Assembly: GCF_013248995.1 (NCBI RefSeq)
Contig: NZ_JABRPK010000003.1
Coordinates: 53,422-117,421 of the forward strand
Direction of reading: 5' to 3'
Length of the DNA: 64,000 nucleotides
Source: Frigoribacterium sp. VKM Ac-2836
GTDB taxonomy: Bacteria; Actinomycetota; Actinomycetes; Actinomycetales; Microbacteriaceae
The translations under genes were made by a program, and so were the position numbers. Shown in pieces: positions 1 through 64,000 of this stretch (the first letter of the stretch is position 1; the number at the start of each line of letters is the position of its first letter). A model generated the notes under the pieces. The model did not search any database. It was not told the DNA's origin and saw nothing but the letters and a program-made list of their open reading frames with translations.

Positions 1-212
1 GATCGCGCCCCCCGTTCGTACGGTGACCGTCCTGAGCGTGGTGGCCGCGCCTCCGGTGGTTTCGACCGCGACGCCCGTCCGGCCCGCAGCTACGACCGCA
101 GCGATCGTCCGGCCCGTGACGACCGCTCGCGTGACGATCGCGCCCCCCGTTCGTACGGTGACCGTCCTGAGCGTGGTGGCCGCGCCTCCGGTGGTTTCGA
201 CCGCGACGCCCG
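1..212 (+). repeat. Direct repeat in helicase N-terminal arm (77 bp identical, 135-bp spacing)
   Basis: Bases 1-77 recur without a mismatch at 136-212, a period of 135 bp (45 codons). The left copy is cut by the window edge, so more copies may lie upstream. Each copy encodes an Arg/Gly/Asp-rich block and contains one CCGCGCCTCC (45-54 and 180-189). Third-position identity implies recent duplication rather than selection on the peptide alone. Confidence 0.9.
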
Positions 213-1530
213 CCCCGCGCGTGACGCCGGTCGCGGCAGCGACTTCTACCCCAAGCGCGATTCGGCCACGCACTACTCGCCCGAGGACGACGTCAAGCTC
301 GAGAAGCTCAAGGCCGAGGTCGTCACCGCGGCCGACGTCGAGGGTGTGAGCTTCGGCGACCTGGGCCTCGGCGACAACATCGAGCGTCAGCTGGCCTCGA
401 TGGGTGCCGCGGCTCCGTTCGCGATCCAGGCCGCGACGATCCCCGACGTGCTCGCCGGTCGTGACGTGCTCGGTCGCGGCCGCACGGGCTCGGGCAAGAC
501 GATCGCCTTCGGCGCCCCCCTGGTCGAGAAGCTGATGGAGAACAACGGCGCCAAGAACCGCAAGATGGGCCGCAAGCCCCGTGCGCTGATCCTCGCCCCG
601 ACCCGTGAGCTCGCGATGCAGATCGACCGCACCGTGCAGCCCATCGCCCGCTCGGTCGGCCTGTTCACCACGCAGGTCTACGGCGGCGTGCCCCAGCAGC
701 GTCAGGTCGGTGCGCTCAACCGCGGCGTCGACATCGTCATCGGCACCCCCGGTCGCATCGAGGACCTCATCGACCAGGGTCGTCTCGACCTGAGCGAGGT
801 CGTCGTGACCGTGCTCGACGAGGCCGACCACATGTGCGACCTCGGGTTCCTCGAGCCGGTGCAGCGCATCATCCGCGAGACCGCGACGGTCCGCCCCGAC
901 GGCGCCCGCGCCCAGAAGCTGCTCTTCAGCGCGACCCTCGACAAGGGCGTGGCGAAGCTGGTCGACGAGTTCCTGGTCGACCCGGCCGTGCACGAGGTCG
1001 CCGGTGAGGACCAGGCCAGCGCCACGATCGACCACCGCGTGCTGCTGATCGAGCAGCGCGACAAGACCGCGGTCATCGAGCAGCTCGCCTCGGGTGGCGG
1101 AAAGACCCTGGTCTTCGCCCGCACCCGCGCCTTCGCCGAGCAGCTCGCCGACCAGCTCGAGGACGCCGGCATCCGCTCGACGAGCCTGCACGGCGACCTG
1201 AACCAGGCCCGCCGCACGCGTAACCTGCAACTGCTCACCAGCGGCAAGGTCAACGTGCTCGTCGCGACCGACGTCGCCGCCCGCGGCATCCACGTCGACG
1301 ACATCGAGCTCGTCGTCCAGGCCGACATGCCCGACGAGTACAAGACCTACATGCACCGCTCCGGCCGCACCGGCCGTGCGGGCAAGGAGGGCACCGTCGT
1401 CACGCTCATCACGCGTCAGCGCCGCCGTCGCATGGAAGAACTCCTCGACCGCGCCGAGATCGACGCCGAGATGATCGAGGCCCGCTCGGGCGATCGTCTG
1501 ATCGACGAGCTCGCGGGCGTGCAGGCGTAG
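1..1530 (+). CDS. DEAD-box ATP-dependent RNA helicase (5' end outside window)
   Basis: The reading frame is open from base 1, so the gene begins upstream of the window; 509 residues are visible. The first ~85 residues form a disordered Arg/Gly/Asp/Ser-rich arm containing two copies of a block starting DRAPRSYGDRPERGG. A GTG at 346 could be called as a start, but the arm is in frame and typical of actinobacterial cold-shock helicases. The core then shows, in order: Q-motif (PFAIQ), Walker A (GRTGSGKT), PTRELA, TPGR, DEAD (around 817-828), SAT, ARGIH and HRSGRTGR, covering both RecA-like domains. Family role: ATP-driven RNA duplex unwinding in ribosome assembly or RNA decay. No C-terminal arm follows the core. 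The gene ends in a long palindrome at 1573-1632. Confidence 0.93.
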   Translation, partial: DRAPRSYGDRPERGGRASGGFDRDARPARSYDRSDRPARDDRSRDDRAPRSYGDRPERGGRASGGFDRDARPARDAGRGSDFYPKRDSATHYSPEDDVKLEKLKAEVVTAADVEGVSFGDLGLGDNIERQLASMGAAAPFAIQAATIPDVLAGRDVLGRGRTGSGKTIAFGAPLVEKLMENNGAKNRKMGRKPRALILAPTRELAMQIDRTVQPIARSVGLFTTQVYGGVPQQRQVGALNRGVDIVIGTPGRIEDLIDQGRLDLSEVVVTVLDEADHMCDLGFLEPVQRIIRETATVRPDGARAQKLLFSATLDKGVAKLVDEFLVDPAVHEVAGEDQASATIDHRVLLIEQRDKTAVIEQLASGGGKTLVFARTRAFAEQLADQLEDAGIRSTSLHGDLNQARRTRNLQLLTSGKVNVLVATDVAARGIHVDDIELVVQADMPDEYKTYMHRSGRTGRAGKEGTVVTLITRQRRRRMEELLDRAEIDAEMIEARSGDRLIDELAGVQA

Positions 1531-1572
1531 CGAGCGCTCCTCGGGGGCGCGCACCGCCCCTCCTCGGCTCTC

Positions 1573-1632
1573 GAACCCCGTTTCGGACCATGAACCCCGC
1601 ATCTCGGGGGTTCATCGTTCGGAACGGGGTTC
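1573..1632. terminator. Long palindrome between convergent genes
   Basis: Two 26-bp arms (1573-1598 and 1607-1632) beginning GAACCCCGTT are complementary at all but three positions, with an 8-base loop. The element lies 43 bp after the helicase stop and 40 bp before the 3' end of the opposing DinB gene, so it could terminate both. There is no U-tract, which is common for high-GC terminators. Confidence 0.6.
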
Positions 1633-1671
1633 TTCGTCGTGTGGCCGACCGGGGGTCTCAGCGGCCGGTGG

Positions 1672-2178
1672 CTAGCGGCGGTCGAGCAGGCCGCGCACGT
1701 ACGAGGCCTGGCCCAGGTGCTGCACGCAGTCGTTCAAGATGCTGACGAGGCGGGCGCCGGCGGTGACCGGAGGGTCCCACGCCTCGTCGACCACGTCCTC
1801 GTACGAGGCACCGTCGAGGTCGCCGAGGTAGCCGCGCGTCCGCAGCGTGACGGCCTCGAGATAGCCGACCAGCAGCTCGGCATCGACCCGCACCGCGGCC
1901 ACGTCGGACGGCGACATGCCGTAGCCCATCTCGGCCGACGAGAACGGCAGCCCGAACGACTCGGCCCAGCCGTCGGCGGTCCAGACCTGGTCGGACGCCG
2001 CCAGGTCGGCGATCTGGACGTCCTGCCCGCGGGCGGTGTGCCAGACGAGCCAGGCGATCGTGTTCGCCTCGTCGTCAGGGCGCCAGGCGAGGTCGTCGAC
2101 CGAGAGGTCGGCGACCGCCCGCACGGCGATGGCGGGGAGGCGCGAGAAGGCTTCGACGAGGACGTCCGAGGGAGTCAT
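1672..2178 (-). CDS. DinB superfamily protein (mycothiol transferase type)
   Basis: 168 residues, the usual size for a DinB four-helix bundle. Histidines at about 47 (WLVWHTARGQD) and 154 (QHLGQASYVRG) fit the metal-binding positions of the family; WHTARGQD followed by a C-terminal HLGQASYVRG helix is characteristic of actinobacterial DUF664-like members. Family knowledge: metal-dependent thiol (often mycothiol) transferases used in detoxification; the substrate cannot be inferred here. The start is supported by TAGGGT at 2185-2190 placed exactly 6 nt upstream on the minus strand, with no ribosome binding site, so a leaderless transcript is likely. It lies downstream of the MarR gene on the same strand with a 64-bp gap, so co-transcription is possible but the internal promoter argues for separate control. 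Confidence 0.85.
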   Translation of the reverse strand: MTPSDVLVEAFSRLPAIAVRAVADLSVDDLAWRPDDEANTIAWLVWHTARGQDVQIADLAASDQVWTADGWAESFGLPFSSAEMGYGMSPSDVAAVRVDAELLVGYLEAVTLRTRGYLGDLDGASYEDVVDEAWDPPVTAGARLVSILNDCVQHLGQASYVRGLLDRR

Positions 2179-2184
2179 CGACCC

Positions 2185-2190
2185 ACCCTA
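2185..2190 (-). promoter_or_regulatory. Leaderless -10 box of DinB gene
   Basis: TAGGGT on the minus strand, 6 nt before the ATG at 2178. It matches the -10/start geometry seen at many genes in this window. Confidence 0.5.
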
Positions 2191-2242
2191 CGACCGGCCA
2201 CGCGCGCCGGTCCGGGCCGGAGGCGGCCGACGCGGCGGCTGC

Positions 2243-2755
2243 TCAGGCGTCGATGGCGCCGACGGCGTCGTCGCCTGCCGCGGCGCGCGTGAGCGAGTCG
2301 CCGATCGCGCGCATCGCCGCCGCGAGGAAGTCGAGGTGGTTGGGGTCGACGGCGTCGCGGAACGCCCTGCGGTAGAAGTCGTGGATCTGGTCGATCGCCT
2401 CGCGGCCGGCCGGGGCGAGTTCGAGCAACACGCTCCGTCGGTCGGACGGGTGCGGCTGGCGCGTGATGTACCCGCCGCTCTCGAGCCGGTCGACCAGGCT
2501 CGTGGTCGCCCCGGTCGACAGCTCGAGGAACTCGGCGGCGCGCTTGGGGGTCGTGTCGTGATCGCTGGCGATGAACGTCAGGCAGCGCAGGTCCGTGGTG
2601 CCCATGCCGAAGTGGTCGGCGACGACCTTCTGCACGCGCTCGCCCTGTCGTTGCAGGGACGCGTAGGCCGTGAGGACGAGGGTCACGTCGAGCTGTCCCT
2701 CGTCGTCGAGGGGCGGTGGGGAGCCGGCGGGCGGCTGGGGCGAGACGTCGGACAT
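2243..2755 (-). CDS. MarR family transcriptional regulator
   Basis: 170 residues. An N-terminal helix region (about 25-60) is followed by a winged helix-turn-helix at about 60-115, with the family-typical recognition helix TGATTSLVDRLESGGYITR and the wing basic patch HPSDRRSVLLEL, then a C-terminal dimer helix. The N-terminal 20 residues are Pro-rich and unstructured. Role by family: dimeric repressor or antirepressor responding to small phenolic or drug-like ligands. It probably regulates itself: the 380-bp upstream gap holds a palindrome, TTCGAGCTTCGAA (2860-2872). No obvious efflux pump or target gene is adjacent, so its regulon is unknown. Confidence 0.88.
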   Translation of the reverse strand: MSDVSPQPPAGSPPPLDDEGQLDVTLVLTAYASLQRQGERVQKVVADHFGMGTTDLRCLTFIASDHDTTPKRAAEFLELSTGATTSLVDRLESGGYITRQPHPSDRRSVLLELAPAGREAIDQIHDFYRRAFRDAVDPNHLDFLAAAMRAIGDSLTRAAAGDDAVGAIDA

Positions 2756-2859
2756 GATGGGCTCTCTGCTGGCGGGGCGGCGACGCGAGGACGGAGCGAA
2801 GACGAGGAGGCGCGGCGACGGGCGCCACGGACCCTCAGGTTACCTCGTCGAGTGAGTTG

Positions 2860-2872
2860 TTCGAGCTTCGAA
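2860..2872. promoter_or_regulatory. Candidate MarR operator palindrome
   Basis: TTCGA-GCT-TCGAA, a perfect inverted repeat 105 bp upstream of the MarR start. MarR dimers bind such short palindromes near their own promoters. Assigned only by position and symmetry. Confidence 0.35.
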
Positions 2873-3054
2873 TCACCTGCCGACCCGTTGCGAACGTGTA
2901 CCGATCGTCCTTGCAGCATCCTCTTTCGGCGAGTATCTTGAAACGCGAGCAACTTGACAGCGGTAACGTCATCCGAGCTGCTCGACCCGCTGCCGGTGGT
3001 TCTCCCCCTGTGACCGGCGGCGTCCCCGCGCGGCCCGTGGCCTCATGCGGACCC

Positions 3055-3118
3055 GGTGGTGGCCGACCGTGAATCGGCCACCACCTCTCCGGAGCGGAGG
3101 CGGCCCGACCGCCTCCGC
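3055..3118 (-). terminator. Tandem hairpins after the siderophore operon
   Basis: Directly downstream of the last operon gene (stop at 3136) are two hairpins. 3094-3118 has a 10-bp perfect G/C stem (GCGGAGGCGG with its complement) and a 5-base loop. 3055-3085 has a 12-bp perfect stem (GGTGGTGGCCGA) and a 7-base loop. Neither has a U-tract. Tandem stems of this kind are plausible terminators in high-GC genomes. Confidence 0.6.
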
Positions 3119-3135
3119 CTCGAGGCCCGACGGGG

Positions 3136-5589
3136 TCACCGCGCGATCGGGTTGGCCAGCGTTCCGGCGTAGATCAGTGACGACGACTGCGCCGCCAGGT
3201 CGACCATCTGCCGGGTGTCGCGCAGCTGCAGCCGGTTGAGGCACGAGTGGTCGAAGCGCGCCGCCCGCAGGTCGACCGATCCCGGCAGGTCCGGGTGCTC
3301 GTCGGCGTGCCGGTCGACGCACTCGGCCACGAGCGCCCAGAACCGGGCCGCGGGCAGCACGCCGTCGCCGTCGAGGATCGCGGCCAGGTGCCGGAACACC
3401 CCGTCGAAGACGTCGGTGAACACCGCCAGCGCCTTCTCGCGGTCGTCGACCGGGTGCACGGTCCGTCGCACGGCCTCGGGGACCTCGCGAGGGGCGACGA
3501 CGACGATCTCCTCGCCGATGTCCTTCATGAACGCCGCGGTCGGCACGCAGCCCTCGAGCACGAGGATGACGTTCTCGCCGTGCGGCATGAACGCCAGGTC
3601 GTGCGCCCGCAGGCAATGCACGACCGGCCGCAGGTACGCGTGCAGGTACGACCGCAGCCAGTCCTCGGCCGACACCCCGGAGGCCTTCACGAGCGCGGAC
3701 GCGAGCGCGTCGCCGGCACCGTCCCGGTGCAGCAACGCTGCCATCGTGGCCAGGCGCTCGCCCGGCCCGACCAGCGGCACCGGGCTCTCGCGCCAGAGGG
3801 CCGCGATCATCTTGCGGTGCGGCGACGGGGTCGTGGTCCGGTGGTGGACGTCACCGGTGTAGCCGACGGAGGCGCGCTCCCTCAGGACCCGGAACCGCGC
3901 CTCCTGCAGGGTCGCGTCGGTGCGCACGAGGTCGTGCACCCAGTCGTTGATGGCGGGCGTCGGCCTCATGTAGGCCGGCGAGAGACCGCGGACGAAGCCC
4001 ATGTTCTGGATCGCCAGCGCCGTCTTGACGTAGTGCCGGTCGGGACGGCTGCGGTTCGCGAAGGTGCGGATCGACTGCTGCGCCTGGTACGTGTCGTCGC
4101 CCTCGCCGAGCAGGACGAGGTCGCGCCGCGCGACGTCCGGCGCGAACGAGATCGAGATGCGATGCTGCCACTGCCACGGGTGGACCGGCAGGTAGTGAAA
4201 CGCCGCCGGGTCGAGGCCCTTCGCGGTGAGGGTCGCGTCGAACCGGGCGAGGGTCGCGGGGCCCAGCTCGGCCTGCCACAGCGATCGTTCGTCGAGCCCG
4301 GCGCCGAGCGCGAGGTGCGTGACCCACCGGCGGGCCGCCAGCCAGACCAGTCGCACGGGCGCCGCGGCCTCGGGCGCGAAGGCGTGGAACTCGTCGAGTC
4401 CGAGACCGATGCGTCCGTTGTTCGCGACGAAGCCCGGGTGGCCCTCGGTCATGGCGGACTCGACCGTCTGGAAGTCCGCGGTCGTCAGATGCTCGGCCGT
4501 CGGCCCTCCGCGGTGACGTTTGTAGGCGGCGCTCGCCAGGGTCGACGAGACCTCCTCGAGGTAGGTGGCGAGCAACGACTCGGGGATGCCGAGCAGGTCG
4601 TCCAGCTCGACGATCAACGCGAGGGCGTCCAGCGGTTCGGGGTGGCCGTCGACCGTGCGCACGACCGTCGTCTCGTCGATCGCCCAGTGCTCGAGGGCCT
4701 GCCGGCGGGCGTCGAAGCGGTAGTCGACGTGGTGGCCGTCGTGGTCGAGCGAGACGCGCCAGGGGGCGGCGGTCGGGGCGGCGTCGTGGTGCGCTGCGTC
4801 GTCGACCGCTGTGTCGTGGTGCGCTGTGTCGGCGACCGCTGTGTCGTGGTGCGCTGCGTCGGCGACCGCGGCGCCGTCGGCCACCGGGGCGATCAGCCGC
4901 TCGTGGGCGAATTCGCTCAGAGCCTTGGCCACGAGGTGCCGGTGTGCCCACTCCATCGGCCCGGGTGCGAGGTGCGCCGCCGCCCGGTCGTGCCGCGTCA
5001 GCACCGAGAGCCGTGCCGTCTTGTCGGGCAGCCCGACCTCGCCGAGCGCGCGGAACCCCACCTCGTCGTTCTTCACCGCGATGCGGTCGTTGGCCACGTC
5101 GGGCTCGACGACGATCCGCCGGGCCTGCTCGATCTCGAAGACGAAGTCGACGACGCTCGCCATCACCGCGCTGGTCAGCCCGTGCACCCGCTGCCCCCGG
5201 GGCGGGGCGACGAGCAGGTGCAGGCCCACGTCGCCCGGCTCGGCGTCGTGGACCTCGGTCAGCAGCACCTCGGCGGGGTCGTAGGTCTCGACGAAGAACG
5301 TCGGCTCGCCGTCGACCCGGCCGAGCCAGGCCTGCTGGTGCGGGTCGGCCTCGATGGTGGCGAGGTAGGCGCGCACCTCGTCGGTGCTCAGGCCCGCCAT
5401 CTGCCAGGCGGCCGACGCCGGATGCGCCAGCCAACGGCGCAGACAGACGGCATAGGGGTCGGCGGCGAACGGCTCGATCGTGACCAGGCCGCAGGAGGCG
5501 CGGCGCGAGAACGCGACGCCCGTCGCCCGGTCGTCGGTGCGGGACGGGGCTTCGGGCGCGAGCGCCTCGATGTCGTGGGTGGTGCTCAT
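3136..5589 (-). CDS. Fused siderophore acyltransferase / IucA-IucC (NIS) synthetase
   Basis: 817 residues in two domains. Residues about 25-235 are a GNAT acyltransferase of the AlcB/RhbD/DesC type, which acylates N-hydroxy-diamine. Residues about 330-800 are an IucA/IucC-family synthetase (DesD-like): HPGFVANNGRIG, the ATP-binding stretch HPWQWQH, the MRPTPAINDW region, KTALAIQNMGF and MPHGENVILVLEG are visible. In Streptomyces these activities (DesC and DesD) are separate proteins. Here they are joined by a His-rich linker (about 240-268) made of three near-identical AHHDTAVADT-like repeats. The ATG overlaps the stop of the hydroxylase gene (ATGA), indicating translational coupling. Predicted product: a desferrioxamine-like hydroxamate. 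Iron control by DtxR/IdeR is inferred from the box at 8895. Confidence 0.9.
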   Translation of the reverse strand: MSTTHDIEALAPEAPSRTDDRATGVAFSRRASCGLVTIEPFAADPYAVCLRRWLAHPASAAWQMAGLSTDEVRAYLATIEADPHQQAWLGRVDGEPTFFVETYDPAEVLLTEVHDAEPGDVGLHLLVAPPRGQRVHGLTSAVMASVVDFVFEIEQARRIVVEPDVANDRIAVKNDEVGFRALGEVGLPDKTARLSVLTRHDRAAAHLAPGPMEWAHRHLVAKALSEFAHERLIAPVADGAAVADAAHHDTAVADTAHHDTAVDDAAHHDAAPTAAPWRVSLDHDGHHVDYRFDARRQALEHWAIDETTVVRTVDGHPEPLDALALIVELDDLLGIPESLLATYLEEVSSTLASAAYKRHRGGPTAEHLTTADFQTVESAMTEGHPGFVANNGRIGLGLDEFHAFAPEAAAPVRLVWLAARRWVTHLALGAGLDERSLWQAELGPATLARFDATLTAKGLDPAAFHYLPVHPWQWQHRISISFAPDVARRDLVLLGEGDDTYQAQQSIRTFANRSRPDRHYVKTALAIQNMGFVRGLSPAYMRPTPAINDWVHDLVRTDATLQEARFRVLRERASVGYTGDVHHRTTTPSPHRKMIAALWRESPVPLVGPGERLATMAALLHRDGAGDALASALVKASGVSAEDWLRSYLHAYLRPVVHCLRAHDLAFMPHGENVILVLEGCVPTAAFMKDIGEEIVVVAPREVPEAVRRTVHPVDDREKALAVFTDVFDGVFRHLAAILDGDGVLPAARFWALVAECVDRHADEHPDLPGSVDLRAARFDHSCLNRLQLRDTRQMVDLAAQSSSLIYAGTLANPIAR
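4781..4872 (-). repeat. Three ~30-bp tandem repeats encoding a His-rich linker
   Basis: Three consecutive copies of a ~30-bp unit containing GTCGTGGTGCGCTG lie inside the fusion gene, between its two domains. Each encodes AHHD(T/A)AV.D. They add pairs of histidines, so local metal binding is conceivable, but copy number may simply drift in a linker. Confidence 0.8.
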
Positions 5590-7166
5590 CGGGTGACCCG
5601 CGCCTCCTCGGTCGGTGTCGGTTCGGGCGGGCGGCCGCCGGGCCGAACCCGACCGTCGTCCGGGTCCGGGGCGTGCACATCCCGACCGTCGCGGGGCGAC
5701 ACGCCGCTCACTTCCGCTCTGGAGGGGGCCTGCGCATCGGACGTGTCGCGAATTGCGCACCCGGGAGGAGGGGCGGAGGCGGCAGGGGCGGCGGCGGCGG
5801 AGGCGGTGGGGCGGCCGAAGGTCTGGAAGGCGATGCGGCGTTCGAGGGGGTAGGGCTCGCGGCCGGTGATCGAGGCGATGATGCTCGAGTTCCGCCACGC
5901 GCCGAAGCCGAGGTCGGGGGCGGTGAGGCCGTGGGTGTGCTCCTCGGCGTTCTGGACGAACAGCCGGCCCCGGCCGCCGTCGATCGAGTAGTCGCGCGCC
6001 ACGGCCAGGCGGCCGAGGTCGTCGCGGTCGACCCGGTCGCCGAGCGCGTCGAGGAAAGTCGGCACCCGGGCGGCGTAACCCGTCGCCACGACGAGCGCCT
6101 CGGTGCGGCGGGTGGCCGTGGTGTCGAGCTGCGCGTGCCGCAGCGTGAGCTCGATCTGCTCGTCGTCGTCGATCCACCGGGCGTCGACGAGCTCGGTCTC
6201 GGTGAGGAGGGTCGAGTCGACGGGCCCGTCGACGCTGAGCCGGTAGAGCGTGTCGTACACGTCGTCGACGAGGTCGCCGCTGATGCCCTTGTGGAGGCTG
6301 CGCTGCTCGCGGCCCAACCGGTCGCGGGTCTCGCGCGGCAGCGAGTGGAAGTGGTCGGTGTACTCGGGGCTGGTCAGTTCGAGGGTGAGCTTCGTGTACT
6401 CCATCGGGAAGAACCGCGGCGACCGGGTGATCCAGTCGAGCCGGTGCCCCGGGCGGGCCCCGACGCGGGTCGTGTCGAGCAGGTCGCGGTAGATCTCGGC
6501 GGCCGACTGCCCGCTGCCGACGATCGTCACCGAGTCGGCGGCCCGCAGGCGATCGCGGGCCGCCAGGTAGTCGGCGCTGTGCACGACGGGACCGCCCGGG
6601 CCGCGCCGGTCGGCGAGACGCCGGAGCGGTTCGGGCAGGCGCGGCTCGGTGCCCACCCCCAGCACGACGTGACGGGCGTGCCAGGTCTCTGCGGCTCCGT
6701 CGGTGCCGCGTCGCGAGGTCACGAGGTACGTGCCGTCGGGCTGCTCCTCGACGCTGGTGACTCGGCGACCCCAGCGCAGCGTGTCGAGCTGGTCGGCGAC
6801 CCACCGGCAGTAGGCGTCGTACTCGGCCCGCAGGGGGGAGAAGTCCTCGCGGATGTAGAACGGGTAGAGCCGGCCCGTCGTCTTCAGCCAGTTCAGGAAG
6901 CCGAAGCGCGAGGTCGGGTCGGCCATCGTCACGAGGTCCGCCAGGAACGGCACCTGGATCGTCGCGCCCTCGATCATCATGCCGGGGTGCCAGCAGAAGC
7001 CGTCGGCCTGGTCGAGGAACACCGCGTCGACGTCGTCGAGCGGGTCGGTGAGGGCGGCCAGGCCGAGGTTGAACGGGCCGATGCCGACGCCGACGAGGTC
7101 GTGGAGGCGCGGGGTGGCGGCGGTCGCGGTGGCGGCTGCGGGTGCCGCGGTCGTGGCGGCGGTCAT
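5586..7166 (-). CDS. L-lysine N6-monooxygenase (siderophore hydroxylase)
   Basis: 526 residues, FAD/NADPH-dependent N-hydroxylating monooxygenase of the IucD/PvdA/DesB family. Visible: the FAD motif GVGIGPFNLGLAAL near the N-terminus, the NADPH motif GSGQSAAEIY, the substrate-loop sequence LTSPEYTDHFHSLP, and LVVATGYAAR near the C-terminus. Likely reaction: N-hydroxylation of cadaverine or lysine, with cadaverine favoured by the adjacent decarboxylase. The family-conserved part ends near residue 452. The last ~75 residues are low-complexity and are encoded by dispersed-repeat DNA: the GTCGCGAATTGCGCAC element at 5745-5760 (read as CAIRD) and the decamer at 5598-5607 (read as EEARVTR). Both ends overlap neighbouring genes by 4 bp, so translation is coupled throughout the operon. 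Confidence 0.92.
   Translation of the reverse strand: MTAATTAAPAAATATAATPRLHDLVGVGIGPFNLGLAALTDPLDDVDAVFLDQADGFCWHPGMMIEGATIQVPFLADLVTMADPTSRFGFLNWLKTTGRLYPFYIREDFSPLRAEYDAYCRWVADQLDTLRWGRRVTSVEEQPDGTYLVTSRRGTDGAAETWHARHVVLGVGTEPRLPEPLRRLADRRGPGGPVVHSADYLAARDRLRAADSVTIVGSGQSAAEIYRDLLDTTRVGARPGHRLDWITRSPRFFPMEYTKLTLELTSPEYTDHFHSLPRETRDRLGREQRSLHKGISGDLVDDVYDTLYRLSVDGPVDSTLLTETELVDARWIDDDEQIELTLRHAQLDTTATRRTEALVVATGYAARVPTFLDALGDRVDRDDLGRLAVARDYSIDGGRGRLFVQNAEEHTHGLTAPDLGFGAWRNSSIIASITGREPYPLERRIAFQTFGRPTASAAAAPAASAPPPGCAIRDTSDAQAPSRAEVSGVSPRDGRDVHAPDPDDGRVRPGGRPPEPTPTEEARVTR
5745..5760 (-). repeat. GCAATTCGCGAC-type dispersed repeat inside coding sequence
   Basis: GTCGCGAATTGCGCAC here is the reverse complement of the element found at 40790, 45547 and 53327 in non-coding DNA. 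It is translated as part of the extra C-terminal tail of the hydroxylase. Confidence 0.7.
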
Positions 7167-8725
7167 CGGGCGGCCTCCGTCGCGACGGCGACCAGGGTGG
7201 CGGCGTCGTTCTCGAGCAGCGCCCACGAGGAGGCGCGGACCAGCTCGAGCACGCCCCTCACGTCGTCGAGACCCGCGTCGGGGTTCAGCAGCGTCAGCTT
7301 GAGGCACGGGCGCCCGTCGACCACGGTCTTCGCGACGATCGCGCGCCCCGACTCGAAGAGCACGCGTCGCACGAGCGGCACGAGCCGGTCGGCGGTCGCG
7401 TCGTCGACCTCCGCCGGCTGCCAGCGGAACAGCGCCGTGCTGAGCTGCGTCTCGGCGAGCAGGACGAACTCGTCGTCGTCGCGCAGCAGGTCGTGGGCGT
7501 CGGCAGCGAGGTCGATCACCCGGTCGACCAACTCGCCGACGCCATCGGCGCCGAGGGCGCGCAGCGTCGCCCAGAGCTTGAGCGCGTCGAACCGTCGGGT
7601 GGTCTGCAGCGACTTCGACACCTGGTTCGGCTCGGGGTCGGCGAGCGGGTTGAGGTAGTCGGCGTGCCAGGCGACCGGGTCGAGGTCGTGACCGTCGCGC
7701 ACGACCAGCGCGCTCGACGACACCGGCTGGAAGAACGTCTTGTGGAAGTCGACGGTGACGGACCGCGCACGCTCGATGCCGTCGAGCAGGTGTCGACGTG
7801 TGGGCGAGACGAGCAACCCGCCACCGTAGGCGGCGTCGACGTGCAGCCAGACGCCCGTGCGGTCGCAGACCTCGGCGATCGCGGTGAGCGGGTCGAGGCA
7901 CCCGCGGTCGGTCGTGCCGGCGGTCGCCACCACCGCGATCGGCAGATGTCCGGCCTGACCGAGGGCGTCCACCGTGACGGCGAGGGCCTCGGGCAGCATC
8001 CGGCCGGCGGCGTCGGTGGGCACGGTCACGACGGCGTCCTCGCCGAGCCCGAGCAGTCGGGCCGACTTCTGCACGCTGAAGTGGCTCTCGGCGGTGGCGA
8101 TCACGACCATGCGGCCCAGCAGGTCGTGCCGCGCCGTGGCGTGCGGGACGGGACGGTGACCGGGGGTGGCCGTGTTCCGCAGCCGCGCCTCCTCGGCCCT
8201 CGCCTCGTCGCGGGCGCGCGTCGTGGCGTGCTCACGGGCGAGCAGCAGGGCGTGCAGGTTGGACTGCGTGCCGCCCGAGGTGAAGACGCCGTCGCGGGTG
8301 GCCGGGTCGAAGCCGATGCGCCCGGCGGTCCAGTCGACGAGCCGACGTTCGATCAGGGTGCCGACGGTCGACTGGTCGTAGGTGTCGACCGACGGGTTCA
8401 CCGCGGCGAGCACGGCCTCGGCGGCGACGGCGGGCAGGGCGACCGGGCAGTTGAGATGCGACTGGTAGGCGGGGTCGTGGAACCAGACGGCGTTCGCCGT
8501 GAACAGCTCGTCGACCTCGCGCAAGGCGTCGTCGGTGCCGGCGCCCGGGGCGTCGAGGTCGACGGCGTCGACGAGGTGCTGCAGGTGGGCGCGACCCTCG
8601 CCCGAGAAGGGTTGGCGCGTGGTGCGGAAGCGGTCGGCGATCCGGGCGACGGCGGCGCCGGTGAGGCGCTCGTACTCGTCGGCGGTCGCGGTGGTGAGCA
8701 GTGCGGACGCGTGTTGTTCGGACAC
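7163..8725 (-). CDS. PLP-dependent L-lysine decarboxylase (siderophore type)
   Basis: 520 residues, group II amino acid decarboxylase of the DesA/DDC family. Visible: FTSGGTQSNLHAL (PLP phosphate-binding region), HFSVQKSARLLGL, HVDAAYGGG (the Asp that pairs with the PLP ring nitrogen) and the Schiff-base lysine in DFHKTFFQP. Role: lysine to cadaverine, the first step of desferrioxamine-type siderophores. It is first in a three-gene operon and overlaps the hydroxylase by 4 bp. The GTG start is preceded by AAGGAG at good spacing. A ~165-nt leader with 9-bp repeats separates it from the iron box. One decamer is translated as EEARLR near residue 180 in a loop between conserved blocks. Confidence 0.92.
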   Translation of the reverse strand: MSEQHASALLTTATADEYERLTGAAVARIADRFRTTRQPFSGEGRAHLQHLVDAVDLDAPGAGTDDALREVDELFTANAVWFHDPAYQSHLNCPVALPAVAAEAVLAAVNPSVDTYDQSTVGTLIERRLVDWTAGRIGFDPATRDGVFTSGGTQSNLHALLLAREHATTRARDEARAEEARLRNTATPGHRPVPHATARHDLLGRMVVIATAESHFSVQKSARLLGLGEDAVVTVPTDAAGRMLPEALAVTVDALGQAGHLPIAVVATAGTTDRGCLDPLTAIAEVCDRTGVWLHVDAAYGGGLLVSPTRRHLLDGIERARSVTVDFHKTFFQPVSSSALVVRDGHDLDPVAWHADYLNPLADPEPNQVSKSLQTTRRFDALKLWATLRALGADGVGELVDRVIDLAADAHDLLRDDDEFVLLAETQLSTALFRWQPAEVDDATADRLVPLVRRVLFESGRAIVAKTVVDGRPCLKLTLLNPDAGLDDVRGVLELVRASSWALLENDAATLVAVATEAAR

Positions 8726-8769
8726 GGGTCTCCTTCGGATCGTGGTGGAGCAGTGGGGCAGGGCGCGGG

Positions 8770-8835
8770 TTCGCGGGTCGTGCGGGTCGTGCAGGTCGTG
8801 CGGGACGTGCGGGTCGTGCGGGTCGTGCGGGTGGC
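8770..8835. repeat. 9-bp tandem repeats in the lysine decarboxylase leader
   Basis: About seven imperfect copies of GGTCGTGCG in a row, lying between the iron box and the decarboxylase start and so probably transcribed in its 5' leader. No coding function is visible. Confidence 0.75.
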
Positions 8836-8894
8836 TCGACGTCGGCGTGCCCGTCGGGGCGTGGTCGCCGATGCCGGATGCGGCCCGCGGTTCG

Positions 8895-8913
8895 TTAGGT
8901 TAGCCTTACCTTA
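8895..8913. promoter_or_regulatory. DtxR/IdeR iron box
   Basis: TTAGGTTAGCCTTACCTTA matches the DtxR/IdeR consensus TTAGGTTAGSCTAACCTAA at nearly every position. It overlaps the ATG of the reductase gene (8913) and lies 170 bp upstream of the siderophore operon on the other strand. TAGCCT at 8901-8906 is also a -10 hexamer placed 6 nt before the ATG, so an iron-loaded repressor would sit on the promoter core and the start codon. Confidence 0.88.
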
Positions 8914-9806
8914 TGTCGACCCGCCGTCCGCCCGTCAAGCCCGCCGAACCCCGCCTGCACCGTCTCGAGGTGCTGCGCTCCAAGCGCGTCTCGCCGAGTT
9001 TCCAGCGCGTCACCGTCGTCGGCGACGACCTGCACGAGTTCGGCGACATGGGCTTCGACCAGTGGTTCCGGCTGTTCCTGCCGCTGCCCGGCAGCGGCTC
9101 GTTGAGGCTGCCGCGGGCGACGACCTCGCTCTGGTACGCGCAGTACCTGGCGATCCCCGAGCCCGAGCGTCCGCACTGCGCCAACTACACGGTGCGCGAG
9201 TTCCGGCCGGCGGGGTCGGGCGCCTCGTCCTCCGACGCCTCGCGGGCCCAGCTCGACATCGACTTCGTGCTGCACCGCGGCGACTCGGGCGAGCTCGAAG
9301 GAGGCGCGGCGATCTGGGCCTGCGCCGCCCGCCCCGGCGACGCCCTCGGCCTGCTCGATCAGGGCGTGCTGTTCAACGCCCCCGACGACGCGACCGAGAT
9401 CCACCTGGTCGCCGACGAGACCGGGCTGCCGGGCACCGAGGGCATCGTGCGGTCGCTGCACCGCGCCTCCGTGGGGTCGGTGATCCAGGAGGTGCCGACC
9501 CGGGCCGACGTGCGTCCGCTCGACGCGCCCGACGGCGTCGAGGTGACCTGGGTCGTGCGGGACGAGCTCGACCCGCGGGCGCTCGGCGGAGGCGCGGGCG
9601 CGGCCGGCGCCGGTGCCGGTGCTGGTGCTGACTTTTTGCCGGGGGAGGGGGCGCTCGCCGCGCTGCTGTCGCGGTCGGCGGCCGACCCGCGGGCCTACGC
9701 CTACGTCGTGGGGGAGTCCGCGCTGGCGACCGGCGGGCGGCGGCACCTGCACGCGGCGGGCCTGCCGAAGGACCGCATCACGTTCTCGGGGTACTGGAAG
9801 CGCTGA
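8913..9806 (+). CDS. Siderophore-interacting protein (ferric-siderophore reductase)
   Basis: 297 residues, SIP/ViuB family FAD-dependent reductase. Features: RLFLPLPGSG and CANYTVREFRP in the FAD-binding barrel, LDIDFVLHRGDSG, then a C-terminal NAD(P)H domain with YVVGES and a closing YWKR. Role: reduces cytosolic ferric siderophore to release Fe(II). Divergent from the siderophore operon and sharing one iron box. The ATG is embedded in that box and has no ribosome binding site, so translation is probably leaderless. A Gly/Ala-only linker (near residues 225-240) interrupts the NADPH domain and begins at a decamer (9588-9597); two further decamers (9300, 9461) lie in the gene, an unusual density. 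Confidence 0.92.
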   Translation: MSTRRPPVKPAEPRLHRLEVLRSKRVSPSFQRVTVVGDDLHEFGDMGFDQWFRLFLPLPGSGSLRLPRATTSLWYAQYLAIPEPERPHCANYTVREFRPAGSGASSSDASRAQLDIDFVLHRGDSGELEGGAAIWACAARPGDALGLLDQGVLFNAPDDATEIHLVADETGLPGTEGIVRSLHRASVGSVIQEVPTRADVRPLDAPDGVEVTWVVRDELDPRALGGGAGAAGAGAGAGADFLPGEGALAALLSRSAADPRAYAYVVGESALATGGRRHLHAAGLPKDRITFSGYWKR

Positions 9807-9824
9807 GGGCCCGGTCCGCGTCGC

Positions 9825-10526
9825 TCACCAGGCCGCGGGCAGCGGCTCCCCTGCCGCGGGCGGGTGCTCGACGAGGGCGACGGCGTCGTCGCGGCCGATG
9901 TGGCCGGGAAAGTTGTAGCGGGCGAACCGGCCGGTCGGGTCGTGGATCGACGTGGGCAGGGCGACGGAGCTGCGGCGCAGCGCCTCCGCCAACACGGCGG
10001 TCGAGGTCGGGTCGAGGGTGGCGTCCTGCCGGTCGCGCAGGATGAACTCGAGCCGCGCCTCCTTGGCTGTCAGGCGCAGTACGAGCACGCGACCGCCGGT
10101 GCCGACCGGCGCCGTCGTCAGGACGGCACGGTCGACCTGGGTCAGGGGGATCGGTCGGCGGGTGCCGGCGCGCAGCTGTCCGGAGTCGAGGTCGACCCAG
10201 GGCTGCGGCGCCAGGGCGTTCCGGATCAGCGTGATCACGGCGACGATCCCGACCGTGACACCGATGGCGATCAGCAGAGCGAGGTCCCAGCGGAAGGTCG
10301 CCTCGGCGATGCGGAAGAAGAAGCTGACGCCCTGGATCGCCGCGAGGAACGCGAAGGCCGTCGTCGCCCCCACCCAGGTCGACCACCAGCGGCGCTCGCC
10401 GATGCGCACCCAGCCGTGCGGCAGTTCGGCGGGTGCGCGGGTGGCCGGGTCGTGCTCGACCGTTTCGGGGTCGGTCGAGCCGGTCGGGTCGCCAGGAGGC
10501 GCGGGCGCGTCGTCGGGATCGCTCAC
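9825..10526 (-). CDS. Two-TM membrane protein, PH-like domain (uncharacterised)
   Basis: 233 residues. Residues 1-35 are acidic and Pro-rich. Two membrane helices follow at about 52-72 (TTAFAFLAAIQGVSFFF) and 83-103 (LALLIAIGVTVGIVAVITL), then a cytosolic beta-rich segment (WVDLDSGQLRAGTRR to RLEFILRD) that resembles the PH-like domain often found in actinobacterial membrane proteins. I do not recognise a characterised function. Its 3' end is 18 bp from the convergent reductase gene. The GTG start is supported by TAGCGT at 10534-10539 with a 7-nt gap. Two decamers are translated as APP and EAR. Confidence 0.72.
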   Translation of the reverse strand: MSDPDDAPAPPGDPTGSTDPETVEHDPATRAPAELPHGWVRIGERRWWSTWVGATTAFAFLAAIQGVSFFFRIAEATFRWDLALLIAIGVTVGIVAVITLIRNALAPQPWVDLDSGQLRAGTRRPIPLTQVDRAVLTTAPVGTGGRVLVLRLTAKEARLEFILRDRQDATLDPTSTAVLAEALRRSSVALPTSIHDPTGRFARYNFPGHIGRDDAVALVEHPPAAGEPLPAAW

Positions 10527-10533
10527 CCCGCCG

Positions 10534-10539
10534 ACGCTA
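10534..10539 (-). promoter_or_regulatory. Leaderless -10 box of membrane protein gene
   Basis: TAGCGT on the minus strand, 7 nt upstream of the GTG at 10526, with no ribosome binding site. Confidence 0.5.
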
Positions 10540-10572
10540 CCGCCGCCCGGGGTGTGAGGCCCGGGGGTGCGA

Positions 10573-10638
10573 GTCGCACCATCGGATGAACGTCGCGCCG
10601 TGTATTTGGGCGGTGCGACGTTCAGTTGGTGGTGCGAC
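10573..10638. terminator. Long palindrome, ACCAC/GTGGTGCGAC family
   Basis: Arms 10573-10596 and 10615-10638 pair with several mismatches; the right arm carries GCGACGTTCAGT and ends GGTGGTGCGAC. It shares this sequence closely with the palindromes at 17047 and 34945. This member lies upstream of one minus-strand gene and about 220 bp ahead of the 3' end of the next. Confidence 0.45.
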
Positions 10639-10669
10639 GCCTGCTCGCGTCGGGGTCAGGGCTCGTGCC

Positions 10670-10838
10670 CGTGCGGCGTGCCGAACCCGACCGCTCGTGC
10701 CCCGTGCAGCGTGCCGAACCCGACGAGGGGAGCGCGGCGCGCCGCTCATCTTCCGGCCCGAGCGGCGCGCCGCGCCTGCGTTGTCGCGATTTGCACAGGA
10801 GGGCGCGGCGGCGGCGGGGGCGGGGGCGGGGGGCGGGG
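10670..10838 (-). repeat. Composite dispersed repeat and G-quadruplex-type tract
   Basis: Read on the minus strand it contains TGTGCAAATCGCGACAAC (end at 10783), GAGCGGCG, and two copies of GTCGGGTTCGGCAC (between 10673 and 10730). This is the same order as the elements at 45547 and 53327. Beside it, 10816-10838 is four runs of 4-6 G separated by single C on the plus strand, a strong G-quadruplex pattern. Confidence 0.65.
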
Positions 10839-10844
10839 CGGCGA

Positions 10845-10880
10845 GGAGGCGCGGGTCAGGCCCGCAGGACGCGCGCCTCC
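10845..10880 (-). terminator. Decamer-pair hairpin across the alpha-glucosidase stop codon
   Basis: GGAGGCGCG (10845-10853) and CGCGCCTCC (10872-10880) form a 9-bp stem with an internal GGG/CCC pairing. It overlaps the last codons and stop (10856-10858) of the glycosidase gene. Confidence 0.4.
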
Positions 10881-12586
10881 CAGGGGTCGAGCGTCAGCCC
10901 GGACCCGCCGGGCACGGTGCCGATCACGATCTGCGGTACCGACCGGCGGCGCAGCGCCGGGTGCAGAGCGGGGTCGAGCTCGTACGGCTCACCCGACCAG
11001 TTCGCCAGGACGAGCAGCTGCTCGTCCCCGAGGGTGCGGGTGAACGCGTACAGCCGCTCGTCGTCCGGGGCGAGCAGCTCGAACGAGCCGAGCGCCACGA
11101 CCGGCGACTCGTGCCGCAGGGCGATCAGGCGACGGTAGTGCTCGAACACCGAGCGTTCGCCGCTCGCACGGTCGGCCTCGACGTTCACGGTGTCGTGGTT
11201 CGCGACCACCTCGATCCACGGCGTGCCGGTGCTGAATCCCGCCGCCGCGCCTCCTGACCACTGCACCGGGGTGCGCGCGTTGTCGCGGCTGCGGAAGCGC
11301 AACGACTCGAGCAGGGCTTCGGGCTCCGCGCCCGCGGCGACCGACTCCTCGTACCAGTTGACCGACTCGATGTCGCGGTACTGCTCGATCGAGGTGAAGC
11401 CCGCGTTCGTCATGCCGATCTCGTCACCCTGGTAGACGTACGGTGTTCCGCGGTGCAGGTGCAGCACGGTCGCCAGCACCATCGCCGACTCGACCCGGTA
11501 CCGGCCGTCGTCGCCGAAGCGCGACACCGAGCGGGGCTGGTCGTGGTTGCCGAGGTAGAGGCTGTTCCAGCCCTGGTCGGCGAGACCGTTCTGCCAGCGC
11601 GACAGCGAGCGTTTCAGCGCCACGAGGTCGAAGGGGCGGTTGTCGAACTTCGAGTCCGGGCCGTGGTCGAGGCCGACGTGCTCGAACTGGAACACCATGT
11701 CGAGCTCGTGCCGGTCGGCCGCCGTGAACAGCCTCGCGTCGTCGACGGTCACGCCCGGCATCTCGCCCACCGTGATCAGGTCACGGTCGGTGCGGTGCGC
11801 GAAGACCTCGCGGTGCATCTCGCGCAGGTGGTCGTGGATCTGCCCACCCATCACGAAGTGCGGTGCGCCCGGCGCCAACGACGAGGGCTCCTTCGCGATG
11901 TGGTTGATCACGTCCATGCGGAAACCGTCGACGCCCCGGTCGAGCCAGCGGTTCATCATGTCGAAGACGGCGCGGCGCAGGTCGGGGTTCTGCCAGTTCA
12001 GGTCGGGCTGCTTCGAGGCGAACATGTGCAGGTAGTACTGGCCCGTGCGCTCGTCGAGGGTCCAGGCCGGGCCGCTGAACGCGCTCCGCCACGCGGTCGG
12101 GTACGTGCCGGCACCGGGCGTTCCGGCCGCGTCCGTCCCCTCGCCCTCGGGCAGCGGATCACGCCAGAGGTACCAGTCGCGCTTCGGGTCGTCGCGCGAC
12201 GAGCGGGCCTCGACGAACCACGGGTGCTCGTCACTGGTGTGGTTGACGACGAGGTCCATGACGAGCTTCATGCCCAGCGCGTGGACCTCGTCCAGCAGGG
12301 CGTCGAACTCGTCGAGCGTGCCGAACGAGGGATCGATGTCGTCGTAGTCGCTGATGTCGTAGCCGTTGTCGGCCTGGGGCGAGCGGTAGATCGGCGACAG
12401 CCAGATCACGTCGACCCCCAGGTCGTGCAGGTGCCCGAGTCGCCGGCGGATGCCGCCGAGATCGCCCACCCCGTCGCCGTTCGAGTCCGCGAAGCTGCGC
12501 GGGTAGATCTGGTAGACCGTCGCCGTCGTCCACCACGCGGGCGGGGCGGTCGTGGGGCCGGTGTCGTTCGTCGTCGGGTCACTCAC
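10856..12586 (-). CDS. GH13 alpha-glucosidase (oligo-1,6-/alpha-glucosidase type)
   Basis: 576 residues, within the usual 550-600 for this family. The (beta/alpha)8 barrel is clear: VYQIYPRSFADSNGDGVGDLGG (start), DLVVNHTSDEHPWF (conserved region I), GFRMDVINHI with nucleophile D225, GEMPGV with acid/base E275 and NHDQPR with D349. The catalytic triad is complete. It is cytosolic (no signal peptide), so it probably hydrolyses imported maltose, isomaltose or sucrose-like oligosaccharides. Exact linkage specificity is not readable here. No ABC sugar transporter is adjacent. The GTG start is preceded by CAGGCT with a 6-nt gap (12593-12598), a leaderless arrangement. Confidence 0.9.
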   Translation of the reverse strand: MSDPTTNDTGPTTAPPAWWTTATVYQIYPRSFADSNGDGVGDLGGIRRRLGHLHDLGVDVIWLSPIYRSPQADNGYDISDYDDIDPSFGTLDEFDALLDEVHALGMKLVMDLVVNHTSDEHPWFVEARSSRDDPKRDWYLWRDPLPEGEGTDAAGTPGAGTYPTAWRSAFSGPAWTLDERTGQYYLHMFASKQPDLNWQNPDLRRAVFDMMNRWLDRGVDGFRMDVINHIAKEPSSLAPGAPHFVMGGQIHDHLREMHREVFAHRTDRDLITVGEMPGVTVDDARLFTAADRHELDMVFQFEHVGLDHGPDSKFDNRPFDLVALKRSLSRWQNGLADQGWNSLYLGNHDQPRSVSRFGDDGRYRVESAMVLATVLHLHRGTPYVYQGDEIGMTNAGFTSIEQYRDIESVNWYEESVAAGAEPEALLESLRFRSRDNARTPVQWSGGAAAGFSTGTPWIEVVANHDTVNVEADRASGERSVFEHYRRLIALRHESPVVALGSFELLAPDDERLYAFTRTLGDEQLLVLANWSGEPYELDPALHPALRRRSVPQIVIGTVPGGSGLTLDPWEARVLRA

Positions 12587-12592
12587 CCGCCC

Positions 12593-12598
12593 AGCCTG
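12593..12598 (-). promoter_or_regulatory. Leaderless -10-like box of alpha-glucosidase
   Basis: CAGGCT on the minus strand, 6 nt before the GTG at 12586. The same hexamer and gap occur at the GNAT gene (32028-32033). Confidence 0.4.
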
Positions 12599-12652
12599 TC
12601 ACGGCGGGACCGACGGGGACGAGGAGGCGCGGGCCGGCTCTCGACGGCGGCG

Positions 12653-13459
12653 TCAGCCCGTCGCGTCGGTGCGGCCGAGCTCGCGCTCGAGCAGCTCGAG
12701 GTCGATCTTGACGTGCTCACGGGCGATCCCCGCCGCGTCCGCCGCCCGTCCGTCGCAGATGGCGGCGACGAGTGCCTCGTGGTCGGCGAGGGCGCGCAGC
12801 TCCATCTCGCGCATGCCGTCCGGCCCACCCCAGAGGTGCGCCGGTGCCGAGATGCTCACCCGGGCCTCGAGGTCGAACAGCACGCCGCGCAGCGTGGCAT
12901 TGCCCGCGGCCTCGGCGATCGCGACGTGCAGGGCCTCGTCGGCCTTCTGCGCCGCGAGCCCCGACGGTGCGTCGCGGTAGCCCTCGAGTCGATCGCGCAG
13001 CCGGACGACGTCGGTGGGCGTGCGGTTCTCGGCGGCGGCCTCGGCGACGACGCCGTGCAAGCGACTGATCGCCTCGCTGGTGTCGCGCAGGTCGGACCAG
13101 CGCGCCGAGAGGGTGCGCCGCACGACGTCGCTGCCCGCGCCCGGCGGCGGCGCCTGGACGAACGACCCGCCCCCGCGCCCGCGTTGCGTCACGATCAGCC
13201 CCTGCTCGACCAGCCGGGCCAGGGCGGCACGGACGGTCATGCGCCCGACCCGCAACGAGGCGGCGAGGTCGCGCTCGGCGGGCAGGCGTGAGCCCGGGAG
13301 GTACTCGCCGATGGTGATGGCCGTGACGAGGCGGTCGGTGATGTCGTCGACCCGGGTCGTCGGTGCGAGGGGAGCCCCGAGCGCACCGCCGAGGGGGCCG
13401 TCGGCCGCGACGTCCGGGCGTGGGTCGCCCGCGCCTCCTCGGTTGTCGTCCTGGCCCAT
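12653..13459 (-). CDS. GntR family (FadR-type) regulator
   Basis: 268 residues from the ATG at 13459; the frame stays open further upstream, but that stretch covers the divergent promoter and is unlikely to be coding. After a disordered N-terminus come a winged helix (GEYLPGSRLPAERDLAASLRVGRMTVRAALARLVEQGLI) and an all-helical FCD effector domain (residues ~115-260) with metal/ligand-type residues in DEALHVAIAEAAGNATL and HEALVAAI. Family role: repressor released by a carboxylic-acid metabolite. It is divergent from the peptidase/permease/amidase group, with a symmetrical operator between them, so it most likely controls that group and itself. One decamer is read as RGGAG. Confidence 0.88.
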   Translation of the reverse strand: MGQDDNRGGAGDPRPDVAADGPLGGALGAPLAPTTRVDDITDRLVTAITIGEYLPGSRLPAERDLAASLRVGRMTVRAALARLVEQGLIVTQRGRGGGSFVQAPPPGAGSDVVRRTLSARWSDLRDTSEAISRLHGVVAEAAAENRTPTDVVRLRDRLEGYRDAPSGLAAQKADEALHVAIAEAAGNATLRGVLFDLEARVSISAPAHLWGGPDGMREMELRALADHEALVAAICDGRAADAAGIAREHVKIDLELLERELGRTDATG

Positions 13460-13543
13460 CGCGTCCCCGTCCCCGTGTATCCACCCGCCGCCGGCCCGGC
13501 GGACGAGGTCTCGTCGTGTTACAGGCAGATTAAGGCATCGCGA

Positions 13544-13564
13544 AAGGTCTTGTCGCGAGACCTT
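13544..13564. promoter_or_regulatory. Candidate GntR operator
   Basis: AAGGTCT-N7-AGACCTT is a perfect 7+7 inverted repeat between the divergent GntR gene and the proline iminopeptidase gene, about 23 bp upstream of the latter. GntR/FCD repressors bind such spaced palindromes. Confidence 0.6.
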
Positions 13565-13586
13565 AGGCGGGTGCATGCTCACCGGC

Positions 13587-14513
13587 ATGTCCACGATCAC
13601 CACCGGCACCGCCCCCTTCCACGACGCCGAGACCTGGTACCGCGTCACCACGCCCGACGAGCCGCGCGAGGGTGCGCTGTCCCTCGTCGTGCTGCACGGT
13701 GGCCCGGGGATGGCCCACGACTACCTGCGCAACCTCGAGGCCCTCGCCGACGAGACCGGCCGCACCGTCGTGCACTACGACCAGCTCGGCTGCGGCCGCA
13801 GCACCCACCTGCCCGACGCCCCCGTCGAGTTCTGGCGGCCCGAGCTGTTCGTCGCCGAGTTCGAGAACCTCGTCGCGCACCTCGGCCTCGAGCGGTACCA
13901 CCTGCTCGGGCAGTCGTGGGGAGGGATGCTCGGTGCCGAGATCGCCGTCACGGCGCCGGTCGGACTGGCGAGCCTGGCGATCTGCAACTCGCCCGCGTCC
14001 ATGCAGCTCTGGGTCGAGGGGGCCGGCAAGCTGCGGGCGCAGCTGCCGACCGACACCCAGGAGGCGCTGGCCCGGCACGAGGCGGACGGCACGACCACCG
14101 ACCCCGCGTACCTCGCCGCCACCCAGGTGTTCTACGAGCGTCACGTCTGCCGCGTGGTGCCCATGCCGCAGGACTTCGTCGACAGCGAGCAGCAGATGGA
14201 GGCCGAGCCGACCGTCTACCACACGATGAACGGGCCGAACGAGTTCCACGTCATCGGCACGATGCGCGACTGGACGATCGTCGACCGCCTGTCGTCCGTC
14301 ACCGCGCCGACGCTCGTCGTCGCGGGCGAGTTCGACGAGGCCACCCCCGCGACGTGGCAACCGTTCGTCGACGGCATCGGCGACGTCCGCTCGCACGTGT
14401 TCGCGGGCGCCAGCCACTGCTCGCACCTCGAGCAACCCGAGGAGTTCCGCGCGGTCGTCGCGCCGTTCCTGGCGACGCACGACGAGCTGCGCGACGCGAG
14501 CCGCGCCTCCTGA
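13587..14513 (+). CDS. Proline iminopeptidase-family alpha/beta hydrolase
   Basis: 308 residues. The alpha/beta hydrolase fold is shown by the oxyanion loop LHGGPGMAHDY, the nucleophile elbow GQSWGG, the acid in AGEFDEATP and the histidine in GASHCSHLEQPEEF. HGGPG and GQSWGG are the signatures of peptidase family S33 proline iminopeptidases, which release N-terminal proline from small peptides; esters and amides of amino acids are alternatives. The ATG at 13575 is also in frame. I chose 13587 because it keeps clear of the operator and starts with the conserved MSTITTG. It ends in a decamer (ASRAS-stop) and is followed by a G/C hairpin, then the permease gene, suggesting one operon. Confidence 0.86.
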   Translation: MSTITTGTAPFHDAETWYRVTTPDEPREGALSLVVLHGGPGMAHDYLRNLEALADETGRTVVHYDQLGCGRSTHLPDAPVEFWRPELFVAEFENLVAHLGLERYHLLGQSWGGMLGAEIAVTAPVGLASLAICNSPASMQLWVEGAGKLRAQLPTDTQEALARHEADGTTTDPAYLAATQVFYERHVCRVVPMPQDFVDSEQQMEAEPTVYHTMNGPNEFHVIGTMRDWTIVDRLSSVTAPTLVVAGEFDEATPATWQPFVDGIGDVRSHVFAGASHCSHLEQPEEFRAVVAPFLATHDELRDASRAS

Positions 14514-14518
14514 CCGGC

Positions 14519-14551
14519 GTGGGTCGCGCCTCCCGAACCGGCGCGGCCCAC
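14519..14551 (+). terminator. Hairpin between peptidase and permease genes
   Basis: GTGGGTCGCGCC (14519-14530) pairs with GGCGCGGCCCAC (14540-14551) with one G-T pair; the sequence GTCTTCCCC follows. It may be a partial terminator or mRNA-stability element within the operon. Confidence 0.45.
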
Positions 14552-14604
14552 GTCTTCCCCCACCCGCACCGTCCCCGATCCCCACCCGAGCGAGAGAGCA
14601 CACC

Positions 14605-16059
14605 ATGTCCCTGCCCACGAAGGCCGCCGCCGGCGGTGAGCTGAGCAACCAGCAGCAGCTCGAGCAGTACGGCTACAAGCAAGAACTCAAACGGTCGGTC
14701 TCGACCGTCGACCTGCTCATCTACGGCCTGATCTTCATGGTCCCGATCGCGCCCTGGGCGATCTTCGGCACCGTCTACAACGCCTCCTCGGGCATGGTCC
14801 CGTTGGTCTACCTGGTCGGTCTCGTCGCGATGATCTTCACGGCGCTGGCCTACGCGCAGATGGCGAAGTCGATCCCCCTGGCCGGCTCGGTCTTCTCCTA
14901 CGTCGGGCGCGGCATCCATCCCGTGGCCGGGTTCTTCGCCGGCTGGGCCATCCTGCTCGACTACCTGTTGGTGCCTACGCTGCTCTACGTCTTCGCGGCC
15001 GAGTCGATGATCGGCATCTTCCCCGGCACCGCCCGCTGGATGTGGGCCCTGATCTTCGTCGCGATCAACACCGCCGTGAACCTGCTCGGCATCAGCTCGA
15101 TCAAGCTCATGAACCGGGTGTTCCTCGCCATCGAGGTCGTCTTCATCGTGATCTTCGTCATCATCGCCGTGACGGCGTTGAACGGTGGCACGATCCCCGG
15201 CGCCGAGTTCACCACCGATCCGATCTGGGACTCGAGCAAGGTCACCGCACCGCTGATCGCCTCGGCGCTGTCGATCGCCGTGCTGAGCTTCCTCGGCTTC
15301 GACGGCATCTCGACCCTCGCCGAGGAGAGCACCGGCAAGCGTGGCGGAGCCGGCAAGGCCATGATCATCGCCCTGTTCATCGTGGCGTTCTGCTTCGTGC
15401 TGCAGACCTGGCTGGCCAGCGCCCTCGCCGGTGGTCGCGACTCGTTCCCCGAGGGGGAGGCCGGCAACGCCTTCTTCGACCTGGTGCGCGAGGCCTCGAA
15501 CAGCGGATGGGCGACGGCGTTCTTCGTCGTCAACGTCCTGGCCGTCGGCATCGCCAACGCCATGGCCGCACAGGCCGCGACCTCGCGTCTGCTGTTCTCG
15601 ATGAGCCGTGACAAGCAGCTGCCGGCCTTCCTGTCGACGATCAACACGCGTCAGGTGCCACAGGCCGCGATCCTCGTCGTGTCGGCGCTCTCGGCCGTGC
15701 TCGTTCTCTTCTTCGTCGGCCAGATCGACGTCATCTCATCGCTCGTCAACTTCGGGGCGCTCTTCGGCTTCATGCTGCTGCACGTGTCGGTCGTGGTGCA
15801 CTACGTCGTCAAGAAGAAGTCGCGCAACTGGCTGCTGCACCTCGTCGTGCCCGTGATCGGGTTCCTGATCATCGGCTACGTGCTCGTCAACGCGGCACCC
15901 GAGGCCAAGATCGGCGGCGTGGTCTGGCTGGTGCTCGGCGCGGGCGTGTTCCTCTACTACCGCAGCCGAGGAGGCGCGGCGCCGACCCTCGGGCAGGCAG
16001 CCGACGACGACACGGTCACCTCGACCCCCTCCGCCGACTCCGAACGGCGCGACGCGTGA
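14605..16059 (+). CDS. APC family amino acid permease
   Basis: 484 residues with about 12 membrane helices, starting with the APC hallmark VDLLIYGLIFMVPIAPWAIFG and followed by SIPLAGSVFSYVGRGIHPVAGFFAGW. The G-F-D-G-I-S-T-L-A-E-E sequence after helix 6 is the amphipathic loop conserved in APC transporters. The final ~35 residues are hydrophilic and contain a decamer read as RGGAA. Role: proton-coupled uptake of an amino acid, amide or amine. Flanked by a proline iminopeptidase and an acetamidase/formamidase, it is likely part of a small-amide or dipeptide-derivative utilisation unit under the adjacent GntR regulator. Its stop overlaps the next start by 4 bp. Confidence 0.9.
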   Translation: MSLPTKAAAGGELSNQQQLEQYGYKQELKRSVSTVDLLIYGLIFMVPIAPWAIFGTVYNASSGMVPLVYLVGLVAMIFTALAYAQMAKSIPLAGSVFSYVGRGIHPVAGFFAGWAILLDYLLVPTLLYVFAAESMIGIFPGTARWMWALIFVAINTAVNLLGISSIKLMNRVFLAIEVVFIVIFVIIAVTALNGGTIPGAEFTTDPIWDSSKVTAPLIASALSIAVLSFLGFDGISTLAEESTGKRGGAGKAMIIALFIVAFCFVLQTWLASALAGGRDSFPEGEAGNAFFDLVREASNSGWATAFFVVNVLAVGIANAMAAQAATSRLLFSMSRDKQLPAFLSTINTRQVPQAAILVVSALSAVLVLFFVGQIDVISSLVNFGALFGFMLLHVSVVVHYVVKKKSRNWLLHLVVPVIGFLIIGYVLVNAAPEAKIGGVVWLVLGAGVFLYYRSRGGAAPTLGQAADDDTVTSTPSADSERRDA

Positions 16060-16994
16060 GCGCCGTCGACGGCATCGACCACTTCCTCGGCAAGGAGCAC
16101 GGCCGCCCCGGCTTCACCGCCTCGGTCCCGCCGGCCCTGCGCATCGAACCCGGTACGGGCGAGCGCATCGGGTTCGAGACGAGCGACGCCGTCTACGCCG
16201 AGCTGCACGAGCACCGCGACCTCGCGAAGCTGTCGGTGCCGATCAACCCGGTCACCGGGCCGGTCTACGTCGAGGGCGCGAAGCCGGGCGACGCGCTCGC
16301 GGTGACCGTGCACGAGATCCGTCTGATCGAGCACGGCTGGTCGGTCAGCCTGCCCGGATCAGGAGCGCTGCAGCACGTGATGGGCGACGAGATGTTCACC
16401 CGGCGTGTACCGATCGACTCGGACGGGGTGCACGTGACCGACCGGCACGTCTTCGAGGCCCGGCCCATGATCGGTTGCATGGGCACGGCGCCGGCCCAGG
16501 GCGAGAACTCGACGATCATGCCCACGTACGCCCAGGGCGGCAACATGGACGTCACCGAGAACACGATCGGCTCGACGGTCTACCTGCCGGTCATGGTCGA
16601 GGGCGCGTACCTGTCGATCGGCGACGTGCACGCCATCATGGCCGAGGGCGAGTCGTCGTTCGTGGCGATCGAGGCCGAGGGCACGGCGGTGGTCTCGATC
16701 GACCTGGTGCCGGGGCTCGGACTGCGGGCGCCGCGCATCGAGACCGCCGACGACTGGATCTTCGTCGGCCTCGGCGACCCGGTGCAGGAGAGCATCCGTC
16801 GCGGTTACGAGGACGCCTTCTCGTTCTTGGTCGACGACCACGGCTGGTCGCGAGGTGACGCGTACGCGGTGCTGAGCGCGGTCGGGCACTCGAGGCTCGG
16901 AGGCCCCACCGGCTCGGTCGCCCCCGATCCGCTGCACCCGTTCGACGCCGTCGGCGCGGTCACCCTGCACCGCGTGCCCAAGAGCGTGCTCTAG
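16056..16994 (+). CDS. Acetamidase/formamidase family amidohydrolase
   Basis: 312 residues, matching the FmdA/AmdA family length. Family motifs include VYVEGAKPGDALAVTV near the N-terminus, the central GCMGTAPAQGENSTIMPTYAQGGNMDV block and YLPVMVEGAYLSIGDVHAIMAEGE, carrying the conserved zinc-site Asp and His. Role: hydrolysis of formamide, acetamide or related short amides to acid and ammonia. It starts with GTG within the stop of the permease gene (GTGA), so expression is coupled to substrate uptake. A 60-bp palindrome follows the gene. Confidence 0.9.
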   Translation: MSAVDGIDHFLGKEHGRPGFTASVPPALRIEPGTGERIGFETSDAVYAELHEHRDLAKLSVPINPVTGPVYVEGAKPGDALAVTVHEIRLIEHGWSVSLPGSGALQHVMGDEMFTRRVPIDSDGVHVTDRHVFEARPMIGCMGTAPAQGENSTIMPTYAQGGNMDVTENTIGSTVYLPVMVEGAYLSIGDVHAIMAEGESSFVAIEAEGTAVVSIDLVPGLGLRAPRIETADDWIFVGLGDPVQESIRRGYEDAFSFLVDDHGWSRGDAYAVLSAVGHSRLGGPTGSVAPDPLHPFDAVGAVTLHRVPKSVL

Positions 16995-17046
16995 CGCGCG
17001 CCGCGCCGCGCGCCGCGTCGCTGCGCCGCTGCGCGGCGTCCGCGTC

Positions 17047-17106
17047 GCACCACCGACTGGACGTCGCACCGCCGAATTCGGCGGTGCGACGTCCAGTCCA
17101 TGGTGC
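17047..17106. terminator. 60-bp near-perfect palindrome after the amidase gene
   Basis: GCACCACCGACTGGACGTCG and its complement enclose a centre of GAATTC; arms of 30 bp differ at only two positions. It lies 53 bp after the stop and about 120 bp before prpD. It shares GTGCGACGTCCAGT with the palindromes at 10573 and 34945. Confidence 0.65.
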
Positions 17107-17229
17107 GTCAGGTACCTCTCGCGGGTCGTGCAGCACGGAGTGCGAGACTGGTCGGCAACGACACGGCCGTCACCGACGACGGCAGACGGCGGGCCGCGAT
17201 GACGCCCGCCCCACCAGAGAGGGTGGCCG

Positions 17230-18888
17230 ATGGGCACGCAGCACGAGCAGGCGTCCGAGCACGCAGACGACGCCGGGGCGACGGGCGACGCGAGCAGCGG
17301 GGGCGACGTGACCCGCGCCTCCTCGTCCGGGGCCCCGGGCGGGCCCGGCAGCCCGGCAGCCGACCTCGTCGTGCACACGGTGCGGGTCCACCGCAGCGAC
17401 GAGCCGCTGGCCCGCGAGGACGAACTCGCCTGGCGCCTCGCCGTGCTCGCCACCGACCACGCCCCCGTCGACGACGACGTGACCGAGATGGTGATCAACC
17501 GCCTGATCGACAACGCGGCGGTCTCGGCCGCCTCGCTGCTGCGCGCGCCGGTCGCCGTCGCGCGCGACCAGGCGCTCGCACACCCCCCGACCAGCGGAGG
17601 CGCGGGTGCGCAGGTCACGGGCGTCGCGCCCGAGCACCCCGTCTCGCCCGAGTGGGCCGCCTGGTCGAACGGGGTCGCCGTGCGTGAGCTCGACTTCCAC
17701 GACACGTTCCTCGCGGCGGAGTACTCGCACCCCGGCGACAACATCCCGGCCCTCGTGGCCGTGGCGCAGCACCGCGGACTCGACGGGGCGGCCCTGCTGC
17801 GCGGGATTGTCACCGGCTACGAGGTGCAGGTCGACCTCGTCCGGGCGATCAGCCTGCACGCCCACAAGATCGACCACGTCGCCCACCTCGGCCCGTCGGT
17901 CGCCGCCGGGCTCGGCACGATGCTCGGGCTCTCGACCGAGGTGGTGCACCAGGCGATCGGCCAGGCGCTGCACACGACGACGGCCACGCGGCAGTCGCGC
18001 AAGGGGGCGATCTCGTCATGGAAGGCCTACGCCCCCGCCCACGCCGCCAAGGCCGCGGTGGAGGCCGTCGACCGGGCGATGCGCGGGCAGGGCAGTCCCG
18101 CTCCGATCTACGAGGGCGAGGACGGCGTGATCGCCTGGCTGCTCGACGGGCCCGGGGCGTCGTACGACGTGCCCCTGCCGGCACCGGGCACGTCGAAGCG
18201 GGGCATCCTCGACACCTACACGAAAGAGCACTCGGCCGAGTACCAGGCCCAGGCGTGGATCGACCTGGCCCGCCGACTCGGCCGCTCGCATCCGGTGTTG
18301 CGTGACCCCTCGCAGGTGCGCGGCATCGTCCTGCACACCAGCCACCACACGCACGTCGTGATCGGCTCGGGGGCGAACGATCCGCAGAAGTACGATCCGA
18401 CGGCCAGCCGCGAGACGCTCGACCACTCGATCCCCTACATCGTGGCCGTCGCCCTGCAGGACGGCGAGTGGCACCACGAGCGCAGCTACGCCCCCGCCCG
18501 CGCGCAGAGGCCCGACACCGTCGAGCTGTGGCAGCGCATCACCACGGCCGAGGACCCCGCCTGGACCGCCCGCTACCACTCGACCGATCCCGCCGAGAAG
18601 GCCTTCGGCGGCCGCATCGAGGTCGAGTTCGTCGATGGGACGACCCTCGTGGACGAGATCGCCGTCGCCGACGCCCACCCCCTGGGGGCGCGGCCCTTCG
18701 GACGCGAGGACTACGTCCGCAAGTTCTGCACGCTGGCCGAGGGCGTGCTGCCGCGCGGAGAGGTCGAGCGGTTCGTCGACCTGGCCACGCGCCTCCCCTC
18801 GTTGACGGCGGACGAGGTGCGGCGACTCGGCATCGTCGCGCCCGACGCGCTCGCGGGTTCGGCCGCCCAGCCGGGCGGGCTGTTCTGA
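17230..18888 (+). CDS. prpD: 2-methylcitrate dehydratase (MmgE/PrpD family)
   Basis: 552 residues. After a ~45-residue disordered N-terminal extension, the PrpD fold is visible: [48 protein letters not shown], the GYEVQVDL helix, [36 protein letters not shown] and [19 protein letters not shown]. Role: dehydration of 2-methylcitrate to 2-methyl-cis-aconitate in propionate catabolism. The ATG follows GAGAGGG at 7 nt. The next gene, prpB, overlaps its stop (TGATG). Decamers are read as RAS in the N-terminal extension and GGA in a loop after ALAHPPTS. No propionate regulator (PrpR or GntR type) adjoins it. Confidence 0.92.
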
Positions 18889-19787
18889 TGCTGTACTCGA
18901 CGGTGTCGCCGGCCGACAAGCGCGCGACGTTCCGGGCGGGGCTGGCCGACGAGCGCACCGTGGTCTTCCCCGGCGCCTTCACCCCGTTGACCGCCCGCCT
19001 GATCGAGCAGAAGGGCTTCGACGGCGTCTACGTCTCGGGTGCCGTGATGGCCAACGAGCTCGGGCTGCCCGACATCGGCCTCACCACGCTGACCGAGGTC
19101 GCCACGCGGGCCGGCCAGATCGCGTCGATGACCGACCTGCCCGTGCTCGTCGACGCCGACACCGGCTTCGGCGAGCCCATGAACGTCGCCCGGACCGTCC
19201 AGGCACTGGAAGCCGCCGGCGTGGCCGGACTGCACGTCGAGGACCAGGTCAACCCCAAGCGCTGCGGTCACCTCGACGGCAAGCAGGTCGTCGACGTGGC
19301 GACCGCGACCGGTCGCATCCGGGCCGCGGTCGAGGCCCGGCGCGATCCCGCGCTCGTGATCATGGCGCGCACCGATGTCCGGGCGCTCGACGGGCTCGCG
19401 GCGACGATCGACCGCGCCCGTGCCCTGGTGGACGCGGGCGCCGACGCGATCTTCGCCGAAGCGATGGCCGACCTCGGCGAGTTCGAGGCGATCTGCTCGG
19501 CCCTCGACGTACCCGTGCTCGCCAACATGACCGAGTTCGGCAAGAGCCCACTGTTCACGCATCGCCAGCTGCACGACGTCGGGGTGAGCATGGTGATCCA
19601 CCCGGTGTCGCTGATGCGGGCGGCGATGGGGGCGGCGTCCCGAGCGCTCGACGCGCTGGGCGCCGACGGCACGCTCGAGTCGCAGGTGCCGTCGATGCAG
19701 ACCCGTGCCGAGCTGTACGAGCTGATCGACTACCCCGGTTACGCGCGCTTCGACGCCGGCGTGTACGACTTCACACTCGACGCCTGA
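18888..19787 (+). CDS. prpB: Methylisocitrate lyase
   Basis: 299 residues, isocitrate lyase/PEP mutase superfamily. Diagnostic sequences: PGAFTPLTARLIEQKGFDGVYVSGAVMAN, VDADTGFGEP (metal-binding Asp), the catalytic-loop region HVEDQVNPKRCGHLDGKQVV, IMARTD and AIFAEAM. Role: cleaves 2-methylisocitrate to pyruvate and succinate, the last step of the methylcitrate cycle. The ATG overlaps the prpD stop, so translation is coupled. The methylcitrate synthase gene usually next to this pair is absent here. After prpB come only 9-bp tandem repeats and a palindrome. Confidence 0.93.
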   Translation: MLYSTVSPADKRATFRAGLADERTVVFPGAFTPLTARLIEQKGFDGVYVSGAVMANELGLPDIGLTTLTEVATRAGQIASMTDLPVLVDADTGFGEPMNVARTVQALEAAGVAGLHVEDQVNPKRCGHLDGKQVVDVATATGRIRAAVEARRDPALVIMARTDVRALDGLAATIDRARALVDAGADAIFAEAMADLGEFEAICSALDVPVLANMTEFGKSPLFTHRQLHDVGVSMVIHPVSLMRAAMGAASRALDALGADGTLESQVPSMQTRAELYELIDYPGYARFDAGVYDFTLDA

Positions 19788-19789
19788 CC

Positions 19790-19852
19790 GGGCTGAGGGG
19801 CTGAGGGGGCTGACGGGGCTGAGGGGGCTGACGGGGCTGAGGGGGCTGATCG
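19790..19852. repeat. 9-bp tandem repeats after prpB
   Basis: Seven consecutive units alternating GGCTGAGGG and GGCTGACGG begin 3 bp after the prpB stop. They are non-coding and of slippage type. Confidence 0.8.
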
Positions 19853-19870
19853 CTGACGCCGGTGCCGGAC

Positions 19871-19926
19871 ACCGTCGAGTGGACAGCGCACCGCGTCATG
19901 CGGCGGCGTGTCGTCCACTCGGCGGT
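19871..19926. terminator. Palindrome, GTCCACTC family
   Basis: Arms 19871-19894 (ACCGTCGAGTGGAC start) and 19903-19926 (ending GTCCACTCGGCGGT) pair with a few mismatches. It lies between prpB and the AbiEi-like gene; a related copy lies just after that gene at 21099-21154. Confidence 0.5.
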
Positions 19927-20035
19927 TCTCGGCCCGAACAGATCGTCTCGTCCACAGGACGCGGTAGGCAGGCGGTCGTCCACGGGCAGGCTCCGGAGGC
20001 GCGGCCGGGCTCGATCCGCGGCCGAACATCGACGG

Positions 20036-21055
20036 ATGGATGACGACCTTCCCGATCTGATCTTCTCCGCCACGCCGGGCGCACAGTCACGTGAGGCGCG
20101 CGCCCTGCGTCGCGATGCCGCCGCGGGACGACTCGTCCGCGTCCGAAGAGGCGTCTACGTACCGACGGAGGGCTGGGCCCGACTGAAGCCTTGGCGTCGC
20201 CACGTCGTCCGGGTGCGGGCTGCCGCGTCCGCGCTCGCCGCCGACTGCGTCGTCTCCCACGGGTCGGCCGTCGCGGTGCACGGGTTGCCGAGCGTCCAGG
20301 GCGACCCGCGCCGGGTGCACGTGATCGACCGGCGTCGGGCCTCGACCCAGACCACGCCGGCCCTCGTCAAGCATGCGGCCGGTCTCGAGGACGACGAGGT
20401 CGAGCGGGTCGGCGACCTGCTGGTCACGAGCGAGTTGCGCACCGCCTACGACGTCGCGAGGTCGTCGGGGTTCGACGACGGCGTCCTCTGTCTCGACGGC
20501 GTGATGCGTCGTCGGCTCCTGGTCGCGGGTCGGCTTCCGAGTGTCGACGAGATGCGCGCCCGAGTCGACGATCTGCGCGACGAGTTCCGGCTCCGGTTCG
20601 GCGCGATGGCCGGCCGCACGGTCGGACGGCGGGGTGAACTGGCGCTCGAGCGAGCGATGTCGTTCGCCACGCCCCTGTCCGAGAACGGAGGGGAGTCACT
20701 CGTGCGAGTCGTGTTGCATCGGCTCGGTGCGCCTCAGCCGATCCTGCAGGAGGAGTTCTTCGACGCTCGAGGATTCGTCGGACGATGCGATTTCTTCTTC
20801 GCCGAGTTCGGGCTCGTGCTCGAATTCGACGGTTTCGGCAAGTACTCGGACCCTCGCATGCTCGCGGGTTCGTCCCCGGCCGAGGTCGTTCGACGGGAGA
20901 AGAAGCGCGAGGCTCGGCTCCTGGGGACGGGCCGGGTCCGACGCATCGAGAGGTGCGACATCGACGACGTGCTCGATCCGCGACGGCTGGCGGCGATCGT
21001 GCGGCGTGGCGGGGTGCCGCTGCGGTCGGGCCGGGCCTCGGCGTCGTGGTCGTGA
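20036..21055 (+). CDS. AbiEi-type antitoxin domain fused to DUF559/Vsr-like nuclease domain
   Basis: 339 residues. Residues ~5-75 form a winged-helix AbiEi-like N-terminal domain (SREARALRRDAAAGRLVRVRRGVYVP), and ~75-190 a segment typical of the type IV antitoxin family (VVSHGSAVAVHGLP). The C-terminus, from ~245, reads ENGGESLVRVVLHRLG, RCDFFFAEFGLVLEFDGFGKYSD and EKKREARLLGTGRVRRIERCDIDD, the E...D...E-x-D/K arrangement of DUF559 PD-(D/E)XK nucleases. No AbiEii toxin gene is next to it, so this is a solitary protein of unproven role: defence, TA remnant or DNA repair. Flanking palindromes at 19871 and 21099 are related to each other. The start is by ATG in a region with no clear ribosome binding site. 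Confidence 0.75.
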   Translation: MDDDLPDLIFSATPGAQSREARALRRDAAAGRLVRVRRGVYVPTEGWARLKPWRRHVVRVRAAASALAADCVVSHGSAVAVHGLPSVQGDPRRVHVIDRRRASTQTTPALVKHAAGLEDDEVERVGDLLVTSELRTAYDVARSSGFDDGVLCLDGVMRRRLLVAGRLPSVDEMRARVDDLRDEFRLRFGAMAGRTVGRRGELALERAMSFATPLSENGGESLVRVVLHRLGAPQPILQEEFFDARGFVGRCDFFFAEFGLVLEFDGFGKYSDPRMLAGSSPAEVVRREKKREARLLGTGRVRRIERCDIDDVLDPRRLAAIVRRGGVPLRSGRASASWS

Positions 21056-21098
21056 GGGTGCGGTGTGCGAACGGGGGTGGGCGACGTCGCGGCAGCGA

Positions 21099-21154
21099 AC
21101 CGCCGTGTGGACGTGGCGCCGTGTCGTGCGGCGGCGTGGTGTCCACTCGGCGGT
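21099..21154. terminator. Palindrome between convergent genes, GTCCACTC family
   Basis: Arms 21099-21120 (ACCGCCGTGTGGACGTGGCG) and 21131-21154 (ending GTCCACTCGGCGGT) form an imperfect long stem between the AbiEi-like gene and the convergent M20 peptidase gene. Slippage-type repeats (GGTGC and GGGAGCG units) fill 21151-21200. Confidence 0.5.
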
Positions 21155-21201
21155 GCGGTGCGGTGCGGTGGGGGAGCGGGGAGCGGGGAGCGGGGAGCGG
21201 A

Positions 21202-22413
21202 CTAGGCGAGGTCGGCGAGCAGGGCGCTGACGAACTCGGTGCGCTCGACCATGCCGTGCACGCTGATCCACTCGTGGCGGGCGTGTGCTCCGCCGCCGAC
21301 ACCGCCGACCCCGTCGAGCACGGCGAAGCCGAGCGCGGCGGCGAAGTTGCCGTCGCTGGCTCCGCCGACGGACACCTCGCGCAGCTCGAACCCGAGCGAC
21401 GCGGCGACCCGGGCCGCGCGCTCGTAGAGCGCACCGGTCGCGGCCGAGCGCTCCATCGGTGGGCGATTCCACCCGCCGGTGACCTTCAGCGTCGCGGCCG
21501 GGTCGTGCGCCGCGAGCCCGGCGAAGACCCGCTCGATGCGCTCGGCCTCGGTCGACGAGGTGACCCGGACGTCGACCATCGCCCGGGCGTAGCCGGCCTT
21601 CACGTTGGTGCGGGTGCCACCCTGCAGCACCCCCACGTTCAAGGAGGTGCCCGCCTCGAAGTCGGCGGCGGCGTGCAGCGTCATGACCACGCGGGCGATC
21701 TCGTCGACGGCGCTCGCCCCCGAGCGCGGGTGCAGCCCGGCGTGCACCTCGACCCCAAAGGCCTCCACCTCGAAGATGCCGACGCCCTTGCGGGCGGTCT
21801 TGACGGCACCGTCGGCGGCCGACTCGAAGACGAACACCGCGCCTCCTCGTCCGACCTCGCGCTCGATCGCCTCGCGCGAGGCGATGCTCCCGACCTCCTC
21901 GTCGCCGTTGAGCAGCAGGCGGACGTTCGGGCGGGGCAGGCCCAGGCGGTCGCCGATCGCCAGCGCGTTGCCGAGCTGGATCAGCCCGGACTTCATGTCG
22001 AAGACGCCGGGGCCGGTCATGCGGTCGCCCTCGATCGTCACGGGCCAGTCGGCGAGCGTGCCCTCGGACCACACGGTGTCGTAGTGGCACAGGGCCGACA
22101 CCCACTCGGTCGACCCCGACGGCGACAGGTAGTCGAGCGTGACCGTGTCGCCGAAGCCCTCGACAACGTGCACCCTGCGGTCGGCCGGGGGCCCGACGGT
22201 CTCGCCGAGCCAGCCCTCGATCCAGCGCAGCCCCGCCTCGAGCAGGTCGACGTCGTCCGACGGCGTCTCGAGGCTCGCGTAGGTCGTCAGGTCGGCCACC
22301 ATCGCGTCGAGGCGTGCCTCGACCTCGTGGCGGAGGGCGGTGACCTGGTCGGGCTGCAGGGGGTCGTGGCTCACGGTCTCGCTCTCGTCGGGCCCACCGT
22401 GGTGGGTGGGCAT
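21202..22413 (-). CDS. M20 family metallopeptidase (glutamate carboxypeptidase type)
   Basis: 403 residues. Zinc ligands and catalytic residues are in the expected order: ALCHYDTVW (His and general-base Asp), GPGVFDMKSGL (bridging Asp), LLNGDEEVGS (catalytic Glu pair), VFESAADG and a C-terminal HARHEWISVHGM. A dimerisation lid lies between. Family role: removal of C-terminal glutamate, or hydrolysis of N-acyl or dipeptide substrates, with two Zn ions in the cytosol; specificity is not determinable. One decamer is read as RGGAV next to FESAADG. Divergent from sbcD across a ~220-bp gap containing several decamers. Confidence 0.9.
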   Translation of the reverse strand: MPTHHGGPDESETVSHDPLQPDQVTALRHEVEARLDAMVADLTTYASLETPSDDVDLLEAGLRWIEGWLGETVGPPADRRVHVVEGFGDTVTLDYLSPSGSTEWVSALCHYDTVWSEGTLADWPVTIEGDRMTGPGVFDMKSGLIQLGNALAIGDRLGLPRPNVRLLLNGDEEVGSIASREAIEREVGRGGAVFVFESAADGAVKTARKGVGIFEVEAFGVEVHAGLHPRSGASAVDEIARVVMTLHAAADFEAGTSLNVGVLQGGTRTNVKAGYARAMVDVRVTSSTEAERIERVFAGLAAHDPAATLKVTGGWNRPPMERSAATGALYERAARVAASLGFELREVSVGGASDGNFAAALGFAVLDGVGGVGGGAHARHEWISVHGMVERTEFVSALLADLA

Positions 22414-22453
22414 CTGACCATCTCACTCCCGTGGGCGGGCCGGCGACCGGCCG

Positions 22454-22530
22454 GGAGGCGCGGTGCCGCCCTCCGAGGAGGCGCGGTGTCGGCGGCGAGG
22501 AGGCGCGGTGTCGGCCGCGAGGAGGCGCAC
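22454..22530. repeat. Cluster of GGAGGCGCGG decamers between divergent genes
   Basis: Exact copies at 22454, 22477 and 22499 and a one-base variant near 22521, all in the same orientation and about 22 bp apart, lie between the M20 peptidase and sbcD starts. The dense in-phase spacing (close to two DNA turns) differs from the single copies elsewhere. Confidence 0.85.
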
Positions 22531-22632
22531 CCGGCTCTGTCGGAGGGCCCCGATACAGTCGAGGGAACCGACTCCGGCACCGGGTGCCGCACCGATCGCG
22601 ACACCGACCGCGACACCGACGAGAGGGGCACC

Positions 22633-23850
22633 GTGCGCATCCTGCACACCAGCGACTGGCACCTGGGTCGCACGCTGCACGGTGTCGACCTGCACGAGCA
22701 CCAGCAGGCGTTCGTCGACCACCTGGTGGGGCTGGTGTCCGACCGGTCGATCGACGTCGTCGTGGTCGCCGGCGACGTGTACGACCGGGCCGTCCCCGCG
22801 GTGCCCAGCGTGCGCCTCCTCGGGCGGGCCCTGGCGGGGCTCACCGAGCACGCCACCGTGATCGTCACCCCGGGCAACCACGACTCGGCGGTGCGACTGG
22901 GGTTCGCGGCCGAGCTGATGAGGCCGGGGTTGCACCTGCGGGCGTCGGTCGACCTGCTCGACGAACCCGTCGTCCTCGACGACCCGGACGGGCCGGTCGC
23001 CTTCTACGGGCTGCCCTACCTCGATCCCGACAGCGTCCGGCGGTCGCTGGCGCCGGCGGGCGCCGACGAGCCGCTGGCCCGATCGCACGCGGCCGTCGTG
23101 GGTGCGGCGATGCAGCGGGTGCGCGACGACCTCGCCGGGCGATCCGGCACCAGGTCGGTCGTGGTGGCTCATGCGTTCGTGGTGGCCGGGCCGGCACCGG
23201 GCCGCGGGGTCGGGTCCGAGGCCGCCGGCGCCGAGTCCGAGACCGCACCCGAGCGCAGCGAGAGCGAGCGCGACATCCGGGTGGGCGGCGTCGACTCGGT
23301 GCCGTCGACGGTGTTCGACGGTGTCGACTACGTCGCCCTCGGCCATCTGCACGGCGCCCAACGCGTCGGCCCGTCCGGTCGGCTGCGCTACTCGGGATCG
23401 CCCCTGGCCTTCTCGTTCGGCGAGCGGGCTCAGGTCAAGTCGTCCACGATCGTCGACCTGGCCGCCGACGGCTCCGTCTCGGTCGACCTCGTCCCGGCCC
23501 CCGTGCCGCGTCGACTCGCCGAGGTGACCGACTCCCTCGACGCCCTGCTCGACGGGCGGCACGACGACCTGCGCGACGCCTGGCTGCGGGTCTTCGTCAC
23601 CGATCCCGTCCACCCCGAACGGCTCTACACGCGCGTGGCCGAGCACTTCCCGCACGCCCTCGCGATCCACCATGCCCCCGTCGGTGCGGTCGCGGCCTCG
23701 GCGTTGACCGCCGTCACGGCCGAGTCCGATCCCGTCGAGGTCGCGGCCGACTTCGTCGCCTTCGCCTCGGGCGGGGCTCCCAGCGAGGCCGAGCTCGCGG
23801 TGGTGCGCGACGCCTACGAAGCGGCCCGGGCGAGCGAGACGAGCGAATGA
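22633..23850 (+). CDS. sbcD: Exonuclease SbcD (Mre11-type nuclease subunit)
   Basis: 405 residues from a GTG preceded by GAGAGGGG. The five phosphoesterase motifs are present: HTSDWHLGR, VVAGDVYDRAV, TPGNHDSAVR, VVVAHAFV and ALGHLHGAQRVG, giving the two-metal site. With SbcC it forms the SbcCD nuclease that opens DNA ends and cleaves hairpins and palindromes. That is notable in a genome region so rich in long palindromes. The frame is open far upstream but only as a shadow of other genes. sbcC follows with ATGA overlap. An insertion rich in Glu/Ser/Ala follows VVAGPAPGRG and is probably a flexible loop. Confidence 0.94.
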   Translation: MRILHTSDWHLGRTLHGVDLHEHQQAFVDHLVGLVSDRSIDVVVVAGDVYDRAVPAVPSVRLLGRALAGLTEHATVIVTPGNHDSAVRLGFAAELMRPGLHLRASVDLLDEPVVLDDPDGPVAFYGLPYLDPDSVRRSLAPAGADEPLARSHAAVVGAAMQRVRDDLAGRSGTRSVVVAHAFVVAGPAPGRGVGSEAAGAESETAPERSESERDIRVGGVDSVPSTVFDGVDYVALGHLHGAQRVGPSGRLRYSGSPLAFSFGERAQVKSSTIVDLAADGSVSVDLVPAPVPRRLAEVTDSLDALLDGRHDDLRDAWLRVFVTDPVHPERLYTRVAEHFPHALAIHHAPVGAVAASALTAVTAESDPVEVAADFVAFASGGAPSEAELAVVRDAYEAARASETSE

Positions 23851-26800
23851 ACCTGCACCGGCTGACCCTGCGCGCCATCGGGCCCTACGCGGGCGAGCAC
23901 AGCATCGACTTCGCCGCACTCGGCGCCTCGGGCACCTTCCTGCTCGAAGGCCCGACGGGGTCGGGCAAGTCGACCATCATCGACGCGATCGTCTTCGCCC
24001 TGTACGGCGGGCTCGCCGGGTCGGCATCGACGCCCGACCGGCTGCGCAGCCACCACGCCGCCCCCGACGTCGAGCCCTTCGTCGAGCTCGTCTTCGAGAA
24101 CGGCGCGGGCGTCCACCGAATCCGGCGCACCCCCGCGTACCGCCGTCCGAAGGCGCGCGGCGCGGGCACGACGCCGGCGAACGCGACCGCGAAGCTGTGG
24201 CGCCTCTCGTCGCCCGACGCCGTCGACGGCGAGATCGTCTCGATCAGCACCCAAGAGGCCGGCGCCGAGGTCTCACGCATCCTCGGGCTCTCGCGCCAGC
24301 AGTTCGTGCAGACCGTCGTCCTGCCGCAGGGCGAGTTCGCGGCCTTCCTCCGGTCGACCGGGGAGAAGCGCAAAGAGGTTCTGCAGTCGTTGTTCGGCAC
24401 CGAGATCTACGAGCGGACCACGGCCGAACTCGTCGAACGGCGCAAGGTCGCCAACGCCGCCGTCGCGGCGGCCGACCGAGACATCGAGTTGGCTCGCGCG
24501 AGGCTGCTCGAAGCCAGCGGACTCGACGCCGGGGCCCTCGACGAGGCATGGGCCGCCGACCGCGCGGTCGCCGCGCTCGAAGCCCTCGAGACCGAGGCCT
24601 CGGAGGCGACGGCCCGGCGGTCACGAGTGATCGAGGCCCGAGACGCGGCGCGTCGGTCGCTCGATCGCGTGCGGGCGCTGAAGGCCGCACTCGATCGACG
24701 GGCCGACCTCGTCACCCGGCGGACGCGTCTCGACCAGGACGAGGACGAGATCGCCACGGTCCGGTCGCGCGTCGCCGCGGCGACACGAGCCGCGACGGTG
24801 ACCGACGCCCTCGCCGCGGTCACCCGGGCGGACCGAGCCGAGCGTGAGACGGCGTCACGCCTGGCCGAGGCCCTCCGGGGCGACGCCGACGGTGAGGGCA
24901 CCGGGGTCGACGGCGCCGGGGCCGCGGGAGTCGACGAGGGGCCGGTACGAGCCGATGTCGCCGCGCGTCGCGACGCCCGGCTCTCCGAGCTCGCGCTCCT
25001 GACCGAGGCGGCCCGGACCGAACGGGCTCTGCCCGGTCGTCGGACGGCCCTGGAGGCGGCCGAGAACTCCCTCGTCGACGCCGATCAGCGGCGCAGCGAG
25101 CTCGACGACCGACTCCTCGCGGCACCCGCCGTCCGGACGTCGCTCGTCGTCCGGCGGGAGGCCCTGGCCGAGACCTCGACTGGCCTCGCGGCCGCCGAGC
25201 AGGCGATGGCCGAGGCGCGGGCCCACCTGCGTGACCTCGACGACCTCGACCTCCTCGAACGGGCCGTCGGCACGGCGTCGGGGCGACTGGCCGACGACTC
25301 GGCGGCGGCCCTGCACGCCGTCGACGACGAGGCGGGCCTCCGCCGACGTCAGATCGAGGGCATGGCGGGCCATCTGGCCGAGGGTCTGGTCGTCGGCGCC
25401 CCGTGCCCCGTGTGCGGCTCACGAGAGCACCCGGCCCCCGCGTCCGCCGGCGCCGAGCACCCCACCGACGACCAGGTCGAGGCCGCGTCGATGACGGCCC
25501 GCGCGGCCGAGGCACGTCAGCGCGAGTCCGCCGCCCGGCACGCCGCGGCCGAGGGGCGGGCCGCCGAAGCCCGCCGCGCCCTGGGCGAGCTGACCCGCGA
25601 CGAGGTCGAGTCCGAGCTGGCCCGGCTGGCCCTGCGCGTGTCCGAGGCCACCCGGGCCCGCACGGCCCTCGCGGCGGCCGACGCGGCCGTCGTGGCCCAC
25701 GACCTCGAGCTCGACCGGCTGCGTGCCGAGCTCGACGACCTCCGAGAACGAGCGGCCACCACCCGAGAGCGCATCGCCGCCGACCGGCGGGCCCTGCTCG
25801 ACGACGAGGTCGAGATCGCGCGACTGCTCGACGGTCGTGCCCCGACGATCGTCGAGCTCGCCGTGACGGTGGGCGAGGGGGTCGAACGCGACACGCGCCT
25901 CCTGACCCTGCTCGACGCCGTCACGGTGGCGACCGACGCGGCGGTCGGTCGGCGAGCCGAGCTCACCGGCGCTCTCGAGCGGAGCGGCTTCGACGACGTC
26001 GAGCAGGTCGCGGACGCCGCCCTCGAGGCGGCGGACCGGGCGGTCCTCGAGTCGCGGGTGTCGGCTCACGAGCGCGAACGCGCGATCGTCGCGGCCGGGC
26101 TCGCCGAGGCCGAGGTGGCCGCACTGACCGGCGACGAGGCCGCCGACGTCGCGACGGCCGTCGAGGCCCTCGACCTGGTGCAGGCCGAGCTCGACGAGGT
26201 CACCGACGAGGCCACGCGCGCCGGCGACCGGGCCGAGCGGTCCCGTCAGGCGCTGACCGCCCTCGAGACCGTGACCGCCGCGGCCGACGCCGCCGTCGAG
26301 CACGCCCGGGCGGTGGTGCGCATGGCGAACCTCGCCAGCGCCTCGACCGGCGAGAACGTCAAGGGCGTGACGCTCGGCACCTACGTGCTGCTGCGGCGGT
26401 TCGACGAGGTCGTGGCGGCGGCCAACGTGCGGTTGTCGGTGATGTCGAGCGGGCGCTACGAGCTCGCCTCGTCCGACGAGCGCGAGGTCGGGTCACGGTC
26501 GCGCAAGACCGGGCTCTCACTCGTCATCCGCGACGCGACCACCGACACCACCCGAGACCCCGGCAGCTTCTCGGGCGGCGAGACCTTCTACGCCTCGCTC
26601 AGCCTCGCCCTCGGTCTCGCCGACGTCGTGCAGGCCGAGGCCGGCGGGCTCGAGCTCGGCACCCTCTTCGTCGACGAGGGCTTCGGCTCGCTCGACCCCG
26701 ACACCCTCGACGCCGTCATGAGCGAGCTCGGCCGGTTGAGCGCCTCGGGCCGCGTCATCGGCATCGTCAGCCACGTCGACGAGCTCAAGCAACGCATCGT

Positions 26801-26864
26801 CGACCGTGTCGAGGTGCGCCGCCGCCCCGACGGGTCGTCCGTGCTGCGCTCGACGGTCGGCTGA
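23847..26864 (+). CDS. sbcC: Exonuclease SbcC (Rad50-type ATPase subunit)
   Basis: 1005 residues. An N-terminal ABC half with Walker A (GPTGSGKST) and the Q-loop region [23 protein letters not shown]; a long coiled coil to ~residue 900, very rich in Ala, Arg, Glu and Asp; and a zinc hook CPVC at residues 520-523 in the middle. The C-terminal half carries the signature SFSGGETF, Walker B with [11 protein letters not shown] and the H-loop [10 protein letters not shown]. All elements of an SMC-like SbcC are intact. Partner of SbcD in end processing and palindrome cleavage. Starts within the sbcD stop codon. Confidence 0.95.
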
Positions 26865-26909
26865 CGGCGACCTGCTCCGCTCGCCCCCCACGGCCCCCCG
26901 TCCGAGGGT

Positions 26910-26942
26910 GTTCACGCGATCGCGCGTCCCCGTTCACGCGCC
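26910..26942 (+). promoter_or_regulatory. Candidate PHO box upstream of alkaline phosphatase
   Basis: GTTCACGCG occurs at 26910 and again at 26932, exactly 22 bp apart, with a degenerate 11-bp unit between. Actinobacterial PhoP binds direct repeats of 11-bp units of the form GTTCA-plus-6, so this reads as a three-unit box about 90 bp ahead of the phosphatase start. Confidence 0.6.
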
Positions 26943-27031
26943 GGCCACCGAGCAGGAGTCTGCTGATCCTCGCCTCGCGACGACTCCGTCGCCGGGCGCC
27001 GGATCACGATCACGATCACAGGAGCAGAACC

Positions 27032-28972
27032 GTGTCGAAGAACACCCCGAACCGCCGGCGTGCGGCCCTGACGACGGGGGTCGTCGCGACGGCCGCCGTC
27101 GCCGCCCTCGCCCTCAGCCCCGTGGCCGCCCTCGCGGCCACCCCCGCGAACGTCGCCCAGAACGGTGGCGCCGCGCGCAGCATCGACGACAGCACGCAGC
27201 TGCTGCTCGACTCGGTGAAGGGCGGGCCCGCCAAGAACGTCATCCTGCTGATCGGCGACGGCATGGGCGACAGCGAGATCACCTCGGCCCGCAACTACGC
27301 GTACGGCGCCGGCGGAACGCTGCCCGGCATCGACGCCCTGCCCCTGACCGGCCAGTACACGACCTACTCGGTCTACAAGGACGGGGCGAACAAGGGCAAG
27401 CCCGACTACGTGCCCGACTCCGCCGCGACCGGCTCCGCCTGGGCCACCGGCACGAAGACCTACGACAACGCCATCTCGGTCGACGTCGACGGCGTCCCGC
27501 AGGACACCCTGCTCGAGATCGCCAAGGCGAACGGCAGGAAGACCGGCAACGTGTCGACCGCCGAGCTGCAGGACGCCACCCCGGCCGTCCAGGCCGCGCA
27601 CGTCGCCGCCCGCAGCTGCTACGGGCCCGACAGCGTCACCCAGTGCGGTGCGGACGCCCTCGACCAGGGCGGCCTCGGCTCGATCAGCGAACAGATCATC
27701 GGCACCCGCGCCGACCTGACCCTCGGTGGAGGCGCGGCCTCGTTCGGCCAGGCGGCCCGCGCCGGTCAGTGGCAGGGCGACACGCTCTTCGCTCAGGCGC
27801 AGGACCGCGGCTACCAGGTCGTGCGTGACGCCGCCGGCCTCGACGCCCTCGCGGCCGCGGACCAGGCGCAGCCCGTGCTGGGCACGTTCACCGACGGCAA
27901 CTTCCCCACTCGCTACGCCGCCACGACGGCGACCGTGGGCGGAGCCGACCTGGCTCCGCAGACCTGCCAGCCGAACCCGGCGCGCCTGTCGTCCGGCCTC
28001 TCGCTGCGCTCGCTGACCGAGAAGTCGATCGACCTGCTCGACACGGGAGACCAAGGGTTCTTCCTGCAGGTCGAGGGGGCCTCGATCGACAAGCGCGACC
28101 ACAGCGCCGACGCCTGCGGTCAGATCGGCGAGGTGCTCGATCTCGACGAGGCCGTGCAGTCGGCCCTGGCCTTCGCGAAGGCCGACGGCAACACGATGGT
28201 CATCGTCACGGCGGACCACGCGCACACCAGCCAGATCGTCGACTCGACGCCGCCCGCCACTCTCAGCACCGCGCTGACGACGGTCGACGGCACCACGATG
28301 AAGATCGCCTACGGCACCGCCGCGGCCGGCGGATCGCAGCAGCACACCGGAACGCAGCTGCGCGTCGCGGGGTACGGCCCCGGTGCCGCGAACGTCGTCG
28401 GACTGATCGACCAGACCGACAACTTCTTCACGATCGTGAACGCGCTGCAGCTCGACCGCGACCTCGACGGTCTGAGCGCCGACGCCACGATCTCGGCTCC
28501 GACCGAGGTCGCCCCCGGAGCGGACTTCCCGGTCAGCACCCTCGGCCTCGCGGGTGACCGCCAGGTCACGGGCACGCTCGACGTCGACGGCGCCGTGACC
28601 GACCTGGGCATCGCCGACGTCATCGACGGGGTCGCGACCTACACGGTCACGGCTCCGACCGAACCCGGTAGCTACGCGATCACGGTGACCGGCACGCAGA
28701 GCGGCACGACACTGGCCGCCACGGTCGCCGTCGTCGAGGGCGCCGTCACGCCGGCACCGGCACCGACGACCCCGCCCGCCGCGGTCCCCGGTGACGGCAC
28801 GAGCGCAGGAGGCGCGGGTCCGGTCGGTTCCGGACGCGGCCCCCTGGCGTTCACCGGTTCCGACGCCCTGCCCGCCCTGGCGCTCGCACTGATGCTCGCC
28901 GGTACCGGTGCCGCCCTCGTGCTGCGTCGACGTCACCGCGCGGCCTCCACGCGGGACGGCGTGCAGCTCTAG
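27032..28972 (+). CDS. Secreted, sortase-anchored alkaline phosphatase
   Basis: 646 residues from a GTG with AGGAG 7 nt upstream. A signal peptide (about 1-36, ending ALA-A) is followed by a PhoA-type alkaline phosphatase domain: [12 protein letters not shown] (first metal Asp), [21 protein letters not shown] (nucleophile Ser in DSAAT), [14 protein letters not shown] and [11 protein letters not shown], with a late HTGTQLRV His. From ~480 come a beta-rich bacterial Ig-like segment, a Pro/Gly/Ala stalk (one decamer, read as GGAGP), then the sorting signal LAFTG, a hydrophobic helix and RRRHR. Role: phosphate scavenging at the cell wall, consistent with the PHO box upstream. A decamer-pair hairpin follows. 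Confidence 0.93.
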
Positions 28973-28995
28973 CGGTATCCGGCCCCGGACGCACG

Positions 28996-29027
28996 GGAGG
29001 CGCGGTGCCAGCCGGCACCGCGCCTCC
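28996..29027. terminator. Perfect decamer-pair hairpin terminator
   Basis: GGAGGCGCGGTGCC (28996-29009), loop AGCC, then its exact complement (29014-29027): a 14-bp perfect stem built from two inverted decamers. It sits 23 bp after the phosphatase stop and 31 bp before the 3' end of the opposing small gene, so it probably terminates both strands. Confidence 0.75.
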
Positions 29028-29058
29028 TGCGTTCTCGGGTCGCGGGCGACCCCGGTCG

Positions 29059-29313
29059 TCAGACCAGCGGGTCGCTGTCGGTCGAGCGACGCTCGACGCG
29101 CTCGCCCGTGGCCGGGTCGACGGCGCTGCGGGTCGTGGAGACCGTCGAGCGTCGGCGCGAGGCGAAGGCGATGCCGATGATGGTCACGACCACGCCGGCC
29201 GCGATGAGGATGTAGCCGATCAGTTGGATGTCGATGCCTGCGACCTGGAAGTCGAGAGCGAACGCGAGGATCGCGCCGATCACGATCAAGGCGATTCCGC
29301 CGCCGATGCTCAT
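29059..29313 (-). CDS. Small two-TM membrane protein (DUF6458-like)
   Basis: 84 residues from an ATG with AAGGAG upstream. MSIGGGIALIVIGAILAFAL and a second helix IQLIGYILIAAGVVVTIIGIAFA are typical of the DUF6458 family common in Microbacteriaceae and other actinobacteria. The C-terminal tail is polar (STDSDPLV). Function unknown; probably a constitutive membrane or stress protein. Convergent with the phosphatase gene. Confidence 0.8.
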   Translation of the reverse strand: MSIGGGIALIVIGAILAFALDFQVAGIDIQLIGYILIAAGVVVTIIGIAFASRRRSTVSTTRSAVDPATGERVERRSTDSDPLV

Positions 29314-29471
29314 GGGGTCTCCTTCGTCCTCCGTAGCCCCGGATGGGCGACGGTGCCGACTCGAGGGTCGGCGCGCCCCACAGTACCGGCGGGTCGTGCC
29401 CGGCGGCCACGACGCGTTCGCGGCGCTGAGAGGATGGTCGTGTCCGCCACTCGAGACCGCAGGAGACAACC

Positions 29472-29942
29472 ATGACCGGAGCTGCCGGCCCCGTGCCCCT
29501 CGACCAGCCGTACCACCGCGCCTCGCCCAAGGTCGCGGTCGTCCGGTTCTGGCGGAAGTACGCCACGTTCCACGGACGGGCGAGCCGCAGCGAGTACTGG
29601 TGGTGGTTCGTCATCGCGTTCGTGTTCCAGGGGGCACTGCAGGCGTGGGCGACGGGGACCGGCGGCACGTCGACCTGGGCGGGTGGGGACGACACCGACC
29701 TCGGGTACATCGACCATCAGGGTGTCGTGCTGATCGTGTGGGCGGCCGTGAGCTTCCTGCCGACGCTCGCGCTGCAGTCGCGGCGTCTGCACGACGGGGG
29801 CTTTACTGCCTGGTACCTGCTCTTCTACCTGCTGCCGGTGCTCGGCTGGCTGACCCTGCTCGTCATGTCGTTGCTGCCCTCGCGCGCCTCGGGCGAGCGG
29901 TTCGACACGGGCGGCGAGCGGCAGTACCCCGGGCCCGCCTGA
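29472..29942 (+). CDS. DUF805 family membrane protein
   Basis: 156 residues with an AGGAGA ribosome binding site. DUF805 signatures are clear: FWRKYATFHGRASRSEYWWWFVIAFVF, then a loop, LPTLALQSRRLHDGGFTAWYLLFYLLPVLGWLTLLVMSLLPS. It has three to four membrane helices. Family function is unknown. The final residues (GERFDTGGERQYPGPA) match the usual DUF805 tail. The 250 bp beyond it hold only a small hairpin near 30129-30144 (AGCGACG stem) and no gene. Confidence 0.88.
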   Translation: MTGAAGPVPLDQPYHRASPKVAVVRFWRKYATFHGRASRSEYWWWFVIAFVFQGALQAWATGTGGTSTWAGGDDTDLGYIDHQGVVLIVWAAVSFLPTLALQSRRLHDGGFTAWYLLFYLLPVLGWLTLLVMSLLPSRASGERFDTGGERQYPGPA

Positions 29943-30193
29943 CCGCACCCATGGCCCGCCGGCCGCGACCGGCCCGCTGCTCGGGGGTGAGGTCAGATGG
30001 TGGGCTCGGACCAGGCGAGCGGTCCGATCACGGGCAGGACGAACGAGAGCAGGGGGTTCCGGGTCGGCGTGGCGGCCCGCTAGCCTGTTCGGACTCCGGC
30101 GGACCCGACCGCCGTGGTGGTCCTGTAGAGCGACGTCCGTCGCTCGTTCCCGGTGGTGGACGCTGCGAGGGTCGGGCTGCCGGAGCCCTGTGC

Positions 30194-31033
30194 TCAGCCC
30201 TGCTGTGCCTCGTGCACCAGCTCGAGCGCCGCCCGCAGTCCGGCCGCGGGCACCTGGCCGGGTGCGCTGGACGCCCCGGACGAGCCGAAGGTCAGGCACG
30301 AGCCGAAGGTCTCGCCCGCCAGTCGGGACACGACTCCGAGCGGCCCCATCGACATGGTGACGGCGGGCACGAGGCCGGCCCCGGCCCGGAACTCGGCCGT
30401 CGCCCGCATCAGGGTCAGCACGTCGTCCGTGCCGACCGGCATCGCGGCGAACTTGACCACGTCGGCGCCGTTCTCCTGCTGCTCGAGCAGACGCGACACG
30501 ATCTCGCCCTGTGACGGGGTGCCACTGAAGTCGTGCGACGACATCACCACGACGAGGCCGGCCTCGTGCGCCGCGTCGACGAGTCCGCCGAGCAGATCGG
30601 GGTCGGTGTACATCTCGACGTCGACGGCGTCGATCAGACCGGTGGCCATCGCTGCTCGCAGGACGGCGTCGTAGGTGGCCGGGGCGACGTCGCGCTCGCC
30701 CCCCTCGGGGTGGGTGCGCAGGGTGAAGAGCAGCGGGAGGTCGGCGTCGAGGGCGTCGCGCACCCGCCGGACGACCTCGGCCACCAGGGCGAGGTCGGCG
30801 GGCCCCGGCGATTCGGCGCCGGTGCGCGCGGGACCGTCGGGGTCGGGTGCCGCGGCGAAGGCGGCGTCGACGAAGTCGATGCGCAGTTCGACGAGTTCGG
30901 CCGTGTCGCCGTCGAGAGCCGAGGCCGCCGCGACCAGCGCGTCGGGGGTCCGGGCCACGAGCGGCACGCAGACCGCGGGGCGTCCGCCGCCGAGGGCGAC
31001 CCGACCGATCGAGACCGGCAGAGGCGTCGCCAT
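30194..31033 (-). CDS. aroD: Type I 3-dehydroquinate dehydratase
   Basis: 279 residues. Type I fold signatures: ELVELRIDFVD (substrate-binding Glu/Arg), LFTLRTHPEGGE, VMSSHDFSGTP with the catalytic His, and ADVVKFAAMPVGTDDV with the Schiff-base Lys; MSMGPLGVVSRLAGETFGSCLTFG at the C-terminus. Role: dehydroquinate to dehydroshikimate. It lies 2 bp after aroE on the same strand, so the two are co-transcribed. Many actinobacteria use the type II enzyme (AroQ) for biosynthesis. A type I enzyme paired with a shikimate dehydrogenase outside an aro cluster may serve quinate/shikimate catabolism; this is inference. Confidence 0.92.
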   Translation of the reverse strand: MATPLPVSIGRVALGGGRPAVCVPLVARTPDALVAAASALDGDTAELVELRIDFVDAAFAAAPDPDGPARTGAESPGPADLALVAEVVRRVRDALDADLPLLFTLRTHPEGGERDVAPATYDAVLRAAMATGLIDAVDVEMYTDPDLLGGLVDAAHEAGLVVVMSSHDFSGTPSQGEIVSRLLEQQENGADVVKFAAMPVGTDDVLTLMRATAEFRAGAGLVPAVTMSMGPLGVVSRLAGETFGSCLTFGSSGASSAPGQVPAAGLRAALELVHEAQQG

Positions 31034-31035
31034 CG

Positions 31036-31911
31036 TCAGCCCGCCACGCTCTCGCTCGTGGACCGTCCGCGCGCCGGCAGACCCACGGAGGCGCGCATCG
31101 CGTCGCGCAGGACGCCCTCGTCCGTCACCGGTTCGTCCTGCGCACCGCCGGCGAAGAGTCGTACCTGCCCGAGCGCCTGCTCGACGAGCATGTCGAGGCC
31201 GTTGACGGCGAGACCGCCGTCCGCCGACCAGCGAGACGCGACCCGGGTCGGCCAGGGCTCGTACGCGACGTCGAGCAGCACCGACGAGGCGCTGACCGGA
31301 CGCAGGTGCAGGTCGTCAGCGGCACCACCGGGCAGCGTGCTGATGACGAAGTCCAGCGGGCCGAGGGACGGCAGCTCGGTGAGCGGGGCGACCATGACGT
31401 CGGCGCCGAGCTCGGCCGCGAGGGAGGTCAGTTCGCCCGCCCGCATCGGGTTGCGCAGGTGGATCGAGAACGACCGGGCGCCGAGCTCCCATGCGGCGGC
31501 CATGGCGGACAGGGCCGTCGCACCCCCGCCGAGGATGGTCGCCGCGGCAGGACGGGCGTCGTGGAAGCCCTGGATCGTGCGCACGATGCCGTCGACGTCG
31601 GTGTTGTACCCGTGGCGCCGACCGTCGTCGTCGATCACGAGGGTGTTCGCGACGCCGAGTCGCCGCGCGAGCGGAGAGATCGTGTCGAGCAGGGGCAGCA
31701 CCTCGCGCTTGAGGGGCATCGTCAGGCTCAGCCCGCGCCAACTCGCGTCGAGGCCCTCGACGAAGGGGGCGAGCCCGCCCGAGGCCACCTCGACACGGTC
31801 GTAGTCGAAGGGCAGCCCGAGGTGCTCGTAGGCCGTGCGGTGCAGCGCGGGCGACAGCGAATGCTCGATCGGCGACCCGAGGACGGCGAGACGTCGGCGA
31901 GCATCGGTCAC
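31036..31911 (-). CDS. aroE: Shikimate dehydrogenase
   Basis: 291 residues. GSPIEHSLSPALHRTAYEHLG (shikimate-binding Ser pair), LTMPLKREVL with the catalytic Lys, NTDVDGIVRT with the catalytic Asp, and the NADP-binding GGGATALSAMAAAWELGA with a following basic residue. Role: reversible dehydroshikimate/shikimate conversion. It starts at GTG behind GGAGGGG. First gene of a two-gene unit with aroD. The C-terminal ~25 residues beyond RDAMRASVGLP are low complexity, carrying a near-decamer at 31084. Confidence 0.9.
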   Translation of the reverse strand: MTDARRRLAVLGSPIEHSLSPALHRTAYEHLGLPFDYDRVEVASGGLAPFVEGLDASWRGLSLTMPLKREVLPLLDTISPLARRLGVANTLVIDDDGRRHGYNTDVDGIVRTIQGFHDARPAAATILGGGATALSAMAAAWELGARSFSIHLRNPMRAGELTSLAAELGADVMVAPLTELPSLGPLDFVISTLPGGAADDLHLRPVSASSVLLDVAYEPWPTRVASRWSADGGLAVNGLDMLVEQALGQVRLFAGGAQDEPVTDEGVLRDAMRASVGLPARGRSTSESVAG

Positions 31912-32027
31912 GGGTGGCCCCTCCCTGTCGACCGCGGCTCGGACGACGACCCACCCTAACGCGAGGGCCCTGAGGGGGTGCGGGACGGTGGCGACCGGCG
32001 TCGCGCCTCCTCGGCTCGGGGGTCTGG

Positions 32028-32033
32028 CAGGCT
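32028..32033 (+). promoter_or_regulatory. Leaderless -10-like box of GNAT gene
   Basis: CAGGCT followed by 6 nt and ATG (32040); no ribosome binding site. Confidence 0.4.
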
Positions 32034-32039
32034 CGGTGG

Positions 32040-32459
32040 ATGCAGATCCGACCCTTCGACGAGGCCGACACCGAGACCGTCGTGGCGCTCTGGGAGCGCT
32101 GCGGGCTGACCCGCCCGTGGAACGACCCGCGACGCGACATCGAACGCAAGCTGACGGTGCAGCGCGAGCTGTTCCTGGTCGGCATCGACGACGAGGAGGC
32201 GCTGGTCGCCACCGCCATGGCGGGTTACGACGGTCACCGGGGCTGGGTCTACTACGTCGCGGTCGACCCCGATCGACAGGGCGAGGGCTTCGGACGGCAG
32301 CTCATGGCCGAGGTGGAGCGCCTGCTCGTCGAGCGGGGCTGCCCCAAGGCCAACGTTCAGGTGCGCACCGGCAACGAGCGGGTGCGGGCGTTCTACGAGC
32401 ACCTGGGGTACTCGGTGGACGACGCGGTCGGCATGGGCAAGCGGCTGATCGCCGACTGA
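32040..32459 (+). CDS. GNAT family acetyltransferase (YpeA-like)
   Basis: 139 residues, a minimal GNAT domain. The acetyl-CoA pyrophosphate loop is visible as VDPDRQGEGFGRQLM, preceded by the beta4 strand GWVYYVAV and followed by NVQVRTGNERVRAFYEHLGY. The opening MQIRPFDEADTETVVALWERCGLTRPWNDP is characteristic of the E. coli YpeA-type group. Substrate unknown. It is monocistronic: a leaderless-type start and its own downstream region before the 5'-nucleotidase gene. Confidence 0.88.
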   Translation: MQIRPFDEADTETVVALWERCGLTRPWNDPRRDIERKLTVQRELFLVGIDDEEALVATAMAGYDGHRGWVYYVAVDPDRQGEGFGRQLMAEVERLLVERGCPKANVQVRTGNERVRAFYEHLGYSVDDAVGMGKRLIAD

Positions 32460-32527
32460 GGCGGCGCGGTAGCCGACGGCGCGACGACGGGCCCGGTAAA
32501 CAACATGTGACGATCTTCAGCGGACTC

Positions 32528-32556
32528 TTGTCGAGTGCCCAGCGAGAACTTATGGT
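32528..32556 (+). promoter_or_regulatory. Candidate promoter of 5'-nucleotidase gene
   Basis: TTGTCG (32528-32533), 17-bp spacer, TATGGT (32551-32556), about 70 bp upstream of the ATG at 32626. An AGGAG lies at 32610-32614. Confidence 0.4.
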
Positions 32557-32625
32557 CGTGTGCAGCGCCCCCTGTCGGGGGGTGTCGTCCCACCCTTTAC
32601 GTCTTCTCCAGGAGTCCCGACGCCC

Positions 32626-34926
32626 ATGCGCATCAGCCCCCCGTCATCCGAGTCCGTCCCGACGGGAGGCCGGCGGCGAGTCCGTGGCGCGGCCCTCGCC
32701 TCCGTCGCCGCCGGCACCCTCCTGCTCGGTCTCGTCGCCGCCGCACCGGCCCAGGCCGTGCCGGTCACGATCGACCTCGTCGGCATCAACGACTTCCACG
32801 GTCGACTCGAGGCCGACGCCCCGGGGTCTCGTGCGTCCATCGCGGGTGCCGCCGTCCTCGCGGGTGCCGTCAAGTCCGTCGAAGCCGAGAACGCGAACAC
32901 GCTCTTCGTATCGGCCGGCGACAACATCGGTGCCTCGACCTTCACCTCGTTCATCCAGAACGACGAGCCCACCCTCGACGCCCTCAACGCCATGGGCCTC
33001 GACGTCAGCACCCCGGGCAACCACGAGTTCGACCAGGGTCAGGCCGACTTCACCGGCCGCGTCCGGGCGAACAGCGACTTCCCGTACGTGAACGCGAACA
33101 TCCTGCGCGACGGTGCCCCGGTGTACGACCCCTACGTCGTCGAGGAGATCGGCGGCGTCCGCGTCGCCTTCATCGGCGCCCTGACCGAGACCATGCCGAC
33201 GCTCGTCAGCCCGGCCGGCATCGAGGGGCTCACCTTCGCGCCCGTCGTCGACTCGGTCAACGCGGTCGCCGACGACATCGTCGCGAACGACGCCGCCGAC
33301 GCCATCGTCCTGCTGCTGCACGAGGGTGCCGAGACGGGCAGCCTGGACTCCGTCACCGGAGACAACGCGTTCGGCGAGATCGCTCGCGGCGTCTCGGGCG
33401 ACGTGTCCGCGATCTTCTCCGGACACACCCACCAGGGCTACGACTACCTCGTCTCGCCGTCCGACGGCGGGCCGCAGCGCGCCGTCGTGCAGACCGGCAG
33501 CTACGGGACGAACCTCGCCCGGGTGACGATGACCGTCGACCCCGCCGCCACCGATTTCCGCGACCGGGTGACGATCGCCTCGCACCGCCTGGTTCCGCTC
33601 TACAACGCGTTCACCCCCGACCCCACGGTCCAGGCCATCGTCGCCGAGGCCGTGGACGTCGCGGCCGACCGGGGGGCCGAGGTCATCGGTTCGATCAGCG
33701 ACTCGTTCAACCGCGCCTACAACGCCAACCCCGACGCCAACGGGCTGCCCGTGTCGAACCGCGCGGGAGAGTCGACGCTCGGCAACTTCGTCGCCGACAT
33801 CCAGTTGGCGTCGACGACCGCGAGCGGCGCCCAGCTCGCCTTCATGAACCCCGGGGGACTGCGGGACGACCTGCCGTTCGTCGCACCGAACGGCGACGTC
33901 ACCTACAAGGCCGCCGCGGCCGTGCAGCCCTTCGCCAACACGCTGGTCGTGGTCGACATGACCGGTGCCGAGATCCGGCAGGTGCTCGAGCAGCAGTGGC
34001 CCACCGCCGCACGCAACAGCACCCTGAAGCTCGGCACGTCCGAGGGACTGAGCTACACCTACGACCCCGCCGCCTCGGCCGGCTCGCGCATCGCCTCCGT
34101 CTCGCTCGACGGTGCGGCGCTCGACGACGCGACCGTCTACAAGGTGACCGTCAACTCGTTCCTCGCCTCGGGTGGCGACGGCTTCGCCGCCTTCGCGAAC
34201 GGTCGTGCCCACGCCGACAGCGGCAAGGTCGACCTGCAGAGCCAGCTCGAGTACTTCGACACCCAGGCCGGCGACCCTTCCGACCCCGACTTCGCGTCGC
34301 GATCGGTCGGCGTCTCGGAGCTGACCGCTGCGCCCGTCGGTGGATTTGCCGCCGGTGACACCGTGTCGATGACCTTGTCCTCGCTCGTCCTGCAGCAAGC
34401 CGCCGCGGACGCGTCGGGCACCGTGACCGCGACCCTCGACGGTGTCGAGCTCGCCTCGGCACCCATCGACGAGACGATCCTCGACAACTCGGACGAACAG
34501 GGCCGCGCCACCCTGAGCTTCGTCGTCCCCGAGGGCATCACCGCCCCCGTCGCCGGGCCCGTCACCCGATCGATCGTGCTCACGGTCGACGGCACGGGCA
34601 CCACGGCGTCCGTCCCGATCGTCTTCGCCGCCGCGGCCGCTCCCGTGGTCGTCCCGCCGACCGACCCGGGCAACACGCCCCCGGTCACGGCCCCCGGTGG
34701 AACGGTGCCCGGCGGAACGGTGCCCGGCGCCACCCCCGGGTCGGGCACCGGCAGCACGCCCGCCGGCACGGTCCGCAACCCCGACGGCTCGTTGGCCTTC
34801 ACCGGCCAGGACGGCCTGGGGCTCGCCGCCCTCGCGGCGCTCGCCCTGATGCTGGCCGGCGGCTCGGCGCTCGTCCTCGCCCGCCGTCGCAGGCTCCGCG
34901 CGACCGCGACCTCCCCCGAGGCCTAA
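32626..34926 (+). CDS. Secreted, sortase-anchored bifunctional metallophosphatase/5'-nucleotidase
   Basis: 766 residues from ATG 32626 (a GTG at 32560 is in frame but would precede the signal peptide by 22 residues). Signal peptide ~1-42 ends AQA-V. The metallophosphatase domain follows: VGINDFHGRLE, SAGDNIGAS, STPGNHEFDQG, FSGHTHQGYDY. The 5'-nucleotidase C-terminal domain contains ESTLGNFVADIQL, NPGGLRDDL, and VNSFLASGGDGFAAFANG. A Pro/Gly/Thr stalk leads to LAFTG, a membrane helix and RRRRLR, the same sorting signal as the alkaline phosphatase. Role: release of phosphate and nucleosides from extracellular nucleotides. I saw no PHO box ahead of this gene. Confidence 0.93.
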   Translation: MRISPPSSESVPTGGRRRVRGAALASVAAGTLLLGLVAAAPAQAVPVTIDLVGINDFHGRLEADAPGSRASIAGAAVLAGAVKSVEAENANTLFVSAGDNIGASTFTSFIQNDEPTLDALNAMGLDVSTPGNHEFDQGQADFTGRVRANSDFPYVNANILRDGAPVYDPYVVEEIGGVRVAFIGALTETMPTLVSPAGIEGLTFAPVVDSVNAVADDIVANDAADAIVLLLHEGAETGSLDSVTGDNAFGEIARGVSGDVSAIFSGHTHQGYDYLVSPSDGGPQRAVVQTGSYGTNLARVTMTVDPAATDFRDRVTIASHRLVPLYNAFTPDPTVQAIVAEAVDVAADRGAEVIGSISDSFNRAYNANPDANGLPVSNRAGESTLGNFVADIQLASTTASGAQLAFMNPGGLRDDLPFVAPNGDVTYKAAAAVQPFANTLVVVDMTGAEIRQVLEQQWPTAARNSTLKLGTSEGLSYTYDPAASAGSRIASVSLDGAALDDATVYKVTVNSFLASGGDGFAAFANGRAHADSGKVDLQSQLEYFDTQAGDPSDPDFASRSVGVSELTAAPVGGFAAGDTVSMTLSSLVLQQAAADASGTVTATLDGVELASAPIDETILDNSDEQGRATLSFVVPEGITAPVAGPVTRSIVLTVDGTGTTASVPIVFAAAAAPVVVPPTDPGNTPPVTAPGGTVPGGTVPGATPGSGTGSTPAGTVRNPDGSLAFTGQDGLGLAALAALALMLAGGSALVLARRRRLRATATSPEA

Positions 34927-34944
34927 TCCTCGGAGGGCACCGCC

Positions 34945-35004
34945 GCACCACCGTCTGAACGTCGCACCACGGAAACCCGTGGTGCGACGTTCAGTTCGTG
35001 GTGC
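34945..35004. terminator. 60-bp palindrome after 5'-nucleotidase gene
   Basis: GCACCACCGTCTGAACGTCG (from 34945) and its near-complement ending at 35004 enclose the shorter nested pair CACCACGG/CCGTGGTG. It lies 18 bp after the stop and ends 30 bp before the -10 box of the next gene. Confidence 0.65.
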
Positions 35005-35034
35005 GACCCGGGGCCGGGAGGCAGAGGGCTCCCG

Positions 35035-35040
35035 TACGCT
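35035..35040 (+). promoter_or_regulatory. Leaderless -10 box of CPBP protease gene
   Basis: TACGCT, 6-nt gap (CGTCGC), GTG at 35047; no ribosome binding site. Confidence 0.5.
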
Positions 35041-35046
35041 CGTCGC

Positions 35047-36009
35047 GTGACGACGTACAGCTACCACCGCCTGTTCCGCTCGGTGCCCTCCTACCGGTGG
35101 TGGAAACCGGTGCTCGCGGCCGTCGTGGCGGTCGTCACGTACCTGCTCGCGTCGGTCGTGGTCTACGTGGGAGTCCTCGGGGTGACCACGGCCGTCGGTG
35201 GGGCCGCCGCCGCCGAACGACTGCAGGCCGGGATCGAGGGTGACGCGCTGGCGGCAGCCGACCCGCTCGTGCTCTTCACGACCCTGGCCTCGATCGCTGT
35301 CATGCTGCCCGCGATCGTCCTGGGCACCCTGATCGTCGGCCCCGGCGCCGTCGGCGGCCTCTCGAGCGTCGCGGGGCGGCTGCGGTGGCGGTGGCTCGTG
35401 CGGTGCATCGTGCCCGCCCTCGCGTTCATGGCTCTGACGGTGGGGCTCAGCTACGTCGTGGTGCCGCCGCTCTCGGGCGAGGCGATCGGGACGGGGCCGG
35501 TCACCACGCCGGCGGACACCCTCGTCCGGGCGGTCGTCGTCATCCTCCTGGTCACGCCGTTCCAGGCGGCGGCCGAGGAGTACGCGTTCCGCGGTCTGGC
35601 CATGCAGGCCATCGGATCGTGGTTGCGGTATCCCATCGCGGCGATCGTCCTGCCCACGGTCGGATTCGCCTTCGGGCACGACTACAACGTCTGGGGCATG
35701 CTCGACGTCGCGGTGTTCGGAGTGGCCGCGGCCTACCTGACCTGGCGAACGGGAGGGCTCGAGGCGGCGATCGTCGCGCACGTGCTCAACAACACCGTGT
35801 TGTTCCTGCTGTCGGCCCCTTTCGCGGGCGTCGAGTCGAGCGACGGGAGCCCCCTCGCCCTGGCGGTGACGGTGGTCTCGACGCCGCTCTACGTGTGGCT
35901 CGTGGTCCGGGCGGCCCGGCGTACCGGTCTCGTCACGACTCGCAGCGTTCCTCTCGTCCCCAGCGCGCCTCCGGCCGACGGCCGTCCCCAGGAGGCGCGG
36001 GTCGGCTGA
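35047..36009 (+). CDS. CPBP family intramembrane glutamic protease
   Basis: 320 residues with about eight membrane helices. The abortive-infection/CPBP motifs are all there: EEYAFRGLAMQAI (EExxxR), FAFGHDYNVWG (FxxxH-type) and HVLNNTVLF (HxxxN). Family members (Rce1-like) process membrane-anchored peptides or act in bacteriocin immunity; the substrate here is unknown. The protein ends in a decamer read as QEARVG-stop. recQ starts 31 bp later with its own -10 box. Confidence 0.88.
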   Translation: MTTYSYHRLFRSVPSYRWWKPVLAAVVAVVTYLLASVVVYVGVLGVTTAVGGAAAAERLQAGIEGDALAAADPLVLFTTLASIAVMLPAIVLGTLIVGPGAVGGLSSVAGRLRWRWLVRCIVPALAFMALTVGLSYVVVPPLSGEAIGTGPVTTPADTLVRAVVVILLVTPFQAAAEEYAFRGLAMQAIGSWLRYPIAAIVLPTVGFAFGHDYNVWGMLDVAVFGVAAAYLTWRTGGLEAAIVAHVLNNTVLFLLSAPFAGVESSDGSPLALAVTVVSTPLYVWLVVRAARRTGLVTTRSVPLVPSAPPADGRPQEARVG

Positions 36010-36028
36010 CCGCGTCGGTGGCCGCTCG

Positions 36029-36034
36029 TAGACT
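36029..36034 (+). promoter_or_regulatory. Leaderless -10 box of recQ
   Basis: TAGACT, 6-nt gap, GTG at 36041; no ribosome binding site. Confidence 0.5.
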
Positions 36035-36040
36035 CGTCGC

Positions 36041-38179
36041 GTGACCCCCACCGCCTCGCCCGCCCTGGCCCCCGACGCCCCCGCCGCCGCCCTCGACGTG
36101 CTGCACCGGGTGTTCGGCTACGACGAGTTCCGCGGTCAGCAGGCGCAGATCATCGACCAGGTGGTGCACGGCGGTGACGCCCTCGTGCTCATGCCCACGG
36201 GCGGCGGCAAGTCGCTCTGCTACCAGGTGCCCGCACTCGTGCGCGACGGCACGGGCATCGTCGTCTCACCGCTGATCGCGCTGATGCAAGATCAGGTCGA
36301 CGCCCTCGAGGCCGTCGGCGTGCGCGCGGCGTTCCTCAACTCGACGCAAGACCCCGACCGTCGTCGTGCCGTCGAGCAGGCGTTCGTGTCGGGTGACCTC
36401 GACATGCTCTACCTGGCGCCCGAGCGGCTCAAACTCGAGTCGACCAAGTCGCTGCTCGACCGGGGCCACGTCTCGCTCTTCGCCATCGACGAGGCGCACT
36501 GCGTGGCGCAGTGGGGTCACGACTTCCGTCCCGACTACCTCGAGCTGTCGGTCCTGCACGAGCGCTGGCCCGACGTGCCGCGCATCGCGCTCACGGCCAC
36601 GGCCACCGAGACCACCCACCGCGAGATCTCGCGCCGTCTCGAGCTCGACGACGCGAAGCACTTCGTCGCCGACTTCGACCGGCCGAACATCCAGTACCGC
36701 ATCGAGGCGAAGAACGGCCCGCAGCAGCAGCTGCTGCGCTTCATCCGCGCCGAGCACGACGGCGACGCGGGCATCGTCTACTGCCTGTCGCGCAAGTCGG
36801 TCGAGAGCACGGCCGAGTTCCTGGTCGGGCAGGGCATCCCGGCCCTGCCGTACCACGCCGGTCTCGACGCGCAGACTCGGGCGCGCAACCAGGCCCGGTT
36901 CCTCCGTGACGAGGGTATCGTCATGGTCGCCACCATCGCGTTCGGCATGGGCATCGACAAGCCCGACGTCCGCTTCGTCGCCCACCTCGACCTGCCCAAG
37001 TCGGTCGAGGGCTACTACCAAGAGACCGGACGTGCCGGCCGCGACGGGTTGCCCTCGACGGCGTGGCTGGCCTACGGGCTGCAAGACGTCGTGCAGCAGC
37101 GGCGCATGATCGACCAGTCCGAGGGCGACGCCGAACACCGTCGCAAACTCGGTGCCCACCTCGACGCGATGCTCGCCCTCTGCGAGACCGTCGAGTGCCG
37201 ACGGGTGCAGCTGCTCGGCTACTTCGGGCAGGCGAGCACCGCCTGCGGCAACTGCGACACCTGCCTCACGCCGCCCGAATCGCTCGACGGCACGGTGGCG
37301 GCGCAGAAGATGCTCTCGACCGTCGTCCGGCTCAAGCGCGAGCGCAACCAGCAGTTCGGTGCGGGGCAGATCGTCGACATCCTGACCGGCAAGTCCACCC
37401 CCAAGATCCTCCAGAACCGCCACGAGCAGCTGTCGACCTTCGGCATCGGCACCGAGTTCGGCGACGTCGAGTGGCGGGGCGTCGTGCGTCAGCTGCTCGC
37501 CCAGGGGCTGCTCGCGGTCTCACCCGACGGCTACGGGACGCTGTTGCTCACGGACGCGGCGGGCGAGGTGCTCTCGGGCGCGCGGACCGTCCGGTTGCGG
37601 CGAGAGCCCGAACGCCCGGCACGCTCGGCCCGGGCGAGGGGCGGCTCGGGCCCGGGTCGGGGGTCGTCACGCGGTGCCGCCGAGCTGACGGGCGACGACG
37701 CCGCTCTGTTCGAGACCCTGCGCGAATGGCGCGCCGGCGTCGCTCGGGCACAGGGCGTCCCGGCCTACGTCGTCTTCGGCGACGTGACGCTGCGTGGCAT
37801 CGCGTCCACACGTCCCACGTCTCTCGATCAGCTCGCGGGCATCAGCGGCGTCGGTCAGAAGAAGCTCGACACGTACGGTCAGCAGGTGCTCGCGGTCGTG
37901 GGCGGCACCTCCCCGGCCGAGGCGGCGGCCGGTTCGGGCCCGGTGACGTCACCGGCCGACGAGGTCGACGCTGCGGCCGGTCCGGCCCGCCCGACCGCGG
38001 CACGCTCGGCCCGGACGGCCGGGGGCACGCCGGCCACGGGCCGTCGTGACCGGGCGGCTGCTCCGCCCGCCGTCGACGAAATCCCCGAGGTGCCCTCCGA
38101 CGACCTCTACGACCTGCCGTCCGACGCCCCGTTCGACCCCTACGACGACGCGCCGCCGCCCCCCGACGACTGGCGCTGA
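36041..38179 (+). CDS. recQ: ATP-dependent DNA helicase RecQ
   Basis: 712 residues. Helicase core: [10 protein letters not shown] (motif 0), [16 protein letters not shown] (Walker A), [19 protein letters not shown] (DEAH with aromatic-rich loop), [20 protein letters not shown] and [11 protein letters not shown] zinc-binding region follows (C-x-x-x-C...CGNCDTC), then a winged helix (RQQ/RQC) and an HRDC domain at ~560-630. A ~90-residue acidic, Pro-rich C-terminal tail ends the protein. Role: 3'-5' DNA unwinding in recombination and fork repair. Its 3' end overlaps the convergent membrane protein gene by 40 bp. Confidence 0.95.
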
Positions 38180-38613
38180 CCCGGGGCCGTCGGGCCGAAG
38201 CCGAGTGCCGGGAAGGCCTGCGACAGGACGACGAGTGCGACCGTCGTGATCACCATGGCCTCGAAGCCGCCCACGAACGGCTGCCCGTTCATGCGGGCCA
38301 CGTAGGCCGCAGCGAGCAGCACGGCGCCTCCAGCGGGTGGCGCGAGACCGATGACGCGCATGCTCGCCTGGTCCAAGGGGGCGCCTCGTCGCGTCCGACG
38401 GGCAGACGAGACCGCCACGACGACGAGCGCGATCCACACGAGCGTCGACAGCCCGTACAGGGCGGTCGCCACGACCGTCGCGACGAGCCCGACGCCGACC
38501 GAGGTGCCGGCGCCGACGATGCTGGCGACGGCGAAGTAGGTGTAGATCAGCGCGGCGCCACCGAAGACGAACGGCAGGCGCGACGAGCGGCCGGTCACGG
38601 TCTCGTCGTCCAC
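38140..38613 (-). CDS. Four-TM membrane protein (uncharacterised)
   Basis: 157 residues from GTG with GGAGGAG upstream. Four hydrophobic segments: [69 protein letters not shown] and [21 protein letters not shown], with a positively charged loop [11 protein letters not shown] after the second. No family recognised. The last ~13 codons overlap the recQ 3' end in antisense. The ribosome binding site and membrane-type composition support a real gene. Confidence 0.65.
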
Positions 38614-38971
38614 GGGGATCTCCTCCTGTCGTCTGGGCTGTCGTCACCGCGTGGGCGTCGTCGGCCGACCCGGGGCCGCGCGGCCCCGGGACGCATGCTG
38701 ATGTCCGCTCGTTCGAGCGGGTCATCGATCGCTCGGCCGACGTGGCCTCGCGACGTCCGTCCTGCCTGGCGGCCGGGGGCGACGAGATCGTGGTCGAGGG
38801 CTCGTGAACCGGACGGTCGTCCTGTTTCGGTCGAATTCCGACGATAGGGCGCACGCCGGTCCGCGGCAATCCGCCACGAGGGGGACATTCTCTGTTCCCC
38901 GAATCGGGTGGTGCGGGTGGGTGCCGAGGGGTCCGGGGTGAGGTCGACGGGCGAGGCATGCCGTTCGGGGA
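38614..38971. other. Intergenic region with a perfect 22-bp palindrome
   Basis: No gene is supported in this gap between divergent genes. It holds a perfect palindrome, CCCGGGGCCGCG and its completion, at 38669-38690. A sequence GGGGACATTC near 38881 reappears inverted as GAATGTCCC at 38971, overlapping the acyltransferase start. Either could be an operator. No clear -10/-35 pair was found. Confidence 0.5.
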
Positions 38972-39721
38972 ATGTCCCGTCGGGCACAGTGGAACGTGCT
39001 CACAACCCTCGGCCGTTCGGTCCTCTCACCCCTCGTGCGCGTGGTCTGGCGACCCCGGGTGATCGGCCGACGCAACGTCCCGCGGCGCGGTGCCGTCATC
39101 CTCGCCAGCAACCACCTCTCGTTCATGGACAGCGTCGTGATCACCCTGATGGCACCTCGTCAGGTCTCGTTCCTGGCGAAGAACGCGTACTTCACCGGGA
39201 CGGGCGTCTCGGGCTGGGTCTCGCGCGCGTTCTTCACCGGCATCGGCGCGATCGGCGTCGAACGCGGCGCCGGGTCCGCTGCCCAGCACGCCCTCGACCT
39301 GGGGCTCGGCAAGCTCACCGCCGGGGACGCGTTCGCGATCTACCCCGAGGGGACCCGCTCGCTCGACGGTCGGCTCTACCGGGGGCGGACCGGGGTCGCC
39401 TGGCTCGCCCTGACGAGCGGAGCGCCGGTCGTGCCGGTGGCCCTGACGGGGACCCAGGAGCTGCAACCGGCGGGTTCGCGCATCCCGCGCCTCCGGAAGT
39501 TCACCGTCGAGTTCGGCGAGCCGATCGATCTCTCCCGTCACGGTGAGGCGAAGTCGGGGCGGGCTCGACGGCACGCGACCGACGAGGTCATGGCGGCGAT
39601 TCGACGGCTCAGCGGGCAGGTCGAGGCAGGCTCGTACAACGACCCGCCCGCCCCGTCGGTCGTCGCGCGGGTGCGTCGGGCGATGCGACCCGACCCCGTG
39701 GGTCCCGACCCGCTCGACTGA
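38972..39721 (+). CDS. 1-acyl-sn-glycerol-3-phosphate acyltransferase (PlsC family)
   Basis: 249 residues. The catalytic motif NHLSFMD (HX4D) and the substrate motif YPEGTRS are spaced as expected; LAKNAYF, VPVALTGTQELQP and FGEPIDLS complete the four conserved blocks. One hydrophobic N-terminal segment suggests membrane association. Role: second acylation step of phospholipid synthesis or a related lyso-lipid acyltransferase. The ATG at 38972 has a weak upstream GGGG; the GTG at 38996 is an alternative. One decamer is read as PRLR near residue 170. Confidence 0.88.
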   Translation: MSRRAQWNVLTTLGRSVLSPLVRVVWRPRVIGRRNVPRRGAVILASNHLSFMDSVVITLMAPRQVSFLAKNAYFTGTGVSGWVSRAFFTGIGAIGVERGAGSAAQHALDLGLGKLTAGDAFAIYPEGTRSLDGRLYRGRTGVAWLALTSGAPVVPVALTGTQELQPAGSRIPRLRKFTVEFGEPIDLSRHGEAKSGRARRHATDEVMAAIRRLSGQVEAGSYNDPPAPSVVARVRRAMRPDPVGPDPLD

Positions 39722-39740
39722 GTCTCCGGTGGGCCGACGG

Positions 39741-39790
39741 TCGGGCCGCTGGCCCGACGAGGGCCGCTGGCCCGACGAGGGCCGCTCGAC
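39741..39790. repeat. 18-bp tandem repeat of a small hairpin
   Basis: GGGCCGCTGGCCCGACGA repeats at 39743 and 39761 with a partial third copy at 39779. Each unit with its flank forms TCGGGCC-GCT-GGCCCGA, so the array is a series of 7-bp hairpins just after the acyltransferase stop and may act as its terminator. Confidence 0.7.
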
Positions 39791-39818
39791 CGATGGGGCC
39801 TCTCGACGGCGCCGGGCG

Positions 39819-39824
39819 TAGCGT
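39819..39824 (+). promoter_or_regulatory. Leaderless -10 box of dehydrogenase gene
   Basis: TAGCGT, 7-nt gap, ATG at 39832; no ribosome binding site. Confidence 0.5.
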
Positions 39825-39831
39825 CGGGGCC

Positions 39832-40692
39832 ATGAAGGTCGCAGTGCTCGGGACGGGCATCATGGGTCAGGGCGTGGCGGGGACACTGCTGCGCGAGGGG
39901 TTCGACGTCACGGTCTGGAACCGCACGAGGTCGAAGGCCGAGCCGCTCGCCACCGACGGCGCCGTGGTCGCCGACACCGCGCAGGAGGCGGTCGCGGGCG
40001 CCGAGGTCGTCGTCACCGTGCTGTTCGACGGCGACGCCGTGCTCGAGGTCCTCGACGACGCGGCCGGCGACACGGGTCCCGATGCCGTCTGGGTGCAGGC
40101 CAGCACCATCGGCGAGGCCGACACGGCCAGGGTCGTCCGGACGGCCGACGAGCACGGGCTCCGGCTGGTCGAGGCGATGATGCTCGGCACGAAGAAGCCC
40201 GCCGCGACCGGGAAGCTCGTCATGCTGGCCGCCGGCGACGGCGCTCTGCTGGAGGCCGTGCGTCCGGTCCTCGACGCCCTGGGCTCGAAGACGATCGTCG
40301 CGGGCGACACGGTCGGGCAGGGCACGGCCCTCAAGCTCGCCGCCAACGCCTGGATCGCCTCGATCACCGCCGCGGCGGCGCAATCGCTCGCGCTGACCCA
40401 GGCGCTCGGTCTCGATCCGCAGCTCTTCCTCGATGCGATCGACGGCGGAGCGTCCGACACCCCCTATGCGCACCTCAAGGGCGCGACGATGATCGCGGGC
40501 GAGTACCCGGCCCAGTTCGCGCTCGACGGCATCCGGAAGGACATCGGGCTGATGCAGGAGGCCGCGCAGGGCACGGGGTTCGACACCGGCCTGCTCGAGG
40601 CGCTCTCCGGCGTCTATGGGACGGCGGCCGAGCGGGGCCACGGCGACGACGACATCGCCGCGGTGCGCGTCGGCTTCGACCGCGAGAGCTGA
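39832..40692 (+). CDS. NAD(P)-dependent beta-hydroxyacid dehydrogenase family protein
   Basis: 286 residues. Opens with the Rossmann motif VLGTGIMGQGVAG, then VTVWNRTRSKAEPL (Arg after beta2 favours NADP). The catalytic-lysine helix is AALKLAANAWIA-like (TALKLAANAWIASI), and the C-terminal all-helical domain contains KDIGLMQEAA. It belongs with the 3-hydroxyisobutyrate dehydrogenase / GLYR group, but the conserved substrate motif usually reading DAPVSGG is replaced by EAMMLGTKKPA, as in imine-reductase-like relatives. Substrate not assignable. The leaderless-type start fixes the ATG; frame-open sequence upstream is only the hairpin array. Confidence 0.85.
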   Translation: MKVAVLGTGIMGQGVAGTLLREGFDVTVWNRTRSKAEPLATDGAVVADTAQEAVAGAEVVVTVLFDGDAVLEVLDDAAGDTGPDAVWVQASTIGEADTARVVRTADEHGLRLVEAMMLGTKKPAATGKLVMLAAGDGALLEAVRPVLDALGSKTIVAGDTVGQGTALKLAANAWIASITAAAAQSLALTQALGLDPQLFLDAIDGGASDTPYAHLKGATMIAGEYPAQFALDGIRKDIGLMQEAAQGTGFDTGLLEALSGVYGTAAERGHGDDDIAAVRVGFDRES

Positions 40693-40789
40693 GCGGGCCG
40701 ACCCGGCCGGGTGCGGGTCCTCCTCGCTGGGGTGACCCGCGCCTCCTCGTCCCTGCGCCGTACCCGACCTCCACCCCTCCCTCCCGCGG

Positions 40790-40905
40790 GCAATTCGCGA
40801 CATCGGGCTGGCGACACGCCGGCGAAACGGGGTGCATCGGGCGTCGAGCGGCTCGGTAGTCGCGAATTGCACACGGGGGCGGGCGGTGAGGGTCGGGAAT
40901 TGCAC
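40790..40905. repeat. Inverted pair of GCAATTCGCGAC elements
   Basis: GCAATTCGCGAC (40790-40801) is matched 57 bp later by its complement in GTCGCGAATTGCACAC (40859-40874), with a degenerate third copy at 40892-40905. It is non-coding, between the dehydrogenase and TetR 3' ends, together with one decamer (40737-40746). Confidence 0.75.
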
Positions 40906-40948
40906 GCGGGGGCCGGCGGCGCGGGTGCGAGGTGCCCGGGGGCGGGTG

Positions 40949-41527
40949 TCAGCTGTGCGGGTCGGCGAGGGCGGTGGCCACGAGGGCGGCGGCGACGGCT
41001 CGAGCCGTGGTGGTGTCACGGTGGGGTTCGCGCAGACGCATGGCGAGGTCGCCGGTGACGACCAGCAGCAGGCGTTCGGCGAGCTCGTCGGCGTCCGCGC
41101 CGACGAGCGGACGCGCGAGATCGGTGAGCCGGGTGCGCAGCGACTCGGTGTCGAGCCGCACGGCCTCGGCGACGTCGGCGGGCGGATCGACGTACTCCGC
41201 CGCCGAGGCGAGGAAGGCGCACCAGCGGGCGCCCGTCGGCCGGGACCGGAAGTCGTCGAGCGCGTCGAAGACCGCGAGGAGGCGCGGGCCGGCCTCGTCG
41301 TGCCGGGCGACGGCGGCGTCCCAGGTGGCGAGCCAGGCCTGGTGGCGACGGGTCAGGGCTGCGGCGACCAGCGCCTCCTTGCTGCGGTAGCCGCGGTACA
41401 TCGTCGCGGCCGAGACGCCCGCCCGGGCGAGGACGGCGTCGACGGGCGTCGCCGCGATGCCGTTCGTGAAGAACAGGTCGTCGGCGGCGTCGAGGATCTT
41501 CTTCTCGCTGGCCGGGCGCAAGGGCAT
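40949..41527 (-). CDS. TetR family transcriptional regulator
   Basis: 192 residues. The N-terminal helix-turn-helix reads KKILDAADDLFFTNGIAATPVDAVLARAGVSAATMYRGYRSKEALVAAAL, close to the family consensus. The C-terminal ligand/dimer domain is all helical. The ATG is preceded by TAAGCT with a 6-nt gap, inside a palindrome shared with the divergent MFS gene, so it almost certainly represses both genes. One decamer is read as PRLL near residue 83. Confidence 0.9.
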   Translation of the reverse strand: MPLRPASEKKILDAADDLFFTNGIAATPVDAVLARAGVSAATMYRGYRSKEALVAAALTRRHQAWLATWDAAVARHDEAGPRLLAVFDALDDFRSRPTGARWCAFLASAAEYVDPPADVAEAVRLDTESLRTRLTDLARPLVGADADELAERLLLVVTGDLAMRLREPHRDTTTARAVAAALVATALADPHS

Positions 41528-41530
41528 GTC

Positions 41531-41546
41531 GACAGCTTAGGCTGTC
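41531..41546. promoter_or_regulatory. TetR operator overlapping two divergent -10 boxes
   Basis: GACAGC-TTAG-GCTGTC is a perfect palindrome filling most of the 22-bp gap. On the plus strand TAGGCT lies 6 nt before the MFS ATG; on the minus strand TAAGCT lies 6 nt before the tetR ATG. A second palindrome, AAACGTACGTTT (41553-41564), covers the first codons of the MFS gene. Confidence 0.75.
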
Positions 41547-41549
41547 AAA

Positions 41550-43001
41550 ATGAAACGTACGTTTTCGATTGACGCGACCTCGAGGCCCCGGATCGACGAC
41601 GGCGTCGCGCTCGTCGCGGTCGGCACGGTGCTGATCGCCGTCACCTACGGCCTCGTCCGGCTCGCCTACGGGTTGTACCTCCCCGAGATGCAGGCCGACC
41701 TCGGCTTCGACGCGGGCGTCGCCGGGGTCATCTCGTCGGGAGGGTCGCTGGCCTACGTCGTCGGCGCCGTGGTGGGGTTCGCCGCGGCCGGCCACCACCC
41801 GCGCGGGCTCGTCGCCGCGGCGGGTGCCACCGCCGGGATCGGTTCCGCGGGCATGGCGTTCGCACCGGAAGCCACCTCGTTCGCGTTCGCGGCCGTGCTG
41901 GGGTCGGCCGGAGCCGGACTCGCGTCACCCGCACTGGTGCAGCTCGTGCAGCGCGGTCTCGAGCCCGCACGGCAGCCCGGTGCCCAGACGATCGTCAACG
42001 CGGGCACCGGCCCGGGCCTGGTCGTGGCGGGGCTCCTGGCCGTCGCACTGTTGCCCGAATGGCGCATCGCCTGGCTGGTGGCCGCCGGTGGCGCCGTCGT
42101 GGCGGCGGGGGCCGTCCTCGTGTTCGACCGCCGCGCCTCCTTCGCCCGGTCCCTCGGCCCGGCCCGCCGTGACGAGGCGCACGCCGCCCGTGCCCTGGCA
42201 GGCCCCGACGCCGCGCCCGCAGGCCCCGATGCCGAGCCTGCAGGCGTCGACGCCGCGCCCGCAGGCCCCGACGCCGGGCCCACGCCGGTGGGTCCCGCGG
42301 GCCTGCTGCCGCCGCGGTCGTGGTTCGTCGCGCACCGCCGCGTGCTGATCGCGGCACTCCTCGCCGGCGGCGCCTCGGCCGGTGTCTGGAACTACGGGCG
42401 CACGCTGCTGGCCGACGCGGGCGTGTCCGCCGGGGTGTCGGTCTGGGCCTGGGTCTGCCTCGGTGCGGGAGGCGCGGCCGTCATCGTCACCGCGCGACCG
42501 CTGGCGCGGCTGGCCCCCGGAACGGTCTGGACCCTGACGTCGGCCGTGATGGCGGTGGGCACGGCCGCCGTCGCGAACCTGCCGGCCGCCGTGCCCGTGG
42601 CGCTCGTCGCCTGCGCGGCGTTCGGCTGGGCCTACACGGCGGCGACGGGTGCCCTGATCGCGTGGACCACCGAGATCGACGCGGTTCGAGCCCCGAGCGG
42701 GACGGCGCTGCTCTTCGTCCTGCTCGTGCTGGGCCAGGCGGTGGGGGCCACCCTCCTGGGGCTGATCGTCCGGACCGACGGGCACGGCGCGGCCCTGACC
42801 GTGGCCGCGCTCGCCGCCCTCCTCGCGGCGGGCCTCGGTCGCCTGAGGCCCCGGGGAACGGCCCGGGTCCCGGCTCACGCCCAGGGGTCTCGACGACTTC
42901 CCGAGGTGTCGACACGCAGCGCGGGAATGCAGCGTGCAACGGCCGGGTTGCCTCACGAGCGCCCCCGCCCGAGGGCGCCTCACCGTTCGGAAGGACCACC
43001 C
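41550..43001 (+). CDS. MFS transporter (no stop before the downstream reductase)
   Basis: About 430 residues with 11-12 predicted membrane helices, preceded by the leaderless-type -10 TAGGCT. The first half runs from VALVAVGTVLIAVTYGLVRLAYGLYLPEMQADL; the second half begins with RVLIAALLAGGASAGVWNYGRTLLA. Between halves is a cytoplasmic linker of four 7-residue repeats, AGPDAAP-like. After the last helix (ALTVAALAALLAAGLGRL) there is no in-frame stop; ~55 Arg/Pro-rich residues lead straight into the old-yellow-enzyme domain. Possible readings: a lost stop codon, a frameshift (an out-of-frame TGA lies at 42843), or a genuine fusion. The coordinate given ends where the separate reductase start is proposed. 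Probable role: efflux controlled by the divergent TetR. Confidence 0.75.
42200..42285 (+). repeat. Four 21-bp tandem repeats in the MFS central loop
   Basis: Four consecutive units near GCAGGCCCCGACGCCGCGCCC encode AGPDAAP, AGPDAEP, AGVDAAP and AGPDAGP, between transmembrane helices 6 and 7. Confidence 0.85.
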
Positions 43002-44087
43002 TTGGACCTCTTCTCTCCCGCCACCTTCGGCCAGCTCGAGCTGCCCAACCGCGTCGTCATGGCGCCCCTCACCCGTCTGCGCTCCGGTGACGACGGCGTC
43101 CCGGGTGACGTCGTGGTGGAGCACTACCGCCAGCGCGCCTCCTTCGGTCTGATCACGACCGAGGGCACCTGGCCCTCGCAGGAGTCCAAGGCCTACGACG
43201 GCCAGCCCGGTATCGTCACCGACGAGCAGGTCGCCGGCTGGAAGCGCGTCGCCGACGCCGTCCACGCCGAGGGCGGCACCATCGTGATGCAGGTCATGCA
43301 CGGCGGCCGCGTCTCGCACACGGACATCACCCGCACCGACCGCATCGTCGCCCCCAGCGCCGTCGCCATCGACGGTCAGGTGCACACCGCCGCCGGCAAG
43401 GTCGACTTCCCCGTGCCGCACGCCCTCACCACCGACGAGGTGCGCCAGGTCACGGCCGACATCGTCACCGCGTCGAAGCGCGCCGTGCTCGAGGCCGGGC
43501 TCGACGGCGTCGAGATCCACAGCGCCAACGGCTACCTGCTGCACGAGTTCCTCTCGCCCGTCTCGAACGTCCGCACCGACCAGTACGGCGGAACGCCCGA
43601 GAACCGTGCCCGTCTCGCGATCGAGACCGCGACCGCCGTGGCCGAGGCGATCGGTGCCGGCCGCGTCGGCATCCGTCTGTCGCCCATGCACAACATCCAG
43701 GACGTCGTCGAGACCGACGTCGCCGACGTGACGGCCGTCTATCGCGCGCTCGTCGAGGGCCTGGCCCCGCTCGGCCTCGCGTACCTGAGCGTGCTGCAGG
43801 CCGACCTGCGCGGCGAGCTCGTGCAGGACCTCCGCACGCGCTTCGGTGGCTCCTTCATCGCCAACAGCGGCTTCGGTCAGATCACGACGCGCGACGAGGC
43901 GATCGCCGAGGTCGCGGACGGCCAGGCCGACGCCGTGGCCGTTGGCCGGTTCGCCATCGCCAACCCCGACCTGGTCGAGCGCTGGCAGGGTGACCACGAG
44001 GTCAACGAACCGAACCCCGCCACCTTCTACGCGGACGGCGCCGAGGGCTACACCGACTACCCGACGCTGCAGCACGCCGACCGCTAG
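43002..44087 (+). CDS. Old-yellow-enzyme-type alkene reductase
   Basis: 361 residues from a proposed TTG start. The start is supported by GGAAGGA six bases upstream and by MDLFSPATFGQLELPNRVVMAPLTRLR, the normal N-terminus of the family. FMN barrel motifs follow: LITTEGTWPS, QVMHGGRVSH, the paired catalytic residues in GVEIHSANGYLLHEFLSPVSNVRTDQYGG, and ADAVAVGRFAIANPDLVERW. Role: NAD(P)H-dependent reduction of activated C=C bonds or nitro-esters. The frame upstream is open into the MFS gene. It is probably co-transcribed with it under TetR control, a common pairing for electrophile detoxification. Confidence 0.88.
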   Translation: MDLFSPATFGQLELPNRVVMAPLTRLRSGDDGVPGDVVVEHYRQRASFGLITTEGTWPSQESKAYDGQPGIVTDEQVAGWKRVADAVHAEGGTIVMQVMHGGRVSHTDITRTDRIVAPSAVAIDGQVHTAAGKVDFPVPHALTTDEVRQVTADIVTASKRAVLEAGLDGVEIHSANGYLLHEFLSPVSNVRTDQYGGTPENRARLAIETATAVAEAIGAGRVGIRLSPMHNIQDVVETDVADVTAVYRALVEGLAPLGLAYLSVLQADLRGELVQDLRTRFGGSFIANSGFGQITTRDEAIAEVADGQADAVAVGRFAIANPDLVERWQGDHEVNEPNPATFYADGAEGYTDYPTLQHADR

Positions 44088-44103
44088 TCGGTAGCCTGCG
44101 CCG

Positions 44104-44165
44104 CGAACCCCGTTCCGTGCGACGAACCACAGTCCATCGTGGTTCACCGCACGGAACGGGGTTCG
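44104..44165. terminator. Nested palindrome after the alkene reductase gene
   Basis: CGAACCCCGTTCCGTGCG (44104-44121) pairs perfectly with its complement at 44148-44165, enclosing a second stem GAACCAC/GTGGTTC. It shares GAACCCCGTT with the palindrome at 1573. It lies 17 bp after the stop. Confidence 0.65.
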
Positions 44166-44251
44166 TCGTCATGGGGCGGGTCCGCGTGGCATCCGTCGCT
44201 CGACCGAGCCGAGGAGGCGCGGGTCGCGTCACCCGCGCCGCGCGCCAGGCG

Positions 44252-44257
44252 TAGACA
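44252..44257 (+). promoter_or_regulatory. -10 box of HhH protein gene
   Basis: TAGACA followed by 7 nt and ATG at 44265. An AGGA lies within the gap, so translation initiation could be of either type. Confidence 0.4.
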
Positions 44258-44264
44258 GGACGGC

Positions 44265-44699
44265 ATGAGCGACGTGAAGCACCCGTCCGACCTCGGGATC
44301 GACGTGAGCGAGGGCTCGCCGCAACAGCTGTACCGCTGGCTTCTCGCGAGCGTGCTGTTCGGCCGGCCCGTGCAGCAGGGCGTCGCCGCCGAGACCTACC
44401 GGGTGCTGATCGACCACGGGCTGACCAGCCCTGCCCGCTTCGACGAGCTCGACCACGAGGGGCTGCGGCACCTGCTCGACGAGGCCGGCTACGCGCGAAT
44501 CGACCACGTGATGAGCGACGAACTGCACGAGGTCATGGGCCGTGTCGACGCCGACTGGGGGTCGGTGAACCACCTCGTGCGGTCGTCCGCCGACCGGGCC
44601 GAGTTGACCGGTCGCCTCACCGACCTCAAGGGTGTCGGCCCGAAGACCGCCGAGATCTTCACGCGCGAGCTGCCCGACGGGCTCTACGGCACCGCCTGA
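44265..44699 (+). CDS. Small helix-hairpin-helix protein (endonuclease III-like fold, uncharacterised)
   Basis: 144 residues. The C-terminal LTDLKGVGPKTAEIFTREL is a helix-hairpin-helix; the N-terminal part (YRWLLASVLFGRPVQQGVAAETYRVLIDHGLTSPARFDELDHEGLRHLLDEAGYARID) matches the helical layout of HhH-GPD DNA glycosylases. The catalytic Lys/Asp loop region and an Fe-S cluster are missing, so this is not a complete glycosylase. It may be a DNA-binding relative. No partner gene is evident. Confidence 0.7.
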   Translation: MSDVKHPSDLGIDVSEGSPQQLYRWLLASVLFGRPVQQGVAAETYRVLIDHGLTSPARFDELDHEGLRHLLDEAGYARIDHVMSDELHEVMGRVDADWGSVNHLVRSSADRAELTGRLTDLKGVGPKTAEIFTRELPDGLYGTA

Positions 44700-44830
44700 T
44701 CACGGTGTCCTCCGCCCGGGGGCGGGGCACCCGTAGACTCGAGACGATCTCGGGGGCGCGACCCGCGCCTCCTCGGGTGTGATCGGTGCGACCGCACCGA
44801 CAGTCCGCGCGATCGCGCAGAGGGGGCCTC

Positions 44831-45457
44831 GTGACGCTCGTCGACAAGCTGTTCCGTCAGGACGAGTGGCGCACCGTCCCCAACGCGATCTCGGCGGCCC
44901 GTCTGCTGCTGCTGCCGGTGTTCCTGGTGCTGATCGTGGGGCAGCACTACTGGTCGGCGATGGTCGTCATCGCGGTCGTCTTCGTCACCGACTTCCTCGA
45001 CGGGTTCATCGCTCGCCGGACGAACACCACCTCCGAGCTCGGCCGGTGGCTCGACCCCGTGGCCGACCGCATCACCGTGATCGTCGTCGTCATCGCGTTC
45101 GTCGCCGGTGGTCTCGTGCCCTGGCCGGTTCTGCCGTTGCTGCTCGTGCCCGATCTGCTGCTGAGCGCCTACGCGCTCTTCGTGCTGGCCGGAGCGTCGT
45201 TCCCGGTGACGTGGGTCGGCAAGATCCGGACGGCGCTGATCTTCGTCGGGCTGCTGCTCGTGCTGGTCGCGGCGGCCGTCGTGGACCAGGTCGGCGGGTC
45301 GGCAGGCGCCGCGTCGTCCTCGCTCGGCGACGCCGGTGCCGTGACCCGCACGATCGGTCTCGTGGTGCTCTGGGTCGGCCTCGTCGGCCACTGGGTCGCC
45401 GCGGCGCTCTACGCCGCGGCGCTCGTCCGGACGCGACGGGCCCGCCGCTCAGCCTGA
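44831..45457 (+). CDS. CDP-alcohol phosphatidyltransferase (PgsA/cardiolipin synthase-like)
   Basis: 208 residues from GTG with AGGGGG upstream; the frame continues upstream without a better start. The family signature D-x2-D-G-x2-A-R-x8-G-x3-D-x3-D is complete in DFLDGFIARRTNTTSELGRWLDPVADR. About six membrane helices. Role: transfer of a phosphatidyl group from CDP-diacylglycerol to an alcohol acceptor (glycerol-3-phosphate, inositol phosphate or phosphatidylglycerol); the acceptor is not resolvable. A decamer lies just upstream (44763-44772). Confidence 0.9.
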   Translation: MTLVDKLFRQDEWRTVPNAISAARLLLLPVFLVLIVGQHYWSAMVVIAVVFVTDFLDGFIARRTNTTSELGRWLDPVADRITVIVVVIAFVAGGLVPWPVLPLLLVPDLLLSAYALFVLAGASFPVTWVGKIRTALIFVGLLLVLVAAAVVDQVGGSAGAASSSLGDAGAVTRTIGLVVLWVGLVGHWVAAALYAAALVRTRRARRSA

Positions 45458-45546
45458 GTCGGCCCCGCGCCGCCCGGCCCTGCGCTGTCGCCCCGCCCGG
45501 CTGCACGCCGTCGCCCCGCCCTGCTGTGCGCCGTCGCCCGGCTCGG

Positions 45547-45768
45547 GTGTGCAATTCGCGACAACTGGGGCCGCCGAGGACGCTTTCGCGGTCGATCGAG
45601 CGGCGTGTCGAGCAGCGCTGGTCGGGTTCGGCACGCCGGGAGGCGCGGTGCCGGTCGGGTTCGGCACGCGGGGAGGCGCGGTGCCGGTCGGGTTCGGCAC
45701 GCGGGGAGGCGCGGTGCCGGTCGGGTTCGGCACACGGGGAGGCGCGGTGCCGGTCGGGATTTGCGCAC
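45547..45768 (+). repeat. Composite repeat with four 33-bp tandem units
   Basis: Begins with GTGTGCAATTCGCGAC (45547-45562), then GAGCGGCGTG, then four 33-bp units from 45621 to 45752. Each unit is GTCGGGTTCGGCACGC followed by a 17-bp half containing GGAGGCGCGG (exact copies at 45639, 45672, 45705 and 45738). It closes with GTCGGGATTTGCGCAC (45753-45768), an inverted, degenerate form of the opening element. It occupies the gap before the SDR gene; no protein is supported. Confidence 0.9.
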
Positions 45769-45795
45769 CCGGGAGGCTGCCACCGGCCCCGGGCG

Positions 45796-45801
45796 TAGCG
45801 T
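45796..45801 (+). promoter_or_regulatory. Leaderless -10 box of SDR gene
   Basis: TAGCGT, 7-nt gap, ATG at 45809, no ribosome binding site. The same hexamer and gap occur at 39819. Confidence 0.5.
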
Positions 45802-45808
45802 CGACAAC

Positions 45809-46807
45809 ATGACTCGCATCACCACCCCCTTCACCGCCGCCACCACCGCTGACGAGGTCGTCGAGGGCCTCGACCTGACCGGCAAGCGCATCGTCGTGAC
45901 CGGTGCCGCGTCCGGGATCGGCATCGAGACCGCCCGCTCGCTCGTCGCCGCCGGGGCCGACGTGACCCTGGCCGTGCGCCGCGCGGAGCAGGGTGAGCAG
46001 GCCGTCGCCGACATCCGCGCCGGCACGGCCACGAGCCGCGCGAGCGATGCCGGATCCGGCACCGCCGCCGGCCCGGGCAGCGTCCGCGCCGCGATCCTCG
46101 ACCTCGAGAAGCGTGACACCCTGCAGGCCTTCGCCGACGCGTGGCAGGGCCCGCTCGACGTGTTGATCGACAACGCCGGCATCATGGCCACGCCCGAGAC
46201 CCGCACCCCCGAGGGGTGGGAGCTCCAGTTCAGCAACAACCACCTCGGTCACTTCGCCCTCGCGACGGCGCTCCGCGACGCCCTGGTCGAGGGCGCGCAG
46301 GCCTCGGGCACGCCGTCGCGCCTCGTGTCGCTCAGCTCGACCGGGCACCACTTCTCGCCCGTCGTGTTCGACGACGTGATGTTCGAGCGTCGCGAGTACG
46401 ACCCGTGGTCGGCCTATGGCCAGTCCAAGACGGCGAACTCGCTCTTCGCGGTCGGCGTCACGCAGCGGTGGGCCGACGACGGCGTGCTGGCGAACGCCGT
46501 GCACCCGGGTGGCATCCTGACGCCGCTGCAGCGCCACCTGCCGCAGCAGGAGATGATCGACCGCGGCTGGATCGACGAGGACGGCACCCCCAACCCGGCC
46601 TTCAAATCCACGCAGCAGGGGGCCGCGACATCGGTGTTCGTCGCCGTCCACCCGCTCGTCGAGGGGCTCGGCGCCCGCTACTTCGAGGACGTCGCCGAGG
46701 CCGAGCCGTTCCGCGCCGATGCCCGTGGGCGCGGGGTCAAGGACTACGCCCTCGATCCCGAGCAGTCCGACCGCCTGTGGGCGCTCAGCGAGCAGCTGCT
46801 CGCCTGA
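45809..46807 (+). CDS. Short-chain dehydrogenase/reductase
   Basis: 332 residues. Rossmann motif VVTGAASGIGIETAR, then LAVRRAEQG (Arg after beta2, NADP preference), LIDNAGIMA, the catalytic Ser in SLSSTGHHFS, and YGQSK with the catalytic Tyr and Lys; HPGGILTPLQRHL follows. The larger size and the GHHFSPV sequence place it in the retinol-dehydrogenase-like/WWOX-type SDR subgroup. Substrate unknown. A decamer-pair hairpin follows the stop. Confidence 0.9.
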   Translation: MTRITTPFTAATTADEVVEGLDLTGKRIVVTGAASGIGIETARSLVAAGADVTLAVRRAEQGEQAVADIRAGTATSRASDAGSGTAAGPGSVRAAILDLEKRDTLQAFADAWQGPLDVLIDNAGIMATPETRTPEGWELQFSNNHLGHFALATALRDALVEGAQASGTPSRLVSLSSTGHHFSPVVFDDVMFERREYDPWSAYGQSKTANSLFAVGVTQRWADDGVLANAVHPGGILTPLQRHLPQQEMIDRGWIDEDGTPNPAFKSTQQGAATSVFVAVHPLVEGLGARYFEDVAEAEPFRADARGRGVKDYALDPEQSDRLWALSEQLLA

Positions 46808-46815
46808 CCGGGGAC

Positions 46816-46860
46816 GCAGGAGGCGCGAGCCGGGTCGCGTACCCGCCCCGCGCCTCCTGC
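46816..46860 (+). terminator. Decamer-pair hairpin after SDR gene
   Basis: GCAGGAGGCGCG (46816-46827) pairs perfectly with CGCGCCTCCTGC (46849-46860); CGGGT/ACCCG pairs inside. It starts 9 bp after the stop. Confidence 0.65.
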
Positions 46861-46908
46861 TCGTCGCCCCCTCCGCCCCGCGCCCCTGCCGCCGCTCGGC
46901 CGCATGAG

Positions 46909-46968
46909 GCACCACCGATCGGACGTCGAACCACGAAAGTGCGTGGTTCGAGCTTCGATCGGTGGTGC
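46909..46968. terminator. 60-bp palindrome between convergent genes
   Basis: GCACCACCGATCGGACGTCG and the right arm ending CGATCGGTGGTGC pair with few mismatches around CCACGAAAGTGCGTGG. It lies between the SDR gene and the 3' end of the LacI gene, and is followed by a short GCGCAGCC tandem repeat (46973-47000). Confidence 0.6.
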
Positions 46969-47002
46969 GACGTGCAGCCGCGCAGCCGCGCAGCCGCGCA
47001 GC

Positions 47003-48034
47003 TCAGGCGTCGAGGGGTCTGGCCGCGCAGCCGCAGGACGGGCCGGTGAGCAACGCGGGGACGAACGAGGAGTGGCGTGGGGGCCCGCCCTCGCGGGGGG
47101 TGACCAGGCGGAGGACGGCTTCGTCGGCCATCCGTTCGACCGGCTGACGGACGGTCGAGAGCTGGGGGGTGGCGAAGTCGGCGGCATCCGTGCCGTCGAA
47201 GCAGACCACGGCGACGTCGTCGGGCACCCGGAGGCCGAGTTCGTCCAGGGCGCGGAGGGCACCGAGGGCCTGCAGGTCGGAGCTGGCGAACAGTGCCGAC
47301 GGGGGGCGGGGGCCGGCGAAGAGCCTCGTCGCAGCGTCGTAACCGCCCCGCCGGGTGAAGGAGGTGCGCACGAGGGGGCCGTCGATCAGCCCGCCCGCCC
47401 GGGTGGCGTCGAGCCAGCCCTGCTCTCGGGCCTCGACGCCCTCGCCGGAGTCGCCGATGATCAGGGCGACGCGGTCGTGGCCGTGTCCGATGAGGTGCTC
47501 GACCGCGGCCCTCGCCCCGGCGCGGGCGTCCACGCCCACCGTGTCGACACCCTCGCGGCCCTCGAACGTGTTGAGCAGCACGGCAGGCACCGCGAGCGTC
47601 GTGAGGTCGACGACCGCCGACCCGTTCTGGACGGTGCTGAGCATGATGCCGTCGACCTGCCGCGCCACGAGCGATTGGATCAGATGCCGCTCGAGGCGCG
47701 GGTCGCTCTCGCTGTTGACGAGCAACACCGCGTACCCGAGCCGGGCGGCGGTCTGTTCGACGGCGACGGCGAGCTCGGCGAACAACGGGTTGCCGATCTC
47801 GGGCACGACCAGCCCGAGCATGCGGGTCGAGCCGGTGCGCAGGGCGCGGGCGCTGGCGTTGGGGCGGTACCCCAGGACGCGGATCGCCTCGCGCACCCGC
47901 GTCGCGGTGGCCTCGGCGACCGGCCGGGGGCCGGCGTTGACGACGTAGCTGACGACGGCCGTCGAGACGCCGGCGTACCGGGCGACGTCGGACCGGGTGA
48001 CCTGGCCGTGTGGAGGGGGTGCCGACGACGTCAT
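47003..48034 (-). CDS. LacI family transcriptional regulator
   Basis: 343 residues. DNA-binding domain TRSDVARYAGVSTAVVSYVVNAGPRPVAEATATRVREAIRVLGYRPNASARALRTG with the hinge helix, followed by a periplasmic-binding-protein-like effector domain (MLGLVVPEIGNPLFAELAVAVE to STVRQPVERMADEAVLRLV). ATG with GGGAGG 8 nt upstream. It lies 52 bp downstream of an oxidoreductase gene on the same strand, so it may regulate that gene and be co-transcribed with it; the effector is probably a sugar. Confidence 0.9.
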   Translation of the reverse strand: MTSSAPPPHGQVTRSDVARYAGVSTAVVSYVVNAGPRPVAEATATRVREAIRVLGYRPNASARALRTGSTRMLGLVVPEIGNPLFAELAVAVEQTAARLGYAVLLVNSESDPRLERHLIQSLVARQVDGIMLSTVQNGSAVVDLTTLAVPAVLLNTFEGREGVDTVGVDARAGARAAVEHLIGHGHDRVALIIGDSGEGVEAREQGWLDATRAGGLIDGPLVRTSFTRRGGYDAATRLFAGPRPPSALFASSDLQALGALRALDELGLRVPDDVAVVCFDGTDAADFATPQLSTVRQPVERMADEAVLRLVTPREGGPPRHSSFVPALLTGPSCGCAARPLDA

Positions 48035-48086
48035 GCGTGTCGCCTCCCCGTGCCCGGCCCCGTCAGGACGGCCGACGCCGCGTCGG

Positions 48087-49337
48087 TCAGTGGGAGCCCG
48101 TCGCCATCGTAGCCGTGGCCCCGGACGTCCCCGGCGTCGGCAGCTCGGCCGGGGCGTCCCCGAAGTCGGGGACCCTCAGGCGCTCGCCTCCCTGCAGGGC
48201 CGAGCGGTGCGCCACGATGCCGGGCAGCGTGTAGCGGGCCGCGACCCACGCGTTGACCGGGGGGAGGGTGCCGTCGACGACGGCCCGGACGAAGTCGTCC
48301 ACCAAGAAGTGGTGGCTGCCCTCGTGGCCGCTCGGCATGCCGTGGTAGACCTCGGGCAGACGGTCGACGTCGTGCACGGGTGCGTGTCCCGAGACGAAGG
48401 CCTCGCGCAGCTCGGGGGCGACGTGGGCCAACGAGGGGTCGTCGAGGGGCATGCTGGGCAGCGTCGTGAGGTCGGCGGTGACGTCGGTCACGTCCACCTT
48501 GTCCTGCCAGAGGCTGATCGTGGCGAGCTGCTCGAAGCTGGCCTCGGTGCCGAAGTACCGGAAACGGGACTCACGGATCTGCGACGGGTACCCGACGCGA
48601 CGCATCTCGTTGATGCGCATCACGCCGCCGTCGTCGAGCTCGAACAAGGCGCTGGCGTTCGAGAAGTCGTTGTCGAACTGGCTGACCTCGCGATCGAAGA
48701 CGCCGTCGCCGCGGTCGTCGCGGACGCCGATGCAGCTGACGCTGACCGCGTGCCCCGGGATCGCGCCGAGGACTCCGCCGATCGAGTGCGTCGGGTAGTG
48801 CATCGGGGGGTAGCTCGCCGTCTTCTTCCAGTCGGCGCCGCCGCTGTACTGGTAGGCCGCGTAGAAGCCCAGGTCCATGTCGTGGACGTAGTCGCCCTCG
48901 GCGTAGAAGACGCGGCCGAAGGCGCCCTCGTCGACCTTCTTGCGGGCGAAGACGGTCGCCGGGTTGTAGTAGCTGGTCTCGCCCATCATGTAGGTGAGGC
49001 CGGTCTCGCGGACGGCGTCGATGATCGCGGCGATCTCGTCCTCCGCGATCGCCATCGGCACGGCCGAGTAGACGTGCTTGCCGGCGCGGAGGGCCTGCAC
49101 GACGAGGGGGCCGTGCGTCCAGCGCTGCGTGAAGAGCGCGACCGCGTCGACGTCGGTCTCGAGCAGCGCCTCGAACGAGTCGACGGCACCGTCGAGTCCC
49201 TCACGGTCGACGAGCTCGTCTGCCCGTTCGCGCAGCAGGTCGGTGACGATGATCCGGTCGACGTCGGGGTGGACCTTGAAGAGGGTGGCGAACTGTCCGG
49301 CGAATTGTCCGGCGCCGACGATCCCGAGGGAAACCAT
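48087..49337 (-). CDS. Gfo/Idh/MocA family oxidoreductase
   Basis: 416 residues from ATG 49337 with AAAGG upstream (an in-frame GTG/ATG further out lacks a ribosome binding site). N-terminal Rossmann fold VSLGIVGAGQFAGQFATLF, the VDRIIVTDLLRERADE strand, and AVALFTQRWTHGPLVVQALRAGKHVYSAVPMA, where the usual catalytic EKP is replaced by AVPM. The C-terminal domain carries YYNPATVFARKKVDEGAFGRVFYAEGDYVHDM and MHYPTHSIGGVLG. Role: NAD(P)-dependent oxidation/reduction of a sugar or inositol derivative. The changed EKP motif makes classical dehydrogenase chemistry less certain. It is upstream of the LacI gene. Confidence 0.87.
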   Translation of the reverse strand: MVSLGIVGAGQFAGQFATLFKVHPDVDRIIVTDLLRERADELVDREGLDGAVDSFEALLETDVDAVALFTQRWTHGPLVVQALRAGKHVYSAVPMAIAEDEIAAIIDAVRETGLTYMMGETSYYNPATVFARKKVDEGAFGRVFYAEGDYVHDMDLGFYAAYQYSGGADWKKTASYPPMHYPTHSIGGVLGAIPGHAVSVSCIGVRDDRGDGVFDREVSQFDNDFSNASALFELDDGGVMRINEMRRVGYPSQIRESRFRYFGTEASFEQLATISLWQDKVDVTDVTADLTTLPSMPLDDPSLAHVAPELREAFVSGHAPVHDVDRLPEVYHGMPSGHEGSHHFLVDDFVRAVVDGTLPPVNAWVAARYTLPGIVAHRSALQGGERLRVPDFGDAPAELPTPGTSGATATMATGSH

Positions 49338-49432
49338 GGGTGGCCTTTCGATGGTGAGCAACACTGCTCGGTGGGTGCGGATCGCGCGCCTCCCCGACCG
49401 TGATCGGCATCATCGGCGACGCTGTGCATCGG

Positions 49433-49462
49433 AGTCTGGCACGAAGGGTCTACTCGTGACAA
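49433..49462 (-). promoter_or_regulatory. Candidate promoter of oxidoreductase gene
   Basis: On the minus strand TTGTCA (49457-49462), 18-bp spacer, CAGACT (49433-49438), leaving a ~90-nt leader before the ATG at 49337. Confidence 0.35.
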
Positions 49463-49584
49463 CAGTGCCGAGTGGCCCCCAAGTGCCCCTTACGGATGGC
49501 ACCAGCCTGCTGGCTCCCGTAAGCGAGCTACACGCGTAGACTTCCGCCCGGCCCGGCCTGCGCCCCGGCTTGCGGCACGGGCGC

Positions 49585-49646
49585 CGAACCACCGATGGAG
49601 CATCGCACCACGGACTCGCGTGGTTCGATGCTCCATCGGTGGTTCG
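49585..49646. terminator. Long palindrome after PEP carboxylase gene
   Basis: CGAACCACCGATGGAGCATC plus one base forms a perfect 21-bp outer stem with 49626-49646, around CACCACG/CGTGGT. It lies 45 bp beyond the ppc stop on the minus strand. Confidence 0.65.
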
Positions 49647-49690
49647 ACCCGGAGAGGCCGGGGAGGCGGGCCGAAGCGACCCGCCCGGGC

Positions 49691-52405
<2,715 letters not shown>

Positions 52406-52525
52406 CGCACCATCTTGGACGACCCGGGCGATGTATGACGCCACGATGTGGTCATGCCGCCACGTTTTCTCGTGGCGTGGTGCCCAGATCGTGGCGTCGT
52501 GACCCCCGACGGGGCCCGACCCGGC

Positions 52526-53266
52526 TCAGGTCGCGGCCCAGAGCGCCCGGTAGTACGCGGTGCGGACGGGGTCGTCGGCGACGCCGTAGGCGTCGAGGAA
52601 GGTCTGCTCGAAGCCGGGCCCGTAGTTCCAGCCGAGGCTCATGGTGGCCACCGCGATGTCGGCCCAGCGGTCGGCGACGCCGAGGGCGTCGAAGTCGACG
52701 TGCCCCGACCAGAGGCCGTCGTCGCCGATCAGCGTGTTGGGCACGCACGGGTCGCCGTGGCAGACGACGAGGCGGTCGATCGGTGGCGGGTCGCCGAGTT
52801 CCGGAGGCGCGGTGCGAGCTCTCACGCTGGTCGCGATCCGGTCGTCCACCGACCAGCTGAAGGGGCACTCGTCGACCGGCAGCACGTCGTGCAGTCGCCT
52901 CAGCCCCCGTCCCGCCTCGCGCACGGCGGTCGTCGGGTCGGCGGCCCAGAGCAGGTCGACGGCGCTGCGTCCCGGCACACCCGCGGTGACGAGGTACTCG
53001 CCGTCGTCGTCGCCGCCGATCTCGAGCACCCGCGGGGCCGGGGTGTGGTCGACGACCCAGCGCAGCCGCATCTCTTCCGCGTGCAGGTCGAGTCCGCTGC
53101 CGTGCGGTGCCCACTTGGCGAAGCGTCGGGTCGGCCCGTCGCCGAGCCGGTACGTGGTGCCGCCGGCCTCGTTGCGCCACACCGCGGTGATCGCGTCGCC
53201 ACCCGCAGCCGTGACCACCGCCTCCGGAACCTCGAACTCGGGGTCTGGCCGGTTCTGCGTGAACAT
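52526..53266 (-). CDS. APH-type phosphotransferase (aminoglycoside 3'-phosphotransferase family)
   Basis: 246 residues, kinase-like fold. The catalytic loop HGDPCVPNTL and the metal-binding VDFDALGVADRWADIA are those of APH(3')-type enzymes; the N-lobe Lys is in RRFAKWAP and AEEMRLRW supplies the Glu. Role by family: ATP-dependent phosphorylation of aminoglycosides or, in many soil actinobacteria, of unrelated small molecules. Resistance cannot be claimed from sequence. The ATG is preceded by GAGACT with a 6-nt gap. One decamer is read as TAPPEL. Confidence 0.85.
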   Translation of the reverse strand: MFTQNRPDPEFEVPEAVVTAAGGDAITAVWRNEAGGTTYRLGDGPTRRFAKWAPHGSGLDLHAEEMRLRWVVDHTPAPRVLEIGGDDDGEYLVTAGVPGRSAVDLLWAADPTTAVREAGRGLRRLHDVLPVDECPFSWSVDDRIATSVRARTAPPELGDPPPIDRLVVCHGDPCVPNTLIGDDGLWSGHVDFDALGVADRWADIAVATMSLGWNYGPGFEQTFLDAYGVADDPVRTAYYRALWAAT

Positions 53267-53326
53267 GCCCCGAGTCTCGCACCCGCACCCCTGCCCCGCC
53301 CCCGATGCGGTTGCCGCCCGGCCGAG

Positions 53327-53580
53327 GTGTGCAATTCGCGACGACCGGCAGGTGATCGGGGCCGTGGGGCGAAGGTGAGCGGCGTGGCGCGCGGCGGTTG
53401 TCGGGTTCGGCACGCGAGGTGAGGAGGCGCGGGTCGGGTTCGGCACGCGAGGTGGGGAGGCGCGGGTCGGGTTCGGCACGCGGGGTGAGGAGGTGAGGAG
53501 GCGCGGGTTCGGCACGCGAGGTGAGGAGACGAGGAGGCGCGGGTCCGGTTCGGCACCCAAGCCCGGGAGGCGCAGCCCAG
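53327..53580 (+). repeat. Composite repeat with ~33-bp tandem units (second large copy)
   Basis: GTGTGCAATTCGCGAC (53327-53342), GAGCGGCGTG, then GTCGGGTTCGGCACGC at 53400, 53433 and 53466 (33-bp period), followed by more degenerate units to 53580. Exact decamers at 53423, 53456, 53497 and 53533. Same order of parts as the element at 45547, about 7.8 kb away. The 384-bp gap holds nothing else except a terminator hairpin. Confidence 0.9.
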
Positions 53581-53599
53581 GCGTCCGGGAACGACGGAA

Positions 53600-53625
53600 C
53601 GGGCCGCCCCCGAAGGGACGGCCCG
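53600..53625 (-). terminator. Hairpin terminator of GlsB-like gene
   Basis: CGGGCCGCCCC (53600-53610) pairs with GGGACGGCCCG (53615-53625) with one mismatch and a 4-base loop, 25 bp beyond the stop on the minus strand. Confidence 0.65.
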
Positions 53626-53650
53626 CTCTGTCGAACTGCGGGGGAGCTGC

Positions 53651-53920
53651 TTACGCGCGGCTGCCCTTGCGGCCGGTGATGAAGCCCCAGATGACGAGGA
53701 CGACGAGCGCGCCCAGGATCGCGATGATCCAGCTCTGGATGCTGAAGAAGCCGTCGTAGCCGACGTTGAAGACGGCTCCGCCGATCCAGCCACCGATGAG
53801 GGCGCCGATGACTCCGAGGACGAGGGTGGCGATCCAGCCGCCACCCTGCTTGCCGGGGAGGATGAGCTTGGCGATGGCGCCGGCGATGAGGCCGAGGAGG
53901 ATGAAGGCGAGGAAGCCCAT
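53651..53920 (-). CDS. GlsB/YeaQ/YmgE family stress-response membrane protein
   Basis: 89 residues with three short membrane helices: MGFLAFILLGLIAGAIAKLILPG, GGWIATLVLGVIGALIGGWIGG and SWIIAILGALVVLVIWGFITG. This is the transglycosylase-associated (YeaQ/GlsB) layout. ATG with AAGGAA 6-7 nt upstream. Function is unknown beyond induction by envelope or alkaline stress in relatives. Confidence 0.92.
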   Translation of the reverse strand: MGFLAFILLGLIAGAIAKLILPGKQGGGWIATLVLGVIGALIGGWIGGAVFNVGYDGFFSIQSWIIAILGALVVLVIWGFITGRKGSRA

Positions 53921-54009
53921 GATGTGTTCCTTTTCGTTTGGTGCGCGGATTGCGCTGGTACTGCTGAGACGGTCGGGATCGGGTGCGTGCCAGCGGGGTC
54001 TGTGTGACG

Positions 54010-54060
54010 GCCGCATGCGAAGAGGCCCGTGAGAAGGTCGTCCTCTCGGGCCCCTGCGGC
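54010..54060 (-). terminator. Nested hairpin after small basic protein gene
   Basis: GCCGCA (54010-54015) and TGCGGC (54055-54060) enclose GGCCC/GGGCC and GAGA/TCTC pairings. It begins 9 bp beyond the stop at 54069 on the minus strand. Confidence 0.5.
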
Positions 54061-54068
54061 TGAGAGGA

Positions 54069-54281
54069 CTAGTGCGCGGCCTTGCGGGCCTTCTTCACCG
54101 CGGCCTTGCGGGCCTTGGTGACGTCCTTCTTGGCCTGGGCACGTGCCTTCTTCACCTTGGGGTCGTTCCAGAACGAGCCGAAGAAGTTGCTGATCTCCTT
54201 GTAGCGGCCCTTTCCGGCCTTGGCGCCGTAGGTGTACGCGAGGAACGCGATGAGGGCGATGACGAGGTACTTGAAGCGCAT
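54069..54281 (-). CDS. Small Lys/Ala-rich protein with N-terminal membrane helix
   Basis: 70 residues. MRFKYLVIALIAFLAYTYGAKAGKGRYKEI has one hydrophobic helix; the rest is highly basic, ending KKARAQAKKDVTKARKAAVKKARKAAH, resembling histone-H1-like tails. The pattern is like small actinobacterial YtxH-type proteins. GGGAGG upstream of the ATG supports translation. Likely a membrane-tethered nucleic-acid- or polyanion-binding peptide; function unknown. It lies upstream of the GlsB-like gene on the same strand but with its own hairpin between. Confidence 0.75.
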   Translation of the reverse strand: MRFKYLVIALIAFLAYTYGAKAGKGRYKEISNFFGSFWNDPKVKKARAQAKKDVTKARKAAVKKARKAAH

Positions 54282-54503
54282 GTGGTGGTCCTCCCAGTGG
54301 GACGTTCTTGTCGTTCAGGGGTGACGCTATTCCTCCTGAGAGTTTTCTGTAACAAATCGGATTCGCGGGAAGCACTCGGTGTTCGCTTTTGTCCTCTCCG
54401 CCGTGCCGGTCCTCCGCCGGGCGACAGGTGTCGTATAGCAGTGTCCGAGGGCCACGACACACCCCCGCCGCACGGCCGAAACACCCCGGCAACACCCCCT
54501 GGC

Positions 54504-54509
54504 TACCGT
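54504..54509 (+). promoter_or_regulatory. Leaderless -10 box of ATP-grasp gene
   Basis: TACCGT, 6-nt gap, ATG at 54516, no ribosome binding site. It marks the first gene of a three-gene operon. Confidence 0.5.
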
Positions 54510-54515
54510 CGAGCC

Positions 54516-56279
54516 ATGGGAGAGCTCTTCGAGGGATACGCGACCGTCACGGGTGCCGCGACCCGACGGTCCGAGCCGCGCGGGGCCCGCGCGTCGGCCG
54601 CCGCGTGGGACGAGATGTTCGAGCGCGACGGCACGCCCCGTCGGGCGTACCACGAGATCCACGCGACCCTCGAGGGCATGACGCAGGACGACCTGCGGGG
54701 CCGCACGGCGGCGTTGGCCGACTCGTACCTGGCGCAGGGCGTCACCTTCGACTTCGCCGGCGAAGAGCGGCCGTTCCCGCTCGACGCCGTGCCGCGCGTC
54801 GTCGAGCACGCCGAATGGACCACCGTCGAACGAGGCGTGAAACAGCGCGTGAAGGCGCTCGAGGCGTTCCTGGCCGACGTCTACGGCCCGCAGACCGCCA
54901 TCGCCGACGGGGTCATCCCGGCGAGTCTCATCACGAGCTCGAGCCATTTCCACCGGCAGGCGAGCGGTATCGACCCGGCGAACGGCGTGCGCATCCAGGT
55001 GAGCGGCATCGACCTGGTCCGCGACGAGGCCGGCGCCTGGCGCGTGCTCGAGGACAACGTGCGGGTGCCGAGCGGCGTCAGCTACGTCATCTCGAACCGG
55101 CGCGTCATGGCGCAGACGCTGCCCGAGTTGTTCGTCTCGATGCGGGTGCGCCCGGTCGGCGACTACCCGAACCGGCTGCTGGCGGCCTTGAAGAAGAGCG
55201 CGCCGTCGGGCGTCGACGAGCCGACCGTCGTCGTGCTGACCCCCGGAGTCTTCAACTCCGCCTACTACGAGCACACCCTGCTGGCCCGCCTGATGGGCGT
55301 CGAGCTGGTCGAGGGCCGCGACCTCTACTGCTCGGGCGGCCGTGTCTTCATGCGGACCACCGGCGGTCCCGAACGCGTCGACGTGATCTACCGTCGCGTC
55401 GACGACGAGTTCCTCGACCCGCTGCAGTTCCGGGCCGATTCGGTGCTCGGTTCCCCCGGCCTGCTGATGGCCGCTCGTCTCGGCACGGTGACGATCGCGA
55501 ACGCGGTGGGCAACGGCGTCGCCGACGACAAGCTCGTCTACACGTACCTGCCCGAGCTGATCCGCTACTACCTGGGCGAGGAGGCCCTGCTGCCGAACGT
55601 GCCCACCTGGCGGCTCGAGGACCCCGGCGCCCTCGACGAGGTGCTCGACCGGCTCGACGAACTCGTCGTGAAGCCCGTCGACGGTTCGGGCGGCAAGGGT
55701 CTCGTCATCGGCCCGGCCGCGAGCCGACGCGAGCTCGACGAGCTGCGCACGCAGCTGCGGCGTGACCCCCGGGGATGGATCGCGCAGCCGGTCGTGCAGC
55801 TCAGCACGATCCCGACCCTGGTGGACGACGGTCTGCGCGCGAGGCACGCCGACCTGCGGCCGTTCGCCGTGCACGACGGCGACGACGTGTGGGTGCTGCC
55901 CGGCGGACTCACCCGGGTCGCGCTGCCCGAGGGTCAGCTCGTCGTCAACAGCAGCCAGGGCGGCGGCTCGAAGGACACCTGGATCGTCGGCGGCGACGTC
56001 AACGCCTGGGCCGGTCACGACGTGAGCGCGCTGATCGCCGAGCAGACGACGCCGACCCTGTCGATCCCGGTCGTCACCCCCGAGCAGGTCGCCGAGGCCG
56101 CGGCCGCCGCGGCCGACCACAGCCCCGACCACGCGCCCCAGGACGACCCCCGCAACGACCAGCAGGCGCAACAGCAACAAGCGAAGGAGGCGCGGGCGGG
56201 GGCACGAAGCCGGCCCGCGCCTCCTGCGTCCCCGGTCCGCGACCACGGAGCCACACCGACCGAAGGGCCATCATGCTGA
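54516..56279 (+). CDS. Circularly permuted ATP-grasp type 2 protein
   Basis: 587 residues. Conserved sequences of the DUF404/DUF407 ATP-grasp family: DVYGPQTAIADGVIPASLI, GIDLVRDEAGAWRVLEDNVRVPSGVSYVISNRRVM, TPGVFNSAYYEHTLLARLMGVELVEGRDLY, ANAVGNGVADDKLVYTYLPELIRYYLGEE and VVKPVDGSGGKGLVIGP. Family proposals: an ATP-dependent carboxylate-amine ligase making a short peptide, always with alpha-E and transglutaminase partners. The last ~60 residues are low complexity (polyGln/Ala, then KEARAGARSRPAPPAS), encoded by an inverted decamer pair. It overlaps the alpha-E gene by 7 bp. Confidence 0.92.
   Translation: MGELFEGYATVTGAATRRSEPRGARASAAAWDEMFERDGTPRRAYHEIHATLEGMTQDDLRGRTAALADSYLAQGVTFDFAGEERPFPLDAVPRVVEHAEWTTVERGVKQRVKALEAFLADVYGPQTAIADGVIPASLITSSSHFHRQASGIDPANGVRIQVSGIDLVRDEAGAWRVLEDNVRVPSGVSYVISNRRVMAQTLPELFVSMRVRPVGDYPNRLLAALKKSAPSGVDEPTVVVLTPGVFNSAYYEHTLLARLMGVELVEGRDLYCSGGRVFMRTTGGPERVDVIYRRVDDEFLDPLQFRADSVLGSPGLLMAARLGTVTIANAVGNGVADDKLVYTYLPELIRYYLGEEALLPNVPTWRLEDPGALDEVLDRLDELVVKPVDGSGGKGLVIGPAASRRELDELRTQLRRDPRGWIAQPVVQLSTIPTLVDDGLRARHADLRPFAVHDGDDVWVLPGGLTRVALPEGQLVVNSSQGGGSKDTWIVGGDVNAWAGHDVSALIAEQTTPTLSIPVVTPEQVAEAAAAAADHSPDHAPQDDPRNDQQAQQQQAKEARAGARSRPAPPASPVRDHGATPTEGPSC
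56185..56225 (+). terminator. Decamer-pair hairpin inside the ATP-grasp 3' coding end
   Basis: AGGAGGCGCGGGC (56185-56197) and its exact complement (56213-56225) make a 13-bp perfect stem with a 15-base loop, about 50 bp before the alpha-E start. It is translated as the ATP-grasp tail, so ribosomes would open it; it may couple translation to continued transcription. Confidence 0.5.
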
Positions 56280-57199
56280 GCCGCATCGCCGAGAGCCTGT
56301 TCTGGATCGGCCGCTACATCGAGCGGTCGGACGGCACGGCGCGCATCCTCGACGTGCACCTCCAGCTGCTGCTCGAGGACCCCTGGATCGAGGAGGACGT
56401 CGCCTGCCGCAGCCTGCTCGCCGTGATGGGCAGCGACGCTCCCGAGGGCGACCTGGCGCGGGGCGACGTGCTGTCGATGCTCGCGGTCGACCGCCACAAC
56501 CCGGCCTCGATCGCCTACTCGCTCGGCGCCGCCCGCGAGAACGCCCGCCGGGCCCGCGAGATCGTCTCGACCGAGCTCTGGGAATGCCTCAACACGACGC
56601 GCGCCCGCATGCCGCGCAAGGTCGCCGACGACAAGGTGCACGAGTTCTTCGCCTGGGTGCGCGAACGCAGCGCGCTCGCCGTCGGCATCATCGAGAGCGC
56701 GACGAGCCGCGACGAGGTGTGGCAGTTCTTCACCCTCGGCCGGTCGATCGAACGGGCCGACATGACGGCCCGCCTGCTCGCCACCCGCACGCTGACCGAG
56801 GCGTCGGGCCCGTCGTGGACGACGATCCTGCGGTCGTGCGGTGCGTACGAGGCCTACCTGCGGACCTACCGGGGTGTGCCGAGCGCCCGCAACGCCGCCG
56901 AGTTCCTGCTGCTCGACCGGCTCTTCCCGCGCAGCGTGCTCTTCGCCATCAGCCGGGCCGAGGCCTGTCTGCGCGAGGTCGAGCCGACGACGCACCGGGT
57001 CGCGGCGTCCGACAGCGGCGTGCGCATCCTCGGGCAGATGCGCAGCGAGCTCGAGTTCCGGCCGATCGGCGACATCCTCGACGACCTGCCCGGGCAGATG
57101 GACACCGTGCAGGCCGCGACGAGTGCCGCGTCCGAGGCGATCCGTCAGCGGTACTTCCCGACGAGCGCCGCGCCCACCTGGGTGGGGGAGCGATCGTGA
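56273..57199 (+). CDS. Alpha-E domain protein
   Basis: 308 residues, entirely helical. MLSRIAESLFWIGRYIERSDGTARILDVHLQLLLEDP is the family-defining start, with FFAWVRERSALAVGIIESATSRDEVWQFFTLGRSIERADMTARLL in the middle. Alpha-E proteins always accompany circularly permuted ATP-grasp and transglutaminase genes; their biochemical role is unproven. It overlaps both neighbours (7 bp upstream; GTGA downstream). Confidence 0.93.
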   Translation: MLSRIAESLFWIGRYIERSDGTARILDVHLQLLLEDPWIEEDVACRSLLAVMGSDAPEGDLARGDVLSMLAVDRHNPASIAYSLGAARENARRAREIVSTELWECLNTTRARMPRKVADDKVHEFFAWVRERSALAVGIIESATSRDEVWQFFTLGRSIERADMTARLLATRTLTEASGPSWTTILRSCGAYEAYLRTYRGVPSARNAAEFLLLDRLFPRSVLFAISRAEACLREVEPTTHRVAASDSGVRILGQMRSELEFRPIGDILDDLPGQMDTVQAATSAASEAIRQRYFPTSAAPTWVGERS

Positions 57200-58041
57200 G
57201 CCGGCTGCGCATCCGGCACGTGACCGGTTTCTCGTACCAGGGCGAGGCGGTCGCGAGCTACAACGAGGCGCGCATGCTGCCGGCGCACACCGAGGGTCAG
57301 TTCGTGCTCTCGTCGCACCTGCGCATCGAACCGGTCGCCGCCTCGCACGAGTACGTGGACTACTGGGGCACGAGGGTGTCGTCGTTCGAGGTGCTGCTGC
57401 CGCACCGGCAGCTCTCGCTGACCGCGACCTCGCTCGTCGAGGTGCGGCCGCAGGCGCACCCGTCCGAGACGATCTCGTGGGCCGACCTCGCGGCGATCGC
57501 GGGGGCCAGCACGTCGTTCGTCGAGCACCTCGAGCAGACGCCCCTCACCGCGCCTCCCGCCGACCTGGCCGCGGTCGGCACCGAGGCACGAGCGACGAAC
57601 GTCGACCCGTGCGCCGCGGCGATGGCGATCTGCGAGACGGTCGGAGGCGCGGTGCGGTACCTGCCGGGCGTCACGAACGTCAAGACCACGGCCGCCGAGT
57701 CGTGGTCCGCACGGGCCGGGGTCTGCCAGGACATCGCCCACGTCACGGTCGGCGCCCTGCGTGCGGCGGGCATCCCGGCGCGCTACGTCAGCGGTTATCT
57801 GCACCCCAAGCCCTCGGCCGAGCTGCGCGAGACCGTCACGGGCGAGTCGCACGCCTGGGTCGAGTTCTTCTGCGGCACCTGGCACGGCTACGACCCCACC
57901 AACCTGATCGACATCGGCGAACGGCACGTGGTGGTCGGCCAGGGCCGCGACTACCGCGACGTACCGCCGCTGCGCGGGGTGTACGCCGGGTCGTCGAACA
58001 GCGAGCTCTTCGTCACCGTCGAGATCACCCGCGAGGCCTAG
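57196..58041 (+). CDS. Transglutaminase-like cysteine peptidase family protein
   Basis: 281 residues. An N-terminal beta-sandwich domain (RLRIRHVTGFSYQGEAVASYNEARMLP) and a transglutaminase core with catalytic Cys in ARAGVCQDIAHV, His in ESHAWVEF and Asp in GYDPTN: the triad is complete. It is cytosolic (no signal peptide). Third gene of the ATP-grasp / alpha-E / transglutaminase operon, so it probably cleaves or attaches the peptide product. One decamer is read as VGGAVRYL, between the substrate-side helix and the loop before the active site. A perfect palindrome follows the gene. Confidence 0.92.
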   Translation: MSRLRIRHVTGFSYQGEAVASYNEARMLPAHTEGQFVLSSHLRIEPVAASHEYVDYWGTRVSSFEVLLPHRQLSLTATSLVEVRPQAHPSETISWADLAAIAGASTSFVEHLEQTPLTAPPADLAAVGTEARATNVDPCAAAMAICETVGGAVRYLPGVTNVKTTAAESWSARAGVCQDIAHVTVGALRAAGIPARYVSGYLHPKPSAELRETVTGESHAWVEFFCGTWHGYDPTNLIDIGERHVVVGQGRDYRDVPPLRGVYAGSSNSELFVTVEITREA

Positions 58042-58052
58042 GCCCGGCTGAC

Positions 58053-58110
58053 CGAGATGTCACGACGTGCCGCTCAGCTCCGAAACTGAGCGGCACGTCG
58101 TGACATCTCG
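58053..58110. terminator. Perfect 25-bp-arm palindrome between convergent genes
   Basis: CGAGATGTCACGACGTGCCG plus CTCAG (58053-58077) is the exact complement of 58086-58110, with loop CTCCGAAA. It lies 11 bp after the transglutaminase stop and 27 bp before the 3' end of the opposing GH114 gene. Confidence 0.75.
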
Positions 58111-58137
58111 CCACAGCGTGGGACGAGGAGGCGCGGG

Positions 58138-59010
58138 TCAGCAGGCCGTGTAGGCGTGCGCCGAGTCGTCGGCCGGCACCAGGTCGTGGTCGCGCACGAT
58201 CGTCGAGGGGGCCGGGTCGAGTGCGTCGATCCGTGCGCAGACCTGCTCGACCGAGCCGCGCAGGGCGTCGGTGTACTCGACGTCGAATACCAGCCCGCCG
58301 AACACGTCCGTGTAGGCGTCGCATTCGTCGTAGCGGTCGCACTCCTCGGTGACGGCGAAGTCGTAGCCGACCTCGTCCCGGCCCCGGGTGCCGAGGTCGG
58401 CGGTGTTCTTCTGCGCCGTCGCGAGCCCGGCGGCGTGGGCCCGGGCGACGAGCAGGGTGGCGAAGGCGACCGCCTCGTCCTCGCCGAAGGCGCCCTCCGA
58501 GCGCGTCCACGAGTCGAGGTTGTCGAACTCCACCGCTCGGTACCCCGAGGTGGCGCAGCCCTCGATCGTCGAGGCCTGTCGTTCGGCGACGGCCTGCCGG
58601 TTCGTCTCGGTCGACAGGTCGAACAGGTGCTCGTCGGGCCAGCCCGGGTCGACCAGCGGTTCGCCGTCGGCGGTCCGCACGAGCAGCTCGTCCGGCCACT
58701 CCGCCCCGGGTTGGGTCTGGAACCCGTTCACGTAGCAGATGCCGTATGCGCCCTGGGCGGGATCGTCGGTGCTGTCGCGGGCGACGACGGTGGCTCCGTC
58801 GGGGACGGGTGACGCGCCTCCCAGTTGGTAGTCGAAGCGGGCGCCCTCGGGCGGCAGGTCGACGCCGTCGACCGCAGGGGTGCCCGGCGTCGCCACTGCG
58901 GACGAGGAGGCGCGCTCGGGGCGCTCACCGGCCTCGGCCCCGATGGTGGTGCAGCCCGTCACGGCGAGTGCCACGGCGACCAGGCCGACGAGTCCAAGGG
59001 GTGCGCGCAT
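58138..59010 (-). CDS. GH114-type lipoprotein (endo-alpha-1,4-polygalactosaminidase family)
   Basis: 290 residues. Signal peptide with lipobox LAVTGC, so the protein is a membrane-anchored lipoprotein. After a disordered Ser/Pro region, the domain FDYQLGG, ICYVNGFQTQPGAEWPDE, RAVEFDNLDSWTRSEGAF and GLATAQKNTADL shows the TIM-barrel glycoside hydrolase 114 pattern; Asp and Glu of VEFDN and the ICYVN strand are expected at the catalytic cleft. Family activity: hydrolysis of galactosaminogalactan-type polymers. Target here unknown. ATG preceded by TAGGCT with a 6-nt gap (59017-59022). Confidence 0.85.
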   Translation of the reverse strand: MRAPLGLVGLVAVALAVTGCTTIGAEAGERPERASSSAVATPGTPAVDGVDLPPEGARFDYQLGGASPVPDGATVVARDSTDDPAQGAYGICYVNGFQTQPGAEWPDELLVRTADGEPLVDPGWPDEHLFDLSTETNRQAVAERQASTIEGCATSGYRAVEFDNLDSWTRSEGAFGEDEAVAFATLLVARAHAAGLATAQKNTADLGTRGRDEVGYDFAVTEECDRYDECDAYTDVFGGLVFDVEYTDALRGSVEQVCARIDALDPAPSTIVRDHDLVPADDSAHAYTAC

Positions 59011-59016
59011 GCGGCG

Positions 59017-59022
59017 AGCCTA
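59017..59022 (-). promoter_or_regulatory. Leaderless -10 box of GH114 gene
   Basis: TAGGCT on the minus strand, 6-nt gap, ATG at 59010; no ribosome binding site. Confidence 0.5.
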
Positions 59023-59044
59023 GGGGATGCCCTCGGACGCGCCG

Positions 59045-59092
59045 TCGAGTGGACGCCGCACCGCCGCACATCGTGGTGCCTCGTCCACTCGA
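59045..59092. terminator. Palindrome, GTCCACTC family
   Basis: TCGAGTGGACGCCGCACC (59045-59062) pairs with GGTGCCTCGTCCACTCGA (59075-59092) with two mismatches. It lies between the GH114 promoter and the 3' end of the next minus-strand gene, for which it is correctly placed as a terminator. Confidence 0.5.
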
Positions 59093-59125
59093 AGGCGTCC
59101 TCCGGCGAGGGGGACTGCGGCGGCG

Positions 59126-60166
59126 TCAGGCGCTGTGTGTGAGCGGGGCCGACTCTTGCTCGGTGACGGCGGCGTCGGTCGGGCCGGCCAGGGCGGCGGC
59201 GGCCGACGCGGGCGTCCCCGTCGGAACTCGGCGCGAGGTCAAGAAGTCGAGGCGGGCGGCCTCGCGGGCGGACTCACGATCGAGTTCGGCCTGGCGGGCG
59301 GCGGCCCGGGCGGCCGACAGGGTGCGCGCGTTCTCCCGGGCGCGGGCGGCGGCGGCCGAGGAGGCGCGGCGTGCGCTCGCCCCCGTGGCCCGAGCGGCGA
59401 CGACGGCACCGGCCGCGGTGGCCCGGCTGCCGTGACGCACGCCGTCCCAGGTCGAGCGGGCGGCCGGTCGGGTGCGCGTCGCGACGGTGCCACCGGTCGT
59501 ACGGAACCAGGCGGCCACGACCGGCGTGGTGCGTCGGACCCACGCGACCACGGCCTGTGCGGCTCGGCGGGTGGCTCGGGCCGTGGCCCGACCGGCCCGG
59601 GCCAGGGCGTCACCGGTGGCGCGTGCGGCGTCCCCGACGCGGACGGCGGCGGACGAGAGGACGGGACGCACGCGGTCGGCGAGGCTCGGCCCCGGCGGTG
59701 TCGGTTCGAGCGCGCTCGGGGAAGTCGGCGCGGTCTCGATCGGCGTGCCCGTGGCGGGGGCGACGGCCGGAGTCGGCGCTGCGGCGACCACGGGGGCGGC
59801 GGCGAGGACGGCGGCGGCGGGCCGTCCTGCCGGGAGGTCCCGCGCCTCCTGAGGTGTCGCTCGAACGGTGACCGAGGCCGTCTCACGGACGACCTCGTGC
59901 TCGGGGGGGCGCGCCGGCTCGTCGCGCGGCAGGGCGCCGAGCACCCGGTCGGCCAGCCCGACGAGAGCGAGGGCGACGCCACCGACGGCGAGGGCGGCAC
60001 CGAGCAACCAGATGGCGATGGTGACGAAATCGAGGTCGCCGAGGGGCATGAAGCCGCCCGCGAAGAGGCCCAAGCTGACCAGGCGGAAGGTGGCCGCCAG
60101 GACGAGCGCCGCGCCCGAGACGAACATCGCCAATGCGACCCAGCCCGTGACTGCTGCCTTGCCCAT
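59126..60166 (-). CDS. Two-TM protein with long Ala/Arg-rich helical tail (uncharacterised)
   Basis: 346 residues from an ATG with GGGAGG 6 nt upstream; open frame beyond it is not coding. Two membrane segments at ~5-35 (VTGWVALAMFVSGAALVLAATF) and ~45-75 (FVTIAIWLLGAALAVGGVALALVGLA). Then a Pro/Ala linker, and from ~165 to 320 a very basic helix-forming stretch (ARATGDALARAGRATARATRRAAQ ... ARARENARTLSAARAAARQ). I recognise no family; the tail resembles membrane-tethered apolipoprotein- or histone-like repeats. Decamers are read as EARD and RASS. Confidence 0.65.
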   Translation of the reverse strand: MGKAAVTGWVALAMFVSGAALVLAATFRLVSLGLFAGGFMPLGDLDFVTIAIWLLGAALAVGGVALALVGLADRVLGALPRDEPARPPEHEVVRETASVTVRATPQEARDLPAGRPAAAVLAAAPVVAAAPTPAVAPATGTPIETAPTSPSALEPTPPGPSLADRVRPVLSSAAVRVGDAARATGDALARAGRATARATRRAAQAVVAWVRRTTPVVAAWFRTTGGTVATRTRPAARSTWDGVRHGSRATAAGAVVAARATGASARRASSAAAARARENARTLSAARAAARQAELDRESAREAARLDFLTSRRVPTGTPASAAAALAGPTDAAVTEQESAPLTHSA

Positions 60167-60341
60167 GCGACACCTCCCTGGTGGTGGGCGCGCGTCGCGG
60201 GTCGGGCCCGCGCGGACGTCCCCTGCGAATGTAACCCGGCCGAGGGCTCGACGGTAACCCGCCGCCTCGGACGCGCCGTTCCCGGACGATGCTCGGCTTC
60301 TGCGGGGGCTTCTCGCATTCGGGGCCGGGAGGATCACGTGC

Positions 60342-61169
60342 ATGGCCAACTTCGACCGTCTCCTGGGTGCCGCCGCGCGTGCGCTCGGCAACTCCTCTTC
60401 TTCTTCGTCCGGCGGGCGCGGTGGTGCGTCCGGCGGCTCGACCGACTGGCGCGACATGGTGCGCAAGGTCTCCGACAAGGTGACCGGCGACGACCGGCAG
60501 GGCGGCGGCGGGTCGGCCTCCGGTGGCGGGCCGGCCTCCGGCGGCGGGCCGACCCCCGGCGGCCACGCCCCCCAGGGCTCCGCTGCCGACCGCGCCGCCC
60601 TCGCCAAGTACGACTACCTGCTGCAGACCGCGCCGCCGCAGCAGCTCGAGCAAGTGCACCGCGACGCGTTCGAGCGGCTCACGCCCGAGCAGCGGCAGCA
60701 GGTGCTGGCGCGTCTCAGCGCCGAGGTCCCCGCGGGCGAGCGCCCGGCGTCGAGCGACCCCGCCGACCTGGCCCGTGCGGCGACCCGGGGTGAGACGGCG
60801 CACCCCGGTCTGATGAAGCGGGTGCTGGGCAGCACGGGGGGCAAGGTCGCGGCCGGCGCCGCGGTCGGTGCCGGCGTGGCCGGGGTCGCGGGGCTCGCCG
60901 TCGCCGTGGCCGGCGCGGCGGCGGTCAGCAGCGTCGCCCTGCCCCTGCTGTCGGAGGCGGTCACGTCGGGCATCGACTTCGACCAGCTGACGAACGGGTT
61001 CGGCTTCGAAGGTCTCGACGGTCTGACCGCCGGCGGCGAGGAGTACCTCGGCGGCCTCGGGGACCAGGTCGGCGGCCTGGGCGAGCAGGTCGGTGGGTTC
61101 GGCGAACAGCTCGGCAACCTCGGCGACGGATTCCAGATCCCGGGCCTCGGCAACCTCTTCGACCGCTGA
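60342..61169 (+). CDS. Uncharacterised protein with Ser/Gly linkers and heptad tail
   Basis: 275 residues from an ATG with GGAGG upstream (60326-60330). Layout: short N-terminal helix, poly-Ser/Gly linkers (~18-33 and 53-75), a helical domain (~80-160, LAKYDYLLQTAPPQQLEQVHRDAFERLTPEQRQQVLARLS), a Gly/Ala/Val-rich hydrophobic segment (~165-205), and a C-terminal repeat GGLGDQVGGLGEQVGGFGEQLGNLG. I do not recognise it. The hydrophobic segment may insert into a membrane. It is divergent from the preceding two-TM protein across 175 bp. Confidence 0.65.
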   Translation: MANFDRLLGAAARALGNSSSSSSGGRGGASGGSTDWRDMVRKVSDKVTGDDRQGGGGSASGGGPASGGGPTPGGHAPQGSAADRAALAKYDYLLQTAPPQQLEQVHRDAFERLTPEQRQQVLARLSAEVPAGERPASSDPADLARAATRGETAHPGLMKRVLGSTGGKVAAGAAVGAGVAGVAGLAVAVAGAAAVSSVALPLLSEAVTSGIDFDQLTNGFGFEGLDGLTAGGEEYLGGLGDQVGGLGEQVGGFGEQLGNLGDGFQIPGLGNLFDR

Positions 61170-61186
61170 CCGAAGGCTCACGCTTG

Positions 61187-61192
61187 TAATCT
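61187..61192 (+). promoter_or_regulatory. Leaderless -10 box of YdcF-like gene
   Basis: TAATCT, 6-nt gap, ATG at 61199; this is the closest match to TATAAT among the leaderless set. Confidence 0.55.
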
Positions 61193-61198
61193 CGGGGC

Positions 61199-62233
61199 AT
61201 GACCGTGATCTCGGCCGGCATCGCCGTCGTCTTCGTGCTCCTCTTCGCCGTCTCGCGCCGGCGCGACGCCCGCCGGTTCCGCAACGGGGTATTCCTGTTG
61301 ACGGCCGGTGGGTTCGGGCTCGTCGCTCTGTCGGACGTCCTGGTCACCGCGTTCCCGCCGCTCGTCTTCGTGTTCGTCCTCGCCGGGGTCCTGGTCCCGG
61401 TGCTGGTGCTCGCGCTCGCGGTCTTCGCGATCGCGAACGGGGTCACGATGCTGAGATCGGAGGGGCGCAGCCTGGGCAACCTGCTGTCGTTGCTCGTCGG
61501 CATCGCCCTGATCGGCGTGCCCGTGGTCGTGGTGTTCCTGGTCGAGGCGGGCCGACGCTCGGACGTCGCCGCCCTGCAGGACGTCACCCTCGGCCTCGGC
61601 GTCGTGGTCGTCTTCGTCACCGGCTACGCCGCCCTGACCTTCGCCGCGTTCACCCTGTGGTCGCTCGTCTACGCACGACCCCGGGTGCGCCCGCAACCCG
61701 ACGCCCTGATCGTGCTCGGCTCCGGGCTGATCCGTGGTGAGGTGCCGCCCCTCCTGCGCAGCAGGCTCGACCGGGCGCTGGCGATCTACCGGTCGACCCC
61801 CGAGGGAGCGCGTCGGCCCGTGCTCGTGCCCTCGGGTGGGCAGGGCGCCGACGAGCCGCGGCCCGAGGGCCAGGCGATGGCCGAGTACCTGGTCGCCCAG
61901 GGCGCCGACCCTGCCGACGTGCTGCCCGAGACCGAGTCGCGGTCCACCCGCGAGAACCTCGTGCTGTCGGGGCGGGTGCTCGCCGACGCCGGACGCACCG
62001 GCTCGACCCTCGTCGTCACCAACAACTACCACGTGCTGCGAGCGGCCCTGCTGGCTCGCGACACCGGCAGCAGCGCCGACGTCGTCGGGTCGCCCACCGC
62101 CGCGTACTACGTGCCGAGCGCGTTCTTGCGGGAGTGGGTGGCCGTCATGGTCGAACACAAGCTGCTGAACCTGCTGCTGGTCGCCCCGTTCGTCGTGCTG
62201 CTCGCCTCCGTGCTGGTGTACGCGCGGTCCTGA
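61199..62233 (+). CDS. YdcF/ElyC/SanA family membrane protein
   Basis: 344 residues. Four N-terminal membrane helices (to ~150), then the DUF218 domain: PDALIVLGSGLIRGEVPPLLRSRLDRALAIY, VLVPSGGQGADEPRPEGQAMAEYLVAQGADPADVLPETESRSTRENLVLS and VVTNNYHVLRAALLAR; a last membrane helix near the C-terminus. The ESRST-EN motif is diagnostic. Family role: envelope precursor or cyclic-Enterobacterial-common-antigen-type functions in E. coli; its actinobacterial role is unknown. Confidence 0.9.
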   Translation: MTVISAGIAVVFVLLFAVSRRRDARRFRNGVFLLTAGGFGLVALSDVLVTAFPPLVFVFVLAGVLVPVLVLALAVFAIANGVTMLRSEGRSLGNLLSLLVGIALIGVPVVVVFLVEAGRRSDVAALQDVTLGLGVVVVFVTGYAALTFAAFTLWSLVYARPRVRPQPDALIVLGSGLIRGEVPPLLRSRLDRALAIYRSTPEGARRPVLVPSGGQGADEPRPEGQAMAEYLVAQGADPADVLPETESRSTRENLVLSGRVLADAGRTGSTLVVTNNYHVLRAALLARDTGSSADVVGSPTAAYYVPSAFLREWVAVMVEHKLLNLLLVAPFVVLLASVLVYARS

Positions 62234-62273
62234 CCGGGTGGGCGGGGTGGCGGGCCGGCACCGCGCCTCCTCG

Positions 62274-63656
62274 TCAGGACGGCCGCGAGGCCGTGCCCTC
62301 GTCGACGGCGAGCTCGGTCGCGGCCTCGTCGCGTGCGGCGTCCGCCGCCCCGTCGCCGTCGTGCTCCAGGCGGTAGTGGAACCGCCCCGCGCCGAGCACG
62401 GGCAGCGCGCCGGTCACGGGGTCGGGTTCGCCCACCCGGACCCGACGGACCCGCAGGTGCTGCCCGCGCACGAGCCAGACGATCGCGACGCCGGCCGCCA
62501 CGAATCCCGACGCCGCCGCGACGCCGATCGCCCAGCGCGGCCCCGCCACGTTCGCGACCCAGCCGACCACCGGGGCGCCGAGCGGTGTGCCACCGGTGAA
62601 CACGGCCATGTAGAGCGCCATGACACGGCCGCGCATGCGGGGTGCGGTGGTCAGCTGGACGGTGGCGTTCGCCGTCGTCATCAGGGTGATCGACGCCAGA
62701 CCCACGGTGACGAGGACGGCGGCGAAGCTCCAGTAGGTCGGCATGAGGGCGGCGACGAGGCAGGTCACGCCGAAGGCCACCGCCGCCGTGACGAGCACCC
62801 GCCAGCGGGGTTTCTCGCGCCGGGCCGACAGCAGGGCGCCGACCAGCGACCCCACGGCGATGGCGGAGGACAGCAGGCCGAAGCCGCTGGCGTCCACGCC
62901 GAACTCGACGCTGGCCATGGTCGAGGTGAAGATGGCGAAGTTCAGGCCGAAGGTGCCGATGACGAAGACCATGACGAACACGACGACGAGGTCGGGCCGT
63001 TCGCGCACGTACCGGAACCCCTCGCGGATCTGCCCCTTGGCCCGCGACACGGCCGGTTTCAGCTCGAGCTGAGCGATCCGGATGAACCTCAGCGACAGCA
63101 GCACGGCGGCGAACGAGCCCGCGTTGATCAGGAACACCCAGCCGGTGCCGATCGTCGCGATGAGCACGCCGGCGACCGCGGGGCCGATCAGCCGGGCACC
63201 GTTGAAGGACGCCGAGTTGAGGCTCACGGCGTTCGTCAGGTGGCCGGGGGGCACGAGCTCGGAGACGAAGCTCTGCCGCACCGGGGCGTCGATCGCGGCC
63301 ACGACGCCGAGCAGCAGCGCGAAGAGGTAGACCATCCAGAGCTGCACGCTGTCGGTCAGCACGAGCACGCCCAGCCCGAGTCCGAGCAGCCCCATGCCCA
63401 GCTGGGTCACCATCAGCAGTCGTCGCCGATCGAACCGGTCGGCGATGAGCCCCGTGATCGGCACCATCAGGATCGGCGGCGCGAACTGCAGCGCCATGGT
63501 GATGCCGAGCGCCGTGGCGTCGTTGTCGGTCAGGTCGGTGAGGACGAGCCAGTCCTGTGCCGTCCGTTGCATCCAGGTGCCGACGTTCGACACGAGGGCG
63601 CCGGCGAACCAGAGCCGGTAGTTGAACAGCGAGAGGCTGCGGAACATCGCGTTCAC
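62274..63656 (-). CDS. MFS transporter (enterobactin-exporter/EntS-like group)
   Basis: 460 residues, 12 membrane helices. FNYRLWFAGALVSNVGTWMQRTAQDWLVL at the N-terminus, LIADRFDRRRLLMV (motif A) and PPILMVPI are characteristic of the DUF894/EntS-type MFS exporters. A ~60-residue hydrophilic C-terminal tail follows (HLRVRRVRVGEPDPVTG to TASRPS). The GTG at 63656 overlaps the stop of the upstream MarR gene (GTGA), so the two are translationally coupled and the pump is probably MarR-regulated. Substrate not inferable. A decamer (62261-62270) lies just after the stop. Confidence 0.88.
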   Translation of the reverse strand: MNAMFRSLSLFNYRLWFAGALVSNVGTWMQRTAQDWLVLTDLTDNDATALGITMALQFAPPILMVPITGLIADRFDRRRLLMVTQLGMGLLGLGLGVLVLTDSVQLWMVYLFALLLGVVAAIDAPVRQSFVSELVPPGHLTNAVSLNSASFNGARLIGPAVAGVLIATIGTGWVFLINAGSFAAVLLSLRFIRIAQLELKPAVSRAKGQIREGFRYVRERPDLVVVFVMVFVIGTFGLNFAIFTSTMASVEFGVDASGFGLLSSAIAVGSLVGALLSARREKPRWRVLVTAAVAFGVTCLVAALMPTYWSFAAVLVTVGLASITLMTTANATVQLTTAPRMRGRVMALYMAVFTGGTPLGAPVVGWVANVAGPRWAIGVAAASGFVAAGVAIVWLVRGQHLRVRRVRVGEPDPVTGALPVLGAGRFHYRLEHDGDGAADAARDEAATELAVDEGTASRPS

Positions 63657-64000
63657 GAGCGGGTCAGCTTGCGGAGGATCTCGGTGGCCTCGGCCAGGGT
63701 GCGACGTTCGTCGGCGGTCAGCGCCGAGAGGCGGGGCACGAGCCACTCGTCACGACGCCGACGCGTCTCGAAGACGAACGCGGCCCCGGCCTCGGTCGTC
63801 TCGAGCAGCACGCGACGCTTGTCGTCGTCGTCGACCGTGCGACGCAGCAGACCGGCCTCGACGAGTTTGCCGACGGTGCGGTTCATCGACGGGGGAGTGA
63901 CGCCCTCGTGCGCCGTCAGCGCCCCGATCGTGAGCGGCTGGTTCTGCACGACGTAGCCGAGGGCGGCCATCTGGGCGTCGCTCACGTCGGCGTCGGCCTT
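63653..64000 (-). CDS. MarR family regulator (5' end outside window)
   Basis: At least 115 residues visible; the frame continues past base 64000, so the N-terminus is missing. The winged helix reads QPLTIGALTAHEGVTPPSMNRTVGKLVEAGLLRRTVDDDDKRRVLLETTEAG, followed by the dimerisation helix ending in EILRKLTRS. Its stop overlaps the start of the MFS exporter, the classical drug-responsive MarR/efflux pair. Confidence 0.9.
   Translation of the reverse strand, partial: KADADVSDAQMAALGYVVQNQPLTIGALTAHEGVTPPSMNRTVGKLVEAGLLRRTVDDDDKRRVLLETTEAGAAFVFETRRRRDEWLVPRLSALTADERRTLAEATEILRKLTRS

Follow-up and report, generated by a model that had tools for sequence, protein, structure and literature searches.

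A highly iterated decamer of Frigoribacterium as a possible uptake-like self tag in Microbacteriaceae

HIP1 of cyanobacteria is a highly iterated palindromic octamer, Chi sites are over-represented short G-rich words that are enriched on the leading strand and are shorter than the decamer described here, GGAGGCGCGG, and KOPS/AIMS are strand-biased and increase toward the terminus. DNA uptake sequences (DUS) and USS show no replication-strand preference, and the USS of Pasteurellaceae is flanked by A/T-rich stretches. In Neisseriaceae, a 10-mer DUS is described as occurring 943 to 5918 times per genome in exact form, with a fixed core and dialects that follow phylogeny, and two DUS dialects can coexist in one genome (PMC3630211). 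Dense genomic enrichment with dialects is likewise described for the Pasteurellaceae USS (PMC12616744), DUS and USS are reported to be under-represented in accessory DNA (PMC5031613), and the title of a cited paper places DUS in terminators.

The tag GGAGGCGCGG resembles the Neisseriaceae DUS as a high-copy 10-mer with a fixed core and dialects, two of which occur in one genome (G015). It differs from the DUS in its unrelated sequence and phylum, in lacking a general route through a ComP-type minor pilin, and in that its role in uptake is putative. With the Pasteurellaceae USS it shares dense enrichment and dialects, but the sequences are unrelated, and the A/T-rich flanks of USS contrast with a weak flank preference of the tag (A at -1 in 64%). 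On the one hand, the tag is a highly iterated short word like HIP1 and an over-represented short G-rich word like Chi. On the other hand, the tag lacks the palindromic form of HIP1 and comes in family dialects, and Chi is strand-biased whereas the tag is not.

Copies in the window and in genomes

The window, that is, the whole 64-kb stretch of DNA that was analysed, contains 58 exact copies of GGAGGCGCGG on both strands, compared with a mean of 1.83 and a maximum of 5 in 100 dinucleotide shuffles and with 0.8 copies expected under a third-order Markov model of the window. The original prediction had listed about 55 copies; all 55 positions are exact and on the strands given, but the total was understated, as three copies (7103+, 7229+ and 57548-) had been overlooked. 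The word does occur, as had been claimed there, both within and outside genes, with coding and intergenic copies found. Each line below is one tag copy, and "sisters" refers to an alignment to five sister species.

45..54, minus, exact in 5/5 sisters
180..189, minus, in repeat of the 45-54 context, exact word
2806..2815, plus, intergenic, exact word
3895..3904, minus, coding, exact word
5494..5503, plus, coding, exact word
5598..5607, minus, coding, exact word
7103..7112, plus, coding, overlooked earlier, exact word
7229..7238, plus, coding, overlooked earlier, exact word
8183..8192, minus, coding, exact word
9300..9309, plus, coding, exact word
9461..9470, minus, coding, exact word
9588..9597, plus, coding, exact in 0/5 sisters
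10053..10062, minus, coding, exact word
10495..10504, plus, coding, exact word
10845..10854, plus, intergenic, exact word
11245..11254, minus, coding, exact word
12623..12632, plus, intergenic, exact word
13429..13438, minus, coding, exact word
14501..14510, minus, coding, gene end, exact word
15970..15979, plus, coding, exact word
17313..17322, minus, coding, exact word
17596..17605, plus, coding, exact word
19995..20004, plus, intergenic, exact word
21837..21846, minus, coding, exact word
22454..22463, plus, intergenic, direct cluster, exact word
22477..22486, plus, intergenic, direct cluster, exact word
22499..22508, plus, intergenic, direct cluster, exact word
27728..27737, plus, coding, substitution in 4/5 sisters
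28808..28817, plus, coding, exact word
28996..29005, plus, inverted pair left arm, hairpin -40.6 kcal/mol, z -7.84
29018..29027, minus, inverted pair right arm, between convergent genes, pairs with 28996..29005
35991..36000, plus, coding, gene end, exact word
39485..39494, minus, coding, exact word
40737..40746, minus, intergenic, unaligned in 5/5 sisters
41278..41287, plus, coding, exact word
42131..42140, minus, coding, exact word
42468..42477, plus, coding, exact in 0/4 aligned sisters
44213..44222, plus, intergenic, exact word
44763..44772, minus, intergenic, exact word
45639..45648, plus, 33-bp tandem array, exact word
45672..45681, plus, 33-bp tandem array, exact word
45705..45714, plus, 33-bp tandem array, exact word
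45738..45747, plus, 33-bp tandem array, exact word
46848..46857, minus, intergenic, exact word
51027..51036, plus, coding, antisense in PEP carboxylase gene, exact word
52803..52812, plus, coding, exact word
53423..53432, plus, second array, exact word
53456..53465, plus, second array, exact word
53497..53506, plus, second array, exact word
53533..53542, plus, second array, exact word
56186..56195, plus, inverted pair left arm, in 3' end of called gene, hairpin -39.2 kcal/mol, z -5.50
56215..56224, minus, inverted pair right arm, pairs with 56186..56195
57548..57557, minus, coding, overlooked earlier, exact word
57643..57652, plus, coding, exact word
58127..58136, plus, intergenic, exact word
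59360..59369, plus, coding, exact in 1/5 sisters
59840..59849, minus, coding, exact word
62261..62270, minus, intergenic, exact word

A genome-wide count against a Markov expectation had been proposed as a check, and the enrichment stands: the 3.27-Mb genome holds 1354 copies (684 forward and 670 reverse), compared with 52 of the reversed decamer as a control. The density in the window (0.91/kb) is above the genome mean (0.41/kb), in part because two tandem arrays lie there, each with a unit of about 33 bp and four copies. All 16 of 16 Frigoribacterium genomes have the word iterated, with 842-1725 copies each and controls of 41-148. In 464 kb, 232 exact copies were observed against 4.7 expected (third-order Markov), and single-mismatch variants at positions 1-8 stay at 0.2- to 3.1-fold of expectation; the core of the word is strict.

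In the same 464 kb, 143 coding copies were observed against 12 expected after synonymous shuffling, which preserved codon usage and the protein but not codon pairs. Accordingly, codon usage does not account for the word. As far as this shuffle and the counts reach, none of the outcomes named beforehand as speaking against the claim (a near-Markov count, codon-pair bias alone, no intergenic copies) was found. Among peptide sites able to encode the word, the share that actually carries it is 36-58% in five frames and 5% in the sixth. The statement that RRR-type readings never occur was nearly right, the exception being one of the 143 coding copies, which reads RRRG in a frame allowed at just 19 peptide sites. 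By tenths of gene length, coding copies peak in the last (22) and the first (19), and the copies favour gene ends. They show no gene-orientation bias (67 sense, 76 antisense). The density is 2.38/kb in convergent regions and lowest, 0.70/kb, in divergent regions, and placement as a ribosome-binding site, in sense just upstream of start codons, was not found for the word.

Strand, arrangement and conservation

Orientation relative to origin and terminus, another check proposed earlier, shows no bias under any assumed origin in two single-contig chromosomes: the strand counts are at best 129/109 in one (G006) and 216/202 in the other (G077), and 125/113 and 205/213, respectively, when the origin is taken as the contig start. 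Intergenic inverted pairs of GGAGGCGCGG sit 11-65 nt past a stop codon in 22 of 28 cases. The spacing is exactly 27 bp in 14 of the 26 G-first inverted pairs, forming 37-bp units, 12 of which go on with TG, and the inner 17 bp vary among these units. Strong RNA hairpins were predicted in two of three stretches folded, namely the pair at 28996..29027 between convergent genes and the pair at 56186..56224 inside a called gene, at its 3' end. Geometry and position suggest that the inverted pairs may be terminator-like.

Orthologous loci in the five sister species, which the original prediction had proposed to compare, show the copies to be conserved above local controls. Coding copies are exact in 128/165 aligned comparisons (local control 0.460) and noncoding copies in 53/78 (local control 0.332). 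Third codon positions match in 529/553 cases inside the word versus 8845/10589 within 100 bp, and for G/C third positions the values are 0.966 versus 0.871. Substitutions make up 28 of the 37 non-exact coding comparisons, and the 25 non-exact noncoding ones comprise 13 indels and 12 substitutions. The indel fraction at orthologous sites is 0.055 in coding DNA (local control 0.045) and 0.167 in noncoding DNA (local control 0.161). Identity is not clearly higher near the word, with third positions at 0.829-0.845 to 800 bp and 0.808 beyond. The density is 0.40/kb in accessory DNA common to 0-1 sisters (11 in 27.4 kb), 1.35/kb, the highest class, in DNA common to 2-3 sisters (29 in 21.6 kb) and 0.81/kb in core DNA common to 4-5 sisters (251 in 311 kb); the contrast of 0.40 versus 0.81/kb has p 0.017, computed on related regions. 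Much of the tag pattern could be yielded by any sequence-specific chromosomal protein.

Family dialects and uptake machinery

Judging from the words of related genera, GGAGGCGCGG is one dialect of a Microbacteriaceae-wide tag composed of GGA[T/G]GC and genus-specific letters, and these family-wide dialects are the chief new finding. Dialect words of related genera include CGGATGCCGC, CGGATGCGC, CGGATGCCCGG, CGGATGCCTCG and CTGGAGGC[G/A]CG, and the tag density is about 1/kb in some genera. Relative to its reversed control, CGGATGCS reaches 5-fold or more in 46/85 genera and no more than 2.13-fold in 19 other families, each represented by its first-listed genome. Six small-genome genera (g6, g16, g28, g61, g65, g67) have it 3- to 8-fold, and no enrichment was found in four others (g11, g14, g31, g59). 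In the PEP carboxylase tree, the one gene tree used for dialect phylogeny and one in which g55 is not placed, the rows with GGAGGC, namely Frigoribacterium and g32, group in a single clade with support of 100/100. GGAT is probably older than GGAG. The variant word GGAGGCGGTG was first found in G015 and then met in its clade mates G003, G012 and G013 (338-385 copies, controls 36-49); it is high also in G001 (300), which falls outside this clade. G015 carries two dialects at once. The tag shares with DUS and USS the dialects that keep an invariant core and follow the phylogeny, the very many exact copies of a single short word throughout the genome, the absence of replication-strand preference (with origins assumed) and the presence of uptake machinery genes.

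ComEC was found in 166/169 genomes; being nearly universal, tag-less genera included, it does not discriminate. ComEA immediately precedes ComEC in G000, one Flp/Tad-type locus (tadA-tadB/C-flp-like) is present, and a T2SSF search gave one tad-like and one PilC-like locus in G000 and no match in the motif-rich genome G018. The type IV pilus marker PilM is absent from the motif-rich genera g8, g12, g79 and g57, and CGGATGCS enrichment of at least 5-fold occurs in 17/38 genera without PilM and 28/46 with it. A ComP-like pilin as the general receptor is excluded by the motif-rich genera without PilM. Accordingly, the type IV pilus minor pilin receptor of the Neisseria type has no general counterpart here, and the tag is not filed as a ComP-type DUS. 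In Micrococcus luteus, Flp pili and ComEA/EC are described as serving transformation, for which two tad loci are required (PMC4322843). Natural transformability is reported within Microbacteriaceae for Rhodoluna lacicola and Aurantimicrobium photophilum (PMC11577799). Small-genome relatives are transformable although g11, g14, g31 and g59 lack CGGATGCS enrichment.

Readings of the tag

The dialects, the lack of strand bias, the inverted pairs after stop codons and the com and tad genes are fitted best by an uptake-like tag. The original prediction, which had offered four readings, is partly supported. We consider it an evenly balanced question whether Microbacteriaceae have a self-recognition tag comparable in its working to the uptake sequences of Neisseriaceae and Pasteurellaceae, with GGAGGCGCGG as the dialect used by Frigoribacterium. 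In this mechanism, a surface DNA receptor, by a pilus or a ComEA-ComEC route, would prefer tag-bearing DNA during natural transformation, kin DNA with the tag would enter and recombine more often, so that tags would be retained, and new tags would spread through biased recombination (molecular drive). Tags would arise mostly where point mutation costs little, at gene ends, in intergenic DNA and in permissive codons, and when receptor specificity drifts, genome tags would follow to give a new dialect. We infer that the uptake machinery reads the tag, perhaps through an Flp-pilus or ComEA protein, and Frigoribacterium is presumably competent. Counting against this reading are the near-universal ComEC, the motif-rich genera without PilM, the single tad-like locus in G000 where M. 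luteus requires two, the missing T2SSF match in G018, the lack of a clear rise in identity near tags, the accessory contrast with its highest density in DNA common to 2-3 sisters, the similar numbers of noncoding indels and substitutions, the four small-genome genera lacking CGGATGCS enrichment and the high GGAGGCGGTG count in G001.

The main rival, rather unlikely in our estimate, is that the tag is a HIP1-like site which an intracellular protein (nucleoid, repair or methyltransferase) binds or modifies, with occupancy selected genome-wide and dialects tracking changes of the protein. The strict core, the conservation and the absence of orientation preference would fit it equally well, HIP1 is likewise highly iterated, ComEC fails to discriminate, and identity does not rise near tags; however, GGAGGCGCGG lacks the palindromy of HIP1. 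Moreover, fixed-core dialects are the signature described for uptake sequences (PMC3630211). The missing strand bias disfavours two other readings of the original prediction. A Chi-like signal for a nuclease of the RecBCD/AddAB/AdnAB class would explain a frequent, G-rich word that differs among genera, but the leading strand is not preferred in the two single-contig chromosomes if replication is taken to begin at the contig start, inverted pairs are common, and the word is longer than known Chi sites, making it improbable. A polar KOPS/AIMS-like architecture signal for chromosome segregation would account for genome-wide over-representation, but the strand counts largely refute it, and we give it next to no credence.

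The mobile repeat proposed earlier, here taken as a REP/MITE-like palindromic element with single copies as remnants, would agree with the 37-bp units and their TG, the two tandem arrays and the indels among noncoding comparisons. We regard it as very improbable, considering that the inner 17 bp are not alike, that most non-exact coding comparisons are substitutions and that coding and noncoding indel fractions match local controls, with arrays and 37-bp pairs pooled in. An RNA-level signal, either a transcription terminator or a Shine-Dalgarno-like element, is suggested by the hairpins after stop codons and by the similarity of GGAGG to the ribosome-binding core. However, most copies are single and terminators account for pairs only, the balance of sense and antisense copies already refutes it for single copies, and divergent regions are the poorest, so that this reading too seems highly unlikely.

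Returning to the uptake-like tag, it is possible, if slightly doubtful, that self-tagging for DNA uptake arose here independently, for the third time overall and for the first time in a Gram-positive family, with hardware other than the Neisseria minor pilin (perhaps the Flp pilus or ComEA) and with GGA[T/G]GC-based genus dialects gating kin DNA exchange in Microbacteriaceae. If so, sequence-gated transformation would have evolved a third time, in Actinomycetota, and the many genera with differing dialects could be used to test a long-standing question, namely if selection acts on uptake specificity itself or if molecular drive yields it as a by-product. Even if the tag does not serve uptake, a family-wide, dialect-forming and strictly conserved word would need a reader protein.

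Abundance and core of the decamer

The decamer GGAGGCGCGG, hereafter the tag, occurs 58 times in the window, against a mean of 1.83 in dinucleotide shuffles, and is its commonest 10-mer; the GC content there is 0.70-0.75. The original prediction had listed 55 tag positions, all of which are correct, and had overlooked three copies, and under the third-order Markov model that it proposed, 0.8 copies were expected in the window. The whole source genome (3,273,901 bases) holds 1354 tags and 52 copies of the reversed decamer, our control, and the excess recurs in 16/16 genomes of the genus, this one included (tag 842-1725, controls 41-148). The reversed word differs from the tag in dinucleotides, a fault of which the Markov tests on sampled stretches are free. 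In 464 kb of the source genome, 232 tags were found, against 4.7 (order 3) or 16.2 (order 5) expected. In the same sample, single-mismatch variants were 0.2- to 3.1-fold as frequent as expected at positions 1-8 and 2.5- to 13-fold at positions 9-10, and the preceding base was A in 64% of copies. The strict core of the tag is about GGAGGCGC.

Among 20 named loci retrieved by protein search, tag density was 0.38-0.81/kb in the 12 Frigoribacterium loci versus 0-0.05/kb in the 8 others. Frigoribacterium belongs to Microbacteriaceae by taxonomy look-up, and among 249 genomes of this family, only the five of Frigoribacterium, the four of genus g32 (220-688 copies) and one of genus g55 (G069, 399 copies) exceeded both 200 copies and twice the control. 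Any evenness of spacing is slight (index of dispersion 0.77 in 20 samples of the compared genome G077, gap CV 0.89; 0.98 in Frigoribacterium). The Rfam scan of the window gave no family reaching the gathering score. In the sampled stretches L021-L040 of the source genome, 12-mers of the palindrome ATCCGGTACGTACCGGAT also recur, and GCGATCGC, which we take to be the HIP1 word, is moderately over-represented (54 vs 19.1 in 100 kb).

Placement, pairing and arrays

Using a codon-usage gene caller written for this analysis, we found the tag both inside and outside genes, as had been claimed, at 3.13/kb in noncoding versus 0.62/kb in coding DNA of the window, and at 1.38/kb versus 0.31/kb in 400 kb of contig C1 of the source genome. 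When both stretches were pooled, intergenic density was 2.38 per kb in convergent, 1.85 in tandem and 0.70 in divergent gaps. In 8 of 418 genes (L021-L040 and the window), an antisense tag lies exactly 1 base past the TGA stop (TGAC, then CCGCGCCTCC).

Close pairs were surveyed over 864 kb, comprising the window, the C1 stretch and 20 samples of the single-contig sister genome G006. There, 60 of 398 neighbouring gaps were at most 60 bp, where 11.4 were expected. These pairs comprise 26 inverted with the G strand first, 14 of them at a distance of exactly 27 bp, forming 37-bp units, 13 inverted the other way and 21 direct. Eleven of the 39 inverted pairs lie within genes. The other 28 are intergenic, 12 of them in convergent, 14 in tandem and 2 in divergent gaps, and 22 of these 28 lie 11-65 nt past a stop codon. 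The predicted folds of the pairs at 28996/29018 (-40.6 kcal/mol, z -7.84) and 56186/56215 (-39.2 kcal/mol, z -5.50) are strong, and a 33-bp array, one of the three stretches folded, folds no better than shuffles (z 0.76). By geometry and position, the inverted pairs look like putative terminators.

Tandem arrays of about 33 bp, in which the tag adjoins the 14-mer GTGCCGAACCCGAC, occupy 45639-45747 and 53423-53542 of the window. The 14-mer occurs 9 times in the window, 12 in G009 and 3 in G011, is absent from G005, G006 and G008 (70 kb each), and appears twice in the 400-kb stretch of contig C1. Perhaps the tag seeded these arrays as a young minisatellite. The copies at 45 and 180 share near-identical 60-bp contexts, a repeat within the called gene 1-1530 (DEAD-box helicase), and the site at 180 is an indel in 4/5 sisters. 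Elsewhere in the family, we observed further abundant repeats, GGCTACTCGA and CGTATCGAGA in genus g45 (L147-L148) and GCTACTCGAT in genus g26 (L153-L154), which are perhaps palindromic intergenic elements. At 41550-44087 of the window, a single 845-aa frame carries an MFS transporter (28-375) followed by an NADH:flavin oxidoreductase-type domain (486-814), and this fusion was matched at full length in 3/20 loci.

Conservation and rejected explanations

We compared the tag sites with five sister regions of 88-93% identity, in comparisons that share sites and sisters and hence are not independent. Copies were exact in 128/165 aligned coding comparisons (10 unaligned) and in 53/78 aligned noncoding ones (37 unaligned), against 0.460 and 0.332 for nearby decamers whose composition was not matched to the tag. 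Third codon positions were kept in 529/553 cases inside tag copies versus 8845/10589 within 100 bp, and G/C third positions in 458/474 versus 8443/9693. Sequence identity against distance from the tag gave no clear recombination signal. By sharing, DNA found in 0-1 of the other five carried 11 copies in 27.4 kb, in 2-3 of them 29 in 21.6 kb, and in 4-5 of them 251 in 311 kb, so that the most private DNA is poorer in tags and the gradient is not simple. Two 20-kb stretches of G006 (L073 and L074, at ~2.16 and ~2.34 Mb) lack any tag. Among their 42 called genes, 7 of the 8 proteins tested had no Pfam family, and 1 of 10 tested matched PHROGs, in a family of unknown function. These stretches are island-like and probably acquired DNA; a phage origin is only a possibility.

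Chance, GC content and codon bias as causes of the tag are ruled out by the shuffles, the Markov models and synonymous shuffling, which in 420 genes (100 shuffles) predicted 12 copies, at most 21, where 143 were observed. For single copies, placement and orientation (67 sense and 76 antisense in coding DNA) reject a ribosome-binding site or a strand-specific RNA signal. The original prediction also entertained a mobile repeat. The non-exact aligned comparisons comprised 28 substitutions and 9 indels in coding DNA and 12 and 13 in noncoding DNA, and since the indel fractions equal those of the controls, an insertion element is not supported for single copies. The original prediction further proposed looking for orientation bias relative to origin and terminus. 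The DnaA-box scan gave no match, and the origins were therefore assumed rather than located. In G006 (20 evenly spaced 20-kb samples and one 70-kb region), leading and lagging copies numbered 125/113 when the contig start was taken as origin, and 129/109 at best over any origin; in G077, the word GGATGCCG gave 205/213, at best 216/202. With strands near even under these assumed origins, a replication-polar motif was rejected.

Dialects of the family and candidate uptake machinery

To find related words, we scanned 100 kb or 40 kb of each genome for k-mers and took those at or near the top.

Dialect words of Microbacteriaceae genera (k-mer scans)
g32: CTGGAGGC[G/A]CG
g55, genome G069: GGAGGCG[G/C]
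g55, genome G190: GGAGGCCG, weaker, perhaps partly compositional
g12: CGGATGCGC
g22 and g27: CGGATGCGC, weak
g8: CGGATGCCCGG
g79: CGGATGCCTCG
g2, g26 and g63: CGGATGCCGC
g29: GGATGCGC

The sampled stretches of g17, g45, g68 and g71 gave no clear word, and genera g5, g45, g47, g50 and g51 are poor in the motif. We counted the family-level word CGGATGCS in 169 family genomes and took the first-listed genome per genus (n=85). It exceeded its reversed control at least 5-fold in 46/85 genera and at least 3-fold in 64/85 (median 5.4), and fell below 2-fold in 13/85, including Frigoribacterium (1.47), which has GGAGGC in its place. In the first-listed genomes of 19 other families, it reached at most 2.13-fold (median 1.45); the highest values outside the family, by eye over the whole table, were 5.0-fold (G378, family f4) and 3.0-fold (G368, family f7).

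In a midpoint-rooted PEP carboxylase tree of 26 rows, where g27, g71 and g73 were scored GGATGC from CGGATGCS counts, all 16 rows with GGAGGC, from Frigoribacterium and g32, group in a single clade with support 100/100; the branching order of g32 and the two Frigoribacterium groups is not settled. Genus g55, which also has GGAGGC words, gave a PEP carboxylase match in 0/4 genomes and is therefore unplaced, so that the tree shows one common origin of GGAGGC for the sampled rows alone. Within Frigoribacterium, tag counts are lowest in G015 and its clade mates (842-936); in G015, GGAGGCGC and GGAGGCGG are similarly frequent (82 and 78). GGAGGCGGTG occurs 338-385 times in this clade, 90-151 times in 11/12 other Frigoribacterium genomes and 300 times in G001.

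ComEC is present in 166/169 family genomes and, being near universal, is uninformative as a tag marker. Directly before it, the source genome encodes a ComEA-like protein (SLBB and helix-hairpin-helix), and the same domains lie beside ComEC in 3/3 other genomes put through Pfam. In the T2SSF search, the source genome showed one tad-like locus and one PilC-like locus.

Tad-like locus of the source genome
L040:9170-12203: T2SSE ATPase, T2SSF protein, 84-aa DUF4244 protein with a G/XXXXEY-type site, 129-aa frame, then topA

The 129-aa frame has no Pfam match and is presumably TadE/G-like. T2SSF proteins were found in 13/14 genomes tried; g8, g12 and g27 each gave a single weak locus, and G018 gave none. 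As far as seen, the L040 gene order agrees with that of tad-2 in Micrococcus luteus, a species in which the Flp pilus and comEA/comEC serve transformation (PMC4322843). The source genome differs from M. luteus, for which two tad loci are described as required (PMC4322843). PilM, present in 53/100 genomes, is only weakly associated with tag enrichment (Mann-Whitney p 0.025), and a type IV pilus as general tag partner was rejected. Among tag-bearing Microbacteriaceae, the receptor route of Neisseria does not hold generally.

The main rival explanation is that the tag is the site of an intracellular binding-site system. On the side of uptake, discrimination of this kind is described as known in Neisseriaceae and Pasteurellaceae only (PMC12616744), and PMC10526031 states that no uptake sequence is reported in mycobacteria. 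In the open-licence literature, the titles listed for the tag decamer or its complement held nothing on the subject, so that a report elsewhere is possible; nothing was found on an uptake sequence in Microbacterium, and the matches for Actinobacteria concern Neisseria, pathogens, pili or Mycobacterium. According to PMC11577799, natural transformation occurs in two species that taxonomy places in Microbacteriaceae, Rhodoluna lacicola and Aurantimicrobium photophilum. In most features open to testing, the pattern of this putative uptake tag matches that of uptake sequences.
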